DNA of 64,000 nucleotides from a virus, in the IMG/VR virus record IMGVR_UViG_3300035193_000067, positions 62,001 to 126,000 of that record, one strand, 5' to 3'. Below, piece after piece: positions 1 to 64,000 of this stretch. Position numbers and translations under genes: made by a program. The notes beneath the pieces are model-generated. The model did not search any database and was not told where the DNA came from. It was given only the letters and a program-made list of their open reading frames with translations. How positions within the stretch are numbered: position 1 is the first letter of the stretch; each line of letters opens with the position of its first letter.

Positions 1-250
1 TGGAGAGTGGTACATTGTTTGTAGCAGCAGTAGCGCTGACATAATCACCTCTAGGAGTATAACCAGAGAACGCAGCAATATCAACCCTATCCGTATTAAG
101 AGCATTTACAGTTATAGAACCACCACTAACAACACCACGAGACGCCAGGTCATACCTAGTACGCAGTATCTGAGAACCTTTGGCAGCTTCACTGCGATCA
201 AGGTCAACCTCGGTCACCAACACGCCATTTTTAAAATTAGTACCTTCCAT
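1..250 (-). CDS. Tail/baseplate-associated protein, N-terminal part (runs off the window)
   Basis: The open frame begins at ATG 250 behind an AAGGAGATAT ribosome site and stays open to the window edge, giving 83 residues that begin MEGTNFKNGVLVTEVDLDRS. No stop is reached, so the gene is truncated by the window. I do not recognise a domain. The Ser/Thr/Gly-rich, beta-prone composition and the place directly after the long fibre gene suggest another fibre or baseplate component. It is separated from the upstream gene by a weak terminator-like hairpin. Confidence 0.75.
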   Translation of the reverse strand, partial: MEGTNFKNGVLVTEVDLDRSEAAKGSQILRTRYDLASRGVVSGGSITVNALNTDRVDIAAFSGYTPRGDYVSATAATNNVPLS

Positions 251-292
251 TATATCTCCTTAAAGAGCTCACCCGCAAATACGAGGGTATTT

Positions 293-330
293 TAAATAAA
301 CAAGTGGTCTTACTATAATCAGCAAACCAC
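293..330 (-). terminator. Weak intrinsic terminator after the 1209-aa fibre gene
   Basis: On the minus strand GTGGTTT (330-324) can pair with AGACCAC (310-304, one G-U pair), followed by TTGTTTATTT. The hairpin lies 11 bases beyond the stop of the fibre gene. The loop is long (13 bases) and the T tract is interrupted, so termination would be partial. Confidence 0.35.
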
Positions 331-340
331 GAAAAAATAA

Positions 341-3300
341 TCAGGAACCTATCCATGTAGTTGTAGAGGTCAACCCCGGAATTGCAGATACACCTCCTGA
401 CATACTGAGACCTTTAATAGACATTGATCTCATTTTAAAATCCCTAAGATCACGTATACCTGAAATACTCAACCTTAGCTGATGGTATCCATGAGGAGTT
501 GTCTGATAAATATCTACAATAGAATTCTTACTTACAGTGGACCATGCAGCAGAAACACAATCAACAGCGGTAGCTCCTGACCTGTGCTCAAAAGTAATGT
601 TTAACCTACTCTGCTCATATACACGAGATTCCTGATGCTGTAAAAAGTACTGGCCGTTAACGAGATAGTTTAAATCAATCTCTACAGTAGTATCATCCAC
701 AAAACGCCAATAAGACTTCGGGATCTCTCTTTGGATTTCCGCCTGTTGCAGCAGTAAATTACTTCTACTTTTATTTGCCGCAGATCTCTTATCCAGAACA
801 GCTCTCCCAGTATCCTGATTAAAAAACAACTGAGAAGTGGCATCGAATTCTCCCTGAACACTGTCGTACCTTTCGTATATGCTATAATCAACCCACCATG
901 CATAATCATGCCAGGAAGCATTTACAATAGGCATATCCAGAACCGTTGAAGTAACCTGATAAATTAGGTGGTAGTCTATAGTGTAAGAAGAAGAAATACT
1001 TAAATGCCCCGCAGTAATAACAGATGCAGGTATACTGACAGTGTTACCTGCGGAAAAACTCCACCAGGTATTTGGAACAGGTATGCCATTTTCGTAAAGA
1101 GTAGCCTCAACCTGATCTGAATTACTGTAATAGGACAGCGTAGCCTCATAGCTCAAACCTACCAGAGAAAAAGTTAGTTGCTCCCCTCTGACTGGACTTT
1201 CAAATTCTGGATAGACAAATGCATACTTGAAAGGATCTCTAGGAGAGATATCACAATTGACCAACCCGCATAGAGAAAAGTCATCTTCTCCAATCACTCC
1301 TATTAAATTCTTGCACAACCCACCAGTGCCATACTCTGAAACATCATGAATAGACAAAGAAGTATAACAAGGGCTTATCTCTCTTGTCTGCCCTCTGTAT
1401 GTGGTTTCATCTGAGATAACAAGAACTCTGCTCCTACTATCTGTAGGTAGAATATTGTATGTGCAGTTTACCTGTAGGTAACTACCATCCGGAGCAGTAA
1501 GTGTATATACACCATCAGCAGTAACAGTAACATAACCAACACCAGACCCCCAAACAGTACCGTAAGGAGTCCAACGCAATTTTTTAATAGTGGACAAAGA
1601 AGTGTATTCATACTCCATGGTACCATTACCTGCAGGGGTATCTAAAGACACATGAGTTATTGAGACTCCTGCATAAGGAGTTGTTTTATTGACTATCTTG
1701 TGAGGAAGCCCTAAGTATTTTTTCTCATTAAGTGACAATGGATCTTTTGACCAGACAAAAGTTAAATCTTCCATATACTGACTATGAAGGCTTCGGGGAA
1801 CTGTAGCATTTCCCAAAAAACCTGAAGATATATATTTTACCTGGGCATTGACACAATCAGTTATTACATCTATATTGCCAGTAAGCTTCTCAAACAGAAC
1901 AGATACCAGAACATCACCTGTACAAGGCTGTATCGGAGTGACAAACTCAATATAAGTAAAATCTGCTGCAAACAACCCGCCAGTGTCCGTATTGACAACT
2001 GAAGGAGTACCTGCTATCCATGAAGACCCGCCATCAAAGGACACTCTCAAAGTTGCTTCCAAAGTGCCTGAATTGAGACTCAGAAACCATCCTGAGATTT
2101 TTAAGTCATAGCCCTCATAATCAGCAATGCCTCCAGGTACACCAAGAACCCCATCAGGAATACGTACGGAAGAATCTATAGCAGAGGATTGCAAAGACCT
2201 TCCACTCAATGTAACAGACGTAGCAGCAGAATCAGTAAACCTGTAAGCAAAAGCAGGAGTAACGTCATATGAATCATGCTTATCTGTCAAAATAAAAGAT
2301 GGATAAAATTCTGAGGAAGACGTACCAGTTATCGGACTAACTCTCCAGTAGTCAGGAGTCTCTACGTACCCATCCGTAATATCATCATAAACAATTACCG
2401 TATCAACCTGAGTAGTCGAGGGTAGAAGTTCTCTGTTTACAGACACCAACAACCCCTGAGATCTCACAGTGTTTTCCACCAGTTTATGAAAAGATACAGA
2501 GATGGTTTCTTCAGCCAGTGCTGTTTGTACAAGCAAATCAACATCCACGTAAACGTTAATGACATGACCATCTGCATCAGTTATCGCATAATACCCCGAT
2601 TCTGACACAGTATACATACCCCCAAAGGATGCAGAGACTGAAGCTTTCCCGTAGAACTCGAAAACATCAAAAGTAGAGTTATAGATATACCTTACTCTTG
2701 CCTCATTAACGTCATGTATATACCCTTTCGCCCCACCATTGATCTCCAAAACCTGTACTGCATTGTTAAAAAGAGAGGATGTACCCAGGTAAAGATCTCC
2801 ACCATCCACACCCAGCAACTCAGAAGCTGCATTGTACTGACCACTTTCCACTTTTATCGAATTCGTTGCACGCAGTAGCAACCTGCCTCCATATACTGAA
2901 GCAGTGGTAGTGTATGGAGCACCGTATCTAATATCTGAAGAAAGGGCTGTATTGATAGCACTTACCACAGTAGCCACAGAAGGAGTACCTGAAGGAATGT
3001 CTATAGAAATCACTCCTCGTGAGTTCAAGTCCAGGTACAATGTCTTATCGACACCTGATACTATAGAGTAGGAGTATGTTGAAACATCTCTTCCTGTAAT
3101 TGTTACATTGCTAAATTTTAAAGGGCCTGCTAAAAAAACCTCTCCGTCACCTGCGTAGACAGTTTGACCTACACCTCCGTCAGGACTCCACTCCAGATTA
3201 CCTGTAGAAGGATTGTACGTCAAGCTATGTGGTACAGAAGGACTGCTAAGAACATCTGGATCAGCTTTAACCAGCGTTACTCCAGTTATATTTCCTGTAG

Positions 3301-3970
3301 AGGTAAGAACAGAAGATCTGTCCAGGAACCTGTGATTAACCAACATGGACTGATCCAGCACCCAATTAGGACCCCAGAACTTACGAGAATAGCTCATAGG
3401 CTCCACTTGAGTAATAACAGCTACTGCCTCATTAAGTCCTTTATAGACGCCTCCAAAATTGCGATAGGAAGCTCTCAGCTGATACACCTGATCTCGGTAG
3501 GAGTCAACCCCTTGACCAGTATCCCTGTAAAAAGATAAAGGCTCTCCATAGATTTCCTGAAGAGATGTAGCATTTGCTGTATTTATTGAGATATTTGATC
3601 TTACCTGAGAAATATTATCGTCAATAATCTCCAGACAGTACGCATATGCTGCCAACCATATTGCCCAATCCCGTACAGTAAGGTATGCCTTATATACTCT
3701 TCCGGTTTGATTAGACCTGCAGGAAATGATAACTTCACCTTGGGGTATCTTTCTGGAGAAGGTAACAGATCCTCCAGAGTTGCTTTTAGCTATACCTGAG
3801 AAATTATCATTTATGTAGATACCAAATTCTGTATTAGGTTCTGTGGTCTCCAATCGTAATGGAGTTGTTCCAGATCTTAACGGTACTACTACACCAAGGG
3901 ACTCATAAAAAGGGCCTCCAACAATACTGCGAACCATCTGAGAGTATCTGTCAATTACAGGGAACGTCAT
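341..3970 (-). CDS. Large tail fibre / baseplate-associated structural protein
   Basis: This is a 1209-aa beta-rich protein. The open frame extends upstream to 4033, but ATG 3970 has GGAGGT ten bases before it, so MTFPVIDRYS is the likely start; the ribosome site lies in the end of the upstream gene. Residues about 310-395 hold a module of the form AINTALSSDIRYG...GRLLL...ELLGV, like the flagellar hook IN motif and shared with the sheath. The long middle part has alternating polar/hydrophobic Ig-like strands, including an ISG-WFLSLNSGTLEATLRVSFDGG stretch. It is the last complete gene of the late baseplate operon, after gpJ-like and IPT/lectin-like proteins, which fits a fibre or peripheral baseplate role. 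No enzyme motif was seen. Exact function is inferred from position. Confidence 0.7.
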   Translation of the reverse strand: MTFPVIDRYSQMVRSIVGGPFYESLGVVVPLRSGTTPLRLETTEPNTEFGIYINDNFSGIAKSNSGGSVTFSRKIPQGEVIISCRSNQTGRVYKAYLTVRDWAIWLAAYAYCLEIIDDNISQVRSNISINTANATSLQEIYGEPLSFYRDTGQGVDSYRDQVYQLRASYRNFGGVYKGLNEAVAVITQVEPMSYSRKFWGPNWVLDQSMLVNHRFLDRSSVLTSTGNITGVTLVKADPDVLSSPSVPHSLTYNPSTGNLEWSPDGGVGQTVYAGDGEVFLAGPLKFSNVTITGRDVSTYSYSIVSGVDKTLYLDLNSRGVISIDIPSGTPSVATVVSAINTALSSDIRYGAPYTTTASVYGGRLLLRATNSIKVESGQYNAASELLGVDGGDLYLGTSSLFNNAVQVLEINGGAKGYIHDVNEARVRYIYNSTFDVFEFYGKASVSASFGGMYTVSESGYYAITDADGHVINVYVDVDLLVQTALAEETISVSFHKLVENTVRSQGLLVSVNRELLPSTTQVDTVIVYDDITDGYVETPDYWRVSPITGTSSSEFYPSFILTDKHDSYDVTPAFAYRFTDSAATSVTLSGRSLQSSAIDSSVRIPDGVLGVPGGIADYEGYDLKISGWFLSLNSGTLEATLRVSFDGGSSWIAGTPSVVNTDTGGLFAADFTYIEFVTPIQPCTGDVLVSVLFEKLTGNIDVITDCVNAQVKYISSGFLGNATVPRSLHSQYMEDLTFVWSKDPLSLNEKKYLGLPHKIVNKTTPYAGVSITHVSLDTPAGNGTMEYEYTSLSTIKKLRWTPYGTVWGSGVGYVTVTADGVYTLTAPDGSYLQVNCTYNILPTDSRSRVLVISDETTYRGQTREISPCYTSLSIHDVSEYGTGGLCKNLIGVIGEDDFSLCGLVNCDISPRDPFKYAFVYPEFESPVRGEQLTFSLVGLSYEATLSYYSNSDQVEATLYENGIPVPNTWWSFSAGNTVSIPASVITAGHLSISSSYTIDYHLIYQVTSTVLDMPIVNASWHDYAWWVDYSIYERYDSVQGEFDATSQLFFNQDTGRAVLDKRSAANKSRSNLLLQQAEIQREIPKSYWRFVDDTTVEIDLNYLVNGQYFLQHQESRVYEQSRLNITFEHRSGATAVDCVSAAWSTVSKNSIVDIYQTTPHGYHQLRLSISGIRDLRDFKMRSMSIKGLSMSGGVSAIPGLTSTTTWIGS

Positions 3971-3974
3971 ATAT

Positions 3975-4988
3975 CTATTTACCTCCACCCAACCCCTGAG
4001 ATTCCAGAACAGGAGTACGAACAGTAGTATCATCAGGTATAGTCATCTTAACATTAAACTGAGGCGAGTTTAGTATGACTAAATTATCCTCAAAGTAGTA
4101 TTCATAAAAATTGGGGCGTGTAACTGTCCCTCCTGATACCACAGATACGTCCACATAACCACTGTATGCAGCCAACTGATCTCTACCATCTCTGGAAGGA
4201 GGAGTAAGACCTCTTAAACGGTATGCTGAGACTATGATAGGATCAAACACTACCTGCTCACCAAATACCACAAAAGTCTTTAAAAGAGAATGTAATACAT
4301 TTACACCAGCTACTGCATAGGATGCAGAATTATTTGCAGAATAGTAGCGTATAGTAGCACTTGTTGTGACGAATCTTTTCGAACTGAAGAACAATGATCC
4401 GTTTCCATAAAAATACACTGAGGTACCAAATCTCAACATCCGGAAAACTGACACACCAGTTGTCCAGGAAGAACTCCAGGTATCAACCACACGACCATTG
4501 ACAACAACAGAGGCAGTAAGCTCAGTCGTACCACTGGAAGTTCCCTGAGTTACTGCAAATGAACAGTAGTTTGAAGAATCCACGTATGCTTCATATGTAA
4601 ATAAATTGACAGAGGATGAAGGGTATACACTTACGGAAGGTATGCTAACCCGTGTCTCGAATTGAAAGTTTGATACAGAGGATACAGAGGATACCCCGGA
4701 AACACTTCCAGAGGTTGCCCCTGTGTTCAGTAAAAGATTAGGAGAAGCTACAGATATGGATCCAGATCCCGAAGATATATCAGACCATTTGGCAGCGTCA
4801 AGTGTGGCATTGGTCCAGGTATCATCATACCCTTCATAACCAAAACTCTCCCCAGTTAGTACAAAACGCTGGCCGCCCGTAGAAGGACCGGATTCTACAG
4901 AAATACTGCTGAGGACAGTATCAAAACCGTAGACATCACCACCTGCCGCATAAGTACCTGCATATAAAAAGTCTGAATAAAGTCCCAT
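3975..4988 (-). CDS. Baseplate/fibre protein with IPT-like and lectin-like regions
   Basis: A 337-aa protein that starts MGLYSDFLYAG directly after the gpJ-like gene (1-base gap). Residues about 25-50 (SISVESGPSTGGQRFVLTGESF) look like the first strands of an IPT/TIG domain. Residues about 55-215 are Ser/Thr-rich with alternating strands and the pattern WTNATLDAAKW...FQFETRV...YFYGNGSLFFSS typical of concanavalin-like jelly rolls found in phage fibres. The C-terminus continues into a fibre-like beta region. A role in peripheral baseplate or host-surface binding is inferred. Fold assignments are by eye and moderate. Confidence 0.65.
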   Translation of the reverse strand: MGLYSDFLYAGTYAAGGDVYGFDTVLSSISVESGPSTGGQRFVLTGESFGYEGYDDTWTNATLDAAKWSDISSGSGSISVASPNLLLNTGATSGSVSGVSSVSSVSNFQFETRVSIPSVSVYPSSSVNLFTYEAYVDSSNYCSFAVTQGTSSGTTELTASVVVNGRVVDTWSSSWTTGVSVFRMLRFGTSVYFYGNGSLFFSSKRFVTTSATIRYYSANNSASYAVAGVNVLHSLLKTFVVFGEQVVFDPIIVSAYRLRGLTPPSRDGRDQLAAYSGYVDVSVVSGGTVTRPNFYEYYFEDNLVILNSPQFNVKMTIPDDTTVRTPVLESQGLGGGK

Positions 4989-4989
4989 A

Positions 4990-6414
4990 CTAAGCCAGAT
5001 TAATAACCAGATCAGCTTCTTCTATTCTGGCATATTGGTTTTTATCAATCACTAAATCTCCAATACCTGTACCACCCTGGTAATCTAAAACGGTGTACAC
5101 AAAGTTATCAACACCATAAATCCTACCAACCTCCCTGTCAATATCAAATTCCTCCAAATTGTCGCCGAGCATCAATGAGTTGATGTACGTTTTTATGGCA
5201 CTTCTAACGTTGGCAAGGACATTTGTAGGAGATCCTGCATTTACCGTTAAAGTAGCCTCCAAGGTTACAGGTACGCGTATGGCAGCCTTAAACAAAACAT
5301 CAGATCCACGAGATTTTTTAGAGATCTGACCGAAAAATGATTGAAGCTGTGCAATTAAAGAATTATATACATACGTAATAGTGAGGTCATCTCCGATATC
5401 AGGATGATTACCACCGCTCAACCACCTTATACCATCAGATCCACGAACACTGTAAGAATACACAGAGTCTCCAGTAACAACCTCATAATCAGTTCCTTCA
5501 AAATAAGAAGCCGCAGCAGCAACTGAAGTTACTGAAGAGACAGATACCACAGGCTGCTTGTCCAGAATGTTGGTAGTGTAAACGCCATAATACTCTGTTG
5601 TATAGGATCTTGTCAAAGAAGAATCACCAAGCACCCAGGCATCAACTGCACCAGGATCCTCATCAGACCTTGTAAAGATGGTATCCCCGTCATAAACAAC
5701 AGCTATATCAGTAACACTTGAGAAATTATCCAAAACAAAACTTTTTAGACCATCAGGAGTACTTATCTGAGAGCCTGTCACATGAAGCAAATACCTTTTT
5801 GCCAGCTTATCATTAGTTTCAATACCACTGCCATCAGTTGCCGCAGATCTGTTGAAGACCTCATCAAACTCAGGAAGCGCCCTTCGCATTTCTGTAATAT
5901 TAAAAGCAGGAACTGCTGTATTGGATCCCTGTGAAGTACTTACTACAGAAACATCCAATTCATACTTACCTGTATCGCTGTTATAATACTGGCTCGCAGA
6001 AGCTGCATACATTGTCTTCTCTTCAGAAGTCTTAAACAGAATACTCCTACCTGTAGCAGCGCTTATTTTAGTTGACACAGGAAAGGAAATAGGTACAGTG
6101 ATATCAGATACTGGAGGAGTTGACCTGCTGAAAGTTACCACTGTAGAGGATCTTACCGATCCAAAGCGGATAATATTGTCATTGTACACCAGATCGTCCA
6201 CATCATCAGGTACCAGTTGATCGGCATTTTTTAAACTAATCAGCTTATTGAGATAATAAACACGATCATTCTGATTTTGCAGAACTCCTGCTTGTGGATC
6301 AATAAAAATATCCCGGTAGGGTCCTATGCGCGTATCCAATGTCCTGTCACGCTCATTGACCGCATTGCTCAGGAATGTAGCAAAATCGTCAGATGTCAAT
6401 CGTTCTATTGTCAC
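4990..6414 (-). CDS. Baseplate J-like wedge protein (T4 gp6 / P2 gpJ family)
   Basis: A 474-aa protein with the gpJ-like layout: helical N-terminus with RDRTLDTRIGPYRDIFIDPQ, a central beta region, the segment GIETNDKLAKRYLLHVTGSQ around residue 195-215 (typical of the J-like family, where an E/D-rich helix precedes the conserved domain), and a C-terminal domain with LEATLTVNAG, a helix, and a DIDREVGRIYGVDNFVYTV end. The family forms the baseplate wedge that triggers sheath contraction. Its start overlaps the stop of the gp25-like gene by four bases, the usual W-J order in contractile phages. Confidence in the family is high. Confidence 0.88.
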   Translation of the reverse strand: MTIERLTSDDFATFLSNAVNERDRTLDTRIGPYRDIFIDPQAGVLQNQNDRVYYLNKLISLKNADQLVPDDVDDLVYNDNIIRFGSVRSSTVVTFSRSTPPVSDITVPISFPVSTKISAATGRSILFKTSEEKTMYAASASQYYNSDTGKYELDVSVVSTSQGSNTAVPAFNITEMRRALPEFDEVFNRSAATDGSGIETNDKLAKRYLLHVTGSQISTPDGLKSFVLDNFSSVTDIAVVYDGDTIFTRSDEDPGAVDAWVLGDSSLTRSYTTEYYGVYTTNILDKQPVVSVSSVTSVAAAASYFEGTDYEVVTGDSVYSYSVRGSDGIRWLSGGNHPDIGDDLTITYVYNSLIAQLQSFFGQISKKSRGSDVLFKAAIRVPVTLEATLTVNAGSPTNVLANVRSAIKTYINSLMLGDNLEEFDIDREVGRIYGVDNFVYTVLDYQGGTGIGDLVIDKNQYARIEEADLVINLA

Positions 6415-6845
6415 GCCGTACCGCCTACTGTAAAGTTGCTGCGTCTGTCTTCAGTAAACACATTTATACTCCATTCATAATTCCGAGGATCCTGGTCCGA
6501 ATACCAGACCTTGACAGTGGAAAAATCAAAAATAAGCTCATCAGGAGTACGTGTATCATACTGGTAAAATTTCTGTGCACTCTTAAGCCTGCTAAGACCG
6601 TTGTACAGGTTTCTTTGAAAATCAAAAACTGCAGGATATTGAGTGTAGGAAGAAGTATACATCATGGTATCCTCTCCAATTATCTGCCTGAGACCACACC
6701 CTAAACCGGTAGATTTCCTGATATCTGTTGTAATTACGCACTCGACGTCCTGCTTCACTTTGCTTTTGCCGGATACGTAAGAATAACCTGTACCGCCGTC
6801 TAATCGTACCATATCACCATTGGAAAACTGTAAAGTTGTTGACAT
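6411..6845 (-). CDS. Baseplate wedge protein, gp25/gpW-like (probable)
   Basis: A 144-aa protein preceding and overlapping the gpJ-like gene. It begins MSTTLQFSNGDMVRLDGG and contains VKQDVECVITTDIRKSTGLGCGLRQIIGEDTM, where a helix precedes a GxGxxLRxxIG segment in the place where gp25-family proteins carry their L-T-GERxxxP signature. A C-terminal beta region with WSINVFTEDRR follows. Sequence match to the family is weak, and the call rests mainly on size and on the conserved W-J gene order. Confidence 0.5.
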   Translation of the reverse strand: MSTTLQFSNGDMVRLDGGTGYSYVSGKSKVKQDVECVITTDIRKSTGLGCGLRQIIGEDTMMYTSSYTQYPAVFDFQRNLYNGLSRLKSAQKFYQYDTRTPDELIFDFSTVKVWYSDQDPRNYEWSINVFTEDRRSNFTVGGTA

Positions 6846-6853
6846 TTAAAACC

Positions 6854-7351
6854 TCATGGGATTAAATTTCCCGCTTTCTGTGTTTGAATGTATGCTGCAT
6901 CGTCAATAACATCCAATATAGCTAACAGGAACGTACGAATACCTACCCAGTACGCAATGAGCTGATCATAATAATGAACAACAGATACAGTACTCATCCA
7001 CTGATCAGTATAAGGAGTATACGCAGATAAGGATGCATCGATCAACCCAATCAAAGGATCAGTTATGTAAGCATAGAACTCAGGGCACGCATCATCTATT
7101 GGACCTGGAACCCCACTGAGAAGTGCGGATTTAATTTCATCAATAATAGCCTGTACCTGATCATTGACCAGCTCTGCATATTTTTTAATCAGATCATACT
7201 GAGCTAAAAATGCACGAAGCTGTAAAATCTTTGCATCAATGAAAAACAACGCCTTTTCTACAATAGCCCTTAGTTTTGATAAAAGCTCTGAAGTAATGGA
7301 GTAGATGTAATTTAAAATACATTTTGCAAGAGGTTGAAGTGGTGTTGCCAT
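6854..7351 (-). CDS. Helical baseplate-region protein of unknown function
   Basis: A 165-aa, nearly all-helical protein lying between the spike and gp25-like genes. The N-terminal half is amphipathic helix (LLSKLRAIVEKALFFIDAKI...), the C-terminal half contains aromatic-rich helices (STVSVVHYYDQLIAYWVGIRTFLLAILDV). The latter is hydrophobic enough to be membrane-interacting but has charged breaks. No family is recognised. Position suggests a baseplate or inner-tube accessory component. Confidence 0.7.
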   Translation of the reverse strand: MATPLQPLAKCILNYIYSITSELLSKLRAIVEKALFFIDAKILQLRAFLAQYDLIKKYAELVNDQVQAIIDEIKSALLSGVPGPIDDACPEFYAYITDPLIGLIDASLSAYTPYTDQWMSTVSVVHYYDQLIAYWVGIRTFLLAILDVIDDAAYIQTQKAGNLIP

Positions 7352-7354
7352 GTG

Positions 7355-8644
7355 TTAAACCCCTTTCACCTGGACTGTTGCAGAACTGGATAAGGCTGCT
7401 GCCATTGCTGTAGCCCCTGCTGCTGCAGTAGTGTATATAGTCGCAGTGGCAGGGTCTGGGCTTACTGTAGGATTAGTGGACAGTTTTGTCCACGCAGCCG
7501 CTGCTGAAGTAAAGTAGGTTGTCCAGACAGTAGCCAAGGTAGGAGTAATTTTAACGAAAGGTAAGCTGCCTACAGTATTGCCAAGAGATACCATGGGAGC
7601 TAAAACATTAGCCGCAGAGGCAGCTGTGGCAGTTATTGTAGGAGCAGTTATGTTGTACGCTCCTCCCGCAGAATGAGTGGTTGCTCCTGAAGACGTGATT
7701 GTTGTGCTTAGGTTGGTTATTGACCAGGCTGCCAAAGGTGTCGAAAAAGAGAAGACAGAAGCCAATGCAGCTGTTACGAAACTGTTTCCATTACTGTCAA
7801 TAACTTTATCATGAGTAGTTAAGAGCCCCGTAATATCCTGTGAATACTCCCAACGTCTGACAGGTAGAGCTGAAGGAGATAATTTAATGAAAGATGCACC
7901 ACCTTGCTCTTCAACAACATCTCCCTGAGAAATGTAAGCAAGGTCAACAGGTCCTGTACCAGGGTTCCAGCGAGTTGCTGCAGTATACTCCTGGGCAGCA
8001 GTACCTCTGGATGAAATAATAAGACTCTCTTCCCTGTCTGTAGGCAATTGCTTACGACGGACAGCACCATATCGAATATCTGAGGCAGACGCATTGTTTA
8101 CAATTATCAACGCAGTATTGGTAATATCGTTGGTACTTTGATTGTATATAGACTTGCAACTGGTGGATCCTATAACAGCACGATCACCCAGGTATAAATA
8201 GGATCCTCTGGAGGATTTAAAATCCCAATCTCCAGGCTTCACTTCCCTACCAGCAACAGTACCCCACCCAATACCCCCTACGTCAATACTGTCTTCATCC
8301 TGTATGTCAAAGTCTTTGTAGTATACAGCAGAATATCCTAAAATGTGCACCTTGCGATTAGGAGCTATCCCAACGAGAACCATATCCCCAACCTGAGGAA
8401 TGTACCTCCCCCAGGATGCCTTGTTGTAGTTGGCAGAATCGCCTTCCAAAGGAGCGGACAATCCCAGCAAAGGAAACAGTGCTTCAGCAGTACCTGAAGT
8501 ACTTTCCATGTTCAATGAAACAGTGCCTCTGGAGATATGTACTTCAGATACTCTAGCTCGTTGTATGGAAGAGGTGGACAGCGATTGAGCATGTTCTCTC
8601 TGCTCAAAAGAACTCCTATTCGGAAGTACTGTGTTCATTCCCAT
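7355..8644 (-). CDS. Baseplate spike protein, gpV/gp5-like OB-fold
   Basis: A 429-aa protein. The frame can be extended to a GTG at 8653, but ATG 8644 has AGGTGA in better spacing. Residues about 25-105 form the gpV/gp5 OB-fold: ARVSEVHISRGTVSLNME, then GRYIPQVGDMVLVGIAPN and VHILGYS. The motif SDIRYGAVRR, common in phage gpV proteins, occurs near residue 190. The Ala/Ser/Thr-rich C-terminus (about residues 290-429) is suited to a beta-helical spike. The family forms the membrane-piercing central spike at the tail tip. It sits directly after the hub gene, as expected. Confidence 0.82.
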   Translation of the reverse strand: MGMNTVLPNRSSFEQREHAQSLSTSSIQRARVSEVHISRGTVSLNMESTSGTAEALFPLLGLSAPLEGDSANYNKASWGRYIPQVGDMVLVGIAPNRKVHILGYSAVYYKDFDIQDEDSIDVGGIGWGTVAGREVKPGDWDFKSSRGSYLYLGDRAVIGSTSCKSIYNQSTNDITNTALIIVNNASASDIRYGAVRRKQLPTDREESLIISSRGTAAQEYTAATRWNPGTGPVDLAYISQGDVVEEQGGASFIKLSPSALPVRRWEYSQDITGLLTTHDKVIDSNGNSFVTAALASVFSFSTPLAAWSITNLSTTITSSGATTHSAGGAYNITAPTITATAASAANVLAPMVSLGNTVGSLPFVKITPTLATVWTTYFTSAAAAWTKLSTNPTVSPDPATATIYTTAAAGATAMAAALSSSATVQVKGV

Positions 8645-8653
8645 GAGTATCAC

Positions 8654-11413
8654 CTATTGAAAGTAGAACTTGTAGTTCTGGTTGTCTTTGGAAGAATCTG
8701 ATACAGATCCTTTTCGTTTTTCATTAAGCTCCTTGAAAAGTGTTGCCAAGTTGAAAGGTCTTCTGCTGTCTCCAAAATGCCTGTATACCAACTGTCCGGT
8801 ATCAGGATCTATTTCTCCTGACCATGTACGTACATTATTCAGATTTACTGAGGTAGAAATTTCACTGTTCCAGGTCATAGAATGAGACATTGAAACCGTG
8901 GTACAATAGTAATTACGGTGTCCCCAATATAAAGGCCTGTTTACCATTAAACCAAACTTGGGAGTAGTCGTTATGGACAGATTACGTGCATTGGAATTTA
9001 TCTTATTGAGCTGCAATGCTGAAAATACTGCCGCTTCTTCGTTGGAGTCTATAAAGTACCACATCTCTTCACCTTCAGACTGACGATACCCCAGTGTTGG
9101 AAACAGAGTAGGATCATATACAACAACTTCTTTTCTGTACCCACTGTTCGCATCAGATCTACCCTCAACCCAATTCACCTTAGTACGATAACTCGTAATA
9201 ACCCCATTATCAGTATTAGTGTTTGAATAATCCGATTGTTCGTAAGGTTGTATTGAAAAGCATGACGAATAGTCATAAGGTATATCAGGCTTTTCTGTAT
9301 TATACAGGTTAAACGCCCCGGAATATAAAGAGAGCTCATCATAAAGCAAATTCCAGCTGGCAGTGTCTGCAGAATTAACGTTGGAAAATACTGCATCACC
9401 TCTTCCAAAAAAAGCACTGGTAGTTATGCTGCTAATCTGATCAAGGTTCTTGTCAGCAGGTTTTGCAATAACTGACTTGTTTGCCCAAAAATCTGAAGGG
9501 TTGTAATCATAAAAAGGCATTTCAAAAACAAAGTCACCTTTTGGAGTAGCATAGCAACGCCAGTCAATAGCGTCCGCCAGATCATACAAGTATGAAAGTC
9601 TGTCCTTGAAAGATGAATATACAGACCCTGCTCCGCCGAACGCACGATCAAGAGCATTCAACCCTATTACTGAAGTCAGCCCTGCAGGAGCCATGTAGAA
9701 AACTCTACCACCACCAACAGGGTAGTCCTTTATATTCGTACCAATCTTCCAGATTGCCTGATCCAGAGTAATGTCCTTGCCAGGCTCAACCAGATTAACT
9801 GCATCAACATGCATAGTCTGCAAATCAGAAACACGCACCCTGTGATGCACTACCTCATTCCAATCCCGCAAATCCTTGATAGGAATAGCACCAACGCTGT
9901 TATCTGCTGAATCAGGATCTCCATAAACATAATGATAGATCCCACTGTAGTTACCATTACGCTTAAACGCAATATGACGAGGAGAGGTAACACCTGGGTA
10001 ATCCAGAGAATTTAACTTACCACGCCTTTTAACCCTCAAATCATCAAGAACTTTGTTCTTTGCCACTTCATAGTCAGTAGAGCCTTCCACCAGCTTTACT
10101 CGTGAGTTAATTTGAGCAGACTCAGTACTTGCTGAAATGGATCTGTACCAGTCCTCCAAGGTCATTTTATCACTCTCAAGGAGGTACCTATCCAACTCTT
10201 CTTTGGATAGGTCTTTTAAATTCTCAATCAAAACTGAAGTGGCAGAATCTGAAATATTTGCTGCAGATTTAGAACCGAAAAATATTGACTCAACAATAGA
10301 ATACACTGGAAGATTGCTGAATAGTTCCTTGTCTACAATAACCCCTTGGTTGGTTGCAGTCTGAGCCCCTTCAATTGACGCTATAGGAGCCTCAGACGCC
10401 TCTGTAATACCTGTTCCTATACCTATAGTAGCATAGCGGGCCATCTTTGTTACGTCAGTAAAAGACAGCGTTAAGGTTGATTCCTTATTAACTCCAGAAT
10501 ACTCTGTAAACGTATCAAGGAATCCTGTAAAGCTCCAGTACCAAATTTGAGGATTGAAAGGATCTCTTAATGCCACCCTTACAGGATCATTTGAATTAAA
10601 GATACAGTCACCTGCACTCATTGGGTATTCATAAATTAATTTGTCTTCATACGTCAGAGCATCGTAATTCCTATTATCAGGAACAATATGTACAGTGTTC
10701 TTCATTTTACTGGAGACAACTGCCTGTTTTACCCCAAAAGGTACATCCATCTCAGTAGACAGAACATCAAAGAGACCGCTGTCTGTTATAGGTCTGTCAG
10801 AAACCAGACGCAGTCCTTCCAGTCTCTGACTCAGAGTCAGTGCATCATCTGCATTCAATACCAGAGGATTACCGGAATCATCGGTCATACCTGCAAGAGT
10901 CTGATAAATCTCTTGAGGTGACTTGTATGCCAACCGCTCCACCAGGCTCTGAAGAGTGGCAGGATCTAAAGACTTCCCGCCTAAAGGATATAATGCATCT
11001 TCTCCTGGGAGATCTATGTCAACAGACCATCTGCTGCCCTGCTGATTGACATTTACAGTACCGTTATCAGAGACATACGGATCTACATAAAGATCAATCA
11101 GAGAAGCTTCTATCCCATTAAAACCTGAAGGATTGTCATAGGTGGACGCCAAAGCGTCTTTCCAGGTACCTTGCATCTTCTGCTTAAGTACTCCTATCTT
11201 TCGCATATCTTTATTAGTCAGTATGTATTTATCGTTTGAGTTTGCCAGAGTAATAGAGCATGTGGAAGGAGCTCTCTCCAGGCTGCCGGAGGATTGATTA
11301 ATCCTGATATCAATAATATCTGCAGAAACTTCCTGACCGTAAACAAAAACTCTGGCCTTGGGAAAAGCTACCCTGTTTACAGATCCTCCTAATAAAGAAT
11401 TTACAGAAGTCAT
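8654..11413 (-). CDS. Baseplate hub protein (gpD/gp27-like)
   Basis: A 919-aa protein whose N-terminus (KARVFVYGQEVSADIIDIRI, then SLERAPSTCSITLANSNDKY) has the first tube-like beta-barrel of gp27/gpD hub proteins. A middle helical part is followed by GLTSVIGLNALDRAF...DRLSYLYDLADAIDWRCYATPKGDFVFEMP, typical of the second barrel, and a C-terminal SITTTPKFGLMVNRPLYWGHRNYY segment resembling the late-control hub domain. Hub proteins adapt the six-fold tube to the trimeric spike. The gene lies between the tube-adaptor-like protein and the spike gene. It is much longer than P2 gpD, so extra domains are inserted (about residues 330-560). Confidence 0.78.
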   Translation of the reverse strand: MTSVNSLLGGSVNRVAFPKARVFVYGQEVSADIIDIRINQSSGSLERAPSTCSITLANSNDKYILTNKDMRKIGVLKQKMQGTWKDALASTYDNPSGFNGIEASLIDLYVDPYVSDNGTVNVNQQGSRWSVDIDLPGEDALYPLGGKSLDPATLQSLVERLAYKSPQEIYQTLAGMTDDSGNPLVLNADDALTLSQRLEGLRLVSDRPITDSGLFDVLSTEMDVPFGVKQAVVSSKMKNTVHIVPDNRNYDALTYEDKLIYEYPMSAGDCIFNSNDPVRVALRDPFNPQIWYWSFTGFLDTFTEYSGVNKESTLTLSFTDVTKMARYATIGIGTGITEASEAPIASIEGAQTATNQGVIVDKELFSNLPVYSIVESIFFGSKSAANISDSATSVLIENLKDLSKEELDRYLLESDKMTLEDWYRSISASTESAQINSRVKLVEGSTDYEVAKNKVLDDLRVKRRGKLNSLDYPGVTSPRHIAFKRNGNYSGIYHYVYGDPDSADNSVGAIPIKDLRDWNEVVHHRVRVSDLQTMHVDAVNLVEPGKDITLDQAIWKIGTNIKDYPVGGGRVFYMAPAGLTSVIGLNALDRAFGGAGSVYSSFKDRLSYLYDLADAIDWRCYATPKGDFVFEMPFYDYNPSDFWANKSVIAKPADKNLDQISSITTSAFFGRGDAVFSNVNSADTASWNLLYDELSLYSGAFNLYNTEKPDIPYDYSSCFSIQPYEQSDYSNTNTDNGVITSYRTKVNWVEGRSDANSGYRKEVVVYDPTLFPTLGYRQSEGEEMWYFIDSNEEAAVFSALQLNKINSNARNLSITTTPKFGLMVNRPLYWGHRNYYCTTVSMSHSMTWNSEISTSVNLNNVRTWSGEIDPDTGQLVYRHFGDSRRPFNLATLFKELNEKRKGSVSDSSKDNQNYKFYFQ

Positions 11414-11417
11414 ACAT

Positions 11418-12215
11418 TTACCCCAAAGGATTCATAAAAACAGAGCTTAAGTTGGAAGATACTGTCGTATAAATTGCATCCATGGAAGGCATGGAAGACA
11501 GTACAGTAAAACCGAAGCTATAACGGACATTAAAAGGAGACGTAGCATCGTCAGTGAAATCAAGAACATTGTTGAAGTGACCAATAAAAGTTACAAATGT
11601 ATTTGCAAAAGCAGGACTACTGTATGAAATAAAGTACTGAATAGGCACTTTGGTGTATGGATCAATCATCGGTTCCCTCGTGAGAGAGTACAAATTGTAG
11701 AAGTTGCTTAAACGGGCAGCGCCTGATACGCTGTAACCACCACCTTTTAACGCCACTGCCAACTGAGTAGAAGAAACACTGCGATTCTCTGCAGCAATGT
11801 TGTTTATCTCGTCTACAGCCTGAGTCTTTTCTCCAGTAATTTTGTTCCAGAGATAACCAAGAGCTTCGGAAGCCCCGTTATTAACGGTACCAAAATTTAC
11901 GCCAATATTACCAGTCTGTCCTGTAAACTCCATACTGAGTATGTCATTGTTCCGACCATCTTTATTTGTCCAATGGTAAAAGACAGATCCTGCCTGAGTG
12001 TCTCTTCTAGTAGTCCTTTTTGCCTGAACAAAATGAACAGAAGAAGGATTCATCAGCATGCTTACACCAGGGATTCCGTTAGCCTGGCGATAGCTTGACG
12101 TGAGGTAGAAAGGTACCCTTATGGACTTATCTCCGTAGGGTGACAATGATCTCTCCAGCACCATGGAAAAATCTGAAACAAGAGTATCTCTTTCAAATGT
12201 ATTAGTAACTGCCAT
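11418..12215 (-). CDS. Tube-to-hub adaptor / baseplate hub-associated protein
   Basis: A 265-aa protein with the segment MLMNPSSVHFVQAKRTTRRD followed by GSVFYHWTNKDGRNNDILSMEFTGQTG. This pattern (hydrophobic, NPxS, basic RTxRxT, W, then G-TG) occurs in proteins encoded between tape measure and hub in many contractile phages, where they cap or adapt the tail tube. The C-terminus carries a YFISYSSPAFANTFVTFIGHF beta segment like tube domains. The start codon overlaps the tape-measure stop. Family match is from memory of the pattern and position. Confidence 0.55.
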   Translation of the reverse strand: MAVTNTFERDTLVSDFSMVLERSLSPYGDKSIRVPFYLTSSYRQANGIPGVSMLMNPSSVHFVQAKRTTRRDTQAGSVFYHWTNKDGRNNDILSMEFTGQTGNIGVNFGTVNNGASEALGYLWNKITGEKTQAVDEINNIAAENRSVSSTQLAVALKGGGYSVSGAARLSNFYNLYSLTREPMIDPYTKVPIQYFISYSSPAFANTFVTFIGHFNNVLDFTDDATSPFNVRYSFGFTVLSSMPSMDAIYTTVSSNLSSVFMNPLG

Positions 12216-14989
12216 TATAAACCACTTTCCGTAACAGGAGCCTTAAACGAAGTATCCTCAGATTTGTATAAGTTTTGATCAATCCATTCTTCAGGATTGG
12301 ACACTCTACTCTCTTCAGAGGACTTCTCTCCAACTTTTGACGTATCAACCCCCAACCAAGGGTGTTTTTTCCTGACATCAACATGCACAAAAGGAGTATT
12401 AGTGTAGTAACCAAGACCTCCTTTTTTAGTTCCGTAACCTTTCTCATAGAGAGTTCTAAACACGTCCTCTTTTGACACACCCTCTACTCCCAGATCAAGC
12501 GCTTTACCTGTGGCATGCACGCCTTTATTACCTTCTTCACCCACCCGTTCAGAGCTGTACAACTTGATAGCTTTCCCTGGGTACGCTGCAGCCAATACTT
12601 TCAAAGGTGCCTTTAGTGCAGGATCGAGAGGATCCAATTCCTGACCAGATTCTTGAATTTCCTGCTTTCTTTTCTTAGACATTTCAAGTTCTTTTACCCG
12701 ACTCATCGCATCAGAAGAATCCAAATTGATGTACTGAGATTCCCCTGGTTTCTTTGTGGATTTAAATTTAATTCCAGTTGCTTTATCCCAGTCATCCATG
12801 TAAGACCCTTCATCAAAACCTTCATCATAATCAAGACCGCACCTGGGGCACTGACCGGTTAAGGCCAAATGAATAGATCCTGAGTCATCTACTCCATAGG
12901 ACACTATCTGAAGAGGTTCTGTTCCCTTCCAGTAGTCCATCGCGAGCTTGGCAGGACCATAAGGGTTCCTGGCATAAGCAGCTTTGGCGGCTTCATACTC
13001 AGGTACTTCCACAGAAGCTACAGCAGGACCTGACTGAGGTACGTACACAGTCCTTACAGTTGGAGGAGCTGCTATTACTACACCAGGAGAAGTGCCTCTG
13101 CCAATACCCATATTACTTCTGATAGCTTCCCTGTCTGATACAGCTGCCTTATGGGTATCTATCGACAAATCTGTACTGAATGCACTCTTAAGGTTTTTGA
13201 TGGACTGCCCAAAAGCGTCCCCCATCAAAGAGATACCTGCATCAACCAAGCCTTTAAACCCACGCTCAATCAGATCTGTTGAGGATTTGGTATTACCTAC
13301 CGTCTTTTCTATCGATCTTATAATTGCATCACGACGGGCAGATCCACCTTTTTCAAAAAACGTCCCAAACATCTCCGGGACATATCTCCAGAACAAAATC
13401 ATCTTGGACAGAGCATTTGCAACAAGACCCATTAAACCCATTCCTATATGAGAAATATGCTTCATCCACTTATTCATATCTCTTTCCCACTGAGTTCTTT
13501 TTTGAGCCTCTGTCTTATAAGAGTTTCTAAGATTTTTAAAAGCTTCTTTAGAAGCCTCGGCAGCCTTTTCCTTAGCTTCACTGGATTTTGTTGGATCCTT
13601 CTCTATAAGACTGTTTTGATAAACTTCCCAAGCTAAAGTAGCTCCTTCAGCACTCATTCCTATATCTGACTGCTGGAGTTTATGTTTAGTAGTATATTCG
13701 TCTTTAAAATACTCTACGAACTTTTTAACAACACCAGTAACAAATTTTTGAAGAGCTTCCGGATCCCCTTTATTCTCAGACAGACGAGACCAAGTCTCTT
13801 GAAAATTAATTAACGCCTCTAACCCAGTTCCCATACCCAAACTCTCAGCAATCTCAGTTTTCCACCCTTCAGACATCCCTTGAATACCTGAAGAGATTCC
13901 TTTTATGCCTTTGTTGATTAACGCAGCTCCTATAAATTTAGGGATATACAGACTGTCAAAATGTTCCTGCATATTAGCCATAAATTCTGCAGTAGTTTGA
14001 ACATTGAATCCCAGTTTCTCTGTTTCTACGGAAGCGTCTTTGACAGATTCATAAAATTTGGAATAACCAAGACCTGTTGTAGTACCCAGTACAAGAGATC
14101 TGTTCAGGTAATCGGTAGACTCCTTCAAAGACATCCCAAATCTGTGCTGGTTATCAACCATGTCTCTGGCAGTTGATCCTCCAGCAATGTTAAGCAGCTT
14201 GTCAACGCCTAACGAGAGAGTGTGGAAGTTTTTTCCAACTAAACCAAGGTCTCTATCTGCAGACTGACTCCACTCAGCAGTAGCTATACCGCCTTTAACC
14301 ATTTCTGAAAGAGCTGCCTGATATTCCTGTCTGCTGATTCCGTAGAACTTCTGAAGAGATTCCTGTACTGCTGCTACAGTTCTCTGAGCCTTTCCCTGCA
14401 GCTTCTTTAAATGCCCATCTGACGCCATTACCAGAATGTCTGATACTTCACCAGCCTCAGCCTGTAAACGCTGTCTCTCGGCAACACCATAAGCGATTAG
14501 ACCTATAAGACCAGCACCTACAGCACCAAGAACAGGAAGTTTCAAAGAGTTAAGAAAACCCTTTAATTTAAATTTTACAGACTCAACCTCTTTATTAGGC
14601 TTACGTTTCTCTTTCTTGGGAACTTTCAGCTGCTTTCTTTTATCAGAGTTCTTCTTGTCCTTTAGATCTCCGGAAACTGCAGAGAAATGATCAGACAATT
14701 TATTAACAGATTCAGAAAACTTGTCCACTTCAGGAGTACTGATGGAAGACATTGTGTCGAGGATAGAATCAACTTTAGACATCTGTTCCATTACGGTATC
14801 AGCAAATGAAGAAACTTTATGTAGTTCATCCTGTGAAATTACACTCTTCATCAGTTCCGTTAATTTCTCTGTCTGCAGGTAGATGCTGTTAAAGTACTCA
14901 TCATTCTGACGTGATAAATCAGAAAGAACTGCCCCTGTACTGGACAATAAGTACTTCATCTCCTCAAGTTTTTCCAGATCAACTATCAC
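12215..14989 (-). CDS. Second tape-measure-like tail protein with C-terminal M15-type peptidase domain
   Basis: A 924-aa protein starting at GTG 14989 inside the stop of the preceding tape measure (GTGA overlap). The N-terminus is coiled coil, a KKEKRKPNK basic patch follows, and residues about 147-168 are hydrophobic (LPVLGAVGAGLIGLIAYGVA). From AERQRL through FYGISRQEYQAALSEMVKGG and LSLGVDKLLNIAGGST it is clearly paralogous to the upstream tape measure. Residues about 780-880 form a peptidase-M15-like domain with H825-x6-D832 (GVHATGKALDLG) and HVD at 869-871, the zinc-binding pattern of D-Ala-D-Ala or L-Ala-D-Glu peptidases. This would cut peptidoglycan at the tail tip during entry. A CPRCG pair near residue 705 may bind zinc. 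Confidence 0.8.
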   Translation of the reverse strand: MIVDLEKLEEMKYLLSSTGAVLSDLSRQNDEYFNSIYLQTEKLTELMKSVISQDELHKVSSFADTVMEQMSKVDSILDTMSSISTPEVDKFSESVNKLSDHFSAVSGDLKDKKNSDKRKQLKVPKKEKRKPNKEVESVKFKLKGFLNSLKLPVLGAVGAGLIGLIAYGVAERQRLQAEAGEVSDILVMASDGHLKKLQGKAQRTVAAVQESLQKFYGISRQEYQAALSEMVKGGIATAEWSQSADRDLGLVGKNFHTLSLGVDKLLNIAGGSTARDMVDNQHRFGMSLKESTDYLNRSLVLGTTTGLGYSKFYESVKDASVETEKLGFNVQTTAEFMANMQEHFDSLYIPKFIGAALINKGIKGISSGIQGMSEGWKTEIAESLGMGTGLEALINFQETWSRLSENKGDPEALQKFVTGVVKKFVEYFKDEYTTKHKLQQSDIGMSAEGATLAWEVYQNSLIEKDPTKSSEAKEKAAEASKEAFKNLRNSYKTEAQKRTQWERDMNKWMKHISHIGMGLMGLVANALSKMILFWRYVPEMFGTFFEKGGSARRDAIIRSIEKTVGNTKSSTDLIERGFKGLVDAGISLMGDAFGQSIKNLKSAFSTDLSIDTHKAAVSDREAIRSNMGIGRGTSPGVVIAAPPTVRTVYVPQSGPAVASVEVPEYEAAKAAYARNPYGPAKLAMDYWKGTEPLQIVSYGVDDSGSIHLALTGQCPRCGLDYDEGFDEGSYMDDWDKATGIKFKSTKKPGESQYINLDSSDAMSRVKELEMSKKRKQEIQESGQELDPLDPALKAPLKVLAAAYPGKAIKLYSSERVGEEGNKGVHATGKALDLGVEGVSKEDVFRTLYEKGYGTKKGGLGYYTNTPFVHVDVRKKHPWLGVDTSKVGEKSSEESRVSNPEEWIDQNLYKSEDTSFKAPVTESGL

Positions 14990-17358
14990 GGAGTTCGCCC
15001 CACTCTTCTCTGATTGCGTATCATGTCAGACTTGTCAAGGTCTCCTGCATTTATTACTGCAGTTACTCCTTTTTTTACCTTCTTAGATAGACTATCTTTT
15101 GAGACAGATCCTTTCATCGTAGGACCTTCCCATCTTTTTGCAGAATCATATGCCACGTCAGTAGCTTTCTGTCTCTGTTGTTCCCGAGCCTTAACCGCAC
15201 TATCTGATAAAACACCTGTCTTGTTTAGCACAACATCTGCAAGAAACTCTACCCGATCAGTCAAGGATCTCATTAGCATATCTCTCTCTGTCTGAGAGCT
15301 CATTAGGTTGTCTACAGCCTCTTTAGTATCCTTTACGGTGTTCCACATGCTTGTCCAGTTTACAGATCCTACATCAGCTGTAGCAGCCCTCTTAATACTA
15401 CCTAACTGGTCAATTATAGAGATCGTATCACCTAATGCTGAAGCAACGTTTTTGTAACCTTCAATGATCTTAGAAACAGCATCAGACATTCCTTCAAAAA
15501 AAGTGCTTTGAGTCTGCCCTATCTTATCAATGTTCCCAAATGCAGCGTTACGATCTTCCTTGGATGCAGTGGGATCTAAAGCAGTTACTGCTGCATGAAC
15601 CAATGGAGGAATCGACCTGATTCCCAGTATTAAAGTTGCCAGGATATTTGATACCAGATTAAGAAGACCTTCACCCACCTTGGCAAGTCCATCGATAAGA
15701 TCTCTCTGATTCTTCTGGAGCTGTGTTAATTGCGATCCTTCAATGTTAAACGTCTGTTTCCACTGCTTTTCCTGTTCAGGGGTCATAGGAGCCAAACCTT
15801 CAGGTGTTCTGTTGGCATTGTAGTAATCAACAATACCTTGAGCCTGTAGACTGCTTAAGCCGTAGCCACCTTTAAGTATATGCTTTCTATCGTATACACT
15901 CTTAGCCCCTGCGGTTGCGTCTGTATTAAGCCATTCAATTAAACTAAGCAGTGCTCCTGAAGATTCTCCACCTCCTTGCAAAAAAAGCTCCTCCATTCTT
16001 ACAAGAGCTTCATGACCTTTTGTTGAATAATCTTTTCCTTGTTTTTTCTTAAAGTAATAAATAGCAAAAGCCTGCTTCTGAGACTCGCTCATACCCCCAA
16101 AAACACCGCCCATTCCTTCAGTGACCTTCGCAGATAAAGCTCCTGCCTGAGCCTCTCCCATACCCATATCTTCATAAGTTTTCTTCAACCCCTTCATCAC
16201 AGACGCTACTTCAGACATATCAACCCTATACTGCATCAGCGATGATTGGCCTGACAGTATTGAATTAACAAACTTGTCCATAGACATACCAGATCGTTGA
16301 GCCTCATAATTAAGCATCTTCAGTTGCTCAACAGCCCCTCCGATAGTACCTCCAAATTCCTGTACAAGTTTATCCGCCTGCTTTATCGTAGTACCGGCAG
16401 CCTGGTTGAATGCTTTATCGAGTGCTAAGGATTGTGTAAGAATGTTTGCATTAACATCCGACACAGACTTGTTAAAGTCAGACATTGACAACTCTGCAGC
16501 GTGTCCTCCTTTAACAATAGCCTCCATAACAGACTGGATCTCTTTACGCCCGATCCCGTAATGGTACTGAGCCTTCTCCTGAAAATTGGAAGCCCATTTT
16601 ACAGCCTGTTGAGATGTCTTCTCAAAGAGGTTTCCTGCCGCCTCATACGCGTTAGCCATCTCCCCTCTCTGAGCACCCTTGCGCTGCCTCTCCTGAACAC
16701 CCATCACCATGGAGCTTATCAAAGCTAAAGCACCCATACCCAAGAAACCAGTGCCGAGAGCTCCCCCACTAAAACCGCTGAGCATCCCACTTATTTTTGA
16801 CTTGGCAGTTTTAAGCTCTTTTACAAGATATCCCCCAATTTTCTTGGCAGAGTCTTTCCAGGACTTTTCAGCCTTCTTTGATTCTTCTATGGCTTTTTTG
16901 GCAGCCCTGCTAACAGCCTCTGCAGTAGCTAAAGACTTCTGCAGCTCTTCAACGTTCTGAGCACCACCTGAGATACTAAAATTAAAACCCTGACCACCTG
17001 CCGCAGCACCTGCAGGAACGTTGGATCCGTTTGATTTCAGATTAAAATCACCAAGAACTTTTAACTGATTGTGAAGACTTTTTGCATTACTGTCAATTTC
17101 TGAAAACAGCTGGGAAGATGTCTCAAGTCTGGAGAGAAATGAAGTATAAAAAGTATCCAGCTTTGAATAGGAAGAATCCAGAGCTGATGAGATATTTACC
17201 ACCTTGTTTTCGATATCTGTCAAGGAAGTGTTAATATCTCGGGATGTCTGCTGTACTCCGGAGGTGAATACACTGTATGCAGCCTGGAGCTCTGCCATCT
17301 GCCTGGTGAGCTCCTGTACATCGAACGAAAGAACGTATTGAGTATCTAAGTCTGCCAC
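14986..17358 (-). CDS. Tape measure protein (first of two paralogues)
   Basis: A 790-aa protein starting at GTG 17358 (TAGTG overlap with the chaperone stop). It has an N-terminal coiled-coil region, an Ala/Lys helix, a glycine-rich hydrophobic segment (about residues 190-220, SGFSGGALGTGFLGMGALALI), the VQERQR motif shared with the next gene, and a second hydrophobic stretch about residues 575-600 (NLVSNILATLILGI). Tape measures span the tube lumen and fix tail length. It directly follows the frameshifted chaperone pair, the canonical position. Confidence 0.82.
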   Translation of the reverse strand: MADLDTQYVLSFDVQELTRQMAELQAAYSVFTSGVQQTSRDINTSLTDIENKVVNISSALDSSYSKLDTFYTSFLSRLETSSQLFSEIDSNAKSLHNQLKVLGDFNLKSNGSNVPAGAAAGGQGFNFSISGGAQNVEELQKSLATAEAVSRAAKKAIEESKKAEKSWKDSAKKIGGYLVKELKTAKSKISGMLSGFSGGALGTGFLGMGALALISSMVMGVQERQRKGAQRGEMANAYEAAGNLFEKTSQQAVKWASNFQEKAQYHYGIGRKEIQSVMEAIVKGGHAAELSMSDFNKSVSDVNANILTQSLALDKAFNQAAGTTIKQADKLVQEFGGTIGGAVEQLKMLNYEAQRSGMSMDKFVNSILSGQSSLMQYRVDMSEVASVMKGLKKTYEDMGMGEAQAGALSAKVTEGMGGVFGGMSESQKQAFAIYYFKKKQGKDYSTKGHEALVRMEELFLQGGGESSGALLSLIEWLNTDATAGAKSVYDRKHILKGGYGLSSLQAQGIVDYYNANRTPEGLAPMTPEQEKQWKQTFNIEGSQLTQLQKNQRDLIDGLAKVGEGLLNLVSNILATLILGIRSIPPLVHAAVTALDPTASKEDRNAAFGNIDKIGQTQSTFFEGMSDAVSKIIEGYKNVASALGDTISIIDQLGSIKRAATADVGSVNWTSMWNTVKDTKEAVDNLMSSQTERDMLMRSLTDRVEFLADVVLNKTGVLSDSAVKAREQQRQKATDVAYDSAKRWEGPTMKGSVSKDSLSKKVKKGVTAVINAGDLDKSDMIRNQRRVGRTP

Positions 17359-17969
17359 TACTTAATCCGGAAGGTTGAAGATCTCCTGCGCTCCCCTTCC
17401 ACTACGGAAGGATTACTCTCATTTAGTATATCATCCTTTTGGTTCATAGGCTTAACCATATGCTTAAGAATTTCCTTATTCTCGAATGATTCCCATTTAA
17501 GTTTCTTTTCAAGCTCTTCAGGATCATCGGGGAATATCAAATCATCATCCTGCATAAACTCGTCAAGCTCTTCAGGAGTCATCATAACAATCTTGCCTGA
17601 CTCTTCCTTCTCTTCAAGCTCTTCCTGCTTCTGCAGCTCTGCATGAGATTCAGCCACTTTACTAAGTACTGCATCATTTCCGCAAAGAAACGCCAGAGGA
17701 GTTATTTCATTCTCGTCAGGCTTACGCAGTCTGGTATAAGTGTTACCCTCTTCATCCACAAGACTCTCTTCAACAGGTATGGTATTTAGACCCAACATGT
17801 CTATAAGAGAATTACGAGATACTTTCATGATCGAAGAAATATCCTCATACTTCCGCTTGTCTCGCTCAACCAAACCCAGCAGCTCAAAGTTCCACTGAGT
17901 GGAATTCATTCTCTGAGCTGCAGGATCACTGATTAAAATTCTCTTACGTGAAAGAACTTCAGATTTCAC
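17358..17969 (-). CDS. Tail assembly chaperone, second part, expressed by -1 frameshift
   Basis: The frame is open from 18077 down to the stop at 17358, so it overlaps the upstream chaperone gene. A GTG at 17969 is the first start-like codon, but it has no ribosome site, which argues against independent initiation. Ribosomes shifting -1 on the A-AAA-AAG sequence at 18062-18056 would produce a 397-aa fusion (165 residues of the first frame plus 232 of this one). The protein is acidic and helical (EELEEKEESG, TPEELDEFMQDDDL) with an HTH-like SSIMKVSRNSLIDMLGL segment. In lambda-like and other long-tailed phages the equivalent G-GT fusion loads tape measure and tail subunits. Placement between tube and tape measure fits exactly. 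Confidence 0.75.
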   Translation of the reverse strand: MKSEVLSRKRILISDPAAQRMNSTQWNFELLGLVERDKRKYEDISSIMKVSRNSLIDMLGLNTIPVEESLVDEEGNTYTRLRKPDENEITPLAFLCGNDAVLSKVAESHAELQKQEELEEKEESGKIVMMTPEELDEFMQDDDLIFPDDPEELEKKLKWESFENKEILKHMVKPMNQKDDILNESNPSVVEGERRRSSTFRIK

Positions 17970-18013
17970 ACGTATGGTGGAACAGATTTTTGGCCATTCC
18001 GGAAAAGTTTCAT

Positions 18014-18550
18014 TCAGCTCTCTTCCGTACTCTTCTCCGAACTCTCCGGTAAGGACTTTTTTACGGATGCCTGCATATCATTCTGTCGCTTCTGAAGCTC
18101 TCCCCATTTTGTATACAGATCATTCAAAAATGTAGAAGGTTGCTGCCCAAGCCATTCATAGAATAATTTGCAAAGTAAGTATTTTCCTTCAAAACCATCA
18201 TACGGAGACAGGAACTTACTCAACTCATCCTTTTCTTCCTGCTTAAGAGTCTCGAAGTGATCGTAGTACCGGGTACGTTTACTGAGAATCTCATCAAGAT
18301 CCTCCTGAAAGATTTCTTCAATGCTGCACCCGTTAATGCTGCGGATACCTACTGCGAGAGTTGCAACACGGGCTGTCAACGTAAGAGTGACTGTATTCTT
18401 GCTGTCTATGATATTGTATGACCAGGCAGCCTCTGAGTCAGTGAGAAGTTTCATCTCATAAGATCTGCCATTAATCTCGTAAGTTTCACACAACAACTGT
18501 CCCTGCAGTTCTGCATTCAGATCCAGTAAAATTTGCTTGGCTTTTGACAT
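18014..18550 (-). CDS. Tail assembly chaperone, first part (gpG-like)
   Basis: A 178-aa protein begins MSKAKQILLDLNAELQGQLL and is predicted mixed alpha/beta, with a helical C-terminal half ending in SLPESSEKSTEES. It lies between the tail tube and tape measure genes, the conserved position of tail assembly chaperones. A classic slippery heptamer in frame near its 3' end lets part of the ribosomes enter the next frame. Chaperone identity is inferred from context and the frameshift architecture, because these proteins diverge fast. Confidence 0.7.
   Translation of the reverse strand: MSKAKQILLDLNAELQGQLLCETYEINGRSYEMKLLTDSEAAWSYNIIDSKNTVTLTLTARVATLAVGIRSINGCSIEEIFQEDLDEILSKRTRYYDHFETLKQEEKDELSKFLSPYDGFEGKYLLCKLFYEWLGQQPSTFLNDLYTKWGELQKRQNDMQASVKKSLPESSEKSTEES
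18056..18062 (-). other. Slippery heptamer A-AAA-AAG for -1 programmed frameshift
   Basis: Minus-strand codons of the first chaperone frame read GTA AAA AAG, so the heptamer A AAA AAG is in the correct register, as in E. coli dnaX. The -1 frame beyond it is open through 17358. A candidate 8-bp stem (18027-18020 with 18007-18000) lies 28 bases downstream, further than usual, so the stimulator is uncertain. Confidence 0.75.
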
Positions 18551-18658
18551 TATTCAAGCCTCCATCTGTCTTTAGATTGTCAATGTTTCCTGAAAATATA
18601 CTAATTTCCAGATAAGGTTACTTACTATAAGGAGAGAGTTTGAGGAAATTTCCGAGGA

Positions 18659-19108
18659 CTAGGAAACTCTGTACTTTTTAACGTACATGAGAGATGCATT
18701 AACTTTAGTAATGCGATCCCCTTGAGCAGAGTGGTTACGGCCAAGAGAAGTGAACCAGCAGCCTGAGTACACCCATACCTCTGGAGTCCCGTTAGGTTTA
18801 AGCCATTTTTCCTGAATCTGTATAGGGTTGGTCTGATCAGTAAGCATCTGAATAGAAAAGTCAGGTCCCCACACATCTTCCATTTTGGAAGTATACAGAT
18901 CATAGCGATTGACAGTAATATTCAATCCTGTGATATTACCAGGAACGTTCTCATAAACTTCACCGGATGTAGCAGAATTGAGCTCATACGTATGAGTAAC
19001 AGTTCTGTTCTGTTGAGGGTTCCAATCCTGTATCTGACCAATTGTCTTACCGCTCACCCTAATGGATAGAGCATGATCAGTTCTAGTGGCTGTATTTGGC
19101 AAAGGCAT
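18659..19108 (-). CDS. Tail tube protein
   Basis: A 149-aa protein of the size and layout of contractile-tail tube subunits. N-terminus MPLPNTATRTDHALSIRVSG, then IGQIQDWNPQQNRTVTHTYEL, a G-EVYENVPGNITGLNITVNRYDLY segment typical of XkdM/gp19-like tubes, and a C-terminal strand (ITKVNASLMYVKKYRVS). It follows the sheath gene by ten bases and precedes the chaperones, the standard order. The tube forms the inner channel through which DNA passes. A 108-base gap follows before the chaperone gene and contains a GGAAATTTCC palindrome but no convincing terminator. Confidence 0.85.
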   Translation of the reverse strand: MPLPNTATRTDHALSIRVSGKTIGQIQDWNPQQNRTVTHTYELNSATSGEVYENVPGNITGLNITVNRYDLYTSKMEDVWGPDFSIQMLTDQTNPIQIQEKWLKPNGTPEVWVYSGCWFTSLGRNHSAQGDRITKVNASLMYVKKYRVS

Positions 19109-19118
19109 TTATATCTCC

Positions 19119-21596
19119 TTAGTTAGTGTAGAACGGATTATCGACACTATATTCACCGAAAAATCTCTTGGCTACGTACTTAAGATTGAACCAATATCTG
19201 AACACAAAACTACGAGGATCGTTCTCATCCTGGTACGCTTCAATATCTGTTAGCAAATCGATGTCACGTGTAGATCCGTTGGGATTTCTGTAAGTACCAA
19301 TATCTCTGTTTGAGATTGATCCTTTAATCGCAATGGAAATCCATGTTTTAATGTCAGTAATAAAATCTGCGAGATCATCAGGAACAACACCTTTTACATT
19401 CCCATCCAACGCCCTGGCAACCGCACGAGTAACAGCATCCTTCTGAGAAGAAGAGGAGATCTCTTCAAACTGTACAACTTTAGCCCCACCTGCTTCAGTT
19501 GTAAGAGGATCAATCAGAGTCAGGTTACCTGCTTCATTGGTCACAACAGTTACGCCATTACCTGCCAGAGTATAACGCTGACCTTGCAGATAAGTCTGAA
19601 AAGTGCTGTCAGTGAGGAATCCTGTAACAGTCTTGTTCAACAAAGCCTCTGAAGGACCTGAGAGGCTGCAGAATCTTGCAGCAACAGCTGTAGCAAGGTA
19701 ACTTCCATCAAGCTGTACAGTAACCTCTGTAGCGTCTTCCAGAACCAGTGTACGAGATACGTTGGCAGGAGCTACAAGGATCTGACGACCTCTACCGGAG
19801 GAAGTGTTACCTGGTTGAAGAGTTCTGGTAGCTCTATATACGAATGTATCAGGCGTATCAGGATCTCCAACAGCGGTATCACGTGCCATACCATACCAAC
19901 CACGACGATATTTCTTTTCAGTGATAGAACTCATGGAAGAAACATGATTCATCAGGTATACTGCCTGAGCTTCTGCGGTATCAATAACAACTAAATCAGT
20001 AATTCCGGATTTTTCACGACATACATCAATAGCTGCATTTACCTGTGAAGGAGTCGGGTACCCTGGAGCAGTTGAGTCATTAATCTGAGTGATGTACAGA
20101 GCAGAGATACCATTCTCAAAAGCAATCTCACCAGCTACAGCAAGCTCATTACGAGGGTAGTTGGCCAGAGTTAAAGGAGAGCAGTAATCATACAGCTGAT
20201 CAGGTGTGTAAACAATATTTGAAGTAGCGTAATCCGTGCTGGGGCGGGTATAATCATACGAGGAGTAGAACACTGTACCAAAGTTAGGACGGTTACCGGT
20301 ACCTGAGATTTCATAAGGGAGGGAGCTGGAAGCTATCCCGAAGATATCAGTTACACCAGAAGTGGTTCCTTCGAATAAAGAAATAGAGGATGCCGCACCT
20401 TTGGAAGAAGGTGTATCAGTAAACATTGCAGGAGCTGTCAGATTGACAGCAGAGCCACTTACTGAAGCAACATGACCATACAAAGGACCGTAAGAAGCAG
20501 ATGCAGTAAAAGCTGCATTAATATCAGCTACAACATCAGCAGCTGCAGGATTAGGGAGATTGGTGGTCAATGTGACAGTTATAGGATCGATGTTGTTGAA
20601 ACCTATTTTCAGATCTGTACCTGTTGCAGTAAAGACACCATCAAGTCCCGTAATAGTAGCATCCGTCCATGAAGTAGTATCCCAATCAAGATAATTGCCG
20701 TTAGCTTCATAGTCATAATTCTGAGTATAACTGGAAGATCCAGGATATGCACCAACAAACAGGATAGAGCTTAAAGGAGTTGCTGTAGCAGTGTTGGATA
20801 ATACATCAAGAAGCATATCCACAGCTACATAATCAATAGTGTAGGTATCAGACGAGCTGTACAGTGCGTCATTGACACGAACTACAGTAGAGGATTGAAC
20901 TCCTGCACCAGTAGTAGGAGCCCATGCAGTATTGGATACTTCAGAAGCAGCATCAGCAGCTGCAGGAGATGACAAAATAACCTTAATGTCAGAAGTTGAA
21001 TCAGTAGCTACCCCGTTAAGAGTAATAACCGGATACGTGACACCTGTAGCAGAAGAAGCAAATGCACTGTAGGAAGATCCATACAAAGGACTTGCAACCA
21101 AACCTGCATTAATGGCAGCAGCAATATTGGCACCACTTGCTGTAGCAGGAGTACCACCGACTGAAGTAACCAAGGCATCTAGATCCAGTTTAATGAAACC
21201 TTTATTATCTGCATTCAACGAAAGGTATTGAGCTGTTCCTGTTCCTGAAGATACGTCTATTGTTGCAGCAGCCCATTCATCGCCTACGAGAGTTGCAGCA
21301 ACAAAACTCCAATCACCAAGACCCAGTGCATTACTGTTCCTGTAAAGAACTGCCTGGGTACGATCTCGGTTGGAAGTATTGGAAAGAGTAGCTACATAAG
21401 GAGTGGAGGTTGAGAGAGTCAAAGACTCATTGTATACCTTACCTCGTACAATAGCTTCATCATTCGCTCTACGCGTCCGTGGTGCAATAGCAACAATACC
21501 CAGTGTTCTCTCTGATGTAATAGAGACAGCACCAGGCTGTACTTTTTCTCGAATATATGTTCCTGGGTCAACATACCCATTAACTCCAAAAGCCAT
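19119..21596 (-). CDS. Contractile tail sheath protein
   Basis: An 825-aa protein with the sheath signatures: N-terminal PGTYIREKVQPGAVSITSER, the middle TDLVVIDTAEAQAVYLMNHV region, and the C-terminal domain from RSFVFRYWFNLKYVAKRFFGEYSVDN. It is longer than T4 gp18 (659 aa) because of beta insertions. Two insertions (about residues 130-225 and 318-422) share the pattern IAAAINAG...LYGSSYSAFAS / VVADINAAF...YGPLYGHVAS with the hook IN motif and recur in two other structural genes here. A late-class promoter lies 67 bases or so upstream of its start. Confidence 0.9.
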   Translation of the reverse strand: MAFGVNGYVDPGTYIREKVQPGAVSITSERTLGIVAIAPRTRRANDEAIVRGKVYNESLTLSTSTPYVATLSNTSNRDRTQAVLYRNSNALGLGDWSFVAATLVGDEWAAATIDVSSGTGTAQYLSLNADNKGFIKLDLDALVTSVGGTPATASGANIAAAINAGLVASPLYGSSYSAFASSATGVTYPVITLNGVATDSTSDIKVILSSPAAADAASEVSNTAWAPTTGAGVQSSTVVRVNDALYSSSDTYTIDYVAVDMLLDVLSNTATATPLSSILFVGAYPGSSSYTQNYDYEANGNYLDWDTTSWTDATITGLDGVFTATGTDLKIGFNNIDPITVTLTTNLPNPAAADVVADINAAFTASASYGPLYGHVASVSGSAVNLTAPAMFTDTPSSKGAASSISLFEGTTSGVTDIFGIASSSLPYEISGTGNRPNFGTVFYSSYDYTRPSTDYATSNIVYTPDQLYDYCSPLTLANYPRNELAVAGEIAFENGISALYITQINDSTAPGYPTPSQVNAAIDVCREKSGITDLVVIDTAEAQAVYLMNHVSSMSSITEKKYRRGWYGMARDTAVGDPDTPDTFVYRATRTLQPGNTSSGRGRQILVAPANVSRTLVLEDATEVTVQLDGSYLATAVAARFCSLSGPSEALLNKTVTGFLTDSTFQTYLQGQRYTLAGNGVTVVTNEAGNLTLIDPLTTEAGGAKVVQFEEISSSSQKDAVTRAVARALDGNVKGVVPDDLADFITDIKTWISIAIKGSISNRDIGTYRNPNGSTRDIDLLTDIEAYQDENDPRSFVFRYWFNLKYVAKRFFGEYSVDNPFYTN

Positions 21597-21670
21597 TCAG
21601 CATCTCCTAATCTCTCACTGCGTGAGCTTAAATGGAAAACAGCAGATCAATACTACCTACCGCAGTATCA

Positions 21671-21701
21671 ATTATAGAACAGAGATTGTCGGGATTTTAA
21701 A
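21671..21701 (-). promoter_or_regulatory. Late-class promoter upstream of sheath gene
   Basis: Minus strand: TTTAAAATCCC (21701-21691), 14 bases, TATAAT (21676-21671). It is intergenic, about 75 bases before the sheath start. The same element with the same 14-base spacing precedes other virion genes at 27038, 41940 and (plus strand) 50712. Confidence 0.65.
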
Positions 21702-21711
21702 GATGGGTTGT

Positions 21712-22875
21712 TTACAGTTTAAAATAGTTAGTACCAAAATAATCACCGGATAAGGAGTCTCCTGATGCTGTAGGTATAGGTACTGCATTTGTTTTGTCAG
21801 CTATATATACGTCTCCAGAAGTCTTCTTATCTATAAAGTCTTCAATGAATATAGGTACAGACCCTCGCACTGCATAAATGTGCTCATACTGCTCCCCTCC
21901 CTGTCTGGGTTTATTAATTTCACCGTTCCAGGAGAATTGATTATTTAATGATATATGATACCATTCATCCGCAACAGATCTGTCAAAATAAGATCTTCCA
22001 AAAAACTCAAAAGCATTCTTGTTTGTGTAGTATGTAAAAAAAGCGCTAACAAGGTCAGACAGCTCAGCACGAGTATTGATACTATCGCCTACTACATCTA
22101 TATTTATGACCATATCAGCAGACTGAGAATATCTGTTCAGAATAGGATTGTCTGCATCAGTATATGAAGCAGATTGACCAACACTTAAGCCTAGCAAGGA
22201 CAGCAGCTGTGAATTTCCTCCAGTAATTTCAACTGAATTACGATCTGAAGGAGATGCAGCTCCTCCGGCTTCTATCTCCAAACAACCTGAAGAAGATTCT
22301 TTGAGCGTATAATAGAGTGCCTGAGTCTTATTAACCACTCTGACAATATCTGCCACAGACACTGAAGAGAAATCTGCGAACTGAGAAGGATCCAGAGTGA
22401 TAGTGGAGTATTGAGTATATTGATCCAGAGGAGTTGTTTTAATCTGAATATTCAAAGGGGATATCAATGTATTTAAATTAAAAGGCCCTGTACCAGTACC
22501 TGAAACAAAAGGAGGGTATTGAATTTGAGAAACAAAAGTACCACCTATACCCATAACCCGCTCTCTGTAAGAAGATGACGTGATGGAGATCATGGGGAAC
22601 TTATCCAGGGTATCACCGTATGCAGTAATGATATTAACTACAGTCTCAAGCCCTGATAAACCTTCATTTCCACCAAAGGAGAATTTTTGAATATTGGGAA
22701 TCTCTTCAATCTTGGAAAGACCGTCCTGATTCGTGTAATCAAAAAAATCAGTAAGTTCTTTTATGAAGACATCCTTGGCAGTCTCCTGAAGCTGACCAAA
22801 CCTGGATCTGTCGGTAGGATCAAAAGGCTGGCTGGATCTCATTTCCAAATAAGGTCTTGTTTGAGTTGCAACCAT
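21712..22875 (-). CDS. Tail terminator / neck structural protein (probable)
   Basis: A 387-aa protein directly upstream of the sheath operon. N-terminal half helical (FGQLQETAKDVFIKELTDFF) then a beta module about residues 150-235 with VSVADIVRVVN...LEIEAGG...LLSLLGLSVGQ, similar to the hook IN-like modules of the sheath. The C-terminal part (TRAELSDLVSAFFTYYTNKNAFEFFGRSYF) resembles the helix-strand layout of tail completion or terminator proteins. Position between head-neck genes and sheath suits a tail terminator. This is inferred from position. Confidence 0.5.
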   Translation of the reverse strand: MVATQTRPYLEMRSSQPFDPTDRSRFGQLQETAKDVFIKELTDFFDYTNQDGLSKIEEIPNIQKFSFGGNEGLSGLETVVNIITAYGDTLDKFPMISITSSSYRERVMGIGGTFVSQIQYPPFVSGTGTGPFNLNTLISPLNIQIKTTPLDQYTQYSTITLDPSQFADFSSVSVADIVRVVNKTQALYYTLKESSSGCLEIEAGGAASPSDRNSVEITGGNSQLLSLLGLSVGQSASYTDADNPILNRYSQSADMVINIDVVGDSINTRAELSDLVSAFFTYYTNKNAFEFFGRSYFDRSVADEWYHISLNNQFSWNGEINKPRQGGEQYEHIYAVRGSVPIFIEDFIDKKTSGDVYIADKTNAVPIPTASGDSLSGDYFGTNYFKL

Positions 22876-22878
22876 ATA

Positions 22879-23922
22879 TCACCACACCAGAGAGAAAGGC
22901 CCTACAGAGTCTTCTGCTCGAACCTTAAACGTTTGAGTCATTACTGTAAATCCTCTGGGATCAGATCCTGACCATGCAGTCAGAATGAAGCGACTCCCTT
23001 TAAAGGTACCGTCCATAAACTCAATTACTACATTAGGACCTTCCAGTTTCTCCTGATCAGATCCCACCTCAATACGAGAATCAAAAAATGAAAGACCCAC
23101 TGTCCAGAAGGATAGACCGTTTATTTCAGGATAATCACCATACTCTGATTTTACAATTGTTTTCTCAGGAACGGTCTTAATTACCTTGATAAAAGGACCT
23201 GTCTGATACTGCCCATCTGCATCCAGGTTTCCTAAAGGAATTTCAGAATACCTTGCCCGAACTATCTCAAAGAAAGGTGAAAGCACATTAATAGTGTCTC
23301 TATGAAGAACTGCCTTAAATCTTATCAAACCCGTTGAAGGATTATCCGTTGGAAGATTTGATATAGGACTCCAGGTAGATCCTGAGTCAGTGGAATAGTA
23401 AACATCAACTGAAGAATACTGACTTATGCGCTCGTATGTAACTGCTTCATAATCCCAAACACTACCTATGGCATCTCGTGTAAAAGGTTTATCACCACTT
23501 TCAAGACTTCCTTCAGTTTCCCCTGAAACTATTTGTACCTTTGAAGATTTGAAGTCTGTAGTTATTTCAAGGTTACTAAGAATTACGTCACCATCAGTAG
23601 GAGCCATCCACAAAGTCTTGTAGCCCCACTTAAAATACCCCGGTACGTAACCATCAAAAACACCATGACAGCTTCTACATTTCCGATCAGAGCTTGCATG
23701 AGACTTTTTGTAGCAACTGCAGGTATTACCTGATGTAGCGCCTATCCAAACTTCCACACGAACACCTGCCAGAGAAACCTCTTCCCGTAGAGAGGCAAGT
23801 TCCTTACCTGTAGTATTGTCTGCGGTAATCCTACGATTAATATCCCTGCCCCAGTAACCTACAGCAGTACCTCCCAGGCCTTTACAGCCATCCTTCGTAA
23901 GCCATGGAACACATGTTGACAT
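22879..23922 (-). CDS. Neck/head-completion structural protein with a Cys4 zinc site
   Basis: A 347-aa protein. Near the N-terminus it has CSC (C68, C70), eleven residues later CRSC (C82, C85), and then HGVFDGYVPGYFKWGY, a zinc-ribbon-like knot. The remaining two thirds are beta-rich, with DVYYSTDSGSTWSPISNLP and a C-terminal WTVGLSFFDSRIEV. It lies between a head-tail connector-like gene and the terminator-like gene, so a neck, stopper or head-completion role is likely. Zinc sites are unusual in neck proteins. Confidence 0.5.
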   Translation of the reverse strand: MSTCVPWLTKDGCKGLGGTAVGYWGRDINRRITADNTTGKELASLREEVSLAGVRVEVWIGATSGNTCSCYKKSHASSDRKCRSCHGVFDGYVPGYFKWGYKTLWMAPTDGDVILSNLEITTDFKSSKVQIVSGETEGSLESGDKPFTRDAIGSVWDYEAVTYERISQYSSVDVYYSTDSGSTWSPISNLPTDNPSTGLIRFKAVLHRDTINVLSPFFEIVRARYSEIPLGNLDADGQYQTGPFIKVIKTVPEKTIVKSEYGDYPEINGLSFWTVGLSFFDSRIEVGSDQEKLEGPNVVIEFMDGTFKGSRFILTAWSGSDPRGFTVMTQTFKVRAEDSVGPFSLVW

Positions 23923-23928
23923 AGGAAA

Positions 23929-24102
23929 CTACCGCCCTTCCAAAAACTCTAATACAAGCTCTTCCAGAGACCTCTTTTCATGAGGATCTTTTACTCTGGA
24001 AATCAGTACGGATATTCTCTCCGGATTGAATATGTTATTAAGTATTTCCTGACCTTCTGACTGAGGATCTGATAAATCAACCTCTATCTTTTTTTCAGTC
24101 AT
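23929..24102 (-). CDS. Small acidic protein in neck operon
   Basis: A 57-aa frame beginning MTEKKIEVDLSDPQSEGQEI and ending LEELVLEFLEGR. Its ATG overlaps the stop of the upstream gene (ATGA) and its stop is 6 bases before the next start, so it is packed like a real gene and translationally coupled. It is highly charged and helical. No family is recognised. Confidence 0.7.
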   Translation of the reverse strand: MTEKKIEVDLSDPQSEGQEILNNIFNPERISVLISRVKDPHEKRSLEELVLEFLEGR

Positions 24103-25025
24103 CAGTACGTACCAGGCATGTTCGAATTATAATAATTTCTGAAATAAGCACCTGTAGGGGCTGCCAGGATTCCCTGATAAAAACCATAACCAACACGGTA
24201 CTCTGATATAGAGAACCCTGTGTTGATATAGTGCATCTTAAATTCTCTGATGTCCTTTGAAATCTCCGAAGATAGTGAATCATACATGGGTTTCAACATC
24301 TGAGCATGCGTAATGGCAAACGAATGTCCGCTGTCCGAAAACTGCGGAATATCCGTATCCACCGCAAAAAGGAACTGGCTGCGAAGCCCTTCAAGTACAG
24401 CACACCTGATAAGCAACTCAGATCCATGCCAGAACGGAAAGTTGGACATTCCAAAAGTTACATATGGTTGAGCCTGATTAATTCGCTCAAGACCTGCCTG
24501 CAGATACAAAAGGAGCTGAGAATCACTATAACCCAATGTACAAAACTTTTCAGGATTGATAACCTTAATGGATTTATCCAACTGAAGACGTAACCTGGGA
24601 AGTAACGACAATACTACCGGAGTGTATACTTCCAGAAGTTGTACTCTAAAAACTTCCTCTTCCCCTGAAGCACGTCTAACTCTCCATGCGAACAAATACG
24701 CCCCTGAAGAATTTGTTTCACCTGAAGAGTCTCCCCAGGTTATGCCGTATTTTCCTGTGCCAATATGCTTTATCCGTCTGTTGTCAGGGATGGAAACAGG
24801 CCAGTATGATTCTGAATAAACTATTGTATTTGTATAGTCGTAAACATCAAGATACAAATACCCTGTAGGCTCAGTACCGCCGTTAGTCATCTGCTCTTCT
24901 ATATCTACAGGATTACCTTCATAATCCATTACTGATATATCCACCAACCTCTTGGAGTTGAGCATAGCCATCTCAACCTCATTGAGAACGGAAGGAGCGT
25001 TATGACCTGGTTGGATAATGAGCAT
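24102..25025 (-). CDS. Neck / head-tail connector protein (probable)
   Basis: A 307-aa protein with two parts. Residues about 1-150 are beta-rich (GYLYLDVYDYTNTIVYSESYW, ITWGDSSGETN). Residues about 150-307 are helical (LLPRLRLQLDKSIKVINPE, DSQLLLYLQAGLERINQAQP, SSEISKDIREFKMHYINT), which recalls the helical connector/adaptor proteins attached to the portal. It starts in a TAATG overlap with the previous gene. The connector function is inferred from layout and position. Confidence 0.5.
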   Translation of the reverse strand: MLIIQPGHNAPSVLNEVEMAMLNSKRLVDISVMDYEGNPVDIEEQMTNGGTEPTGYLYLDVYDYTNTIVYSESYWPVSIPDNRRIKHIGTGKYGITWGDSSGETNSSGAYLFAWRVRRASGEEEVFRVQLLEVYTPVVLSLLPRLRLQLDKSIKVINPEKFCTLGYSDSQLLLYLQAGLERINQAQPYVTFGMSNFPFWHGSELLIRCAVLEGLRSQFLFAVDTDIPQFSDSGHSFAITHAQMLKPMYDSLSSEISKDIREFKMHYINTGFSISEYRVGYGFYQGILAAPTGAYFRNYYNSNMPGTY

Positions 25026-25405
25026 TAATCACCCAGTACAATGAAAGTTACTACCGCCTGTGAGGAAGTTGCCTGCACTGTGGCTTCCGTAATGTTGCAT
25101 TTAGCAAGAAGAATGAAACCGCCAGCACCTATAGAGATCGTCTCAGCACCACCGTTTAAAATAACATCAACCGGAGCACTGGCACCGACATAGAATACTG
25201 ATCCTGAAGAGACTGTGCTCATGGGAAGAGATGTGGGAGAAGCTGTAGGGACACTAAGTGTCTGAGCACCTCCCTCAGCATACGTAATTGTAAGACCTGT
25301 TGTAGAGGAAGATCCTACGGCAGGAGATCCCAACAGAACACTTGAAGATGCACCGTCCTGCACGATTGGATAAGTAATACTACCTGTTATAGTTGATGTT
25401 GACAT
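25025..25405 (-). CDS. Small beta-rich virion protein
   Basis: A 126-aa Ser/Thr/Ala/Gly-rich protein (MSTSTITGSITYPIVQDG) with no charged clusters and a strongly beta pattern up to its end, AVVTFIVLGD. It resembles small capsid or tail decoration proteins. It lies between the lysis-like cassette and the neck genes. No family is recognised. Confidence 0.6.
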   Translation of the reverse strand: MSTSTITGSITYPIVQDGASSSVLLGSPAVGSSSTTGLTITYAEGGAQTLSVPTASPTSLPMSTVSSGSVFYVGASAPVDVILNGGAETISIGAGGFILLAKCNITEATVQATSSQAVVTFIVLGD

Positions 25406-25860
25406 TAATCAGCTCCTTGCAGCCCATATGAGAGACCTATTGCCAAGAGTCCCCCTGATATTATACCTACTATAAATAAAAATGATGGTGATTTATACCA
25501 TCTACTGTTTTCATTTAAAGATTGCCTGTACCGCTCTTCCAGTGCATCATAGTTCTTTTCGGACTTTCCCAAAGCGTCTTCATACTTATCGGAGATCTTT
25601 TCTGAGACTGCCAATTGGACCTTGTACTTGGAAATAAGTATTTCCTGCAATCGTATTTTTGTATCCAACTCAGGGATCTTTTTCTCTCGGATTAATGAAA
25701 GCTCTGAAAGATCTTTCAGCATTAAATCAGTAGTAGGCTCATCAAACCAGTATCCAGGAACATCGTTATATACCAAATACGCTTTATTGGAGTAACCCAG
25801 AGAATTCACAGAGAACAATGAAAACAACAACAGTAATACAACTGATACTACTTTCTTCAA
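25405..25860 (-). CDS. Secreted coiled-coil protein with C-terminal membrane segment (spanin-like)
   Basis: A 151-aa protein: N-terminal signal peptide (MKKVVSVVLLLLFSLFSVNS), a coiled coil about residues 55-120, and a C-terminal hydrophobic span (FLFIVGIISGGLLAIGLSYGL). No lipobox Cys is seen after the signal. Together with the two overlapping upstream membrane genes it looks like a lysis cassette, and this protein could be a spanin that bridges the envelope. It overlaps the upstream gene by ATGA. Exact class is uncertain. Confidence 0.5.
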   Translation of the reverse strand: MKKVVSVVLLLLFSLFSVNSLGYSNKAYLVYNDVPGYWFDEPTTDLMLKDLSELSLIREKKIPELDTKIRLQEILISKYKVQLAVSEKISDKYEDALGKSEKNYDALEERYRQSLNENSRWYKSPSFLFIVGIISGGLLAIGLSYGLQGAD

Positions 25861-26210
25861 TACCCCAGCTCCTCAAATTTATCCAGTTTTTGATCAAAGT
25901 CCATGGACTCAATCTCTTTATTGGTTTTAACGATCTCCTGATCTACTTCTGAAATGTTGGCATCGGTTTCCTTTAAAGAACCCTCAACCTCAATTATCTG
26001 CTCCTGTAGCGCTTCCTTATAACCTTTAAGATGCTCAGCCTCCTGAAGGTCCTCAGATATACCATTAGGCTTCTCAAAATCTACTGGAGGTAATATATCT
26101 TTTCTCTTAAATAAAGCAAACAAAACAACTGCCGCAACGCTGATAGCAGATAAAACAACTACAACATGATCAGACAACCATTCATATACTCTTTTTAAGA
26201 CAGTCTTCAT
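25857..26210 (-). CDS. Membrane-anchored coiled-coil protein (i-spanin-like)
   Basis: A 117-aa protein with one N-terminal membrane segment (VVVVLSAISVAAVVLFALF, about residues 16-34), then a periplasm-facing charged coiled coil (about residues 55-105). This is the layout of inner-membrane spanin subunits (Rz). Both ends overlap neighbours by ATGA, so the three genes 26518-25405 form one translationally coupled set. Function inferred from topology. Confidence 0.5.
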   Translation of the reverse strand: MKTVLKRVYEWLSDHVVVVLSAISVAAVVLFALFKRKDILPPVDFEKPNGISEDLQEAEHLKGYKEALQEQIIEVEGSLKETDANISEVDQEIVKTNKEIESMDFDQKLDKFEELGY

Positions 26211-26518
26211 TTTTTAGACTCGATCTTTTTCTCTATTGAAGCTTTTTTTGCAATGGTAACGGTAACAGTTTTATAAATCAGAAGATTCAAGCAACCCAAG
26301 CCACCACCTACCAAAAGCTTATCACCTAAAGAGTCCTCCGGAAGAAGAAGTCCACCAGCAGCTCCAAGTATTACAGGAAGGAAGTGGATAACCCGAAGAC
26401 CATTAACGGTATGAAAAAAATCAAACCTTGACTTTAAACCGTTGACAATAAAATGAACAATAACAGGGAGAAATATATAAGGACCAAAATCCTTAAAAAT
26501 GCTTACCAGTTCACTCAT
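26207..26518 (-). CDS. Small multi-span membrane protein (holin-like)
   Basis: A 103-aa protein with about three hydrophobic segments (IFLPVIVHFIVNGL; VIHFLPVILGAAGGLLL; LLVGGGLGCLNLLIY) and a highly basic C-terminus ending KKASIEKKIESKK. Size, topology and basic tail match holins, which time lysis. It is the first gene of an ATGA-coupled set with two coiled-coil membrane proteins, which supports a lysis cassette. No endolysin is adjacent. Confidence 0.5.
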   Translation of the reverse strand: MSELVSIFKDFGPYIFLPVIVHFIVNGLKSRFDFFHTVNGLRVIHFLPVILGAAGGLLLPEDSLGDKLLVGGGLGCLNLLIYKTVTVTIAKKASIEKKIESKK

Positions 26519-26529
26519 AACACACTCCT

Positions 26530-26976
26530 TTAAACGTTTGAACTTAAAACTTCAGTGATAAAAATCACCTCAACAGGCATATCCACCGTATCTGTGTTTT
26601 TAAATTCTACAACAACAGGATAACCGTTGAGATCTACCGATTTACCTGGGACATTTGCAGGAAGAATACCTGTACCTGAATAGATAGTATATGCAGCCTC
26701 AGATGTGCTGGTGCCGACTGCAGCCGCAGCCGCCTGACTGATACCTCCTACATGAATAGAGTCAACAGCGTAGGCAGAAACCTTGTTACCTGACACATCC
26801 GTAAAGTAACCCCCAAAGAAAACTTCCCTGGAAAGCTTGGTTGCATCCACTCCAACGGACCTAACAAGGATGGTTAGATTCTTAACCGGAGCAGAATATG
26901 TATTATCCCAAACACGATAAGCACCACCACCTGTAGGCACGCTTACATTTTTGACAGTCTGATTAAATTGAGGCAT
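26530..26976 (-). CDS. Small virion protein (head or decoration)
   Basis: A 148-aa protein beginning MPQFNQTVKNVSVPTGGGAY, mostly beta, ending VEVIFITEVLSSNV. It is the first gene behind a late-class promoter (27008-27038) and precedes the holin-like gene by 11 bases. Composition resembles other small structural proteins of this phage. No family is recognised. Confidence 0.6.
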   Translation of the reverse strand: MPQFNQTVKNVSVPTGGGAYRVWDNTYSAPVKNLTILVRSVGVDATKLSREVFFGGYFTDVSGNKVSAYAVDSIHVGGISQAAAAAVGTSTSEAAYTIYSGTGILPANVPGKSVDLNGYPVVVEFKNTDTVDMPVEVIFITEVLSSNV

Positions 26977-27007
26977 TTAGTCTCCTAAATAAAAGGTCAA
27001 CAATAAT

Positions 27008-27038
27008 AGTATAACAGCACGTATGTAGGGATATTAAA
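27008..27038 (-). promoter_or_regulatory. Late-class promoter upstream of 148-aa virion gene and lysis-like genes
   Basis: Minus strand: TTTAATATCCC (27038-27028), 14 bases, TATACT (27013-27008). The site is intergenic, about 32 bases before ATG 26976. It matches the sheath and fibre promoters in element and spacing. Confidence 0.65.
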
Positions 27039-27046
27039 GTGAGGAA

Positions 27047-27856
27047 CTATTCAGTGAGGTGCTTGAGAGCAAAGTCTTTAACTGTCGGATATCCTGCATT
27101 GCTGGCAAGGTACTCCCAGTCAAGATCCTTCAGATCAGATTCAATAGTTTCAATTTCATCGATCATGTCACGAGCTTTAATTCTATCCGCACCCTGGTCT
27201 TTTTCAGATCTCAGGCACAAACCTACTACACGAGGATCAGGCTCATTTGCATTCAGAATTTTCTCTTCCTTGGAAACTTCTTCATCTTCTTCAGGCTTAG
27301 CATCAGAAACAGATCTCCTGTTCATCAGTGCCGAAAATTTATCCTGTGCATTCATCATCTCTTCTTCGGCAGATGTACCAAACCGCTTAGCCAATTTTTC
27401 AAAATAATCATAATACTCTTCCTCAGATACGAGTCGAAGGATTGAAGGTTTGCGGTTAATCATTGCGCGTAATTCCATAGAACCTTTAATACCGTCAAAT
27501 GGTACAAACTGAGTCAGATTCATAGGATGCTTAACCCTGGGGATGTTGATAAAAATAGGCTCGCCCTCATATTTACAGGTTATTGAGATATTGGTAGTAC
27601 CCAGGTTCTGAATATAGATCTCAGATTCTTCCTCAAAGAGTTTAGTCCAGTTGGTTACAAAGCTGTTAGCGTTTTTTGTCTGTCGTTTAATCATTGTTTC
27701 ACTCTCAATTTCTCCAGCATGCTTTAGCATGAAGGGTTTTTTGCTGAAGACAGTACACTTGCCTGTTTTCAGCAGCATTCTTGCTTTGGCCGGTGATGTT
27801 TTTGAGATAAACTGATTATTTTGATCCAGAACTGGTACAGTTTTATCTGTGGACAT
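27047..27856 (-). CDS. Virion protein with RRXRR-like (IscB N-terminal-like) domain
   Basis: A 269-aa protein. The frame reaches back to 27922 but those codons cover terminator hairpins, and family-like sequence begins at MSTDKTVPVLD, so ATG 27856 is preferred. Residues about 7-45 read VPVLDQNN, then SPAKARMLLKTGKCTVFSKK and PFMLK, matching the RRXRR domain of IscB-type proteins (V-VLD, P-ARxLLxxGKA-V, PF-I-L). No nuclease domain follows; instead there is a beta segment (YIQNLGTTNISITCKYEGEP) and an acidic helical C-terminus. It lies just downstream of the major capsid gene. A head-associated role is inferred. Confidence 0.6.
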   Translation of the reverse strand: MSTDKTVPVLDQNNQFISKTSPAKARMLLKTGKCTVFSKKPFMLKHAGEIESETMIKRQTKNANSFVTNWTKLFEEESEIYIQNLGTTNISITCKYEGEPIFINIPRVKHPMNLTQFVPFDGIKGSMELRAMINRKPSILRLVSEEEYYDYFEKLAKRFGTSAEEEMMNAQDKFSALMNRRSVSDAKPEEDEEVSKEEKILNANEPDPRVVGLCLRSEKDQGADRIKARDMIDEIETIESDLKDLDWEYLASNAGYPTVKDFALKHLTE

Positions 27857-27880
27857 TTTCCAGCCTTCGCTGATCTCTCC

Positions 27881-27907
27881 AAAAAAGGAGGTTAAATAGA
27901 GACCTCC
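27881..27907 (-). terminator. Second intrinsic terminator in the capsid / RRXRR interval
   Basis: Minus strand: GGAGGT (27907-27902), 9-base loop, ACCTCC (27892-27887), then TTTTTT. It lies upstream of ATG 27856 and 44 bases beyond the first terminator, so the RRXRR-like gene sits behind two terminators in series. Confidence 0.65.
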
Positions 27908-27950
27908 CGGTTTGAGGTGCATTATTGCATAGCCTTGGGAGGTTCTGTTT

Positions 27951-27998
27951 TAAAAAAGAGGGGAGGGTCACAAAAGGAGGCGAAAAGCAACCCTCCCC
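27951..27998 (-). terminator. Intrinsic terminator after the major capsid gene
   Basis: Minus strand: GGGGAGGGT (27998-27990), a 21-base loop, ACCCTCCCC (27968-27960), then TCTTTTTT. The 9-bp GC-rich stem with T tract starts 15 bases after the capsid stop. Confidence 0.8.
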
Positions 27999-28012
27999 CA
28001 AAAAGCTAATGA

Positions 28013-29179
28013 TTATTTGGAACCTTTAGCAACACGGCGACCATCAGGAAGACCGAAGCCTACCATCTCAGTAAACATCCAACCCTTAACGGTTTCACCC
28101 AGAGCATACTTATTGTACGGCTCGCTGAAAAGCTCAATACGCTCACCCATAACACCGAGGTACTCAGGAGAAGTACAAGCATAGAAAGTACCGCTGGGGA
28201 TAACTTCCTGTACGCCAGTACCGGCAGCAGTCAGAATTTGAGCATTCATGATGTTACCAATGTAACCAGACAGCAACAGTTCACGCTCAGTAACCGGATC
28301 AACAGCAGAAGACATGGTTTTAACGATGTCAGAAAGCTCAGAACGGTTAATCAGGAACTGCTCCACCATCAAGCGGTGACGCTCTACCTGGTAACGTACA
28401 TCTTCAAAAGCACCAATACCCAAAGTACTGAAAGTGGTTTCGGTGTTTATAGCAGTGGAAGCAGCATCAAGAGCATTGATAGCAGCTTTGTCTTCCTGCA
28501 ATTCGATTTCCTGACGAGCTGTATCCTGAGCTCTTTCCAGGATGTCAAAATTAGCCTGATAGATGTCAACGATGTCTACAGGAGCAAAAGACGTAATTTT
28601 GAATTCTTCCGGAGTAATGTAGTTGGTTTTGATCCGTGATTCAGGAGTTTGACCATCCTGACCGATGATGTAGGCAACCGCACGAACATCCTTCGGAATT
28701 CTGAACAATTCAGCCTGTCCCAGTTTACGAGGCATGAAAATTCTGCGAGCAAAACCTTCATAGTCCAGGATAGCTTTGATCGGAAGAGAAAGCTCTTGAC
28801 CAATGCGATGGAAGCCACGACCACTCGGATCCTGAATAGCAGCTGTCAGTGCACGTCGTTGCTGCTCAAAAGAGGCTTCAACTTTGGAGGAAGTACGCAC
28901 CATTTGAAGACTGGAAGCGTTCTTTTTCGTTACATCGTTCAAGAGATGAGCAACCTGTTGCAGAACGTCTTTTTTGTCATATGCATTGACTTCACCCTTC
29001 GTATCAAACATACGATTGGCAGTTTTGGCAGCTTTATAACGAGTAGGGTTAAATTCCCCACTGGGATCATAAAGACTCTCTTCTCTTTTCGAAGAAACTT
29101 TTTTAACCGGTTTTACACGCATACGGCTAGGAGCTGTCTTCGAAGCACTCTTACGGAAAGGATTTTTCGTATTCTTCAT
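28013..29179 (-). CDS. Major capsid protein
   Basis: A 388-aa protein beginning MKNTKNPFRKSASK, with a very basic N-terminal arm (KPVKKVSSKR) that the prohead protease may remove. The body fits an HK97-fold capsid protein: helical N-terminal region, then PIKAILDYEGFARRIFMP, the E-loop/P-domain-like stretch AELFRIPKDVRAVAYIIGQD, long spine helix IYQANFDILERAQDTARQEIEL and A-domain-like C-terminus. It lies after protease, scaffold-like and decoration genes, and is followed by a strong terminator, as expected of an abundant product. Confidence 0.82.
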   Translation of the reverse strand: MKNTKNPFRKSASKTAPSRMRVKPVKKVSSKREESLYDPSGEFNPTRYKAAKTANRMFDTKGEVNAYDKKDVLQQVAHLLNDVTKKNASSLQMVRTSSKVEASFEQQRRALTAAIQDPSGRGFHRIGQELSLPIKAILDYEGFARRIFMPRKLGQAELFRIPKDVRAVAYIIGQDGQTPESRIKTNYITPEEFKITSFAPVDIVDIYQANFDILERAQDTARQEIELQEDKAAINALDAASTAINTETTFSTLGIGAFEDVRYQVERHRLMVEQFLINRSELSDIVKTMSSAVDPVTERELLLSGYIGNIMNAQILTAAGTGVQEVIPSGTFYACTSPEYLGVMGERIELFSEPYNKYALGETVKGWMFTEMVGFGLPDGRRVAKGSK

Positions 29180-29194
29180 AACATTATCTCCTTA

Positions 29195-29983
29195 TTAGCC
29201 GAAGTACTTAATGCCCAGGAAGGGGTCATCAGCAGTTGGAAGTTGGATTACCCGACCAATTACAACAGTGTTGGTAGAGTCAGTTGTACGGTCAAAAAGA
29301 CCACCACAGTAATCAGTAGTAGCATCACCAGGAGATACGCTATCATTGATAGCCCATGCACGTGCAGCATTGTACTGAGTAGTGAAAATAGTAGCTTCGC
29401 CTTCAATTACAGTAACTTTTCCGCCCTGAATAGTAACATCATCTTGGTAATTCCAGAAGTTAGCACCATTAGCCAGAAGCTCTACAGCAGAAAGAGTTCT
29501 CATGTACCAGGCATATACTGTAGTTGCTGTAGGAATGGAGCCACCACCAACATGAGTAACTACGCCAGTAGAAGATACATACGTAAAATCAGTAGTCTCT
29601 GTGTAAGTAGTACCTACACCCGCTGCATCGGAGGTGATGCGAAGACCGCCTGTATTAGCAGTCGCACCATGATCAACAAGCGTTGTGTACTTCAGAGTAG
29701 CAGTGCCACCAGAGGTAGCGAACTGAATCGGCTCAGCACTGACCATGGCTGTAAAAGAGGTCTTTTTGTTGTATTTTGTGATACCGAAAGGACGTGTATC
29801 CGTACCAGGATGTACAACAACCTGACCACTGGTGTTAAGAGAAACAGGCATACCTGCTTCAAAAGTTGTGCTGGGAGCCGCAACACGATTCCCGTAAGCC
29901 CGCAGATAATCGGTACGCTGGTGGTCCAAGCCCCGAGCGATAGTATCTACTCTGAAAGCTTCTCTTTTTGTCGATAGAGTCAT
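29195..29983 (-). CDS. Capsid decoration / head stabilisation protein (probable)
   Basis: A 262-aa protein beginning MTLSTKREAFRVDTIARGLD. After a basic N-terminal helix it is beta-rich, with MPVSLNTSGQVVVHPGTDTRPFGI and an Ala/Thr-rich middle. This layout (fixed value tables and a G-V-VHPG-D-RPFG segment) is common in proteins encoded next to phage capsid genes that decorate the head surface. It directly precedes the capsid gene with 15 bases between. Confidence 0.6.
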   Translation of the reverse strand: MTLSTKREAFRVDTIARGLDHQRTDYLRAYGNRVAAPSTTFEAGMPVSLNTSGQVVVHPGTDTRPFGITKYNKKTSFTAMVSAEPIQFATSGGTATLKYTTLVDHGATANTGGLRITSDAAGVGTTYTETTDFTYVSSTGVVTHVGGGSIPTATTVYAWYMRTLSAVELLANGANFWNYQDDVTIQGGKVTVIEGEATIFTTQYNAARAWAINDSVSPGDATTDYCGGLFDRTTDSTNTVVIGRVIQLPTADDPFLGIKYFG

Positions 29984-30006
29984 ATCTCTCTCCTCATAGG
30001 CTAGTC

Positions 30007-31722
30007 CTAGCGCTGCCCCTTGTTGAGCGTAGCGAGTTTAACTGCACGCTGGCTCAACGAAGTGCTTCCGACAACTGAGCGGATACTGCCATCTTCTTTG
30101 GTGTTATTAAAGCTCGAAGCAGGAGCTTTTATTTGCATATTAAAATTTCCATCAACAGCTTCCTTACGAGCTGTTTTGGCTGTTTTTGATTTTGAAGAGG
30201 ATTTGGAAAAAGCAGAAGCTTCTACAGGACGTACATTTTGAATTTCAAGATCTTTTTCAATATCGTTACGGTAGTCACTGGATCTCTTCATGAGAGAAGA
30301 AGTACGATTGAGAAGCTGTTCAATAAACGCAGTATGACCTGCACTTGCAATCATCTCTGCCAACTCTGCAGCATCATCCTCATCCATGTCTGAAACTACT
30401 TCATCATCTGTTAGTACATCAAAAGCAGCAATTTTAAACTGGTGCTCATCGTGATTCAGAAGCATACGTGTAGCAGCAATCTTAAAGGATTGAATGAAGT
30501 CAGCTACGAATTTCGTGTTCAAGTCTCTGGCTTCTTTTGTAGCACGACTCTTATACAGCTCTTTAAGGTTAGCCTCTACTGTAGAGTAATCAACTTCAGC
30601 AGCGTCCTGAGTGCTCTCATGAGATGCAGGCATTGCCTCATCAGTTACATCCTCTGCACCATCAAGAACTGAAGAAGGTGTAGCGTCTACTGCTTCATCA
30701 GTGGTTAAATCAACACCCTCATCAACTCCACCTGATTTGTGATTCTCTTTGGAATCAAACTCAGCTTGTGCATCAACAGAATCTGTAGAAGGAGTTTTTA
30801 CTTCCTTAGTATCCGACTCAGCAGAATCAGTTACAGGAGCAGTCACTTCAGGGACTTCAGCATCAGCTGCTAAATCAACACCTTCATCAACTCCACCGAT
30901 AATAGAAGTACCACATTTCTGTGCCGCAGTTTTCAACCCATCAAAAGCGCACCAGGAAGCCACTTTATTAGCTTCACGAGCCAGAGCTTTATCATTACTG
31001 CGAACAGACTCAGAGGCAGTATGAAGGAATACAGGTTTACCTTCATAGGATACGAGGATGTTGCGATCTGCAGTAACTTTAACTCTAAGCTTGGATATAT
31101 CTATAGAACTCTTGATACCAAGAGATTCCGAAGAAGTGACGTCCTCTTCAGACTCATCTTCCTTCAGAGTCTCCAGATCCTCATCGGACTCTGTAGAAAT
31201 CTTCTTAGACCGTGCAATCAGGTCTTTTTTCTCCTCATCCATAGGCTTTTTAGGACCTTTACCAGGCATATCTTTTTTACCCTCAGGACCTTTTCCAGGA
31301 AGCTCTTTTTTATCTTCAAGACCTTTCCCTGGCATATCCTTTTTCATCTCAGGACCTTTTCCAGGTTTCACCTCTTCAGACTCTTCTTCCTCTTCAGACT
31401 CTTCAGACTCTTCAGACTTCTCAGGACCTTTAACAGGCTTCATCTCTTCAGATTTATCTTTAACAGAATCAGTATCAAGCTCCCCGCGATCCTTAAGAAA
31501 TGACAAAACAGCCTCAAACGCCTCATCGGCATTCTGAATGCCTTTCAGTTCGTTTAAAAGTTTGTCAAAACCTTCAGGAGCCTTGGAAGCTGTCCTGGCT
31601 GCGCTCAGCAACTCACGAGTCTCCTGCTCAATAATGCGTTGCTCTGCAGCAGTCAGAGTTACCGATCCTTTTGAATGAAGAGACTGTACTGTTTTCAATA
31701 GTTTCATCGTTTCTTTACCCAT
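30007..31722 (-). CDS. Scaffold-like internal head protein with KGPE repeats
   Basis: ATG 31722 (MGKETMKLLKTVQS) has GAGG at good spacing; an upstream TTG at 31734 is possible. The 571-aa protein is highly charged. Residues about 95-170 form a low-complexity region of repeated K-GPE and D-M-PGKGPE units between Glu/Ser runs. Two copies of GGVDEGVDL lie about residues 280-345. The C-terminal part (about residues 380-500) is helical. A scaffold gene is expected between prohead protease and capsid, and a charged, helical, disordered protein fits. The low-complexity region may be cleaved during maturation, which is a guess. Confidence 0.55.
   Translation of the reverse strand: MGKETMKLLKTVQSLHSKGSVTLTAAEQRIIEQETRELLSAARTASKAPEGFDKLLNELKGIQNADEAFEAVLSFLKDRGELDTDSVKDKSEEMKPVKGPEKSEESEESEEEEESEEVKPGKGPEMKKDMPGKGLEDKKELPGKGPEGKKDMPGKGPKKPMDEEKKDLIARSKKISTESDEDLETLKEDESEEDVTSSESLGIKSSIDISKLRVKVTADRNILVSYEGKPVFLHTASESVRSNDKALAREANKVASWCAFDGLKTAAQKCGTSIIGGVDEGVDLAADAEVPEVTAPVTDSAESDTKEVKTPSTDSVDAQAEFDSKENHKSGGVDEGVDLTTDEAVDATPSSVLDGAEDVTDEAMPASHESTQDAAEVDYSTVEANLKELYKSRATKEARDLNTKFVADFIQSFKIAATRMLLNHDEHQFKIAAFDVLTDDEVVSDMDEDDAAELAEMIASAGHTAFIEQLLNRTSSLMKRSSDYRNDIEKDLEIQNVRPVEASAFSKSSSKSKTAKTARKEAVDGNFNMQIKAPASSFNNTKEDGSIRSVVGSTSLSQRAVKLATLNKGQR
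31240..31440 (-). repeat. Coding low-complexity repeats (KGPE/PGKGPE and Glu-Ser runs)
   Basis: On the minus strand five or so copies of a unit encoding PGKGPE/L with a KKD/E spacer alternate with a GAA/GAG/TCT run encoding EESEESEEEEESEE. The units are unequal and the reading frame is preserved, so this is a coding repeat, not an intergenic one. Confidence 0.7.
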
Positions 31723-31730
31723 AAACAGCC

Positions 31731-32657
31731 TCAAATTCCTGCAGATATGGCAAAGTTTATAGCCTTGGCCACAGATTCTGGAAGAATCCCTGCATTTTTG
31801 ATAGTGTATTTAATCAGCTCTTCCCTATCCTTATCTGTAAGAGATAAGGAAGAAGCAGCTTTTTGAATGCTTAGTAAGCCGTCCTGTATAACAGCCGTTT
31901 TATCTGCAGGATCTGCTACAGCAGACAGTTCCTGATAAACAGTACCAATGCAAAGCTCACCACCTAAACGGTAGGATCCATCAGGCATTTGGTATTCACG
32001 TTTTTGAAATTTATTGCGTACATGATCGCAGAACTGAAATGTGGTAGACGCTACATTTCCACAGACATTACACTGAGTTGCCTCAACATCTGCCCCCATG
32101 GAAAATGTACTAACACTGCCATTTTTGTACGCTGCAGCAAGCGCCTTATCTTTAGTAGTATCTACTGCAATCAATGTCTCGACAAAAACATCTTTTGCAG
32201 GATACGTACCGATGGTTTTGAACACTTCCTCCTGATCCTCAGGAGACGCATCATTATCAGCATTGATATGGGCATCCAGAAGGAAACCTCTGGAGACTTC
32301 TGGGTGTGCTGCATTATGTTCAACAAAATGTGGTTTATTGCGGTAGGTCTCATACGTGAGGCAACCCAACTCAGGACGGAATGCTTTTATTTCATCCCAG
32401 GTCCAACCATCCAGATTGGCATTTAAACGCCCTACAGAGTTGGCTCTGGCAGGTATAAGGAGGTAATCGGAAGGGTCTCTACTAATCCTGTAAGTATCAG
32501 CAACATGCTCAAGACGTTCTCCTAAAGAAAATGAGAGATCGCTTGACTGCTTGTTCATGAAATATGACTCAGCTTTGGATTTACTGGCAGACTTACGCCA
32601 TGAACCTGACGACAAGACTCCCATAAACTCTATTGATGCATATTTTCTAAAACTCAA
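31731..32657 (-). CDS. Prohead protease with zinc-ribbon-like insert (probable)
   Basis: A 308-aa protein starting at TTG 32657 behind AAAGGA. Sequence features: residues about 110-135 HFVEHNAAHPEVSRGFLLDA (candidate catalytic His), residues about 160-170 VFVETLIAVDTT, and VSTFSMGAD (candidate Ser) followed by CNVCG and CDHVRNKF, a zinc-ribbon-like CxxC...CxH set. The H...S arrangement resembles assemblin/S78-like prohead proteases, which cut scaffold and capsid proteins. It lies between portal-side genes and the scaffold-like gene, the expected place. Family assignment is from motif and order. Confidence 0.55.
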   Translation of the reverse strand: MSFRKYASIEFMGVLSSGSWRKSASKSKAESYFMNKQSSDLSFSLGERLEHVADTYRISRDPSDYLLIPARANSVGRLNANLDGWTWDEIKAFRPELGCLTYETYRNKPHFVEHNAAHPEVSRGFLLDAHINADNDASPEDQEEVFKTIGTYPAKDVFVETLIAVDTTKDKALAAAYKNGSVSTFSMGADVEATQCNVCGNVASTTFQFCDHVRNKFQKREYQMPDGSYRLGGELCIGTVYQELSAVADPADKTAVIQDGLLSIQKAASSLSLTDKDREELIKYTIKNAGILPESVAKAINFAISAGI

Positions 32658-32688
32658 AAGATTATTCCTTTACAAAAGGTACTATACC

Positions 32689-32720
32689 AGTATAAGTTAA
32701 ACAGGTGTCGGTATCCTAAA
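32689..32720 (-). promoter_or_regulatory. Late-class promoter variant upstream of protease-capsid operon
   Basis: Minus strand: TTTAGGATACC (32720-32710), 15 bases, TATACT (32694-32689), ending about 31 bases before the TTG start. The spacing is one longer and the element is less perfect than the other copies, but CGACA follows as in the sheath promoter. Confidence 0.5.
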
Positions 32721-32745
32721 GCTCTGCAAAAATCCCATAAATAAA

Positions 32746-33066
32746 TCAAAGAAGACTTTTAGAGAATTCTTCAAATTCAGCAATATCAACAAATTCACCG
32801 GATTCTGAAACAGACCAGTAACCTGATTTACAAAGAACCTCTAAGACCTTATCTGCGTATTCTGAAAAACTTTCAGTTATGTAGTACACAGATACTGACT
32901 CATCTGTGCTCTTCCGCAGCTGTGCAGATTTTATAGAGTCTGCACAGAAACCCAAAGCAGTATTCAAGTAAGACGATCTGCTTCTGGTCAGAAACAGAGA
33001 GCTGCTATAATCATGCAACACTGATCCCACAGGACCACTGCTGTCAGAGATCACAAAATACCTCAT
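32746..33066 (-). CDS. Hypothetical 106-aa protein in head operon
   Basis: A protein beginning MRYFVISDSSGPVGSVLHDY, alternating strands then helices (SVYYITESFSEYADKVLEVL). Its ATG overlaps the stop of a 40-aa gene. It looks like a small cytosolic alpha/beta protein. No family is recognised. Confidence 0.55.
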   Translation of the reverse strand: MRYFVISDSSGPVGSVLHDYSSSLFLTRSRSSYLNTALGFCADSIKSAQLRKSTDESVSVYYITESFSEYADKVLEVLCKSGYWSVSESGEFVDIAEFEEFSKSLL

Positions 33067-33185
33067 TTACTCTCCGAGGTGTCTTTTGATTCTTCCTTAA
33101 GGTCTTTTTCAGTCTTCTCATCAGAGTTTTTCAGATCCTTCAAAGGACCTATAACTTTTCCATCATTTTTTCCGTATTTTTTCAT
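33063..33185 (-). CDS. Small charged protein, 40 aa
   Basis: MKKYGKNDGKVIGPLKDLKN, ending in a Lys/Glu/Asp-rich tail DTSESK. Its stop overlaps the next start (ATGA) and it begins 3 bases after the upstream stop, so spacing supports a real gene. Too short for a function call. Confidence 0.55.
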   Translation of the reverse strand: MKKYGKNDGKVIGPLKDLKNSDEKTEKDLKEESKDTSESK

Positions 33186-33187
33186 AA

Positions 33188-34159
33188 CTAAACACGCTCT
33201 CCTGATTCTATATCAAAATAGTATCCATTATTAAGAGTTACCTGCTTACCTTTATAATAAAGGATTTCATCCGAGGAATTACAGGTTACTGCCGCATCAC
33301 TATCACCTTTCACCCATTCTCTCAAAAAGTCTGCAGGAGACTTATTACTTACATATAAATTATGTACAAGCACATACTTTTCTGTAGCCATCAGCACGTA
33401 CTCAGAAGTGTTCAAATCGGAAAAATTAATAAAACGTACATCTTTCACAGGTACTTCAATGCTAGTAATCTCAGAGATAAGCTCTATAGGAATTCCCGTA
33501 TATTTAATTCCATTTTGCTCAAGATCAGATAATGTATTAAATACCAATGAAGATCTGTCGTAAATTAACGGAAGGAAATTATATGCACAGGAAAATTTAT
33601 CAGATCTTGCCAGAATCAACTCCCACACCTTCTCCAATAATACAGAGACATTATTCATACAGGCACACAACGGACAACTGCATAAAGACTCGATCCTCAA
33701 ATAAGGAATACGAAGATCTCTGTATGCAGAAAGCTGTGCCAGGTTAATAACGGCAGACTCTGAAAAAACCTCTTCAGCCAAGTACTTAATGAGGTAATTA
33801 TCTGCAGGAGTCAGAACAAGATCAGACAACCTTGCAGGACCTTCCATAATAGAGGATTTGTACTCAGTATAATTGAACAGATCATAACATCGTTTTTTGT
33901 ACTCCAGAAACAAACGTGATGCTTCACTTCGGGAGACTGGAGAGATCGTATTTACCGGAAAATCATCCATCATACAAAAGGAAGACTGATCTTCTGCGAA
34001 CAGATCCTTGAAATCAGATACACCTGTAAGCTGAAAAGAGCTGCCCTGTTTACTTGACATTCTTCTGTAAGTTTCAGCGTTTCCTTCTCCTACAAGAAAA
34101 GGATCAAAATCCAGCAACTCTTCGGTTATATCATCATATTGTTCAGAAACAGCTTGCAT
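33188..34159 (-). CDS. Head-operon protein of unknown function with a Cys cluster
   Basis: A 323-aa protein between the portal and protease genes. Helical N-terminal half, then SLCSCPLCACMNN (four Cys within seven residues, CxCxxCxC) near residue 160, then an alpha/beta C-terminus ending DEILYYKGKQVTLNNGYYFDI. The Cys cluster could bind metal. The position suggests a head or portal-associated protein. No known family is recognised. Confidence 0.5.
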   Translation of the reverse strand: MQAVSEQYDDITEELLDFDPFLVGEGNAETYRRMSSKQGSSFQLTGVSDFKDLFAEDQSSFCMMDDFPVNTISPVSRSEASRLFLEYKKRCYDLFNYTEYKSSIMEGPARLSDLVLTPADNYLIKYLAEEVFSESAVINLAQLSAYRDLRIPYLRIESLCSCPLCACMNNVSVLLEKVWELILARSDKFSCAYNFLPLIYDRSSLVFNTLSDLEQNGIKYTGIPIELISEITSIEVPVKDVRFINFSDLNTSEYVLMATEKYVLVHNLYVSNKSPADFLREWVKGDSDAAVTCNSSDEILYYKGKQVTLNNGYYFDIESGERV

Positions 34160-34162
34160 AAA

Positions 34163-35929
34163 TTATCCTATCGAAGGCTCTGAAGGAGTCTCCACTGTGT
34201 CACTCAAAGTACCCCCTGAATCAGAGTTACCTGGAGGAGTTGATACTTCGGACTTACCACCGTTTGAAGGAGGGGTGGATCCTGGAGGTTTAGCGCCGGA
34301 TCCTGCACTGCCAGGTGGTTTGGATCCTCCTGCGCCCTGCTGATCCTCCTGAGCCATTTCAGCACTCATAGTAGGACCGAGAACCTTCTCACGGATACGC
34401 TTCTGCTCCAGAAACTCTGCAGCTCTTTTCTCTTCTTCCTCTTTCCAATTAAGTCCAACAGCGCTACCAACAGTCTGAAGAGATACTTTGAACCCTAGGT
34501 TATTGAGTTGTGAAATAGCTGTCAGAAGGTCTGTATCAACTGTGGAATCCAATCTATTCTTCCAACGGATCTTAGGCTCAATGGACAAACCCATCTCCCT
34601 GGCTTCCTGTCCAGTGCGTTTAATACGAATCCTATGGTCTACTTCAGCTCTTGTGGACTTCTGCCAATCATTGATGTCAATGATTGGTTTGAAGAATTTT
34701 GGATATAGCCAAACACTCTCAAAGAACTGTCGCATACTAAGCAGTTTTCTCAGCAGGACCTGAATACCACTCTTAACCGCTGCAAAGGATGTGTCTCCGG
34801 AAAGAATAGATTTCGATAAACCTAATCCTACCAGTTTAATCTGCTCTATGGTACTCCATTCTCGATTGATCGAGATAGCCTGATTAGTATTACCCCAGGT
34901 CTCAAAATTGACTGCATAGTTTGTAGCAATCCATGTCTGAGGATCTATCTCAGCCTGATTGACCATCTCCAGGATATTTCGCTGCATATCAGGACCTGGA
35001 ATAAAACCTGTCTGAGAGTCTCCCATTTTGATTACCTTCAGAGGAGCTGCATGACGCCTGTAGGTGGCGATAGTGGACGCATAGACTGCATCCTCCACCA
35101 TATTAATCCGCCACAATCTGGAAGCCAGTGAGGTGCCTCTGACATCATACGGATGTAGTTTTCTGGGTATGAAGGTACAATTCAAAGGGCTAAGACGTAT
35201 TTTCTGATTGGACAGAACCTTGGACACAAACTCAGCAGGCAATGATCTGCGAATCTCCATTGACTCAGGAGTATTGTCCATTAACAGCTCTTTTAGAGAA
35301 TCCGGAGGAAGAAAGTACAACAAAGAATCTGCATTTAGCATGTAAGGATCAATAACATCAATGTAATCAGGATCATGAAAAGTTACCTTGTCCCAGATCC
35401 CTTTTTGGTTATTGAAAGTACAGTGAGGTGCAGCTTCCCCAACACCCAGAAACTCTGTAACCATATCCTGAAAGGTTCTTTGCAGATTTACGGTCTGAGC
35501 CATGTCCTCTAATTGACGTTTAATTGAGGAGTCCTGATCATTGGAGATAGTGATATCAAAATCACTTACCATCATTGTAGCATACATATCCACAGCAGTA
35601 CCGAACACAGGATCCATCTTGTAGAAGAGTCTCCAATATTTGGTAGCTTCACAACGATCATCAGGGTACCAGGGTCTGTCAGGAGAATCAAATTCAGGAA
35701 GATAAGGTTTCTGGGTATGAAACATAGAGTTTCCACCTGATCCAAAAGAAGAGGATCCGCCCCAGTAATTTGCCGTTTTATTATTGTAATCCATAAGACT
35801 GTAGCCTTCCGGTAAAGCTGATTTGGCAACCTCCCGTCTGATGTAGTCAGGGCTTGTTGACTCGCTTGAATGAGATGATAATGAATTCATCCTCTTTGAT
35901 TTTAAGAATGAATCAGACAGTCGTGACAT
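34163..35929 (-). CDS. Portal protein
   Basis: ATG 35929 follows GGTGGAT at good spacing in a TAATG overlap. The 588-aa protein has portal features: N-terminal YYRLFYKMDP-like segment (EATKYWRLFYKMDPVFGTAVD), the wing/stem region PHCTFNNQKGIWDKVTFHDPDYI, the clip-like IRLSPLNCTFIPRKLHP, VAKS/FAAVKSGIQVLLRKLLS helix and RIRIKRTGQEAREMGL. The C-terminal 90 residues are a Pro/Gly/Ser-rich disordered tail. The portal is the head vertex ring and packaging channel. It follows a coiled-coil gene and precedes the protease operon. Confidence 0.8.
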   Translation of the reverse strand: MSRLSDSFLKSKRMNSLSSHSSESTSPDYIRREVAKSALPEGYSLMDYNNKTANYWGGSSSFGSGGNSMFHTQKPYLPEFDSPDRPWYPDDRCEATKYWRLFYKMDPVFGTAVDMYATMMVSDFDITISNDQDSSIKRQLEDMAQTVNLQRTFQDMVTEFLGVGEAAPHCTFNNQKGIWDKVTFHDPDYIDVIDPYMLNADSLLYFLPPDSLKELLMDNTPESMEIRRSLPAEFVSKVLSNQKIRLSPLNCTFIPRKLHPYDVRGTSLASRLWRINMVEDAVYASTIATYRRHAAPLKVIKMGDSQTGFIPGPDMQRNILEMVNQAEIDPQTWIATNYAVNFETWGNTNQAISINREWSTIEQIKLVGLGLSKSILSGDTSFAAVKSGIQVLLRKLLSMRQFFESVWLYPKFFKPIIDINDWQKSTRAEVDHRIRIKRTGQEAREMGLSIEPKIRWKNRLDSTVDTDLLTAISQLNNLGFKVSLQTVGSAVGLNWKEEEEKRAAEFLEQKRIREKVLGPTMSAEMAQEDQQGAGGSKPPGSAGSGAKPPGSTPPSNGGKSEVSTPPGNSDSGGTLSDTVETPSEPSIG

Positions 35930-36453
35930 TACATATCCACCAAAACAGAAAGAACCTGCCATTGATAATTAGACAGCTTAAGATTATCGTAATTAATGTC
36001 CTTAATAGATATTTTCTCAAAGTCATAATCTGAATATCCTGAAATAGTATTTCTGTAATGCTCTTCTACAGACTTGAGATATTTTATAAAATCTGCATAT
36101 TCAGAATTTTCAGAGAAATCATTCTTTATTTTTAAAACTTCACCCTCATGCCCTGGTATAATCTTACCCAAACCTGTAGGATCTTTAACCAGATTTCCTT
36201 CAACATCCTTTTCAAGGTGATCGTCTTTAACAAGATCTATCAAAGATGACATGGATTTCTGATGCTCTTCAGAACTTTGAAGCTCCAACAACTCTTTTTC
36301 CACAGAAAGTATTTCCTGATAAGCTTCTCTCAAATTGAAGAGATTTTTAGACATGACAGTATTTGCTTCATACGTATACTGTACAGACTGTGTCAGCATA
36401 TCTGTAAAAAATAATTTTACTAAAGCTATAATATCGCTGTTTTTTATTTTCAT
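35929..36453 (-). CDS. Helical protein upstream of portal
   Basis: ATG 36453 has AGGTG at 6-base spacing; an ATG three codons earlier (36462) is poorer. The 174-aa protein is helical and charged: IIALVKLFFTDMLTQSVQYT, a coiled coil with SVEKELLELQSSEEHQ, then an acidic C-terminus ending in YQWQVLSVLVDM. The stop overlaps the portal start (TAATG). No family is recognised; portal-associated function is inferred only from coupling. Confidence 0.55.
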   Translation of the reverse strand: MKIKNSDIIALVKLFFTDMLTQSVQYTYEANTVMSKNLFNLREAYQEILSVEKELLELQSSEEHQKSMSSLIDLVKDDHLEKDVEGNLVKDPTGLGKIIPGHEGEVLKIKNDFSENSEYADFIKYLKSVEEHYRNTISGYSDYDFEKISIKDINYDNLKLSNYQWQVLSVLVDM

Positions 36454-36517
36454 TGAAAGCACCTCTCAACGCTACTTACTTTATTAAAAAAAGATGAATA
36501 ACTTATAGCGCAGATAA

Positions 36518-36934
36518 TTATACAGGAGATGTTAGTGTAAGATCATCTCTTTCAGGTATAAGATAATAACCTGGTCCAGGACCAACAGAAAAAACATATG
36601 TAACAGGGCTATCAGTAGTACCATTCAATATCCAAAATTGCGTACCATTATAAGACACGTATGCAACATATGATGCATTATAGTACACGATTACTTTAAA
36701 TTGAGCACGCGAAAGTCCTTCGATATTTGTTTTACTTAAAGTAACATCTGATGTTCTATCTCCACTAACTTCTATAAAATTGTTTTCATCTGATGGTTCG
36801 ATATCATCAGATACAAGAGTAAATCTCGACGTAGCTCGATGACCATGTACAGTTGATGCTATAGGTGATCCATCAACAAGTGATTCATAATTCGACTTAT
36901 CATCTGTATCAATTATTAATTTTTCATATGACAT
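36518..36934 (-). CDS. Small fibre-associated protein (probable)
   Basis: A 138-aa protein that starts 10 bases after the 1639-aa fibre stop. The second half is beta-rich (FKVIVYYNASYVAYVSYNGT), ending LIPERDDLTLTSPV. The position and strand pattern resemble C-terminal fibre segments or a fibre-bound cap. A fibre chaperone is equally possible. No family is recognised. Confidence 0.5.
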   Translation of the reverse strand: MSYEKLIIDTDDKSNYESLVDGSPIASTVHGHRATSRFTLVSDDIEPSDENNFIEVSGDRTSDVTLSKTNIEGLSRAQFKVIVYYNASYVAYVSYNGTQFWILNGTTDSPVTYVFSVGPGPGYYLIPERDDLTLTSPV

Positions 36935-36944
36935 ACTTACCTCG

Positions 36945-39900
36945 CTATATAGGTGTAGGCTCTTTTAATAGTACTGGGCCCCTAGAACGCACATGGTAAT
37001 GTACAATAACATCACTTGCACGGCTTGTGGTATCCCATGTAACCCTGATCGTTAAAGTACCTGGAGTCCCTGTTGTTATTTGTTCAATTGAATCCAACCA
37101 ATCTATTGAAGTAGGCTGTAATGTATTTTCAGTATTAGCTGTTTTCATATTTGGATAATCTGCAGCATCAATGTGCTGCGAGATTGCAACCAGTACAGAC
37201 GTCGTATTTCTGACTTGTAAAACAACATCAGTTATTAAAGATGCAACTTCTTCCGCCCCAGAAACGTCCTGAAGAACATTAGGTATTTTTATATCATATG
37301 TACCTGATGCAGTTCCACTGGGGACTGTAAACTGGTCAGATCTTTTGAGATCGATGTAATCATTGTACCTGTCGGATATGAGCTGTTTTGATGCTCTACA
37401 CCAATCTAAATAAGAATAATGCCCTCCATCATAAATAAAATCAGACGAGTTGATGTTCGATCCATCGATATGGTTAGGTGCGTTTAATGTGAGTGATGGT
37501 AATTGGTAGACGACTATTTTATCACTCGCATTATCCAGGGAATATAATTTTCCTTCGTAAATATCAGTATAATTTCCCTGGAATGAAAAAGTGTTATTAT
37601 ACAGTTCATTTGTCAGATCATCTGGGTCTAAATATAATATTTTTTTAGAAGAGTAATCGCCAAGTGCAACACATAGTGTATTAAAAAACGGTGAGACAGA
37701 TGAGGAAGTTAGTGATGACACTACAACGCTGTATGCATTTGAGCTATCGTCAATCGCTCCTGTAGATGTATTAATATTTCTGACATAGACATCTGCAGTA
37801 GAAGTGTTATCTCCATCCAACACAAATAATTTCTCACCCACAAAACACAGTGCATACGCCCGATTACTGATCCCTATTGGTCCAGCGATATTTGATAGTA
37901 CATTAGTATCCATATTGTATTGAAAATAAGTTTTTGCCCCGTCGACAATATGTAATATACCATCCTTCTCTACAATTCCACCATAGCCTGCAACCAAAGC
38001 GGCTTGATATTTGGTTGTTGTTATGTTCAACAGAGGATTGTAAATACGTACGTTGACACCTGTAAAATAATATAATTTGTCATCAGGAGCTATAAACCCC
38101 CTAGTGTAGGGAAGCAGTTCTGTTGCATCTAATATTTTTTCTCCAGTAATCCTATTATATACCCTGTTTTCAGACGCTATAGTACTTGTGACTATCACAT
38201 GTTTTTCACCAATCATTATTGACTGATAATTAGCAGGAGTATCAATATTAAACTCCGATTCAGCAGTCAGACCCCTAAACTCGACCCCCGCATAGTCAGT
38301 ACTTCCAGTGGTCACACCGTTCGAAATTTTAAATTTCTGCGCCGTAGACGTGATCGATCCCTGCATGTTTCCAGGATTAACTTCATCCCCGCCTAAATAC
38401 TCGTGATTAGGTGCATGAGGACCAACTGCCAGAGGATCTGTGGAGGTACCTGTACCTGTCAAAGTTGAATCAGTTGATACAGTGCTTAAAAAACTTCCTG
38501 CAACAGATCCTACAGTTATTGTACGAGATCCTTCAAGCCTTAATGATTCTTCTACTGTCCAATCCCCTCCAGTCCTGTTAATAATAAATCTCTGTATAGG
38601 CACAAACTCAGCAACGAGTGAAGAAAACTCTCCAAGATTCAACTCCTGAGGATAATATTGTTGAGCCAAACTCAAAGAATCGAAGTAGTCCTGACCAGGA
38701 ATGTAAATGAATCTTGCCAATTGTGAAGCAGCATCTTTGGTAACAGGAAGAGCATAAAGGAAAACAACACCATACTTTGCAGTAGGAATATCTGTAAGCT
38801 GCCACGCACCTCCAGTATACTGATTATATCTTGGAGCACCTGCATTTAAAGGAACTATGTCAGTAGAACCTGTAACCAGGTTAGTTAGAGCACCTGCACC
38901 TGTCAAATACACTTGAGAGTAATTGTTTTGAGTATTGTGAACAAGCAGCCTGGATTTCCTATCCTCATCTGCAACAACACACTCAGAAACAATAGGACGC
39001 CTTTCAGAAGCTGTCGTACTGCTTAATACAATACCTGAAACATCACCACCTGAGTATCTGTAAGTACCATGCAGATTATGCATTTCCTCATGAGATGCAG
39101 TGCTCATCCCACAACCGTGCATCTCTTCCAATCCAAAAAGGAATGTACCAGCACTGTTATAAACTACTGCACAGATCTGAACAGTATTAAAAGACCACGG
39201 CAAAGAACTCCAGGTAAAACTGCCGTCATAATACAAGTACTGGGTAGTTGTAGGAGCAGCAGTATAAGAACTGGAAACCCAACCATTGGCTACTCCGATG
39301 TCATCACCATTGTAAAGAGCTGATATATCAACTCCAGACAACGTTACTGTCCGTGCAGTAGTGTCTACTGCAGCCTGCTGATTATCCGGATCAGAAGTGT
39401 ATTGAAAACCTATAGGCTCCCCTGTTGCAGTAACATACCGAGACATTCTGGCGGCTGCAATTTCACCAGCTGCATCTACATGATAAAATTCATCAGTTGT
39501 AGAGCTACCACCTTGAAGACCTGAAAGACCATTGTGTACAGGGATTCCTGAAGACGAAACAGGTGCACCAAAAGCTGATTGAACAATTAATGACGTTCCG
39601 GATTTTGCAACAATAACTTTCCCAACTCGAATAGAAAAATCCACAAGGTTGTCAGGTATATCTGAAGGAGGTAATGCATTTTGCGCTTCTTCAAGCGTAT
39701 AAGAATTTAACCCGTAAACTACATATAAATTGGAACCGCTGAAATCAAGATATACCCAGTGTACTCCGTATTTATTGTTTGCCAGAGTCTGTAAAGATCC
39801 TGATCCATCATCGTATTGAAGATTATCAATAGCTGTCTGGGATGATACTACAGTATGACCACCAATACCATCACGGTAGATATAATCAAAAGTATCTGCA

Positions 39901-41864
39901 ACACTGGTATCAAAAGCTGAAGAAGTCTTCCTTCCTACTCCTCCATAAAAAACACCAGCGGTCAATTTTAAATTAAGAGTCCCGATTTCAGAGAGCATTG
40001 CCCCGTATGCCCACTCAGCAATTGCAGATCCTCTACCAATTGCCACCTCAACAAATCTCTGGGTAAGAGCCATGTTGAAGTCAAGGAACCCATTGTCATA
40101 ATTAACCAGAAGGACATCACTACCTTGACGGTATGCAAGATCAAGAGCTACTTTATCCCTGCTAAACAGTACTGCAGAGCTTGTCCCTGCAAGAACTGCA
40201 GGAGTACCTGAGTTATAATCCACATAAATATAGTTGATACTGTTGTCAGTAAGAACTAAATCAGGAGTTGCAGAGAACTGCACAAAACCTGTATCAGATC
40301 CAACAGCAGCTGAATCCTTACAAAGAACTACACCGGAAGACACATCAACTGCACCTGTAGTAGCGCTTACAGTTACTAAACCGCCTGAGATAAGACCTCT
40401 ACCCTGATGATAATTTATCATGTCCTGAATACTGTCTACAGTGGCTCCATCAATATCTGCCAGATGTACCTGATCAGCAGTGTAATCACCGTCAGCAGGC
40501 ACCACAGCACCCGTACGAGTATTAAAGGATGTAACGTAGGATCCTTTAATGGTTGCCAGGTCCTCATAATTCTTCAGGATGTCAGAGGCATAGACAGGTT
40601 TGGACATTGATCCATCCTGAAAAGAGATGGTTCTTCCGCTTATTGCTGTGTCTACTCCTATCAGAGATTTCTTAAGTCCAGGAGCGTAGTAAAGCTTTGC
40701 AGTGGAAGTTCCGTCAGTGACACAGACATGAGTACCTGTGTAGCTCAGGCAGGTAACTCCAGAAACTACGTAAGAGTCTATGTTTACCAAAGAAGCATTG
40801 TACCAGGAAACTACTGAATCAGCAAAGCTTGCCAGAAGGAACGTTCCATCACCCAACGCAACGACACCTGAAGCACCATTGAAGGACAGAACATCCACAT
40901 AAGCATACCCACTTATTGCAAAACGCTCCATCACATCCAAAGTACTGTTGCACAGATATACATAAGTGTTATCTACAGCAAGGCATCCGTTGGAAGAGTT
41001 CCCGCCAGACCTTACCACCGTACCTGCAAGAGCACCTGCATGAGTGTATACCTCAAATCCGTAGTTACCGGAAGTACCGATCTCTACAAACACATGAGTG
41101 TCATTTGCAGTCACATATGATTCATTTGAAGTAGTAGTGATGCCTGAATATGCAAAGGATGTTGACAAAGCCAGGGTAACAACATCGTATACATAAATTG
41201 TAGTGGTCGTATTGCAAGCTACAAAGATCTTCCCCGCAGCTACAGCAATACCACCTTCTGCAGGAGTAACCGAAGCAGACACTTCCACAACCTGATCAGA
41301 GACTCTTATTTTCGAAAGAGTATTGGAAGATAACCTGTAAATATACTGTCCAAAAATAGCAGTATTGTGAGCCGCTCCTCCAAAAGTGAGGGAAGAGTAC
41401 AGAGAAAGATCCTGAAACTCCACCCTCTCCTGCTGAAGAGGTACACGTGTGTCACTGACGTTGTAGGCACCTTGTTTCAGGTTTAGTACCGGATTGGCAG
41501 CAACTGCAATAGACCCGTCATAAACGTACTGAACAGTACTTGTAGCAGAACTTGCCAGGGTGTAAGTGGATCCTGTATCATCCGTATAACGCAGAATGAA
41601 CCCAGGGCCTCCTGTGTTGTCTGCCCAGATCGTAGGAATACCTACACCGCCTGGGTTGGAGGACTTCCCAGAGGGCTCAAAAGACACACCACCCAACCCT
41701 GTTACAGGGTCGCCATCTTTACCCAGCTTTGTTTCTACCGCCACCAGAGCGCCTGCAGGAACGTTCTGATGAGACGCCAGAACAAAATCAACACTATCGA
41801 TGAGAGCAGGAGCAAAAGTGTCTAATGCAATAGGATAATTTGAGGAGGGCCAAACTGTTGTCAT
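36945..41864 (-). CDS. Long tail fibre with two beta-propeller regions
   Basis: A 1639-aa protein. Residues about 1-130 are a beta-rich base (AGALVAVETKLGKDGDPV). Residues about 170-430 and about 1270-1500 carry repeated blade-like units with IYVYDVVT, YVYLCNST, VYVRNINTSTG and KLFVLDGD motifs, i.e. two propellers. Near residue 450-480 it has SFNTRTGAVVPADGDYTADQ, the segment many phage fibres carry before collar/trimer domains. Another fibre marker is HNGLSGLQGGSS. A late-class promoter precedes it by about 45 bases. It likely mediates host recognition. Propeller identity is by eye. Confidence 0.75.
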   Translation of the reverse strand: MTTVWPSSNYPIALDTFAPALIDSVDFVLASHQNVPAGALVAVETKLGKDGDPVTGLGGVSFEPSGKSSNPGGVGIPTIWADNTGGPGFILRYTDDTGSTYTLASSATSTVQYVYDGSIAVAANPVLNLKQGAYNVSDTRVPLQQERVEFQDLSLYSSLTFGGAAHNTAIFGQYIYRLSSNTLSKIRVSDQVVEVSASVTPAEGGIAVAAGKIFVACNTTTTIYVYDVVTLALSTSFAYSGITTTSNESYVTANDTHVFVEIGTSGNYGFEVYTHAGALAGTVVRSGGNSSNGCLAVDNTYVYLCNSTLDVMERFAISGYAYVDVLSFNGASGVVALGDGTFLLASFADSVVSWYNASLVNIDSYVVSGVTCLSYTGTHVCVTDGTSTAKLYYAPGLKKSLIGVDTAISGRTISFQDGSMSKPVYASDILKNYEDLATIKGSYVTSFNTRTGAVVPADGDYTADQVHLADIDGATVDSIQDMINYHQGRGLISGGLVTVSATTGAVDVSSGVVLCKDSAAVGSDTGFVQFSATPDLVLTDNSINYIYVDYNSGTPAVLAGTSSAVLFSRDKVALDLAYRQGSDVLLVNYDNGFLDFNMALTQRFVEVAIGRGSAIAEWAYGAMLSEIGTLNLKLTAGVFYGGVGRKTSSAFDTSVADTFDYIYRDGIGGHTVVSSQTAIDNLQYDDGSGSLQTLANNKYGVHWVYLDFSGSNLYVVYGLNSYTLEEAQNALPPSDIPDNLVDFSIRVGKVIVAKSGTSLIVQSAFGAPVSSSGIPVHNGLSGLQGGSSTTDEFYHVDAAGEIAAARMSRYVTATGEPIGFQYTSDPDNQQAAVDTTARTVTLSGVDISALYNGDDIGVANGWVSSSYTAAPTTTQYLYYDGSFTWSSLPWSFNTVQICAVVYNSAGTFLFGLEEMHGCGMSTASHEEMHNLHGTYRYSGGDVSGIVLSSTTASERRPIVSECVVADEDRKSRLLVHNTQNNYSQVYLTGAGALTNLVTGSTDIVPLNAGAPRYNQYTGGAWQLTDIPTAKYGVVFLYALPVTKDAASQLARFIYIPGQDYFDSLSLAQQYYPQELNLGEFSSLVAEFVPIQRFIINRTGGDWTVEESLRLEGSRTITVGSVAGSFLSTVSTDSTLTGTGTSTDPLAVGPHAPNHEYLGGDEVNPGNMQGSITSTAQKFKISNGVTTGSTDYAGVEFRGLTAESEFNIDTPANYQSIMIGEKHVIVTSTIASENRVYNRITGEKILDATELLPYTRGFIAPDDKLYYFTGVNVRIYNPLLNITTTKYQAALVAGYGGIVEKDGILHIVDGAKTYFQYNMDTNVLSNIAGPIGISNRAYALCFVGEKLFVLDGDNTSTADVYVRNINTSTGAIDDSSNAYSVVVSSLTSSSVSPFFNTLCVALGDYSSKKILYLDPDDLTNELYNNTFSFQGNYTDIYEGKLYSLDNASDKIVVYQLPSLTLNAPNHIDGSNINSSDFIYDGGHYSYLDWCRASKQLISDRYNDYIDLKRSDQFTVPSGTASGTYDIKIPNVLQDVSGAEEVASLITDVVLQVRNTTSVLVAISQHIDAADYPNMKTANTENTLQPTSIDWLDSIEQITTGTPGTLTIRVTWDTTSRASDVIVHYHVRSRGPVLLKEPTPI

Positions 41865-41909
41865 ATTATAATAACCTTTGGTTAATCAAGTTAAAAATCA
41901 CCAAAGATT

Positions 41910-41940
41910 ATTATACTACATGCTATTTCGGGATTCTAAA
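41910..41940 (-). promoter_or_regulatory. Late-class promoter upstream of long tail fibre gene
   Basis: Minus strand: TTTAGAATCCC (41940-41930), 14 bases, TATAAT (41915-41910). It is intergenic, about 46 bases before the fibre ATG. Element and spacing match the sheath and 148-aa gene promoters. Confidence 0.65.
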
Positions 41941-41956
41941 GGCAGGAGGGATAGGA

Positions 41957-42196
41957 TTAGAGTCTTCCGTATTCATAAACTCCACGGATATTCTGCCAAA
42001 TAAACTGCCCTTTTGAAGGAGCCTCCCAGAAAGCTGCCCAGGTCTCCGGAGAAACTCCTGCATACCAGTACGTATCTTCTGCACCAGTCTTCTTATTGTA
42101 GAAAGTAACGTACAATACTGCAGCATCCTCATCATAACCCATACGACGAACATTGCTGGAGTCTACATCGAACATCTGTGTATTTTCAAAAGCCAT
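41957..42196 (-). CDS. KTSC-domain protein
   Basis: A 79-aa protein matching the KTSC pattern over its full length: VDSSNVRRMGYDEDAAVLYVTF, then YWYAGVSPETWAAFWEAPSK and IRGVYEYGRL. KTSC domains occur in lysyl-tRNA synthetase-linked and phage proteins; function is not known. It lies just before the fibre gene and the late-class promoter, in the small-gene cluster downstream of TerL. Confidence 0.75.
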   Translation of the reverse strand: MAFENTQMFDVDSSNVRRMGYDEDAAVLYVTFYNKKTGAEDTYWYAGVSPETWAAFWEAPSKGQFIWQNIRGVYEYGRL

Positions 42197-42205
42197 GGTA
42201 TCCTT

Positions 42206-42469
42206 CTAAAGAAATTTATCAGTACTGAAAGGATCCTGATTGGTTACTTCTTCAGTATAACCCTTCCCAAGAACTTTTGCAACTATTTTTCTGGATTCTT
42301 TTGTACCGAGCTTTGTCTGTATACCTAAATCGACTAAACCAATCGTAAATGCATACTTCTCAGCATCATTCAGTTGTGAGCACAACCTGTTGTACATTTC
42401 CTGACTCAGCAGATTGTCATCATCTGCCGCAAGTCTGGCCCGCTCTATAGCATCTTCCATCGTAATCAT
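42206..42469 (-). CDS. Hypothetical helical protein, 87 aa
   Basis: MITMEDAIERARLAADDDNL, all-helical and acidic, with a possible ATG at codon 4 as an alternative start. It overlaps the stop of the 61-aa gene by four bases. No family is recognised. Confidence 0.55.
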   Translation of the reverse strand: MITMEDAIERARLAADDDNLLSQEMYNRLCSQLNDAEKYAFTIGLVDLGIQTKLGTKESRKIVAKVLGKGYTEEVTNQDPFSTDKFL

Positions 42470-42651
42470 AAAGAAGCGTCCTTTACCTTACCTTCAAATA
42501 GAGATTCCAAAGATCTGTCAACTTCCTGATCAGCTTTCTTCCGCTGCTCAGAATAATCAAGCATGTCGCACAAATGCATGTTACGAACATCCTCAATAGA
42601 CATTCCCGCAGATCTTTCAATTTCTTTAACCAATTCTGACTGAATACTCAT
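42466..42651 (-). CDS. Hypothetical helical protein, 61 aa
   Basis: MSIQSELVKEIERSAGMSIE, a charged helical protein with SLESLFEGKVKDASL at the end. Its stop overlaps the next start. It is preceded by an AGGAGG ribosome site at 42660-42655. No family is recognised. Confidence 0.6.
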   Translation of the reverse strand: MSIQSELVKEIERSAGMSIEDVRNMHLCDMLDYSEQRKKADQEVDRSLESLFEGKVKDASL

Positions 42652-42688
42652 AATTTCCTCCTGTAAAGTCTACCACAGACTTTTTCGA

Positions 42689-42865
42689 TTAGCTTAACGG
42701 GTTATCATTTTCTGAAGGAGTACATGTATCATAGTATTCCTCACACAACTCTTTCATGCAATAAGGCTTCTTCCCACCATAACACTTGGGACGGTCGGAC
42801 TCCTCTTTGACAATGCTGCTGTCAATCTCCGTAATTACTGCTACAGCTTTACGCTTCTTTGCCAT
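42689..42865 (-). CDS. Small Cys-rich protein, 58 aa
   Basis: ATG 42865 (MAKKRKAVAVITEID) follows AGGAGG with 7-base spacing; the extended frame upstream is unlikely. Residues include CYGGKKPYCMKELCEEYYDTC, with four Cys spaced 7-4-6, suited to metal binding. The ribosome site lies in the end of the preceding gene. Confidence 0.6.
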   Translation of the reverse strand: MAKKRKAVAVITEIDSSIVKEESDRPKCYGGKKPYCMKELCEEYYDTCTPSENDNPLS

Positions 42866-42866
42866 A

Positions 42867-43034
42867 TCAATCCTCCTGCAAAGGCTCTTTAAGTTCCCAG
42901 GATAACTCTCCGGAGGTCTCGACAACTTCTACAGTAGGCAGATCGTCCAATCCTTCTTCAAATCCTGTGTTTTCATACAGCCTGCGGAAACCTCCACAGG
43001 AATCAGGTACAAAAAATAAATGCATAGATGTCAT
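42867..43034 (-). CDS. Small hypothetical protein, 55 aa
   Basis: MTSMHLFFVPDSCGGFRRLY, with an acidic C-terminal half ending EPLQED. It starts at ATG 43034 behind AAGGAGAG (6-base spacing), and its stop lies two bases upstream of the next ATG. Gene packing and ribosome site support it. No family is recognised. Confidence 0.6.
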   Translation of the reverse strand: MTSMHLFFVPDSCGGFRRLYENTGFEEGLDDLPTVEVVETSGELSWELKEPLQED

Positions 43035-43047
43035 AATTAACTCTCCT

Positions 43048-43335
43048 TCAATCTTTCTCAGTCTCTGAGAGACCGTACCATTTTCTCAATTGAGATCTGC
43101 AAAACATTACCTGAGCTCGGCAAAACATTACCTGATTCCAGTAAACCTTCGGAAGATCTGCCCAATTATGAGTAGAACAAGATCTCAAAGCGGGACAGTT
43201 TCCATCTGGTGCCTCACAAACAACTGTAACGGAAATTCTATCAATCATGTCGGTTGCTGAAGATGTCCTTGCTTTTTTACCGAAAACAAGCTGCATGAAA
43301 TCCTTCAGCTTCTTTTTCTTGTATCTAGTCGTCAT
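43048..43335 (-). CDS. Tandem paralogue B, Cys-containing small protein
   Basis: A 95-aa protein starting MTTRYKKKKLKDFMQLVFGK. It is a close paralogue of the next upstream gene (43350-43619), including VVCEAPDGNCPALRSCS and the QLRKWYGLS ending. Unlike its partner it contains a duplicated octapeptide-like VMFCRAQ/VMFCRSQ, made by a 24-base tandem repeat at about 43095-43140. The CxxxxxxC...C pattern suggests a metal site. Function is not known. Confidence 0.7.
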   Translation of the reverse strand: MTTRYKKKKLKDFMQLVFGKKARTSSATDMIDRISVTVVCEAPDGNCPALRSCSTHNWADLPKVYWNQVMFCRAQVMFCRSQLRKWYGLSETEKD

Positions 43336-43349
43336 CTCCAAAGTCTCCT

Positions 43350-43619
43350 TCAATCTGCCTCAGTATCTGAAAGACCGTACCATTTTCTCAACTGAACTCT
43401 GCAGAACATCATCTGATTCAAATAACCCTCTGGTAAATCAAACCCGTTATGAGCAGAACAAGATCTCAAAGCTGGACAATTTCCATCAGGAGCTTCACAT
43501 ACTACGGATACAGCAATTCTATCAAGCATCTCATTTTCAGATGATGTACTTGCGGCTTCTTTACCAAAAACAAGCTGCATAAAATCCTTCAACTTCTTCC
43601 TCTTGTATTTAGTCGTCAT
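43350..43619 (-). CDS. Tandem paralogue A, Cys-containing small protein
   Basis: An 89-aa protein starting MTTKYKRKKLKDFMQLVFGK, with LDRIAVSVVCEAPDGNCPAL and the CSAHNGFDLPEGYLNQMMFC stretch. It shares about two thirds of residues with the following gene, and the ribosome-site leader AAGGAGATTTTGGAG is nearly identical for both. The start is the ATG behind that leader. Function is not known. Confidence 0.7.
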   Translation of the reverse strand: MTTKYKRKKLKDFMQLVFGKEAASTSSENEMLDRIAVSVVCEAPDGNCPALRSCSAHNGFDLPEGYLNQMMFCRVQLRKWYGLSDTEAD

Positions 43620-43938
43620 CTCCAAAATCTCCTTCAAATTCCATATCAACAACTCTATCTGCATCAGAACTTTTTAGCAGCATCTCAGCCACAAATAGAG
43701 AAGTGTAGTAATCCTTGCTTTCAACATAATCTGAAGAGAACTCTTTACGAATAGTATACTGCAGATCCAGATCCGTGATAGGATTTCCAAAACCCTCCAT
43801 CCAGAACTTCTCCAGCCGATCAACAACTTTAATCCTGAAAGTATCTCCACATCTAAGAATAACTACAGTACCCTTTACTTTAAGCCTGAAAGTGTCGCCG
43901 TAACTGAGAGTAGCTACCGTACCTTTAGTGTTACTCAT
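43609..43938 (-). CDS. Small protein with internal 16-residue duplication
   Basis: ATG 43938 (MSNTKGTVATLSYGDTFRLK) follows AGGTG. Residues about 5-20 (KGTVATLSYGDTFRLKV) are repeated next to themselves (KGTVVILRCGDTFRIKV), a tandem in-gene duplication. The rest is alpha/beta with an acidic tail EFEGDFGDDD. Overlaps both neighbours. Function is not known. Confidence 0.65.
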   Translation of the reverse strand: MSNTKGTVATLSYGDTFRLKVKGTVVILRCGDTFRIKVVDRLEKFWMEGFGNPITDLDLQYTIRKEFSSDYVESKDYYTSLFVAEMLLKSSDADRVVDMEFEGDFGDDD

Positions 43939-44125
43939 CAAGGTCACCTTTAACAGCCTTTTCCAAAACTTCCAAGTATTTGCGATATTTGTTGAGGACC
44001 ATACGCAGACTGATCGAATCTGACCCAGCCTTGTCGCCCAATTCCTTGAGAGTCTTCAGCATGGATTTCTGAGTCTTGATTGAAGATTTCAGCAATTTTA
44101 CCAATTGTTTTTCACGAGTTGTCAT
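43931..44125 (-). CDS. Small basic helical protein, 64 aa
   Basis: MTTREKQLVKLLKSSIKTQK, strongly helical, basic N-terminus and acidic end (EKAVKGDLDE). It starts behind AAAGGAGATATT and is preceded by a structured leader (44145-44177). It resembles small regulatory or nucleic-acid-binding helical proteins, but no family is recognised. Confidence 0.6.
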   Translation of the reverse strand: MTTREKQLVKLLKSSIKTQKSMLKTLKELGDKAGSDSISLRMVLNKYRKYLEVLEKAVKGDLDE

Positions 44126-44144
44126 AATATCTCCTTTTTAATGC

Positions 44145-44177
44145 GGGTTACTGAACCCTACCTGTAAAAGGTAACCC
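44145..44177 (-). promoter_or_regulatory. Leader hairpin between TerL and the 64-aa gene
   Basis: Minus strand GGGTTAC (44177-44171) pairs with GTAACCC (44151-44145). A nested ACCT/AGGT pair lies inside. It sits between the TerL stop and the ribosome site of the next gene. A TTGACA-N17-TACCTT promoter (44196-44168, weak -10) partly overlaps it. It could be a leader, terminator or processing structure; no T tract follows. Confidence 0.35.
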
Positions 44178-44214
44178 TGAATAAATACTATGTCAAGAAT
44201 TTTTTATCGAAAAA

Positions 44215-46383
44215 TCAGAATTTCTGACCAGGTCTGAAAAGAGTGGTATCAAAAGCATTCTGAGATGCGTGCAATTTCTTGATCACATCTCTTCTCCTGC
44301 CGGAGTCCAGTCGAGATACTACAGAGTCCTTGATAATTCTGTCAAGACCTATTACACATCTGGCAAGGTCATCAGATCCTCTACCTCGGACAGATCCCTT
44401 CTTCGGAGAGATCACACGAGTCAGATCAGAGGATCTTCCCAAACGCAGCAACTCAACCAGGACTACAGACTCCCCAGACATAAGCTCTTCAGGCGTCCCC
44501 ATCTGCAGAGCTCCTTCAGTAGTCAATCCTACCATATCCACAGGATCAGGAGGAAGCAGCTGCACCTTGTCTCCATACAGCTCCTGAATAAAATTCATGA
44601 AATCTGCTGACTTCAATGTCACTTTATTGGATTGTATCCCAAGATCTCGAATCCCCTGAATAAGCTGTGTTGAGTTCCACCTGTCGAATGCTACTGTAGC
44701 AATCTTCTGCTTCTTTTTGATCTCTTTAATGATATCCAATATACTATTAAAGTAAATCTCCCTACCTTTTGTAGGTACAATACGCATAGCCCAGTCAACC
44801 ACGGTTATAAGTTTGGCAAGATTCTCACCCTGTGAGAGAGCCTGCCCAGATCCTCCAGAGAGCATTCCACGTGCCATTGGGCAGTCAGGATCCATGTCCT
44901 CAGAACCTAACCTGACAGCTGTATCAGCAAAGCTTATGAAGCCTTCAGGAGCCTCTGAAGGTACTCTGATTTCAGGCATGCCCAGGTAGTGATCCGCATC
45001 CACATACTCAGGATGTCCTCCCGCAAGTGCAAAGCTGTCAAAGGTTTCCCCGGCATCTCCAAATATGTATAGCGGACTTTTGAAATTGTAGGGACAGTCT
45101 GCCACTGCTGCCCCGTCATAATGTTTACCTGTTTTATCGGTAATGTGCAGTTTTTCAAAAGTGACTGTAGGTTTCTTCTCGTGGTCAATACATTTCCAAA
45201 ATCTCAAAGGAGAATCAATAAGAGGTGTCTCAGCTGCCGGAGGATTTACACCAAAGTCACGCTCAGCACCTATTGCATCCTTTGCATACTCTTCATCGAA
45301 ATCTGCCCGAGTAAACTGAGGATTGAACTCCCAGGTAGGACCTTTCCAGTACAAGGTCTTCTTCAGAGCTCCTTGAGAAGCCTTGGCATACAGCTGCATG
45401 GCTGCATCGTCAATACTGATAGGACTGGTAACGTTGAGCATTATCCCGAAAAACTGAGGCAGCTGCATACGTCTGACAGCACCTCGGACAGTCTTTAAGG
45501 ACTGGTTAAGCACACGATACAGCTCCTGTGCAGAAGTTTTCGACTCTGTTACAGACAGACGGGAGAGCTCATCAATTCCTGCGAAGATCCTTGTCTTACC
45601 GGCAATACCGCCTGAGTTGCTGGACAACCTGTTAATACGCAACTGAAGATACTCATCAATTATTGCATCATCCAGCTCCTTGTATTTCCACAGACCAGTT
45701 TTACCAATCTGCTGAGATTCCAGATTGGTAATGTATGCAACAGCCTTGTTCATCCATGGAGAGTTGTTTCTCATGGATCGGAATTTTGCATAAATTGTGT
45801 CACGGGCCTGCATGGCTGTGGAAGCTGCAAAAGAAATCTCGAAGGTCTCACCCAGGGCCTGTCCAAGCATCCTGGGGATAGCATGCCTACCGCCTCTGGA
45901 AGCTATTACACGTAGGACATGCTCAATGTAACCTCCCATGTGAGCGCCAAAGAAGGACTTACCAGATCTCATGCCTGCGATGACAAGACCCTGATCGTAA
46001 TGAGTGACCATACCATCGTCAAGGAATTCATAGTAGGTTGTTCCACACTTGGGGCATTTGAAATCATTGTCTGCATCAGACCACTCAAGCAGTACTTCAG
46101 ACTCCAGGTACTCACGGCCTTTTCCCCAGGGATCTGCCGATTCAATGTCCTGAGGATTGCAAACCTTACAACGTAAATTGAAAAAGTCTCTGAGAAGCTG
46201 ATACTGTCGGGAATGCTGAAAAGTGGATGGTACATTCCAGTAGTCAGTACCTGTCACCCATTGAATAATGTTTGGAGCAAAAGTGCTTAGATATTGCTTT
46301 TCTTCGGCAAGCTGATCAGATCCGCCGATACGTGAATCAATTTGACTGGAAAGATCGTTGAGGAATTCTATGGAGGATTTCAT
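44215..46383 (-). CDS. terL: Large terminase subunit (TerL)
   Basis: A 722-aa protein with an ATPase domain: Walker A AGMRSGKS at 136-143 and Walker B RIFAGIDE at 265-272 with the catalytic Glu. A LNVTSPIS coupling-like motif is near 316-323. The nuclease domain has IFGDAGETFDSFAL (D443) and VAFDRWNST. Unusually, CxxC pairs at C72/C75 and C110/C113 form a zinc-ribbon-like insert between the N-terminus and Walker A. It packages DNA into the prohead with the portal. The length is greater than the common 450-600 aa, due to the zinc insert and C-terminal extension. Confidence 0.9.
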   Translation of the reverse strand: MKSSIEFLNDLSSQIDSRIGGSDQLAEEKQYLSTFAPNIIQWVTGTDYWNVPSTFQHSRQYQLLRDFFNLRCKVCNPQDIESADPWGKGREYLESEVLLEWSDADNDFKCPKCGTTYYEFLDDGMVTHYDQGLVIAGMRSGKSFFGAHMGGYIEHVLRVIASRGGRHAIPRMLGQALGETFEISFAASTAMQARDTIYAKFRSMRNNSPWMNKAVAYITNLESQQIGKTGLWKYKELDDAIIDEYLQLRINRLSSNSGGIAGKTRIFAGIDELSRLSVTESKTSAQELYRVLNQSLKTVRGAVRRMQLPQFFGIMLNVTSPISIDDAAMQLYAKASQGALKKTLYWKGPTWEFNPQFTRADFDEEYAKDAIGAERDFGVNPPAAETPLIDSPLRFWKCIDHEKKPTVTFEKLHITDKTGKHYDGAAVADCPYNFKSPLYIFGDAGETFDSFALAGGHPEYVDADHYLGMPEIRVPSEAPEGFISFADTAVRLGSEDMDPDCPMARGMLSGGSGQALSQGENLAKLITVVDWAMRIVPTKGREIYFNSILDIIKEIKKKQKIATVAFDRWNSTQLIQGIRDLGIQSNKVTLKSADFMNFIQELYGDKVQLLPPDPVDMVGLTTEGALQMGTPEELMSGESVVLVELLRLGRSSDLTRVISPKKGSVRGRGSDDLARCVIGLDRIIKDSVVSRLDSGRRRDVIKKLHASQNAFDTTLFRPGQKF

Positions 46384-46390
46384 TTAAGAT

Positions 46391-47158
46391 TTAATCAGAT
46401 TGTGAGGGATCTGATGTACTCACAGCAATAAAGTTGTTACTTTCTTCTAGCGTATATAATACATCTGGTTCAAGACCGTCTTCTCCTATATACCCTATTT
46501 TAACACGGGATCGTTCTACCTTACTATCCCAGTACTCAATAGAAATTTTACCTCGTTCACCTGCTGAAGCAGATCCTCCGCATCCTACCGTGGCAAATCC
46601 TTCAACACCCACTTTAGCAGATCCTCCTGATCCTGCTGTAGCATACCCATAGTTATCAGCTACGGAAACCCCGTGATAGCCAGAAGTAGATCTACCTCCT
46701 ATACCTGAAACTGAAGTTCCATAATCACCTGTACAGGAGACTCCGCACTTTCCTGATGTAGCAGATCCTCTGCAACCTGAAACAGCCATTGCAAGATCTC
46801 CTACAGAAACAGTAGCACCCACTACAGGACCTTGTGCTCCTTTTCTCATGATAAAATCTGTAGCAGATTTCTGATCCCCACAATGCTCTACATACCCTGA
46901 TTGAAACTCGACATGTGTGCTATGCTGCCGGATAGTACCATCTACACGAATTACCAACCACTTAGCTTCAGGAAACCAATCAATTACACCACCAAAACCA
47001 CTGCCCCAAAAAAGACCATACAACCCACTATGATCAACTTCAGGATCCCAGTCAGCAGACTCCACATAACCCGATTCAGGCCATTGAAAACCTTTATAAT
47101 CAGTAAGATCCTCTTTACAAGTCCTCAAAACATAAACTGGATTATTTACACCACTCAT
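46391..47158 (-). CDS. DUF7666-like protein with octapeptide solenoid (late copy)
   Basis: A 255-aa protein. N-terminal DUF7666-like domain (YVLRTCKEDLTDYKGFQWPE, LYGLFWGSGFGGVIDW, KWLVIRVDG, GYVEHCGD) is followed by about ten eight-residue repeats (residues about 125-210) of the type xxxSGxxG/ATAGxxG, suited to a parallel beta-solenoid, then KISIEYWDS and IGYIGEDGLEPDVLYTL. A second paralogue with a membrane anchor is encoded at 58045-58905 on the other strand. Function is unknown; the gene overlaps the previous stop next to TerL, a late operon position. The family name is from memory. Confidence 0.7.
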   Translation of the reverse strand: MSGVNNPVYVLRTCKEDLTDYKGFQWPESGYVESADWDPEVDHSGLYGLFWGSGFGGVIDWFPEAKWLVIRVDGTIRQHSTHVEFQSGYVEHCGDQKSATDFIMRKGAQGPVVGATVSVGDLAMAVSGCRGSATSGKCGVSCTGDYGTSVSGIGGRSTSGYHGVSVADNYGYATAGSGGSAKVGVEGFATVGCGGSASAGERGKISIEYWDSKVERSRVKIGYIGEDGLEPDVLYTLEESNNFIAVSTSDPSQSD

Positions 47159-47424
47159 TACTCCTCCTCATGCAGATAATCCTCATCATACGCGTCATCA
47201 GAGTCTTCCCAGTAAGCCTGGGAAAAACTGTCCGCCTCTCGTGCCTCAACACCTGTAACTGATAGATAACCTTCTTCATCACCGTAATAACGTCCAAGCT
47301 CAATATGAGTATACCCCTTGCTCAAGGCCTTCTCCCTGACATTAATCAGGAAATCTACAACCTGTACCAGATCTCCTTCAAGCTCTTCCTCTTTAATTAT
47401 CTTCAGTTCTTTCCGCATAAGCAT
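47158..47424 (-). CDS. Hypothetical acidic protein, 88 aa
   Basis: Start ATG 47424 (MLMRKELKIIKEEE) or ATG 47418 two codons on; AGG lies near both. The frame also extends to 47466 without a ribosome site. Middle IELGRYYGDEEGYLSVTG and an acidic tail DDAYDEDYLHEEE are seen. It overlaps the preceding gene's end by about 30 bases. No family is recognised. Confidence 0.55.
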   Translation of the reverse strand: MLMRKELKIIKEEELEGDLVQVVDFLINVREKALSKGYTHIELGRYYGDEEGYLSVTGVEAREADSFSQAYWEDSDDAYDEDYLHEEE

Positions 47425-47698
47425 TACCTGCACATTCCAATAGTATGTTGGAAAGGATATGATCACCCTCTCTCACTTTGATCTTACTTTTATCTATGGA
47501 TCTAGGTAAAATATATTTGATACCATCAACCCACACTTCCAATCCCAAATATGATAAGGCATACACTGTCGGGAATTTTATAAGGGATGCCAAAAAAGGC
47601 TCACCCTCTTTGTACTCATCAGGAAATCTCAGAACAACCCTTCCAAGAGGCTGGCCGTTCTCTCTCCTTAATATGTGATCCTGCTGAAAAGTTTTCAT
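47393..47698 (-). CDS. Hypothetical protein, 101 aa
   Basis: MKTFQQDHILRRENGQPLGR, an alpha/beta protein with VYALSYLGLEVWVDGIKYIL. The gene carries within it a possible late-class promoter (47551-47583). Its 3' end overlaps the next gene's start. No family is recognised. Confidence 0.6.
   Translation of the reverse strand: MKTFQQDHILRRENGQPLGRVVLRFPDEYKEGEPFLASLIKFPTVYALSYLGLEVWVDGIKYILPRSIDKSKIKVREGDHILSNILLECAGNAYAERTEDN
47551..47583 (-). promoter_or_regulatory. Possible internal late-class promoter
   Basis: Minus strand: TTATAAAATTCCC (47583-47571), then GACA and ten more bases (14 in all), TATCAT (47556-47551). It resembles the late element with one extra T and a weaker -10 box. Located inside a coding sequence, so it may be chance; it would serve the DUF7666-TerL genes. 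Confidence 0.3.
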
Positions 47699-47701
47699 AT
47701 C

Positions 47702-47926
47702 CTACTTCCTGTTCAACTCTCTTAGAAACTCTGCAAAACATCGATTAAGTTCTGCGTTATTATCTTTTTCACCCTTCAGTTCTGCCTGACTTTTGCTGTA
47801 CATCCTACGTAGAGTAGACAATTCACTGGAATAAATATCTCTTAACTTATAACAGGTATCCTTCCAGAATCTAACATCCTCAATAAGCTCGCTGACAACT
47901 CTAGTGTGTCTATATCTAATTTCCAT
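47702..47926 (-). CDS. Coiled-coil protein, 74 aa
   Basis: ATG 47926 (MEIRYRHTRVVSELI) follows GGAGGTG at good spacing; the longer frame to 47962 is unlikely. A helical, charged protein (FWKDTCYKLRDIYSSELSTL). Its start lies inside the previous gene's end. No family is recognised. Confidence 0.6.
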   Translation of the reverse strand: MEIRYRHTRVVSELIEDVRFWKDTCYKLRDIYSSELSTLRRMYSKSQAELKGEKDNNAELNRCFAEFLRELNRK

Positions 47927-48104
47927 TTTCATCACCTCCATCATCATACAGATCACAACCATCTACAAAAATAGAGTCAAGACTCCCACAGACATTATAA
48001 CTGTAAACCATGCAATCATAATGTTCGCTTTCCCTGTTGTCACAGATTGAATAAAATATACTCTCACCATATTCCGAGTGTTTACATTCTTTACATTTAC
48101 TCAT
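47916..48104 (-). CDS. Small Cys-rich protein, 62 aa
   Basis: MSKCKECKHSEYGESIFYSI with six Cys (C4, C7, C21, C31, C39, C50), suited to a zinc knuckle-like fold. The acidic end DDGGDENGN is disordered. Overlaps the following gene. A nucleic acid or protein-binding role is possible but not shown. Confidence 0.6.
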   Translation of the reverse strand: MSKCKECKHSEYGESIFYSICDNRESEHYDCMVYSYNVCGSLDSIFVDGCDLYDDGGDENGN

Positions 48105-48133
48105 TCATGTGTATCCTTTGAATCAGTCATTTT

Positions 48134-49048
48134 TCATGAGTCCTTAATCTTGAATTCTGTCAAAATCTTCTTGAGGATCACCGGGAGGACATCCTTCATT
48201 GCTTCAGCAAGCCTCTTCAGAACCATCCCGAAGACTTCATCCGGCATGCTGCTGCCTGGGTACTCTGTTTTAAAGCTGTCTCTGCCTTCATCCAGGAGCG
48301 GTTTAAGTCTCTCAATAAAAGCTACTGTAGTCAGCTCCAGCGCCTTGTGAACAGCCTCTCCAGTGATTTTGGTGGTGTTTCTGAGCTTGGACAGATCCTG
48401 TTTCTGCTTAACCAGTGCTGAAACCTGTTTCTGGTATGACTCGATCTCTTCAATAGTGATCTGCTCCTGCGCTTTGATACGATCTTTCAAAGTCTTGTCG
48501 AAATACAGGAGGATCTCCTCAAGACTCTGCACCATCTGCTGAAGACCAATAAACTCTGTCAGCTTTTCATTGGCTGTCTCCACCATGTTGGTGGATGCTT
48601 CAAAGACTGCCGGAGTGATTACAATAGCCTTGGAGGACTTTTTAAACGAAGGATCGTGTCCTCCATTCTCAATCTGATTTTTGCACTGAAGAAAGTCTCT
48701 GCAGTGCCCTGTGGTACCCTCTGATTTAAAACCTGTCAAATGCCTGTCCACATTCTCCCGGTTAAATCGGGAGATCTTCTCAGACTCCTGACGATCCTCA
48801 TTAATGTCGTCAAGGCGGCTGTTTAAGTACCTGATCAGATCTGCCTTGCTGACACCGTCCTTTTCAAATTTCCTGTGAAACTCCAGCCAGGTCTCCGGAT
48901 CGATAATGAACAGTTTACAGATCTTGCAAGTTGGTACCCACTTGTCATTAGCGGAGGATTGCCTGGTTAAGGCCTTTAGAGGAGTACCTGTGGAGGGTTC
49001 CTGAGTAATGCTGTCATTAAAAGGATCTGTATTTGTAAAGTCTTCCAT
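48134..49048 (-). CDS. Candidate small terminase subunit (coiled-coil with zinc/HTH-like N-terminus)
   Basis: A 304-aa protein. N-terminal CKICKLFIIDPETWLEFHRK, then an HTH-like helical part (GVSKADLIRYLNSRL...ISRFNRENVDRHL), a CRDFLQCKN segment and a long coiled coil about residues 160-290. Small terminases often combine an HTH-like DNA-binding domain with a coiled oligomerisation region and lie upstream of TerL. The gene is upstream of TerL with a few small genes between. No sequence match proves it. Confidence 0.45.
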   Translation of the reverse strand: MEDFTNTDPFNDSITQEPSTGTPLKALTRQSSANDKWVPTCKICKLFIIDPETWLEFHRKFEKDGVSKADLIRYLNSRLDDINEDRQESEKISRFNRENVDRHLTGFKSEGTTGHCRDFLQCKNQIENGGHDPSFKKSSKAIVITPAVFEASTNMVETANEKLTEFIGLQQMVQSLEEILLYFDKTLKDRIKAQEQITIEEIESYQKQVSALVKQKQDLSKLRNTTKITGEAVHKALELTTVAFIERLKPLLDEGRDSFKTEYPGSSMPDEVFGMVLKRLAEAMKDVLPVILKKILTEFKIKDS

Positions 49049-49082
49049 AATAGTAATTACTTTTTATGGAGGACCTGAAGAA

Positions 49083-49538
49083 TTATTTATTCTTTTGAAG
49101 CTCTTCCAGGGCGTCCTTGAGAGCTTCCTTCAGCATCTCCCGTTCTGACTCATCCCTCTTGCGGAGATCTGATTGAATGGTCTGAATGGAGGCTTTGTTG
49201 TTCTCCACAGAGTAATCCAGTTTGTCAATAAGGCGTACCGCAGCTATTCCTGTGGTAAGGAAGAATACAAGAAGAGCTATACCAATTCCTGCCTGCCATC
49301 TGTACAGAGTCTTGACAGATCTTTCATTTTCTATAGAGGTTTCCTTCAAATCATTAATTCTATCTGAAGCAGTACATACATGTTCTACAGGTATTGATGT
49401 AGAGATGTCACTCAATCTGTCTGAAAGGTGATTCAGTTCTCTTTTAACACTTTCTCTATAATCACTGCATGAATCTCTTTGAGCGTTTAAATCGTCCTGC
49501 AGGACTTCCAGGGTTGTTGGCATTTTCTTACGGACCAT
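49083..49538 (-). CDS. Coiled-coil membrane protein, holin/XhlA-like layout
   Basis: A 151-aa protein with coiled coils on both sides of one membrane segment (GIGIALLVFFLTTGIAAVRLI, about residues 84-103). It starts at ATG 49538 or ATG 49523. The layout recalls XhlA-like lysis accessory proteins and other single-span coiled-coil proteins. It is the first minus-strand gene after the divergent region. Function inferred from topology alone. Confidence 0.5.
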   Translation of the reverse strand: MVRKKMPTTLEVLQDDLNAQRDSCSDYRESVKRELNHLSDRLSDISTSIPVEHVCTASDRINDLKETSIENERSVKTLYRWQAGIGIALLVFFLTTGIAAVRLIDKLDYSVENNKASIQTIQSDLRKRDESEREMLKEALKDALEELQKNK

Positions 49539-49687
49539 GATGTGAGGACATTCCTTTGCATTGAATCAGATCTTCCAAGTTTCATTATATTACAGATTTA
49601 ATAGAATTTATTAAATACACTATCTATTCAGCTATATAAAAAATATTTTAATAAAAGTAGAATCTAAAATAATAGGATAAAGCCGGA

Positions 49688-49701
49688 GCTCGCTTGCGAG
49701 C
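49688..49701. repeat. REP-like palindrome
   Basis: GCTCGC-TT-GCGAGC perfect hairpin, with outer GCC/GGC bases possible. It overlaps the left arm of a 10-bp inverted repeat whose other arm is at 49815-49824. Confidence 0.6.
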
Positions 49702-50224
49702 GGATGGCTGCCTAAAACGATGGTAAAAAAGGTAAAACCACTTTTTACATAGATCCCCTTTAGAATTAAACGTTTTTAACAGTGTCTGTCGTTCTTACCG
49801 TTTATTTTCTATCCGCCATCCGCTTCGCTACGGCGTCATCCTTTTATTTTTACGGATCTATTTTTTCTATCATTTTCTATTTACTGATCTGTTTGAAATC
49901 TGTTTAAGTCGTAAATCTGTTTGAGGTTTTTCAATGAGTTTTACGTTGAAAAGTTGTTGTCGGTTTCAAAAGGAATGTGTTTAAGTACTTTTTTCGCAAA
50001 ACCTCATCCTTTTTTCAGACAGAAGATTGGGACTCACTAATGATTCTGTAAAGTACTGTAGATATTGGGTAAAGTATAAAATGTGCTAATTTCGCTTCGC
50101 TGAAAGATGCATTAACGTACATTCCTGAAAATGTAATAGTATTCATCAAACACTCAGAATATCTATATTTATAAAAATAATCTTTTTTAAACTTTTTTAA
50201 TATCGCCTAATCTCTGTTAAGAAT

Positions 50225-50242
50225 TACTGTATTATTACAGTA
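50225..50242. repeat. Operator-like inverted repeat
   Basis: TACTGTA-TTAT-TACAGTA: perfect 7-base arms around 4 bases, in the AT-rich divergent region between leftward and rightward transcription units. Could be a repressor site. Confidence 0.45.
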
Positions 50243-50370
50243 CAATTTTACCGAATTTTAATAATTATAAACTTTTTTAGTATTACTAGAAAAAGGTGAG
50301 CAGATCATAAAATCATTAGTGAGTCAAGCAAAAAATGAATAAAATGGTAGTTTTATTTTGATAAATTTTC

Positions 50371-50399
50371 TTGCTAAAAATAGGTGGGTGCTTTATGTT
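50371..50399 (+). promoter_or_regulatory. Sigma70-like promoter for the 65-aa gene
   Basis: TTGCTA, 17 bases, TATGTT, ending 50 bases before ATG 50449. A small CCACT/AGTGG hairpin follows in the leader. Confidence 0.45.
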
Positions 50400-50448
50400 A
50401 TGAATGAATCCACTTTGGTAGTGGTTTGTTAATTTAACGGAGGTAGAT

Positions 50449-50646
50449 ATGCGTAAATTAAAAGCTGATAAGATTTTGGACCAGATTAAAGAACTCAATA
50501 AGGAGCTTGAAGCTCATCAATCAAAATGTAAGCATACAAAAGTGATTGAGGTAACAGATGATTATGGTACGACTACAACGTGTGGAATATGCAAGCTTTC
50601 CAGATTTACACCACGATGTACTTACTGGTATGATGCGGATCAATAA
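50449..50646 (+). CDS. Small zinc-binding protein, 65 aa
   Basis: MRKLKADKILDQIKELNKEL coiled N-terminus, then CKH, CGICK and a later C (C27, H29, C45, C48, C57), a likely zinc site. It starts behind a GGAGG ribosome site. A stem (50666-50686) follows the stop. Function unknown; small zinc proteins of this kind are often phage regulators. Confidence 0.6.
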   Translation: MRKLKADKILDQIKELNKELEAHQSKCKHTKVIEVTDDYGTTTTCGICKLSRFTPRCTYWYDADQ

Positions 50647-50665
50647 GTATGCTGATTAATTAGTG

Positions 50666-50686
50666 TAATCTATCTTAAGTAGATTA
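50666..50686. repeat. Hairpin after 65-aa gene
   Basis: TAATCTA (50666-50672), loop TCTTAAG, TAGATTA (50680-50686). Seven perfect base pairs. No strong T tract follows, so its role as a terminator is uncertain. Confidence 0.4.
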
Positions 50687-50711
50687 TTGATACTACAATA
50701 TTTTAAGAGGC

Positions 50712-50742
50712 TTTATAAACGCTACCAAGCCTAGTATATAAT
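50712..50742 (+). promoter_or_regulatory. Late-class promoter (plus-strand) upstream of virion-like gene
   Basis: TTTATAAACGC (50712-50722), 14 bases, TATAAT (50737-50742). Same spacing as the minus-strand late promoters, and the element matches at 8 of the conserved positions. It lies 41 bases upstream of ATG 50784. Confidence 0.5.
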
Positions 50743-50783
50743 ACGTAAAGGTGTACTGTCAACTGTTTTACGTAGGAGAGGTA

Positions 50784-51128
50784 ATGACAACTTTATACAT
50801 AAAAAATCTGACAAATAAAAATATTTCTATCGATGGAGGTGGTGAATCTCCTTTAAGGTTGTATATAACCCCTGCAGTAGGCAGAAATTATGCAACAATA
50901 GATGATTCTAATCTTGTAGGAGATACTGTTGCATGTAATTTTATTGCATCTTTAATTTCTGAAAGTAAGGTTTTAGTATCGGTTGGATCTATAACCGGAA
51001 CATCTGTATCTGCTGCATCTATTCTTAAATATGCGTCGGGTACTCAATGGAGTGCGCCTGAAGGTAATGGTGCTATCAATAAGCTAAAGAGCGCTGCGGT
51101 GAGAAGGGTTGATGTTGTTTGGGGATAG
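50784..51128 (+). CDS. Virion-like N-terminal domain protein (5' half of a split SGNH gene)
   Basis: ATG 50784 (MTTLYIKNLTNKNISIDGGG) follows AGGAGAGGT; the longer frame to 50751 is unlikely. The 114-aa product matches residues 1-90 of the 244-aa protein at 52363 closely (same NISIDG, SPLRLYI/TPVRLYI, VGxNYATxxD, ILKYASGTQW). It then ends in VRRVDVVWG, exactly where the next frame carries FGDSN of an SGNH hydrolase. Read through a +1 frame change the two would make one N-terminal-domain hydrolase of about 480 aa. This could be a programmed shift, a mutation or an assembly error. Confidence 0.6.
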   Translation: MTTLYIKNLTNKNISIDGGGESPLRLYITPAVGRNYATIDDSNLVGDTVACNFIASLISESKVLVSVGSITGTSVSAASILKYASGTQWSAPEGNGAINKLKSAAVRRVDVVWG

Positions 51129-52227
51129 CAACCAACATTATGATGATAAAGGGTTTGACTGGGCTATTAATAACTACTTGTCTAATACATACGGAAATTA
51201 TGCCAGCCCAGTTTTTTGTAATGAAGTTTATCCTTTTCAGGCTACTGATTCTTTTCTTGGTCTACTGGATGTGCCTGATACTATAAATACGAACCATGCT
51301 GACTATTTTATTAACGACGGGAAGGGTACTTTTACTTCAACAACAAGCGTCAGACACGGTATTAGAGCTTATCAGGGTGGGAATTTTAATTTGTCATCAG
51401 CTAAGCTTAGGTACTGGTATGGCTGGGCTGGGTTTGACAGTGGTTCCGGAAATTTTACCCCAAAATTTAGAAATGCTACAGCATCTTCAACTATTCAACT
51501 ATTTGATGTGGTACCTACTAATAAAGGAGTTTTTGATCGGCAAGTTGGTTACTTTGATGTAGATGGAAGTGGTAAAGATTATGATTTCGGCTTTTATGCT
51601 ACAAATGGTACTCTTAATGCTCCAGCCACACTTTTGTTTCACAGAGTTGAAGACAGAGAGAAAATATCAGGCATCAGTTGTCATTCATTATATGGGGTAA
51701 GCGGTGCTTCCTTATATGATGCAGCTGTACAGATGAATACATGGACTCTTGGACAACTTACAGGATATTTCTCTGAAGTTAGAAGGTTACAACAAGCACA
51801 GGGCCAAGTTCCTATTATAGTAATTTATATAAATTTTGGAATTAATGATCGATCTGAGTTATCAAGGAGTATAGGAATTTACAGAGAAATTAGCTCTACT
51901 CCTGAAGGTTATCTTGATAATTTGTTGAATATTACCGACAGAATAAAATCAGTATGGGATTATAACGGCTGGGATCAATCAGAACTTTCATTTTTGATAG
52001 TACCTTCACATGTAATAGCCAGCCCTGATGATTCTACACTAGTATCTTACAGAGAGATAGCTAAGCAGGTAGAAAGAAATAGAGACGATTTTACTGTAAT
52101 TGATTTAGCCAAGGATCTTACGTATCAGGATTTTGTTAATAATGATTGGTACTCTACTACAGTTAATCATCTATCTACGGCAGGTTATACTGCTGTAACT
52201 GAAAAAATATTTGAGGGTATTAGTTAG
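51112..52227 (+). CDS. SGNH/GDSL-like hydrolase (3' half of a split gene)
   Basis: The open frame starts at TTG 51109 or ATG 51112 and encodes about 371 aa beginning MLFGDSNQHYDD. GDS is block I, YGVSGASLYD block II (Gly), INFGINDRSE block III (Asn) and VNHLSTAGY block V (His). The Asp usually three residues before the catalytic His is Thr here, so a Ser-His dyad or another acid may act. The start cuts off the beta strand that precedes GDS, and the missing strand (RRVDVV) is present at the end of the upstream frame. The likely substrate is a host-surface ester such as O-acetyl groups, which is an inference. Virion location is suggested by the linked domain. Confidence 0.7.
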   Translation: MLFGDSNQHYDDKGFDWAINNYLSNTYGNYASPVFCNEVYPFQATDSFLGLLDVPDTINTNHADYFINDGKGTFTSTTSVRHGIRAYQGGNFNLSSAKLRYWYGWAGFDSGSGNFTPKFRNATASSTIQLFDVVPTNKGVFDRQVGYFDVDGSGKDYDFGFYATNGTLNAPATLLFHRVEDREKISGISCHSLYGVSGASLYDAAVQMNTWTLGQLTGYFSEVRRLQQAQGQVPIIVIYINFGINDRSELSRSIGIYREISSTPEGYLDNLLNITDRIKSVWDYNGWDQSELSFLIVPSHVIASPDDSTLVSYREIAKQVERNRDDFTVIDLAKDLTYQDFVNNDWYSTTVNHLSTAGYTAVTEKIFEGIS

Positions 52228-52362
52228 CATCACGCAATAGTACTCTTTTACTCTATCAATTATACCTACCAACCCCCCCTCCTCTTAACAAAATCTACAG
52301 ATAGTATGATATGATTTGTATAGTATACTACCATAATTTTAATCACAGGAGTAAAGAAAAAA

Positions 52363-53097
52363 ATGGCAACGTTGTACGTAAAAAATTTAACAAGCAATAA
52401 CATTTCTATTGATGGAGAAGGTGAAACGCCTGTACGACTGTACATTTCTCCTTCAGTAGGAGCTAATTATGCAACAGTAAGTGATACTGTTCTTTTGGGA
52501 GATACCACTGCTTGTACAGCTCTCTCGAACCTGATCACCAACAGCAAGGTATCTGTCACTATTGGATCACTGAGTGGTACTTCAGTTACTGCCGCAGGGA
52601 TGCTGAAATACGCTTCCGGTACTCAGTGGGATACTAATGCAAGTGGAGCCCTGGAAGTAACTGATGCATCTGACAATTCCAACTACATACAAACCCGTCA
52701 AGATCTTCGTATGCAGCGATTGGCTGTTACAGGTCTTGCTGTAGATACGCTGAACGACGAAGTATCTGCTGCCCTGGGCGGAGCTGCTACAGACCTTTTC
52801 GTTCCTCAGAAGCTTATTGTACATTTGGAAGACGTTGGCGCAGGTGCTGCTGCAACTGGTGACTTCGAGATTACTGTAGGAACTGCTACAGGTGGTACTC
52901 AGCTGCTTACAGCAACTGCATGCACAAACTGCAAAGATCTGAATGATTGTTTCACTATCGCTTTCGCAGGTCTTCAGGATGCTATTACAGCGGATTCCAC
53001 GATCTTCGTAAAATGTACCACAGCAGACACTTCAGCAGGTGCTGGTCATCTGGCAGACACATACCTCATCGGTGAGCTTATTGTAGCTGGCGCATAA
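52363..53097 (+). CDS. Virion-like protein sharing N-terminal domain with 50784 gene
   Basis: A 244-aa protein. Residues 1-90 (MATLYVKNLTSNNISIDGEG...SLSGTSVTAAGMLKYASGTQW) match the 50784 gene. The C-terminal part (about residues 105-244) is Ala/Gly/Thr-rich beta (DFEITVGTATGGTQLLTATAC). It looks like a virion-attached decoration or fibre-tip protein with an exchangeable C-terminus. SD AGGAG lies 11 bases before ATG. Its promoter region contains TATAGT/TATACT repeats with a TAGTATACTA palindrome but only a degenerate match to the late element. Confidence 0.6.
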   Translation: MATLYVKNLTSNNISIDGEGETPVRLYISPSVGANYATVSDTVLLGDTTACTALSNLITNSKVSVTIGSLSGTSVTAAGMLKYASGTQWDTNASGALEVTDASDNSNYIQTRQDLRMQRLAVTGLAVDTLNDEVSAALGGAATDLFVPQKLIVHLEDVGAGAAATGDFEITVGTATGGTQLLTATACTNCKDLNDCFTIAFAGLQDAITADSTIFVKCTTADTSAGAGHLADTYLIGELIVAGA

Positions 53098-53135
53098 TCC
53101 TCCTTTCATTTTTTAATCCAAAAATAAAATATTTG

Positions 53136-53164
53136 TTGACACAGGCAATATCTCTGGTTAATCT
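53136..53164 (+). promoter_or_regulatory. Sigma70-like promoter
   Basis: TTGACA (53136-53141), 17 bases, TAATCT (53159-53164). Transcription would start near 53171, giving a leader of over 100 bases before ATG 53285, with a CCTGG/CCAGG inverted repeat at about 53203-53217. Confidence 0.55.
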
Positions 53165-53284
53165 GTTATAGAAACTCAGTGATGGTCACTGATGATTAAC
53201 ACCTGGAGGCACCAGGTCCTGATGAGGATCTGTCGGAGATCTGTTGATACAGGAGCTGCTACTGCAGTATGCCGCTGTAAAAAA

Positions 53285-53608
53285 ATGAAACTGATAATAT
53301 TCCATCAAAATTCTGACGGTCTCGTGCATTTTATGCAGAGATCACAAAAACACATCAAATGTGGCCAGGCAACTGAGTACTACTATTCAGGAAGAAACGT
53401 AGTTACTATTATTAATGAAGATCTGTATTTCTACATTCTTGCAGATAATTTTACAGACTTTATTCAATCTCTGCAGATTAATCCGGAGGATTTTGAAGTG
53501 GTCTTCGGAGACTCTGATGATCTCCGCAGGAAGATTATGGGAAGTAAAACACCGTTTATCAAAGATGAGATCATTACAGCCCAAATTGTGTTTGATGAGA
53601 GGTTTTAG
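53285..53608 (+). CDS. Hypothetical protein, 107 aa
   Basis: A frame open from 53192 with several possible starts. MKLIIFHQNSDGLVHFMQRS at 53285 looks like a normal N-terminus but has no clear ribosome site; an ATG at 53222 has AGGT nearby. The protein is alpha/beta with an acidic C-terminal half. It overlaps an alternative frame at 53415 that only becomes gene-like from 53613. No family is recognised. Confidence 0.5.
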   Translation: MKLIIFHQNSDGLVHFMQRSQKHIKCGQATEYYYSGRNVVTIINEDLYFYILADNFTDFIQSLQINPEDFEVVFGDSDDLRRKIMGSKTPFIKDEIITAQIVFDERF

Positions 53609-53612
53609 GGTT

Positions 53613-54023
53613 ATGTTATCAGTGAATCAATTATTAGGTGTAATCAGAGGCACCCAAACCACAAAACCAGATCCAGAGGATTCTGAAAGCCTTTTTATTC
53701 CAGCCATATATGTTGAGCGGATTGACCCTGAAACGGGAGAGCCTACATACCATAGGGAACCGGAGGATCTTCCAATGGATGAAGATCTCTATTTAACTCT
53801 ATCAGTCGAGCAGAAATCAAAATACATAGCAGCCAAGACAGTTCTGTTTAAATTTCTGGACATTGATGAAGTTGATGTGCGGGAAGTCATGCATATGGTG
53901 GGAGAGGTCGATTCAGAAGTGGAGAAGGCAGCTATCATAGAAATACTGAACTACGCTCAATACATAGAAACACAGGGAGAGCTTCCTACCGGAGTCTTCT
54001 CAAACCTGTCAATCTTTAAATAA
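53613..54023 (+). CDS. Hypothetical protein, 136 aa
   Basis: MLSVNQLLGVIRGTQTTKPD, with a helical C-terminal half (EVDSEVEKAAIIEILNYAQY). ATG 53613 is chosen; an ATG at 53598 in the same frame is possible. It starts 5 bases after the preceding stop. No family is recognised. Confidence 0.6.
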   Translation: MLSVNQLLGVIRGTQTTKPDPEDSESLFIPAIYVERIDPETGEPTYHREPEDLPMDEDLYLTLSVEQKSKYIAAKTVLFKFLDIDEVDVREVMHMVGEVDSEVEKAAIIEILNYAQYIETQGELPTGVFSNLSIFK

Positions 54024-54034
54024 AGGAGAGTGCC

Positions 54035-54406
54035 ATGACTGAGAAAAACGATAATTACGTAAAACTGCTTGAGATTCGATTAAAAACTGCCGAAGATCTG
54101 ATTGAGAAAATCAGAGAAATATGTAAAGTTCCTCCAGGAAAAAGTATCCTTGATTACCTGAAACCTGCGGCAGCTCCTGCGGATAAGCCTGTAGCAAGAG
54201 ATGTTAGAGCGGGAAAAGCTATTGACAGAATTGAAAGAGAAAATCTCAAGCGTATACTGAGTCAGCACGGGGTTAGTGTAAATGAAAAAGACTCATCAAA
54301 ACGTTTACTGAGAATGGCGTTAGCTTCGGTTGATTTCAGTCAACTTGATAAAATTGATATAACTTTTCTTGAAAGAGTAGCATCAAGTCTCCAGGATCTC
54401 AAATAG
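54035..54406 (+). CDS. Helical protein, 123 aa
   Basis: MTEKNDNYVKLLEIRLKTAE, coiled coil at the N-terminus, a Pro/Ala linker and a helical C-terminus ending FLERVASSLQDLK. SD AAGGAG at 54023-54028. Its 3' end overlaps an antisense HNH gene by 24 bases. No family is recognised. Confidence 0.65.
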   Translation: MTEKNDNYVKLLEIRLKTAEDLIEKIREICKVPPGKSILDYLKPAAAPADKPVARDVRAGKAIDRIERENLKRILSQHGVSVNEKDSSKRLLRMALASVDFSQLDKIDITFLERVASSLQDLK

Positions 54407-54646
54407 ATCATGAGAGAAACGGGGATCATGATGAACTTTTGCATGACAGTTCTTGCACAGACATGCACATTTGTCCAACTCTGCAAAGAATTCTTCAGAA
54501 GCAGAAGAATAGCTGCTTATGTTTTGAACCTTCAGAGGTGGGTTTATGTGATGAAAGTCCAGAGATGCCAAACACTCAACAGGCCCGCAAAAGAGACATC
54601 CTCCTCCCAGGTAATCAACAGCAATCTTTTTAAGATCTGCATGCAT
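54383..54646 (-). CDS. HNH endonuclease (antisense, mobile-type)
   Basis: An 87-aa protein on the minus strand within a plus-strand operon. HNH signature: C17-x2-C20, LDFHHINPP (D30, H32, H33, N35) and C64-x2-C67 with NCHAKVHH (H72). This is the CxxC-HHxN-CxxC-H layout of free-standing HNH homing-type nucleases. TATAAT lies on the minus strand at 54660-54655 just 8 bases before the start, so a nearly leaderless message is possible. It overlaps the end of the 54035 gene. Signs of an independently mobile gene. Confidence 0.75.
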   Translation of the reverse strand: MHADLKKIAVDYLGGGCLFCGPVECLASLDFHHINPPLKVQNISSYSSASEEFFAELDKCACLCKNCHAKVHHDPRFSHDLFEILET

Positions 54647-54695
54647 GGATTGATTATATCACAAGTCCTATGCAATTAACTAAAGGTAATATTTT

Positions 54696-55013
54696 ATGAC
54701 AACTGTAATTAAGGATTGGTACTTCCCTGAAGAATCGAAAGAAATTGAAAACTTTGATCTGCACACTCCTGCCGGAGGAATTGTCAGCAAGACATTTTAC
54801 GAGACAGATAAAAACGTAATCACAATTCTTCCTAAATATGATATTGATTATGAATGCTTTGGAGAGTTTCTCCCGTTTCTGTTGGATTATGATCTGTTGG
54901 CTTCAGATCCTTCTTTAAAGGAAATTAAGAATCACGTCAAAGGGTTAATCAAACGATTGGAGGCTTCAGGTGAGATACTAAAGTACCGTAAACAGAACAG
55001 GGATCAGGCATGA
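54696..55013 (+). CDS. Hypothetical protein, 105 aa
   Basis: MTTVIKDWYFPEESKEIENF, alpha/beta, with a basic helical end (KGLIKRLEASGEILKYRKQN). Start follows AAAGGTAATATTTT. Its stop overlaps the next start. No family is recognised. Confidence 0.6.
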   Translation: MTTVIKDWYFPEESKEIENFDLHTPAGGIVSKTFYETDKNVITILPKYDIDYECFGEFLPFLLDYDLLASDPSLKEIKNHVKGLIKRLEASGEILKYRKQNRDQA

Positions 55014-55234
55014 GTAAAAAGAAGTTGAAACCTGGGAAGTTTATTTCAAAGGCTGGTGATTTTAGTTCACACGAAAAATACATAATCAATAAAATTCTTT
55101 CAGGAGATTCCATGGATACTGAAGAGATTTATGGTATTTTGAGTCGAAAATATCCACCGAACAAACTTATGGGTGCTTTGGAGTCCTTAATGAGTAAAAT
55201 CGAAAAAATTCGAATGGAAAGTGAGTCTGAATAA
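55010..55234 (+). CDS. Small basic protein with winged-helix-like size, 74 aa
   Basis: MSKKKLKPGKFISKAGDFSS, then HEKYIINKILSGDSMDTEEI and a helical end. The helix-strand rhythm (DTEEIYGILSRKYPPNKLMG) is compatible with a small winged helix, but no motif proves it. Overlaps both neighbours (ATGA; stop/start at 55234). Confidence 0.55.
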   Translation: MSKKKLKPGKFISKAGDFSSHEKYIINKILSGDSMDTEEIYGILSRKYPPNKLMGALESLMSKIEKIRMESESE

Positions 55235-55515
55235 TGTGTTACTGTCTAAGATGTGATTGTTGGGGTGCTACTGTTGATAAGCTGTCAGGCATTGCTCTGT
55301 GTCCGGAATGCAAGGATTATTCAGATACGGAAGAGGATTATTCTTCATCCATAGGTGTTCTTCTTGGCCGTACCATGTCTCTGGAAAGTAGTGTATCCGT
55401 TCCTGAAAATATCCTAAGACAGCTGCCGGAACCTTTGGATCCGTTGTTTGCCTTCGGAGACTGCATTAAAGCTAAACATTTTCCACTACAGGAGCTGGGT
55501 GAATGGGACTTTTAA
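55234..55515 (+). CDS. Zinc-ribbon-like protein, 93 aa
   Basis: MCYCLRCDCWGATVDKLSGI with Cys at 2, 4, 7, 9, 23 and 26 (CPEC), a rubredoxin-like zinc ribbon at the N-terminus, then an acidic region and an unstructured part. The start overlaps the previous stop by one base. No family beyond the zinc pattern. Confidence 0.6.
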   Translation: MCYCLRCDCWGATVDKLSGIALCPECKDYSDTEEDYSSSIGVLLGRTMSLESSVSVPENILRQLPEPLDPLFAFGDCIKAKHFPLQELGEWDF

Positions 55516-55673
55516 GTTCTCCTGAATACCACCTGGGAGAGATAACCACTGCTGCAGAAGAGATTGCGGAGTTGCTGCTGAAACCTAATTGTCAAAAGCC
55601 TCAGGTATTCACTGAAGTTGAGATAATTATCGATCATGTGGAAAAATTGAAAAAAATTATTGACAGCAAATAA
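55503..55673 (+). CDS. Small helical protein, 56 aa
   Basis: MGLLSSPEYHLGEITTAAEE, acidic then helical, ending VEKLKKIIDSK. It starts behind AGGAG (spacing 8) inside the end of the previous gene. Its last codons overlap a TTGACA promoter. No family is recognised. Confidence 0.55.
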   Translation: MGLLSSPEYHLGEITTAAEEIAELLLKPNCQKPQVFTEVEIIIDHVEKLKKIIDSK

Positions 55674-55688
55674 TATCAGGGTTACTAT
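55660..55688 (+). promoter_or_regulatory. Sigma70-like promoter
   Basis: TTGACA (55660-55665), 17 bases, TACTAT (55683-55688). A small inverted repeat ACAGC-N6-GCTGT follows at about 55696-55711, placed like an operator or leader stem. It drives the 55731 gene group. Confidence 0.5.
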
Positions 55689-55730
55689 TATCTTAACAGC
55701 AGTTACGCTGTCAAAAACCTGGGGGTATTT

Positions 55731-56015
55731 ATGATACGTTTTAAAATCACTAAGAAAAAAGGCGGGGTGCTGCGTGTGTCTTTGGATCCTAATGAGAAAA
55801 ACACTCTGGAAACGTTGCTGGGCATGAAACATCTGAGAGTAATACCTGAGGAAGAAATGGAAATGCTGTCAGAGATCCTTGAAGGTGAAACACTTCGTTC
55901 TCAGTTTGCCCGATTTGCTATGCAGGTTGGGAATCTGGATGATGCCTTCGATGTTCTTGGTGTGATGCCATCAGGTTCTGAAGAAGCCACTGTTGCCCTT
56001 CCAGGGAGGAGATGA
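55731..56015 (+). CDS. Hypothetical protein, 94 aa
   Basis: MIRFKITKKKGGVLRVSLDP, then a helical acidic part (EEMEMLSEILEGETLRSQFA). Leading spacing to the GGGGGT ribosome site is 5. Overlaps the next gene (ATGA). No family is recognised. Confidence 0.6.
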   Translation: MIRFKITKKKGGVLRVSLDPNEKNTLETLLGMKHLRVIPEEEMEMLSEILEGETLRSQFARFAMQVGNLDDAFDVLGVMPSGSEEATVALPGRR

Positions 56016-56224
56016 CTGTTGTTATGATTACGAGCTGCAACAATGACACTTTAAAATACTATGTCCTGAAGCATTTGGATACTCATGCAGATTTGGATAA
56101 GGATGGTGAAGTTACAGGTGATGTTGCACAATATAAAAACCTTTCCGAGGCAGTTACTGCACGGAATAATTTTGGTAATTGTTACATTGATATGAGAAGG
56201 TTTCATATCGAGATTGAGATTTGA
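56012..56224 (+). CDS. Hypothetical protein, 70 aa
   Basis: MTVVMITSCNNDTLKYYVLK, an alpha/beta protein with an acidic helix and a C-terminal strand (RRFHIEIEI). Overlaps both neighbours. It is not HicA-like although a HicB-like gene follows. No family is recognised. Confidence 0.55.
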   Translation: MTVVMITSCNNDTLKYYVLKHLDTHADLDKDGEVTGDVAQYKNLSEAVTARNNFGNCYIDMRRFHIEIEI

Positions 56225-56226
56225 TT

Positions 56227-56520
56227 ATGGAAAAACATGAATACCCAATATGCCTGGTAAAAATTGAAACAGAAGGAGGTGTGTCATACGAAGCATCACT
56301 TCCAGACTTTTCCTACATGGAGTTGTGCGGCAGAGGTAAAACAGCTACTGCTGCATTAAAAGATGCACGGCAGCAGAAAAATCTTCTGTTTAAAGATTAT
56401 GTGGATAAAGGAATCGATCTCCCAATACCTAACTCAGTATTTTGCAATATTGACTCAGTACGTCATCAGCTCAACTATCTGTACCTGGGTAAAAAGTACA
56501 CAGCTTTCATGATTCACTAG
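56227..56520 (+). CDS. Orphan HicB-like antitoxin family protein
   Basis: ATG 56227 (MEKHEYPICLVKIETEGG) is used; a TTG two codons earlier is possible. Sequence Y-AxLPDF-xxxxCGRGKTATAALKDARQ followed by GIDLPIPNS matches the partial RNase-H fold of HicB antitoxins (Y-A-PD-x-G-xT-EA-x-N-...-P-P-S). No HicA toxin gene is adjacent. It may act as a decoy antitoxin, a transcription regulator or a remnant. The C-terminus (SVRHQLNYLYLGKKYTAFMI) is not a typical DNA-binding domain. Confidence 0.55.
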   Translation: MEKHEYPICLVKIETEGGVSYEASLPDFSYMELCGRGKTATAALKDARQQKNLLFKDYVDKGIDLPIPNSVFCNIDSVRHQLNYLYLGKKYTAFMIH

Positions 56521-56533
56521 AAAGGATCTCTAT

Positions 56534-57328
56534 ATGTCTAAACCTTTTTTGAAATGGGCAGGAGGTAAAGCCCAGCTTCTCCAGCAGATTTACAAGCACA
56601 TTCCTGAGAATTTCGGGACATACTTTGAGCCTTTTATAGGAGCAGGTGCTGTATTCTTCTCCCTGAAGCCTGAGAAGGCTGTCCTGAACGATGTAAACGG
56701 GGACCTGATGAATACCTACCGAGTCGTTAAAAACAACCTGCAGGGCGTTATAGAGCTCCTACAGACGTATGAGAATGATGAGAAGTTCTTTCTGAGCATG
56801 CGTGAGAAGATGCCGATGGAGATGTCCGCTCTGGAAGCTGCAGCACGTTTTGTCTATCTGAACAGAACAGCGTTTAATGGGTTGTATCGAGTAAACTCGA
56901 AAAATAAATACAATGTACCTTTTGGTCATTATAAAAACCCAACTATCTGTGATGTCCAGGCGCTTACACTTGCATCCAAAGCATTAAAATCTGCGGAGAT
57001 TATGTCTACAGATTTCGAAAAAGTTCTGTTGACAGCTGAAGAAGGTGACTTTGTTTATATGGATCCCCCCTACATAAAAGTCAATCATAGCTCTTTTGTA
57101 GGATACTCCAAAAAAGGATTCAACGACAAGGACCACGAACGTTTGGCAGATCTGTTTAAGGAACTGATGGGCAGAAAAGTAAAATGCCTGCTGAGTAATG
57201 CAGACACTCCGTACACCCGGGAGCTTTATTCAGGCTTTGATATAATTTCTGTGGAAGCTCGCAGAAACATTAATTCCAACGGAAAAGGAAGAGGAAAGGT
57301 CGGTGAAGTTCTGGTAAGGAACTACTGA
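56534..57328 (+). CDS. dam: DNA adenine methyltransferase (Dam-like)
   Basis: A 264-aa protein with FLKWAGGK at 5-12, EPFIGAGAVFF at 32-42 and DPPY at 177-180, the signature of D12-class GATC adenine methyltransferases. The C-terminal LSNADTPYTRELY segment also fits. GATC sites are frequent in this window, so the enzyme may protect phage DNA against GATC-specific restriction or mark newly made DNA. It starts behind AAAGGATCTCT. Confidence 0.9.
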   Translation: MSKPFLKWAGGKAQLLQQIYKHIPENFGTYFEPFIGAGAVFFSLKPEKAVLNDVNGDLMNTYRVVKNNLQGVIELLQTYENDEKFFLSMREKMPMEMSALEAAARFVYLNRTAFNGLYRVNSKNKYNVPFGHYKNPTICDVQALTLASKALKSAEIMSTDFEKVLLTAEEGDFVYMDPPYIKVNHSSFVGYSKKGFNDKDHERLADLFKELMGRKVKCLLSNADTPYTRELYSGFDIISVEARRNINSNGKGRGKVGEVLVRNY

Positions 57329-57335
57329 AGATATT

Positions 57336-57674
57336 ATGAACACGCATAAACAAAAAACAATATGTATTAAGGAAGACCTGGTGGATTTGAACATCATTCC
57401 TGTGGTAAACATTATTAACAATTCCAGGTTCATTACACGGTATTCCTGCGAAGGGAAGTACAGAGGAACTTATCCCTATGTAGGTTTCTATTCTTTCACA
57501 GAAAATTCTTCAGACTATGCCAGGAAGTTTTTACAGGACGTAGGCATGGATGAGGATTTCTGCAATTATCGATGTCTTGGAGACTCCTTCAATGCAGTGT
57601 ATTTCTATTCCGTCGATTCCCTGTTTGAGTTTTATGCAGCATACGATTTGTTAAAGGAGATCCCAAATGACTGA
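57336..57674 (+). CDS. Hypothetical alpha/beta protein with SCEG motif, 112 aa
   Basis: MNTHKQKTICIKEDLVDLNI, then ITRYSCEGKYRGTYPYVGFY. The SCEG part resembles a small phage domain with SCEGH-like sequence and a following beta strand. C-terminal helix (DSLFEFYAAYDLLKEI). It follows Dam closely and overlaps the next gene's start by eight bases. Function is unknown. Confidence 0.6.
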   Translation: MNTHKQKTICIKEDLVDLNIIPVVNIINNSRFITRYSCEGKYRGTYPYVGFYSFTENSSDYARKFLQDVGMDEDFCNYRCLGDSFNAVYFYSVDSLFEFYAAYDLLKEIPND

Positions 57675-58041
57675 CGAAACCGTAGAAAAAACTGAAGCAG
57701 TTGAGGAAGCCATAGAAAAAGTGGAAGAACCTGAAGTAGGTGAAGGAAATTTGGTTAAGTTCTCTGAAGGAGAAAAGGTCTTTATTGGGACATTTGCTAT
57801 TGATTCAGGAATTGCGGAGATTACTGAGTGGGAAGTCAAGCAATTCGACCAGGGAAATTTCAGCGTTCTTCTGGAAGGTATGGTAAAACATCCGAGCGGA
57901 GATGAAGTTAAAGTGCATCAAAGGGTTGACTTGATTAAATCTTTTGTGTACAGAGACTATGAGTCTGCTAAACAAAGGCTTGAGCAGGACATGATTCGAC
58001 TCATCCTGAAAACTCAAAAGGCCTTGAAAGGATTGGGGTAA
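57667..58041 (+). CDS. Acidic coiled-coil / beta protein, 124 aa
   Basis: MTDETVEKTEAVEEAIEKVE acidic N-terminus, a middle beta part (ITEWEVKQFDQGNFSVLLEG) and a helical end (AKQRLEQDMIRLILKTQKAL). No family is recognised. The ribosome site overlaps the previous gene. Confidence 0.55.
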   Translation: MTDETVEKTEAVEEAIEKVEEPEVGEGNLVKFSEGEKVFIGTFAIDSGIAEITEWEVKQFDQGNFSVLLEGMVKHPSGDEVKVHQRVDLIKSFVYRDYESAKQRLEQDMIRLILKTQKALKGLG

Positions 58042-58044
58042 GCT

Positions 58045-58905
58045 ATGGATCACTATTTAGTAATTTTGTATTTACTTGGGGTTTTACTTATTACATTTAT
58101 TATTAGTATTTCGTGGAAGTATTTATTAATTCGTTTTGATCGTAAAAAAGATATTTTCGGTGAGGGTGGTGGGGTGTATGTTTTAAGGACCTGCAATGAG
58201 GATTTAACATCTTACAACGGTTTTCAATGGCCTGAATCAGGTCCTGTTGAAGCTCCTGACTGGGATCCTGCCGCAGAATGCGGCAATGGCCTCCACGGCC
58301 TCCTCTGGGGTCAAGGAGATGGAACATTGCTGGACTGGTCTTCTAAAGCCAAATGGTTGGTTGTTCGCGTAACAGGTCCTATCACAGATCTGAAGCAAAA
58401 GGTAAAGTTCCCGGCAGGCTACGTGGAATTCTGCGGGGACCGCAAAGCTGCCACAGAATTTATTATCTCTAAAGGGGCTGACCCTGCTAATACAGTTGGT
58501 GCTTTCATTACTGTTGGAAATAATAAAACAGCTGCTACAGGTTACCAAGGAACTGCCACAGCCGGTGATGAAGGAACTGCTACAGCTGGTGATGAAGGAA
58601 CTGCTACAGCTGGTTACCAAGGAACTGCCACAGCAGGCTACCGAGGATCTGCCACAGCTGGCGATGGAGGATCTGCTACAGCAGGTAATTATGGAAAGGC
58701 TACAGCTAGCTGGAGAGGATCTGCCTCAGTTGGCTACCAAGGATCTGCAGCAGCCGGTAAGTTTGGTATGATTTCCATTAAGTACTGGGATGAAGAAGAA
58801 ACACGATACAGGTTGAAAGTAGGGTACATTGGAGAAAAAGGTTTGAAACCCGACACTCTCTACAAACTGGATGAAAACAATGAATTTACAGAGGTGCAAT
58901 CATGA
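58045..58905 (+). CDS. Membrane-anchored DUF7666-like octapeptide-solenoid protein
   Basis: A 286-aa protein. A membrane segment at residues about 5-28 (LVILYLLGVLLITFIISISW) precedes the DUF7666-like domain (YVLRTCNEDLTSYNGFQWPE, GLHGLLWGQGDGTLLDW, KWLVVRVTG, KFPAGYVEFCGD). About ten octapeptide repeats TATAGxxG (residues about 163-241) follow, then MISIKYWDEE and LKVGYIGEKGL. It is a clear paralogue of the late gene at 46391-47158 but with a membrane anchor and more regular repeats. Orientation and host target are unknown. The repeats probably form a beta-solenoid. Confidence 0.7.
   Translation: MDHYLVILYLLGVLLITFIISISWKYLLIRFDRKKDIFGEGGGVYVLRTCNEDLTSYNGFQWPESGPVEAPDWDPAAECGNGLHGLLWGQGDGTLLDWSSKAKWLVVRVTGPITDLKQKVKFPAGYVEFCGDRKAATEFIISKGADPANTVGAFITVGNNKTAATGYQGTATAGDEGTATAGDEGTATAGYQGTATAGYRGSATAGDGGSATAGNYGKATASWRGSASVGYQGSAAAGKFGMISIKYWDEEETRYRLKVGYIGEKGLKPDTLYKLDENNEFTEVQS
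58531..58767 (+). repeat. 24-base coding tandem repeats (octapeptide TATAGxxG)
   Basis: About ten units of 24 bases (GGA ACT GCT ACA GCT GGT GAT GAA-like), with the middle units nearly identical at DNA level, encode the solenoid. No CRISPR spacers are present. Confidence 0.8.
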
Positions 58906-59621
58906 AATTATGGACAGTTACCTGGGCAGATATTGATGATGGATCTTTGATGGTTGATTATGTTTCAGCGCCTATCTCTTACAAATCTATTTTGAAGATC
59001 CTGAAGACCAAGATTCTGAAGAATCGATCAAATATACAATATATTGCCAAAAACGCCCCTCGGGCAGGTTTGGCGAAACTTGTGGAGTACCTGGCAGCCA
59101 ATGGGGTAAAAGTTGGAGTACGTACAACACCTGATCATGAGGATTCCAACAGATCTGGTTTAACCTACCTGAAAGGAGATGCAACATATCCTCAGACAGG
59201 TAATGCATGTGTTATTCCACATATCTGCAATGACTGGGGTCTCTGGGGTTCTGGTTTTGTGATAGCAGTATCAAAGCGCTGGGAGGGACCTGAGAGACGG
59301 TATAAAGCAACCTTTAAGCGCTCAGGACTGTACCTGGGAATGACTCAATCAGTTCTGGTTGAGGATGACAAGTATGTATACAACATGGTTGCGCAGCACG
59401 GAACTATCAGTAGAGACAATCCTCGACCATTATCTTACGATGCATTGTATGAATGCTTGACAAGTCTTTGTGCATTTGCTAAGAAGAATAGTCTGGAAGT
59501 GCATGCTCCAAAATTCGGCTCAGACAGAGCTGGTGGAAGCTGGGCAATAATTGAAGAAATGATCATGGAGACTCTGGTGAGAAAAGGTGTGAAAGTCTTC
59601 ATCTATGAGTACTGTGAATAG
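58902..59621 (+). CDS. Macrodomain protein (ADP-ribose-binding/hydrolase-like)
   Basis: A 239-aa protein. Residues about 88-239 match macrodomains: LTYLKGDATYPQ, VIPHICNDWGLWGSGFVIAV (Asn and G-x-G-x-G-F signature), YKATFKRSGLYLGMTQSVLV, VYNMVAQHGT and HAPKFGSDRAGGSWAIIEEM. The N-terminal 75 residues (MKLWTVTWADIDDG...) are an added domain of unknown type. Such proteins bind or cleave ADP-ribose-1''-phosphate or ADP-ribosyl bonds. In phages they may counter NAD- or ADP-ribose-based defences, which is inferred. It is coupled to the solenoid gene by ATGA. Confidence 0.75.
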   Translation: MKLWTVTWADIDDGSLMVDYVSAPISYKSILKILKTKILKNRSNIQYIAKNAPRAGLAKLVEYLAANGVKVGVRTTPDHEDSNRSGLTYLKGDATYPQTGNACVIPHICNDWGLWGSGFVIAVSKRWEGPERRYKATFKRSGLYLGMTQSVLVEDDKYVYNMVAQHGTISRDNPRPLSYDALYECLTSLCAFAKKNSLEVHAPKFGSDRAGGSWAIIEEMIMETLVRKGVKVFIYEYCE

Positions 59622-59646
59622 GGAATTTAAGGAAAAGGAGAGTAAT

Positions 59647-59970
59647 ATGAATAACAAACTGTTTATGATGGAACCTCACAAGAGTAAGAACGGTTATGTA
59701 GGTTTAGTAGCTACAGGGGGTACGATGGGACAGTTATTAATTACATACACCCCAGGATACCCTTTCAAAACATATACAGATATTGTGTATAAGATGGATG
59801 CAGAGGATGTTGTACTTTTGGTAGTTGATTTATACCTTGATTTGGTTGATGATGATTATGAGAGAGAAATATCCTGGGAGAGCTTTAAAAAGCTCGTGGT
59901 AATGCGGAAAAAGATGGACAAGTTTGGTCTGCTGGACAAACCCAACAGATATTTGGGAGTAGCTGAATGA
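59647..59970 (+). CDS. Hypothetical protein, 107 aa
   Basis: ATG 59647 (MNNKLFMMEPHKSKNGYVGL) follows AAGGAGAG; the longer frame to 59605 is unlikely. A beta N-terminal part and a helical C-terminal part (WESFKKLVVMRKKMDKFGLL) are seen. Overlaps the next gene by ATGA. No family is recognised. Confidence 0.55.
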   Translation: MNNKLFMMEPHKSKNGYVGLVATGGTMGQLLITYTPGYPFKTYTDIVYKMDAEDVVLLVVDLYLDLVDDDYEREISWESFKKLVVMRKKMDKFGLLDKPNRYLGVAE

Positions 59971-60308
59971 TTACTGAAAAAGAACGGGATACCTTAACAA
60001 AGCGTTATGAGACTCATATGGAGTCTCAAGAAGTAGCTAGACAGGATTCTGAGAAGTACCAATCCTACGCAAATAGATTAGCCAGGAAGTACTCAGGTAT
60101 GAAAAAAGGATCCTTGATAGAACTTAAGGACAACTTTATTAAAGACGGTAAATTTACTAGAATAGTTTCTCACGTAGCAGGCGAGCTGATAGGATCGGAT
60201 TTAAGGATTTCTATCTGGCATGACACAGGGTTTACGTTTAATGACTTACTCCTGGTATACTTCCTTTCAGAAGGTCTTCCTGAGTACGTATCAGTAATTG
60301 AAAAGTAA
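59967..60308 (+). CDS. Hypothetical helical protein, 113 aa
   Basis: MITEKERDTLTKRYETHMES, helical charged N-terminus, then mixed alpha/beta (FTRIVSHVAGELIGSDLRIS). ATGA overlap with the previous stop. No family is recognised. Confidence 0.55.
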   Translation: MITEKERDTLTKRYETHMESQEVARQDSEKYQSYANRLARKYSGMKKGSLIELKDNFIKDGKFTRIVSHVAGELIGSDLRISIWHDTGFTFNDLLLVYFLSEGLPEYVSVIEK

Positions 60309-60382
60309 CTGGTTTAAAATTTACAAATAAAGTATACTGTAGGTACGCTTTTTTGACAAAAAATAAACTAAGGAGGTTTCTT

Positions 60383-60910
60383 ATGGTTAAACTTGTTAGA
60401 GATCCTAATATGTGGAAAGATATTGAGAGGCATTATGTTTTGAATTTCCACGATAAAGAGTATGAGGGTTATTATATAAACCCGTGGTGCAGTACGTCAA
60501 GAGATATGCCTGATGGTTATCATTCTGATTTTTTTGGAATTGTACTTGATGGTACTTTGTGTGGAAGTATTATTTATGATCTGGATATAGAGTCTCGCTC
60601 CATATATGACATCGGTGTCTTCATCTTCAAGGAGTATTTGGACAAAGGGTTAGGAGTGGTTGCTTTGGTTAAGTTCCTGGAGTACGCGACTAAGACTTTC
60701 TTTAAACTAACGTTTAGCTGTGTAACAGATAATACTCGTGCCAAGAAGATTTATGACAAAATCTTAAACATGGGAGGGGTATTTGTAGGTACGTATAGGG
60801 AGCATACAATAAGCGTAGATGGTAAACGTCATGATCTAATGATGTATGAGCTTATCTGCTCAGAGTTCAAACCAGACAGCTTATATAAAAAACTACTGAA
60901 GAGAGGTTGA
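60383..60910 (+). CDS. GNAT-family acetyltransferase
   Basis: ATG 60383 (MVKLVRDPNMWKDIERHYVL) follows AAGGAGG; a TTG-type start at 60353 would add ten residues. A 175-aa protein with GNAT features: FGIVLDGTLCGSIIY, YDIGVFIFKEYLDKGLGVVA (Q/RxxGxG/A-like acetyl-CoA loop) and SCVTDNTRAKKIYDKILNMG ending. It transfers an acetyl group to an unknown substrate. It may modify host proteins, nucleotides or DNA precursors; no evidence chooses among them. Confidence 0.75.
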   Translation: MVKLVRDPNMWKDIERHYVLNFHDKEYEGYYINPWCSTSRDMPDGYHSDFFGIVLDGTLCGSIIYDLDIESRSIYDIGVFIFKEYLDKGLGVVALVKFLEYATKTFFKLTFSCVTDNTRAKKIYDKILNMGGVFVGTYREHTISVDGKRHDLMMYELICSEFKPDSLYKKLLKRG

Positions 60911-60951
60911 TATGATACTTGAAATAATTTTCAGGAAGTGTAGGATTTTTA

Positions 60952-62913
60952 ATGGATAACGGAGAGTACACTTATCATCACGGTTTTAATATAGCTGAGA
61001 TGGATAATTTAGCAGGTCCTGAAATAAGGGAATTACAGATAGGAATGCTTGAGGAGGCAATTCTGTATCACAGGAAGAAGTACTATTCAGGATCTGCCGA
61101 AATATCTGATCAGGAATTTGACATCCTGGAAGAGATGCTTCGAGATCGGTCTCCTTACAGTCCTGTTCTGCAATCTGTAGGAACCTCTCCTGACACGGAG
61201 AAGGTAAAGCATGACATTCCTATGCTGTCTCTTCAGAAAACAAAAGATCCTGAAGAAGTTATCCGTTGGGCTGCCGGAGAATCGCTTTTACTATCTGACA
61301 AAGTTGATGGATCTGCTGCATCTCTTATTTATGTCAATGGAGAATTTACTCTCGCAAAGACTCGTGGAGATGGTATTTATGGGGAAAATATTACTGCATC
61401 CATGAAGCATGTATCCTTTCCTAAAAAGATCTCTCCCTCTATTGAAGAGGTGCGTGGAGAGGTTTGCATACTCATCCAGGATTTCCTGAAGCTGCAGGAG
61501 GAAATGTCAAGACGTGGTTTACAGCCTCCTAAAAGCATCCGCAATTGTGTGGCAGGGCTTCTTCACAGAAAAACTGAGACAGATCTGTGCAAGTATCTAA
61601 CATTTCTTGCATACGGTATGGAGTCTTCAGATAGTTATACACGTGAAGATGATCTGTTTATTGGGTTATTCAGAGAAGGGTTTAGTCTTCCCCGGCATCA
61701 ATGTTATCTGCGTAATATTAAAGAGAGTATACAAAAGTTTCGTGAAGAACCTGTCGATTATCTGACAGATGGCTTGGTATTCTCTATCATGTATCTGTCA
61801 AACCAAACTGCCCGAGGTTTCACCAGCCACCACCCAAAAGGTAAGATGGCCTTTAAATTCCCTGCAGATGTTGTTACATCAACTGTAACAAACATTCTCC
61901 TGGATGTTGGAAGAACTGGAAAGATCTCTTTTGTTGCTGAAATAGATCCTGTACAGGTGCCTGGGGCGACTCTGAGTAAATGCACTCTGCATAACTGGAA
62001 GTACGTAAAAGACAACAGCGTAGCACCTGGAGCTGTCATTGAGATTATACGCTCCAATGATGTTATTCCAAAGCATGTAAGCACTATTCAGCCTGCAACT
62101 GTTGAGAAACCTGCAGAATGCCCTGTATGCGGCTCTGAGCTCTCTTTATCTGATACCGGGATAGACTTGTACTGCACCAACCTTAACTGCCCTGCAAAGG
62201 CTGCTGGACGCGTTGAGAATTGGGTTAAGGTACTAGGTATTGACAACCTTGGAACAGAACTGCTGAAGAACCTGTACGAGTCTGAGAAGGTTCAATCAAT
62301 TCCGGATCTGTACAGGTTGAAAGTTCAGGATCTCATGGAAATGCCAAGGATGGGAAAAAGATCTGCTGAAAAGGTATTCAAGAATATCCAGAAATCTGCG
62401 GAAGTTCCTTTTGACAAGTTTCTGGCAGGACTTGGTATAGAAGGGTTGGGTGTCAGCACTGCCAAGACAATTGGAGAGCACTTCCTGAGTATGGACAGTT
62501 TTTATAGAATATTTGACCAGGGTATACCTACTTTAATTCTTTCCGGATTGAGAGATATTGGGGATATTACTGCAGAAAACATTGTGAATGGGATGTTTGA
62601 TTACGGACTGAGTACTCTGGTAGAGATGCGGCAGGCTGGGGTAACAATTGTTGACCTGGAGGATCCCAAGGACTGTACGCTTTCTGGTAAGGTATTTGTG
62701 ATAACCGGCAATCTTTCCCGTCAAAGAAAAACAGTTTCAGACATGATTAAGAAAAAAGGTGGTAAAGTCTCCAGTAGCGTTTCTGGGAAAACTGATTATC
62801 TTGTATGCAACTCTTCCAGTGGTTCAAAAAAATGTCGAGCTGCGGGAGATCTTGGAGTACCTGTAATTACTGAAGAAGAGCTGTACAAGCTTATGGATGG
62901 TGGTAAAGAGTGA
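60952..62913 (+). CDS. ligA: NAD+-dependent DNA ligase (LigA)
   Basis: A 653-aa protein near full length for LigA. N-terminal Ia-like helices (RELQIGMLEEAILYHRKKYY), catalytic Lys117 in KVDGSAASL, HDIPMLSL upstream, the OB region with VGRTGKISFVAEIDPV, zinc finger CPVCG...CTNLNCP, HhH region with LEGLGVSTAK-like (GIEGLGVSTAKTIGEH) and a C-terminal BRCT domain (LSGKVFVITGNLSRQRKT). It seals nicks using NAD+ and likely serves phage replication. The BRCT domain is retained. The start is the first ATG. Confidence 0.95.
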   Translation: MDNGEYTYHHGFNIAEMDNLAGPEIRELQIGMLEEAILYHRKKYYSGSAEISDQEFDILEEMLRDRSPYSPVLQSVGTSPDTEKVKHDIPMLSLQKTKDPEEVIRWAAGESLLLSDKVDGSAASLIYVNGEFTLAKTRGDGIYGENITASMKHVSFPKKISPSIEEVRGEVCILIQDFLKLQEEMSRRGLQPPKSIRNCVAGLLHRKTETDLCKYLTFLAYGMESSDSYTREDDLFIGLFREGFSLPRHQCYLRNIKESIQKFREEPVDYLTDGLVFSIMYLSNQTARGFTSHHPKGKMAFKFPADVVTSTVTNILLDVGRTGKISFVAEIDPVQVPGATLSKCTLHNWKYVKDNSVAPGAVIEIIRSNDVIPKHVSTIQPATVEKPAECPVCGSELSLSDTGIDLYCTNLNCPAKAAGRVENWVKVLGIDNLGTELLKNLYESEKVQSIPDLYRLKVQDLMEMPRMGKRSAEKVFKNIQKSAEVPFDKFLAGLGIEGLGVSTAKTIGEHFLSMDSFYRIFDQGIPTLILSGLRDIGDITAENIVNGMFDYGLSTLVEMRQAGVTIVDLEDPKDCTLSGKVFVITGNLSRQRKTVSDMIKKKGGKVSSSVSGKTDYLVCNSSSGSKKCRAAGDLGVPVITEEELYKLMDGGKE

Positions 62914-63080
62914 TTGTTAAAGAAACTGCGTATGATCCTGATGCGTTAAGCGAGATATCGGAAGCAGCCAGGAAGATTCTGGATGAAATGTCTGAGTGGC
63001 AAAGACAGTATGCTGAAGAGATTATTGAACAGGCACTCAGCAATGAAGAAAGCAAACTCCCCAGGTTTTTAGGTAAATAG
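62910..63080 (+). CDS. Small helical acidic protein, 56 aa
   Basis: GTG 62910 start (MIVKETAYDPDALSEISEAA) overlapping the LigA stop (GTGA). Helical throughout with EIIEQALSNEESKLPRFLGK. The coupling to ligA and the next gene only three bases away support it. No family is recognised. Confidence 0.55.
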   Translation: MIVKETAYDPDALSEISEAARKILDEMSEWQRQYAEEIIEQALSNEESKLPRFLGK

Positions 63081-63083
63081 AAG

Positions 63084-63341
63084 ATGAGAGAACTATCAGA
63101 GAAAAAGAGAATTGAGTTAAAGTGTGAAGCAGAACACACTGCATTACAAGATCTTTACGGATCAATTATTGATGAAAGCTTATTACGGACTATTGAATGC
63201 ATGATAAGAAATTATTTCATGTATTTACAAGCAATGCAAGTAATACGCACTGTTCCTGATATAAAATGCAACGCTTTTACTACTTATGGTAATTCTGTTT
63301 CAATTACGTACACAGATCCTGAGACAGGTGAAGAGTTGTGA
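63084..63341 (+). CDS. Hypothetical helical protein, 85 aa
   Basis: MRELSEKKRIELKCEAEHTA, a helical N-terminal two thirds and a beta end (NSVSITYTDPETGEEL). Starts 3 bases after the previous stop. No family is recognised. Confidence 0.55.
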   Translation: MRELSEKKRIELKCEAEHTALQDLYGSIIDESLLRTIECMIRNYFMYLQAMQVIRTVPDIKCNAFTTYGNSVSITYTDPETGEEL

Positions 63342-63360
63342 AAAAAAATGAAAAAATAAT

Positions 63361-63389
63361 TTGACAACATTCTTTTCTGCGGTTAAACT
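63361..63389 (+). promoter_or_regulatory. Sigma70-like promoter for the 154-aa gene
   Basis: TTGACA (63361-63366), 17 bases, TAAACT (63384-63389). A GAGGT/ACCTC inverted repeat at about 63399-63414 lies just downstream, in the leader. Confidence 0.6.
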
Positions 63390-63429
63390 TCTTAGTGAGA
63401 GGTTAAAATACCTCAGAAGGAGTTTAGCC

Positions 63430-63894
63430 ATGGCACGTAAAGCACTTCCCGGAAAATACATAGTAATCAACAATATGTACGCAGTGGCTTTCAATCCTAA
63501 TATAGAGCATGTCGACAAATGCCTGGGAAGATGTGCAACGTCTGCAGGTTTCTTCGAAGCTTCAGTAGTAGATGGAAAATTCTCAATTGAGTGTTTTGGT
63601 GAATCTGATTCTCTTGGTGGTTTGAAAAGCCGTCCTGTAGAAGATGCAGCATTGTTGGAAGCCCTGTTTGAGAACTGTGCAGCTATCCTGGTAGGGAGAA
63701 TGGTACCTGTTTTGTTTCCTGATACAGAGGACCTTCGAGAGTCAGAATCCGGTGAAATGGTTGAAAAATTCTCAGGAAAATGCTTTATTTCTCTTAAAGA
63801 AGGTGCAATATCTGTATCCTGTTCAGAAGTTGATGGAGACTCCAGTAGAATGTCAAAAATAGCTTCAAAAATGATTATGGATCTTATTTGTTGA
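63430..63894 (+). CDS. Hypothetical alpha/beta protein, 154 aa
   Basis: ATG 63430 (MARKALPGKYIVINNMYAVA) follows AAGGAG; earlier codons in this frame have no ribosome site. It contains CLGRCATSAGFFEASVVDGK and a C-terminal SRMSKIASKMIMDLIC. It has its own promoter. No family is recognised. Confidence 0.6.
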   Translation: MARKALPGKYIVINNMYAVAFNPNIEHVDKCLGRCATSAGFFEASVVDGKFSIECFGESDSLGGLKSRPVEDAALLEALFENCAAILVGRMVPVLFPDTEDLRESESGEMVEKFSGKCFISLKEGAISVSCSEVDGDSSRMSKIASKMIMDLIC

Positions 63895-63901
63895 TTCTTT
63901 A

Positions 63902-63930
63902 TTGACAGCTTTACACTTCCGCATTATATT
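63902..63930 (+). promoter_or_regulatory. Sigma70-like promoter for the last (partial) gene
   Basis: TTGACA (63902-63907), 17 bases, TATATT (63925-63930), a near-consensus promoter. A perfect 9-bp inverted repeat flanks the -10 box. Confidence 0.7.
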
Positions 63931-63943
63931 TAACAGTGTAAAG
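63909..63943. repeat. Operator-like 9-bp inverted repeat around -10 box
   Basis: CTTTACACT (63909-63917) and AGTGTAAAG (63935-63943), separated by 17 bases. The spacing and overlap with the promoter suit a repressor-binding site or loop. Confidence 0.6.
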
Positions 63944-63969
63944 CAGTTGATGCCAAAAGGAGACTCACT

Positions 63970-64000
63970 ATGTACGTAACCTACAATGAAAAAATAAATG
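63970..64000 (+). CDS. Unidentified protein, first residues only (runs off the window)
   Basis: ATG 63970 follows AAAAGGAG (7-base spacing) and a strong promoter; ten codons are seen (MYVTYNEKIN) before the window ends. The strong promoter and operator-like repeat suggest a well-expressed, regulated gene. Confidence 0.6.
   Translation, partial: MYVTYNEKIN

What the first reader, a model, noticed from the sequence alone, without database searches (positions are those of the whole stretch)
12215..17358. Tandem duplicated tape-measure genes, the second ending in a peptidoglycan peptidase
The two adjacent large tail proteins share ERQR..., FYGI/HYGI-R-E, SEMVKGG/EAIVKGG and matching helices over roughly 150 residues. 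One has a C-terminal M15-like peptidase domain (H825, D832, H869 with VHVD) and the other not. Two tape measures in tandem with shared start/stop codons suggest one sets the length and the other is an entry device, or they form a mixed lumen bundle.
Basis: partly seen in the sequence, partly recalled or inferred. Interest (0 to 1): 0.6.

Follow-up and report, generated by a model that had tools for sequence, protein, structure and literature searches.

The report
Duplicated tape measures, one with peptidase
This uncultured phage builds its tail around two related tape-measure proteins instead of one, and its relatives have one, two or three such genes (never more in 25 records), with the cell-wall-cutting enzyme always on the last copy, which suggests that the usual three-stranded bundle inside the tail can be made of different strands.

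Summary
The two adjacent proteins (TMP1, window 14986-17358; TMP2, 12215-14989, both minus strand) are paralogous over about 500-590 residues (BLASTP 4e-25; profile-profile 1.6e-56). Both predicted folds match phage tape-measure proteins. Only TMP2 has a C-terminal M15 peptidase domain, and the named residues H825, D832, H869 and VHVD are present.

The pair is part of an expanding family. Whole-record searches of 25 relatives found one TMP gene in 10 records, two in 8 and three in 7. The tree shows an old duplication separating the enzyme-bearing last copy from the rest, a second duplication giving triples, and a probably independent triple (L049). The enzyme occurs only on the last copy: SleB-type in 12, M15 in two (this window, L065), a weak transglycosylase-like match in L049.

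Published structures show TMP as a trimer, including in contractile phages Mu and 812. The best reading is a mixed three-stranded TMP bundle in which TMP2 contributes the wall-cutting tip. Paralogy and enzyme placement are shown; co-assembly and stoichiometry are inferred. Tail-tube genes also vary from one to three copies, so the ceiling of three is only suggestive. New variant of a known kind.

The parts
14986..17358 (-). TMP1: 790-aa tape-measure paralog without enzyme domain (GTG start)
   Evidence: ORF; homologous to TMP2; predicted fold matches phage tape-measure proteins in BFVD, best named matches about E 5e-6
12215..14989 (-). TMP2: 924-aa tape-measure paralog with C-terminal M15 peptidase (GTG start, 4-nt overlap with TMP1 stop)
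   Evidence: ORF; BFVD matches to tape-measure proteins at E about 1e-6; Pfam M15
15415..16821 (-). TMP1 shared core (residues about 180-648)
   Evidence: region aligned with TMP2 by BLASTP; best-predicted part of the model, pLDDT mostly 75-91 from residue 210
13160..14593 (-). TMP2 shared core (residues about 133-610)
16696..16752 (-). TMP1 hydrophobic segment 1 (residues 203-221), just before the ERQR motif
   Evidence: Kyte-Doolittle mean 1.71 over 19 residues
15610..15666 (-). TMP1 hydrophobic segment 2 (residues 565-583)
   Evidence: Kyte-Doolittle mean 1.72
14483..14539 (-). TMP2 hydrophobic segment 1 (residues 151-169)
   Evidence: Kyte-Doolittle mean 1.96, same alignment column as in TMP1
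13391..13447 (-). TMP2 hydrophobic segment 2 (residues 515-533)
   Evidence: Kyte-Doolittle mean 1.64, near the same alignment column as in TMP1
12839..12850 (-). CPRC knuckle (TMP2 residues 714-717) in the conserved linker before the enzyme
   Evidence: CPxC present in all last-copy TMPs of pairs and triples except L049
12365..12553 (-). M15 peptidase domain match (TMP2 residues 813-875; H825, D832, H869, VHVD)
   Evidence: Pfam PF05951 E 3.2e-7; residues checked; same domain in L065
17358..17969 (-). 203-aa putative tail assembly chaperone B
   Evidence: position directly before TMP1, conserved in relatives; role inferred from position
18014..18550 (-). 178-aa putative tail assembly chaperone A
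   Evidence: position, conserved in relatives; role inferred from position
11418..12215 (-). 265-aa conserved protein directly after TMP2, the best marker of this lineage
   Evidence: alignment A5; used to find relatives
18659..19108 (-). tail tube protein (single copy here)
   Evidence: phrog_985 virion structural protein E 4e-7; position after the sheath; copy number in relatives; tube role inferred
19119..21596 (-). tail sheath protein (inferred), so a contractile tail
   Evidence: C-terminal RFFGEYSVDNPFF motif, position before the tube gene, and conservation; role inferred, no library match

Best explanation
TMP1 and TMP2 come from an ancient duplication of a tape-measure gene and both remain tape measures. 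Both have the same helical core with two hydrophobic segments (shown). I infer that both are wrapped by the same chaperones and packed together in the tail lumen as a mixed bundle of three chains, since TMP is a trimer in solved tails. In phages with one gene the bundle would be three identical chains, with two genes 2:1 (most likely two TMP1 and one TMP2), and with three genes 1:1:1. TMP2 extends past the shared core into a linker and a cell-wall peptidase that would sit at the tail tip. When the tail contracts the bundle is expelled tip first, the M15 domain cuts peptidoglycan peptides, and the hydrophobic segments of both chains enter the membrane to open the DNA path. Duplication would let the phage carry, tune or swap one enzyme without putting three bulky copies in the narrow tube. 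Shown: paralogy, TMP-like fold, enzyme only on the last copy, enzyme exchange, copy number 1/2/3. Inferred: co-assembly, ratio, tip position, membrane insertion.
For: Paralogy over 500-590 residues. Both models match tape-measure proteins in BFVD; relatives match PHROG tape-measure families. Copy number 1 in 10, 2 in 8, 3 in 7 of 25 records, never more, searched over whole records. TMP tree: singles on one side (100/99); enzyme-bearing last copies of pairs and six triples one clade (100/100); first copies plus a and b of triples another (100/100). The sheath tree agrees: L049 sister to the other multi-copy phages, pairs and triples inside. Enzyme only on the last copy: SleB-type in 12, M15 in 2, weak SLT in L049. 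The block between two conserved glycines is 179-183 residues in every copy of the pairs and the six related triples, and total core lengths within one triple lie within about 30 residues. Two chaperone genes whatever the TMP number, in the loci inspected. TMP trimer: JBD30 with T5 and 80alpha (PMC11445458), lambda tip (PMC10721106), contractile Mu (PMC11915804), contractile 812 (PMC12886913). A TMP enzyme motif cuts peptidoglycan in TM4 (PMC1796659).
Against: No virion, proteome or structure exists for this lineage. Tail-tube genes also range from 1 to 3 copies here although the tube is a hexamer, so a ceiling of three may reflect general duplication of tail genes. Within pairs TMP1 is 30-57 residues longer than TMP2 from the N-terminus to the second landmark, so the two need not span the same length. 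The independence of the L049 triple is only marginally supported (AU p 0.041). AlphaFold models are monomers and the rod-like ends have low confidence.
Confidence: 0.55

Rival explanations
1. Division of labour: TMP1 alone spans the tube and sets the length, while TMP2 is a tip-located pilot or lysin that kept the TMP core only as its means of loading and ejection.
For: Only TMP2 has an enzyme. TMP2's N-terminal part is 30-57 residues shorter than TMP1's in pairs. Staphylococcus and SPO1-type phages are known to carry a tape measure and a separate neighbouring tail lysin (own knowledge, not tested here).
Against: TMP2 keeps the whole shared core and both hydrophobic segments; triples add a third enzyme-free full-length copy, which this model does not need; core lengths stay close.
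Confidence: 0.22
2. Mixed hexamer: six chains fill the lumen, 6 of one kind, 3+3, or 2+2+2.
For: 1, 2 and 3 all divide six, and the tube is six-fold; the copy numbers fit as well as for a trimer.
Against: Recent structures resolve three TMP chains, also in contractile Mu and 812 (PMC11915804, PMC12886913).
Confidence: 0.1
3. Alternative tails: each particle carries a homotrimer of either TMP1 or TMP2, giving enzyme-armed and unarmed particles or two tail lengths from one genome.
For: Two complete paralogs with tightly coupled translation.
Against: Ordered copies with fixed gene order and the enzyme always last suggest fixed roles; unarmed particles would be a poor use of a last-copy enzyme.
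Confidence: 0.06
4. Redundant duplicates kept by chance, with one copy drifting out of use.
For: Phage tails tolerate duplications; the tube gene family is also expanded.
Against: Open frames intact in every complete copy checked except isolated read-through calls at alignment ends; the pair is kept in all 8 two-gene records with deep divergence, and core length is held constant.
Confidence: 0.05

Closest known systems
Tape-measure proteins with a built-in peptidoglycan hydrolase (mycobacteriophage TM4 gp17, PMC1796659; phiCbK gp95 with CHAP domain, PMC3556154)
   Same: Tape-measure core plus a cell-wall enzyme in one polypeptide.
   Different: Those phages have one such gene; here the enzyme is on one of two or three paralogs only, and its type is exchanged between relatives.
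Tape-measure trimers in solved tails (JBD30, T5, 80alpha, lambda, Mu, phage 812)
   Same: Long helical protein filling the tail tube, C-termini at the tip, ejected before DNA.
   Different: All reported ones are homo-oligomers of one gene product; here two or three gene products could share the bundle (inferred).
Virus Rctr197k (KX853510), the only annotated relative found
   Same: Sheath, capsid, portal, 265-aa neighbour and TMP are homologous and in the same order.
   Different: One 669-aa TMP gene, no enzyme domain found on it.
Separate tail lysin beside a tape measure in SPO1/Twort-type phages (own knowledge)
   Same: A tape measure followed by a neighbouring wall hydrolase gene.
   Different: Not known to me to be paralogs of each other; here the enzyme gene is itself a tape-measure paralog. 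Not tested here.

Membership tests
Phage tail tape-measure protein | Position between tail assembly chaperones and baseplate genes, downstream of sheath and tube | tested here: met
   Order sheath, tube, two putative chaperones, TMP1, TMP2, 265-aa protein, 919-aa protein, baseplate wedge (phrog_6 E 2.4e-26) in the window and the same order in relatives
Phage tail tape-measure protein | Sequence or fold similarity to known tape-measure proteins | tested here: met
   BFVD matches are dominated by tape-measure and minor tail proteins for both models; TM-scores are low (about 0.2-0.3) as expected for flexible models; weak PHROG/Pfam TMP matches in relatives, none for the window's own sequences
Phage tail tape-measure protein | Protein length sets tail length | not testable with these tools
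   No virion image or mutant; uncultured phage
Peptidase M15 (zinc D-Ala-D-Ala / L-Ala-D-Glu peptidases) | HxxxxxxD ... H zinc site and family profile match | tested here: met
   H825, D832, H869 in TMP2; PF05951 above curated cut-off, PF08291 below it; same domain above both cut-offs in L065
Peptidase M15 (zinc D-Ala-D-Ala / L-Ala-D-Glu peptidases) | Peptidoglycan peptide cleavage | not testable with these tools
   No enzyme assay
Paralogous pair | Common ancestry within the lineage rather than similarity of composition | tested here: met
   hhalign E 1.6e-56; tree with ordered clades for copies
Heteromeric tape-measure bundle | Two or more TMP species in one tail lumen in fixed ratio | not testable with these tools
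   Needs virion proteomics or cryo-EM

The most novel reading that the evidence does not exclude
The tail lumen holds a mixed tape-measure bundle of three chains encoded by one, two or three paralogous genes, with exactly one chain carrying the wall-cutting enzyme: a stepwise change from a homotrimer to a heterotrimer caught in living phage clades.
Probability: 0.42. Interest if true: 0.75.

Novelty: new variant of a known kind. Interest (0 to 1): 0.6.

Why it matters
Tape-measure proteins are treated as one gene product repeated around the tail axis. A lineage with one, two and three paralogous tape measures allows a direct test of how many chains fill the tube, whether they can differ, and why the enzyme is carried by one of them. 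If the bundle is mixed, it would be a case of symmetry lost by gene duplication inside a tube of fixed symmetry. It would also explain how phages change their wall-cutting enzyme (M15, SleB-type, possibly SLT) without touching the length-setting copy.

Tried and rejected
tblastn of either protein against 50,697 phage records found nothing, so annotated relatives had to be reached through capsid, portal, sheath and the 265-aa neighbour. Bacillus phage G shares capsid and portal similarity, but no tape-measure pair is labelled in the stretch read; not pursued. Foldseek and VIA-align against the PDB gave only generic helical matches for both models; sequence search against PDB chains gave coiled-coil noise and nothing for the M15 part. 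Core-length covariation between TMP1 and TMP2 as a test of co-assembly: lengths vary too little for any power. A link between tube copy number and TMP copy number was looked for and is absent. No cell-wall enzyme was found in the tail proteins tested from three single-TMP phages (Rctr197k, L051, L053). Literature searches for two, three, paralogous or tandem tape measures found no report of paralogous tape measures in one tail; subscription journals are not covered. SuMu's 'two tape measure proteins' are mass-spectrometry homolog matches, not such a pair.

Full report
1. The observation. Both genes are present as described: TMP1 at 14986-17358 (790 aa) and TMP2 at 12215-14989 (924 aa), minus strand, GTG starts, a 4-nt overlap between TMP1's stop and TMP2's start, and 1-nt overlaps with the genes on either side. 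The proteins are clearly homologous: BLASTP E 4e-25 over 504 residues, profile-profile E 1.8e-38 and 1.6e-56 over 587 columns. The shared part is therefore nearly all of TMP2 outside its C-terminal linker and enzyme, not 150 residues.

2. What the proteins are. The window is part of a 163-kb virus record. Gene order is sheath, tube, two putative chaperones, TMP1, TMP2, a 265-aa protein, a 919-aa protein and baseplate genes, one of which matches the PHROG baseplate wedge family at E 2.4e-26. The sheath call rests on position, conservation and the C-terminal motif, as it has no library match. AlphaFold models of both proteins retrieve tape-measure and minor tail proteins from the viral structure library. 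TMP1's core is predicted with pLDDT mostly 75-91; TMP2's core is about 60-80 and its rod-like N-terminal part is not confidently placed. Both proteins have two hydrophobic segments at about the same alignment columns. Relatives give weak matches to PHROG and Pfam tape-measure families. I take tape-measure identity as established for the core and likely for the whole protein.

3. Relatives. Neither protein has a match in 50,697 phage records. The conserved capsid, portal, 265-aa neighbour and sheath led to about 30 virus contigs and one annotated record, Virus Rctr197k. Whole-record searches of 25 of them with a TMP profile found one gene in 10, two in 8 and three in 7. In one record the match was split in two pieces of a single gene (G023), counted as one. 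No record had more than three.

4. History. In the maximum-likelihood tree of 48 TMP cores the single-gene TMPs lie on one side (100/99). The last copies of pairs and of six triples form one clade (100/100). The first copies of pairs together with the first and middle copies of triples form another (100/100), and within it the first and middle copies of triples are sister groups (98/97 for their union). So one duplication came before the split of two-gene and three-gene phages, and a second one made the triples. Record L049 also has three copies, one before and two after the 265-aa gene, and they group with each other (100/98). An AU test only marginally rejects its last copy joining the other last copies (p 0.041). 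A separate tree from the sheath gene places L049 as sister to all other multi-copy phages and the single-gene phages outside. Two independent routes to three copies are thus likely, not certain.

5. The enzyme. It is found only on the last copy. A profile made from six pair-type C-termini hits the last copies of the six triples at E 8e-16 to 5e-30 and hits no first or middle copy. Pfam names the domain Hydrolase_2 (SleB-type) where it scores well. The window and L065 have M15 instead; because their TMP cores are nearest to SleB-bearing phages (L032 and L033/L034), the C-terminal module has been exchanged at least twice, or once plus transfer. L049 has only a weak SLT match (E 0.0097). Just before the enzyme lies a conserved stretch with an invariant CPxC in all last copies except L049; its role is unknown, perhaps metal binding or an anchor to the tip. 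No enzyme was found on single-gene TMPs or on the other tail proteins tested in three of those phages.

6. Mechanism. Solved tails show three TMP chains: JBD30, T5 and 80alpha (PMC11445458), lambda tip (PMC10721106), contractile Mu (PMC11915804) and contractile 812 (PMC12886913). One, two or three paralogs, never more, with one set of two chaperone genes in the loci inspected and near-constant core lengths, fits a three-stranded bundle whose strands became separately encoded. In this phage two TMP1 and one TMP2 would fill the tube, with the single M15 domain at the tip. On contraction the bundle is expelled, the peptidase opens the wall, and hydrophobic segments help form the DNA path. In TM4 a wall-degrading motif in the TMP is dispensable but helps infection of stationary cells (PMC1796659), so the enzyme here may also be an aid rather than essential. 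The bundle composition, ratio and tip position are inference.

7. Limits. The ceiling of three rests on 25 records, many incomplete. Tube genes in the same lineage vary from one to three copies without tracking TMP number, although the tube ring is hexameric, so duplication may simply be common here. TMP1's N-terminal region is 30-57 residues longer than TMP2's in pairs, which leaves room for the rival that TMP2 sits only near the tip. No published report of paralogous tape measures in one tail was found, but only open-licence papers were searched.

8. Verdict. The duplication is real, old and part of a 1-2-3 gene series with an exchangeable enzyme on the last copy. It is a new variant of a known kind, and it makes the number and identity of the chains in the tail lumen directly testable.

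Noticed in passing
window 18659-19108; L051 4899-6553, L053 5448-7004, L056 4965-6537, L079 12530-14065: Tail tube genes are also tandemly duplicated in this lineage: one copy in the window, two in most relatives, three in several single-TMP phages. The number does not track TMP number.
   Followed up: partly
   Followed up: no
L084 (JANXME010000184.1): A single-TMP member of the lineage lies on a contig of an Actinomycetes metagenome-assembled genome, a host lead.
   Followed up: no
window 12839-12850 (TMP2 residues 714-717): Invariant CPxC motif in a conserved stretch before the exchangeable enzyme in all last-copy TMPs except L049; only one cysteine pair, so any metal site would need partners from elsewhere.
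   Followed up: partly
L049 7600-15623: The three TMP copies are split by the 265-aa neighbour gene (one before, two after), unlike all other multi-copy records.
   Followed up: partly
window 17358-18550: Two putative tail chaperone genes are separate rather than fused by an obvious frameshift overlap (44-nt gap), as described for phage 0305phi8-36 (PMC2147016).
   Followed up: no

What the first reader, a model, noticed from the sequence alone, without database searches (positions are those of the whole stretch)
21671..50742. A second promoter class: TTTAnAATCCCgACA element 14 bases from a TATAAT box before virion genes
By eye I see the same two-part motif at four intergenic positions with identical 14-base spacing between the CCC-ending element and the -10 box: 21701-21671 (sheath), 27038-27008 (148-aa virion gene and lysis-like cassette), 41940-41910 (long fibre), all minus strand, and 50712-50742 (virion-domain protein, plus strand). 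A variant with 15 bases precedes the protease-capsid operon (32720-32689), and a weaker one lies within a coding region at 47583-47551. The element is not TTGACA-like, while plus-arm accessory genes have plain TTGACA-N17 promoters. This suggests a dedicated late RNA polymerase factor encoded by this phage or an altered host polymerase. T4 late promoters have only a TATAAATA box, so this is a different scheme.
Basis: partly seen in the sequence, partly recalled or inferred. Interest (0 to 1): 0.75.

Follow-up and report, generated by a model that had tools for sequence, protein, structure and literature searches.

The report
Late-gene promoters of a phage clade
This large uncultured phage appears to switch on its virus-particle genes from a special promoter in which the usual "-35" signal is replaced by a phage-specific DNA word; the same word sits before the same genes in at least seven distantly related phages, and a conserved zinc/helix-turn-helix protein is the leading, unproven candidate for reading it.

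Summary
CTTTAnAATCCCGACA, then 10 bases (11 at the protease gene), then TATAAT lies at the five stated intergenic places. A matrix built from those five sites finds sites before the orthologous genes in relatives whose sheath proteins are about 55% identical. In four genomes never used for training the matrix again marks protease, sheath, a 107-aa gene and fibre genes; in one (192 kb) all 14 hits are promoter-placed, against 0.5 expected. All 21 fetched contigs with sheath identity of 50% or more have the element before sheath; the eight at 43% or less lack it. The sixth, in-gene site is not above chance. Sixty-four sites give yTTTARAATYCCnACA-N9/10-TATAAT, centred near -30, with an extended -10 (TGn) in about half. 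TTGACA-N17 promoters lie in a separate genome arm. No conserved sigma factor or multisubunit polymerase was found. Best reading: host sigma-A polymerase reads the -10 and a phage activator reads the -30 box, as at T4 MotA promoters but for late genes. Best candidate activator: a 207-aa two-zinc helix-turn-helix protein (genome 24581-25204, outside the window), present in all eight long motif genomes. The promoter class is well supported; mechanism and factor are inferred.

The parts
21671..21702 (-). Late promoter of the tail sheath gene (19119-21596): CTTTAAAATCCCGACAA-N9-TATAAT, 74 nt before the ATG
   Evidence: Direct reading; element with the same 9-nt spacer before sheath in all 8 long motif genomes and in all 21 fetched contigs with sheath identity >=50%
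27008..27039 (-). Late promoter of the 148-aa gene (26530-26976) and the genes after it
   Evidence: sites before the orthologue in G002, G007, G011 and before the gene just upstream of it in G005
32689..32721 (-). Late promoter of the protease-capsid operon (protease 31731-32657), spacer one base longer
   Evidence: the 10-nt spacer is kept in G000, G002, G005, G007, G008, G012; protease and capsid identified by PHROGs
41910..41941 (-). Late promoter of the 1639-aa long-fibre-like gene (36945-41864)
   Evidence: scoring sites before the orthologue in G007, G008, G012; G005 just under threshold at 9.4
50711..50742 (+). Late promoter of the 114-125-aa gene at 50751/50784-51128, the least consensus-like of the five
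   Evidence: scoring sites before homologues in G005, G007, G008, G012
52284..52315 (+). Probable weaker late promoter of the 244-aa paralogue (52363-53097): CTTAACAAAATCTACAG-N9-TATGAT
   Evidence: Score 8.7 to 10.8; accepted on position and paralogy, not on score alone
49584..49615 (-). Possible weak late promoter of the 151-aa gene (49083-49538): TTTAATAAATTCTATTA-N9-TATAAT
   Evidence: Score only 4.4 here; the orthologue in G012 has a good site (15.7), G005 a marginal one (9.6)
19119..21596 (-). Tail sheath protein, 825 aa, behind the 21702-21671 promoter
   Evidence: tblastn 38% to Rctr197k and 25% to the annotated tail sheath of Bacillus phage G
31731..32657 (-). Head maturation protease, first gene of the protease-capsid operon
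   Evidence: phrog_18299, E 8e-28
28013..29179 (-). Major head protein, downstream of the protease promoter
   Evidence: phrog_2522, E 1.5e-56
36945..41864 (-). 1639-aa long-fibre-like gene, behind the 41941-41910 promoter
   Evidence: Position and size only; no Pfam or PHROG match; homologues in six motif genomes, none in the three non-motif ones

Best explanation
These are clade-specific late promoters read by the host's primary sigma (sigma-70/sigma-A) RNA polymerase together with a phage-encoded DNA-binding activator. Sigma region 2 reads the normal -10 box TAtaaT, often with the extended TGn. A phage protein reads the 16-bp box yTTTARAATYCCnACA, which covers about -38 to -23 and so occupies the place of the -35 element; it holds the polymerase there, probably through sigma region 4, as T4 MotA (with AsiA) does at middle promoters. 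Early genes use ordinary TTGACA-N17-TATAAT promoters and need no phage factor. The best candidate activator is a conserved 207-aa protein (genome 24581-25204, minus strand, outside the window) with two four-cysteine sites and a helix-turn-helix. Shown: the element, its spacing, its conservation and the genes it precedes. Inferred: that it is active, late, activator-dependent, and read by this protein.
For: Sites before orthologous virion genes in eight genomes with sheath about 49-58% identical to this one; presence or absence at sheath follows one clade across 29 loci. Base preferences from 64 sites: TTTA core 84-100%, CC 89-100%, following A 98%, -10 T, A and final T 100%, spacer 9 (45 sites) or 10 (18); T and G of TGn at 59% and 50%. 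The longer protease spacer is itself conserved. Early-type TTGACA-N17 promoters lie only at genome 117.7-158.4 kb, with the same -10 type. No Sigma70_r2 in eight records; Sigma70_r4 only as non-orthologous genes of single phages; no Rpb1 domain, with the control ringing in 14 of 14 genomes. Candidate: 48% mean identity across seven relatives, present in all long motif contigs, not found in Rctr197k, G026 and G028; invariant Cys 5/10/25/28 and 101/106/132/134 and HTH residues; HTH models hit (HTH_23 E 2.5e-5; HTH_18 in 10 of 14 members); confident N-terminal 100 residues in the model. T4 middle promoters: box centred at -30, TGn in about half (PMC2988021).
Against: No transcript ends or binding data exist; 'late' is inferred from gene content. 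Other unannotated conserved genes share the phyletic pattern: a 59-aa zinc ribbon and a 227-aa Cys-rich protein occur in all seven relatives and in none of the three non-motif genomes, so the factor could be one of those. Diverged homologues of the candidate occur in G023 and G024, which lack this element; a different late box there was not convincingly shown. The AlphaFold model has no whole-fold match in PDB or BFVD. A highly diverged phage sigma (like T4 gp55) would escape the Pfam searches.
Confidence: 0.5

Rival explanations
1. Same scheme (host holoenzyme plus phage activator at -30), but the activator is a different conserved gene, for example the 59-aa zinc ribbon (genome 30640-30819) or the 227-aa protein (42863-43546).
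For: Both are in all seven motif relatives and in none of the three non-motif genomes; the 59-aa protein has a weak TFIIB-type zinc-ribbon match.
Against: Neither gave an HTH or other DNA-binding domain match; the 59-aa protein is small for reading 16 bp.
Confidence: 0.22
2. A phage-encoded or host alternative sigma factor reads the whole promoter: its region 4 or equivalent recognises TTTA..CC.A and its region 2 recognises TATAAT.
For: The element overlaps where region 4 would sit; phage sigma factors can be too diverged for Pfam; one relative has a 174-aa protein with a strong Sigma70_r4 match.
Against: No Sigma70_r2 anywhere; the r4 protein of G007 was found in no other genome searched and the G005 match is an HNH-like protein; the box reaches to -23, deep into what is normally spacer; the -10 is the same as in the early TTGACA promoters.
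Confidence: 0.17
3. Plain extended -10 host promoters whose upstream box is a repressor or DNA-structure site rather than an activator site; lateness is set elsewhere (copy number, antitermination).
For: TGn in about half of sites; extended -10 promoters can work without a -35 contact (PMC7403470).
Against: The box is held at a fixed 9-10 nt from the -10 across genomes of 36-60% GC; many sites, including four of the five in this window, lack TG and also lack a -35.
Confidence: 0.09
4. Chance resemblance picked out by eye.
For: Only five or six sites in this genome; a bare TTTARAATCCC also occurs in coding regions.
Against: Held-out genomes, orthologous placement, near-zero shuffle expectation.
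Confidence: 0.01

Closest known systems
T4 middle promoters (MotA box, sigma appropriation by AsiA/MotA)
   Same: sigma-70 -10 kept; phage box centred near -30 replaces the -35; extended TGn in about half; short, nearly fixed distance to the -10; some tolerance in the box sequence
   Different: Box sequence, length (16 against 9-10 bp) and distance to the -10 differ; no MotA or AsiA homologue found; used for virion genes, not mainly replication genes
T4 late promoters (gp55/gp33/gp45)
   Same: Used for virion genes
   Different: T4 late promoters have a TATAAATA box alone; here there is a long upstream box and an ordinary TATAAT
Phage zinc-finger late activators of the P2 Ogr/Delta type
   Same: Small phage zinc protein as (candidate) late activator working with host sigma-70 polymerase
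   Different: Ogr sites lie further upstream, near -55 (from memory); the candidate is larger, with two Cys4 sites and an HTH; no Ogr_Delta match over cut-off
Mu Mor/C activated middle and late promoters
   Same: Good -10, no -35, activator box near the -35 region (from memory)
   Different: Mor/C sites are dyads (from memory); this box is asymmetric; relationship of the proteins was not searched

Membership tests
T4-type middle promoter / MotA-AsiA system | Phage box centred at about -30 in place of the -35, with a sigma-70 -10 downstream | tested here: met
   Box spans about -38 to -23 upstream of TATAAT in 64 sites
T4-type middle promoter / MotA-AsiA system | MotA box sequence (a/t)(a/t)(a/t)TGCTTtA, 12 +/-1 bp from the -10 | tested here: not met
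   Consensus yTTTARAATYCCnACA, 10-11 bp from the -10 counted from ACA
T4-type middle promoter / MotA-AsiA system | MotA (MotCF) and AsiA homologues | tested here: inconclusive
   None in eight genomes, but no control genome carries a true copy
Phage-encoded sigma factor promoters | A phage gene with sigma regions 2 and 4, conserved with the motif | tested here: not met
   No r2; r4 only in non-orthologous genes; control genomes ring; extreme divergence not excluded
Phages with their own multisubunit RNA polymerase (phiKZ/AR9 type) | Rpb1-like catalytic subunit | tested here: not met
   PF00623: 0 of 8, control rings in 14 of 14; strongly diverged phage subunits might be missed
T7-type single-subunit phage RNA polymerase | RNA_pol domain PF00940 | tested here: inconclusive
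   No match, but no control rang either
P2 Ogr/Delta activators | Ogr_Delta zinc-finger domain | tested here: not met
   No match over cut-off in eight genomes
T4 late promoters | TATAAATA box as the only element | tested here: not met
   Ordinary TATAAT plus a conserved upstream box
Late promoter class in general | Transcription starts at these sites late in infection | not testable with these tools
   Needs infection RNA data; host unknown

The most novel reading that the evidence does not exclude
A previously undescribed family of two-zinc, helix-turn-helix phage proteins takes over the host sigma-A polymerase at a -30 box to switch on late genes: an independently evolved form of sigma appropriation, used for virion genes throughout a clade of large uncultured phages with contractile-tail genes, with the box changing as the protein diverges (as G023 and G024 may show).
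Probability: 0.4. Interest if true: 0.72.

Novelty: new variant of a known kind. Interest (0 to 1): 0.55.

Why it matters
Late-gene control is worked out for few cultured phages. Here comparative sequence alone yields a late promoter code (box, spacing, genes controlled) for a whole uncultured clade, and narrows the unknown reader to a few testable proteins, one of which has no whole-protein family or fold match in Pfam, PHROGs, PDB or BFVD. If the activator model holds, replacement of the -35 contact by a phage protein arose more than once and can serve late as well as middle genes. The matrix can also be used to call late operons in related metagenomic phages.

Tried and rejected
Nucleotide search of known phages for window 18000-34000: no match. 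Pfam on the sheath, fibre and 148-aa genes: no family. Sigma region 2 and region 4 searches: no conserved sigma; the G005 r4 match is in an HNH-like protein. Candidate protein in cultured phages: no match; in bacterial genomes: one 3.5-kb contig of a Planctomycetota MAG, too thin to name a host. The first structure job with four sequences was poor (pLDDT 56); with 14 sequences 80, still no whole-fold match. Unseeded motif search recovered the more numerous TTGACA class and did not cleanly separate this box, so the evidence for the box rests on seeded, held-out tests. A late box of different sequence in G023, seeded from sheath, terminase and a DUF7249 gene, found no further sites, and random sets of upstream regions reached its score in 3 of 60 trials: left as inconclusive. 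The in-gene site at 47583-47551 was rejected as not above chance. An early fit with a low threshold drifted to doubtful sites in G002 and G005; those lists were not used as evidence.

Full report
What is there. The window is bases 62001-126000 of a 163,407-bp viral contig. At the five intergenic positions named, the sequence is as described: CTTTAnAATCCCGACA, then 10 bases (11 at the protease gene), then TATAAT or TATACT. (In the 17-bp block used for the matrix the same spacers count as 9 and 10.) Downstream genes include the tail sheath (homologue of the annotated sheath of Bacillus phage G), a head maturation protease followed by the major head protein (PHROGs), a 1639-aa fibre-like gene and small genes next to them.

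Is it more than chance? Five sites in one genome cannot settle this, so I used relatives. The search for related loci gave IMG/VR contigs encoding the sheath at 35-60% identity. A matrix trained only on the five sites of this genome found sites in G002, G005 and G007 before the orthologous protease, sheath and other late genes. A matrix trained on G000, G005 and G007 was then applied to G008, G011, G012 and G017, which it had not seen. In G012 all 14 hits of score >=10 on both strands lie just upstream of genes, against 0.5 expected in shuffles; in G008 it was 11 of 13 hits, against 0.8 expected. In AT-rich G011 the total number of hits is not clearly above shuffles at score 10 or 12, and only placement and orthology carry the case there. 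Across five held-out genomes 87% of late-orthologue upstreams score >=10 against 6.8% of others, p about 1e-12. 'Others' include further late genes, so the contrast is if anything understated.

Clade distribution. Before the sheath gene, all 21 fetched contigs with identity of 50% or more have the element (scores 13-33), with a 9-nt spacer and 25-108 nt before the matched start; the eight with identity of 43% or less do not (scores 3 or less), nor does Rctr197k. Several of the 21 are near-identical contigs and one is this phage's own species, so the number of independent lineages is smaller, roughly a dozen.

Anatomy. Sixty-four promoter-placed sites from eight genomes give yTTTARAATYCCnACA, spacer 9 (45 sites), 10 (18) or 8 (1), then TATAAT; T and G of the extended TGn are present in 59% and 50%. 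The one-base-longer spacer of the protease promoter is kept in six of the seven genomes with a scoring site there. Taking the -10 as -12 to -7, the box covers about -38 to -23 and is centred near -30.

Two promoter classes. All 14 TTGACA-N16/18-TATAAT-type promoters of this genome that are placed before genes lie between 117.7 and 158.4 kb, on both strands, whereas the new-type sites placed before genes lie between 24.6 and 112.7 kb, plus a weaker one at 114.3 kb. The -10 boxes are of the same type. This argues for one sigma factor and two ways of recruiting it.

What reads the box? Nothing in the searched genomes matched sigma region 2, and the region-4 matches are unrelated genes of single phages. 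No Rpb1-type polymerase domain was found, with working controls. The single-subunit polymerase, MotA and AsiA searches have no true positive control and are inconclusive. Among conserved genes one protein stands out: genome 24581-25204, 207 aa, 42-50% identical to its relatives within the motif clade, and immediately upstream of the 107-aa gene, which itself carries the element in seven of eight genomes. It has two invariant four-cysteine sites and an HTH; ten of 14 members match HTH_18 weakly and seven match HTH_23 (best 2.5e-5). The predicted structure is confident for the N-terminal zinc-ribbon-like part and the HTH, without a whole-fold relative. It occurs in all eight long motif contigs, was not found in Rctr197k, G026 and G028, and is strongly diverged in G023 and G024, which lack the element. 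This is a correlation along one phylogeny: 49 genes of this phage are found in all seven motif relatives, and nine of these in none of the three non-motif genomes compared. So the assignment is a lead, not a proof.

How it most likely works. Host polymerase with its primary sigma reads the -10 (and TGn where present); the phage activator binds the box in place of the -35 contact and holds the polymerase there, so that virion genes wait for the activator. This is the logic of T4 middle promoters: a MotA box centred at -30 replaces the -35, with TGn in about half (PMC2988021), and phage remodelling of sigma region 4 favours extended -10 promoters (PMC7403470). Steps shown: the DNA element, its spacing, its conservation and the genes it precedes. 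Steps inferred: activity, timing, activator dependence, identity of the activator.

Membership. It is not a T4 middle promoter (box sequence not met), not a T4 late promoter, and no Ogr/Delta protein was found. It works like a MotA-type promoter but is a distinct, apparently undescribed late class; searches of the open literature found nothing on it, though that library omits most subscription journals.

Noticed in passing
Genome 134556(+), 138167(-), 156244(-), outside the window (window-relative 72556, 76167, 94244): Three early-type promoters carry TTTAGAATCCCGC, a late-box core, inside the spacer after TTGACA, much closer to the -10 than in late promoters; possibly sites where the late activator shuts early genes off, possibly just a repeated early promoter.
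   Followed up: partly
Genome 145059-145090(+), outside the window (window-relative 83059): A full late-type site (score 25) with no called gene downstream; its start would fall at a short perfect hairpin (AATCGTCAT/ATGACGATT) in a non-coding stretch, perhaps a small RNA or leader.
   Followed up: no
Genome 117.7-158.4 kb (window from about 55650 onward): Fourteen TTGACA-N17-TATAAT promoters, several nearly identical, before mostly small genes: an early-promoter family.
   Followed up: partly
G023 (IMGVR_UViG_3300045256_000135), upstream regions: Fourteen copies of CTCCTTGATTTCtCga..aTCATcATTATGAT before genes, far above the shuffled score: a repeated promoter or operator of another kind.
   Followed up: no
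L022 1162-1686 (G007 about 146.6-147.1 kb): 174-aa protein with a zinc-ribbon-like start and a strong Sigma70_r4 match, seen in this relative only.
   Followed up: partly
Genome 30640-30819(-), outside the window: 59-aa zinc-ribbon protein with a weak TFIIB-type match, conserved at 44% in all seven motif relatives; alternative candidate for the late factor or a co-factor.
   Followed up: partly
L170 (JALOQQ010000100.1): The only relative of the candidate activator found in bacterial genome assemblies, on a 3.5-kb contig binned to a Planctomycetota MAG; a weak hint at host or a binning error.
   Followed up: no
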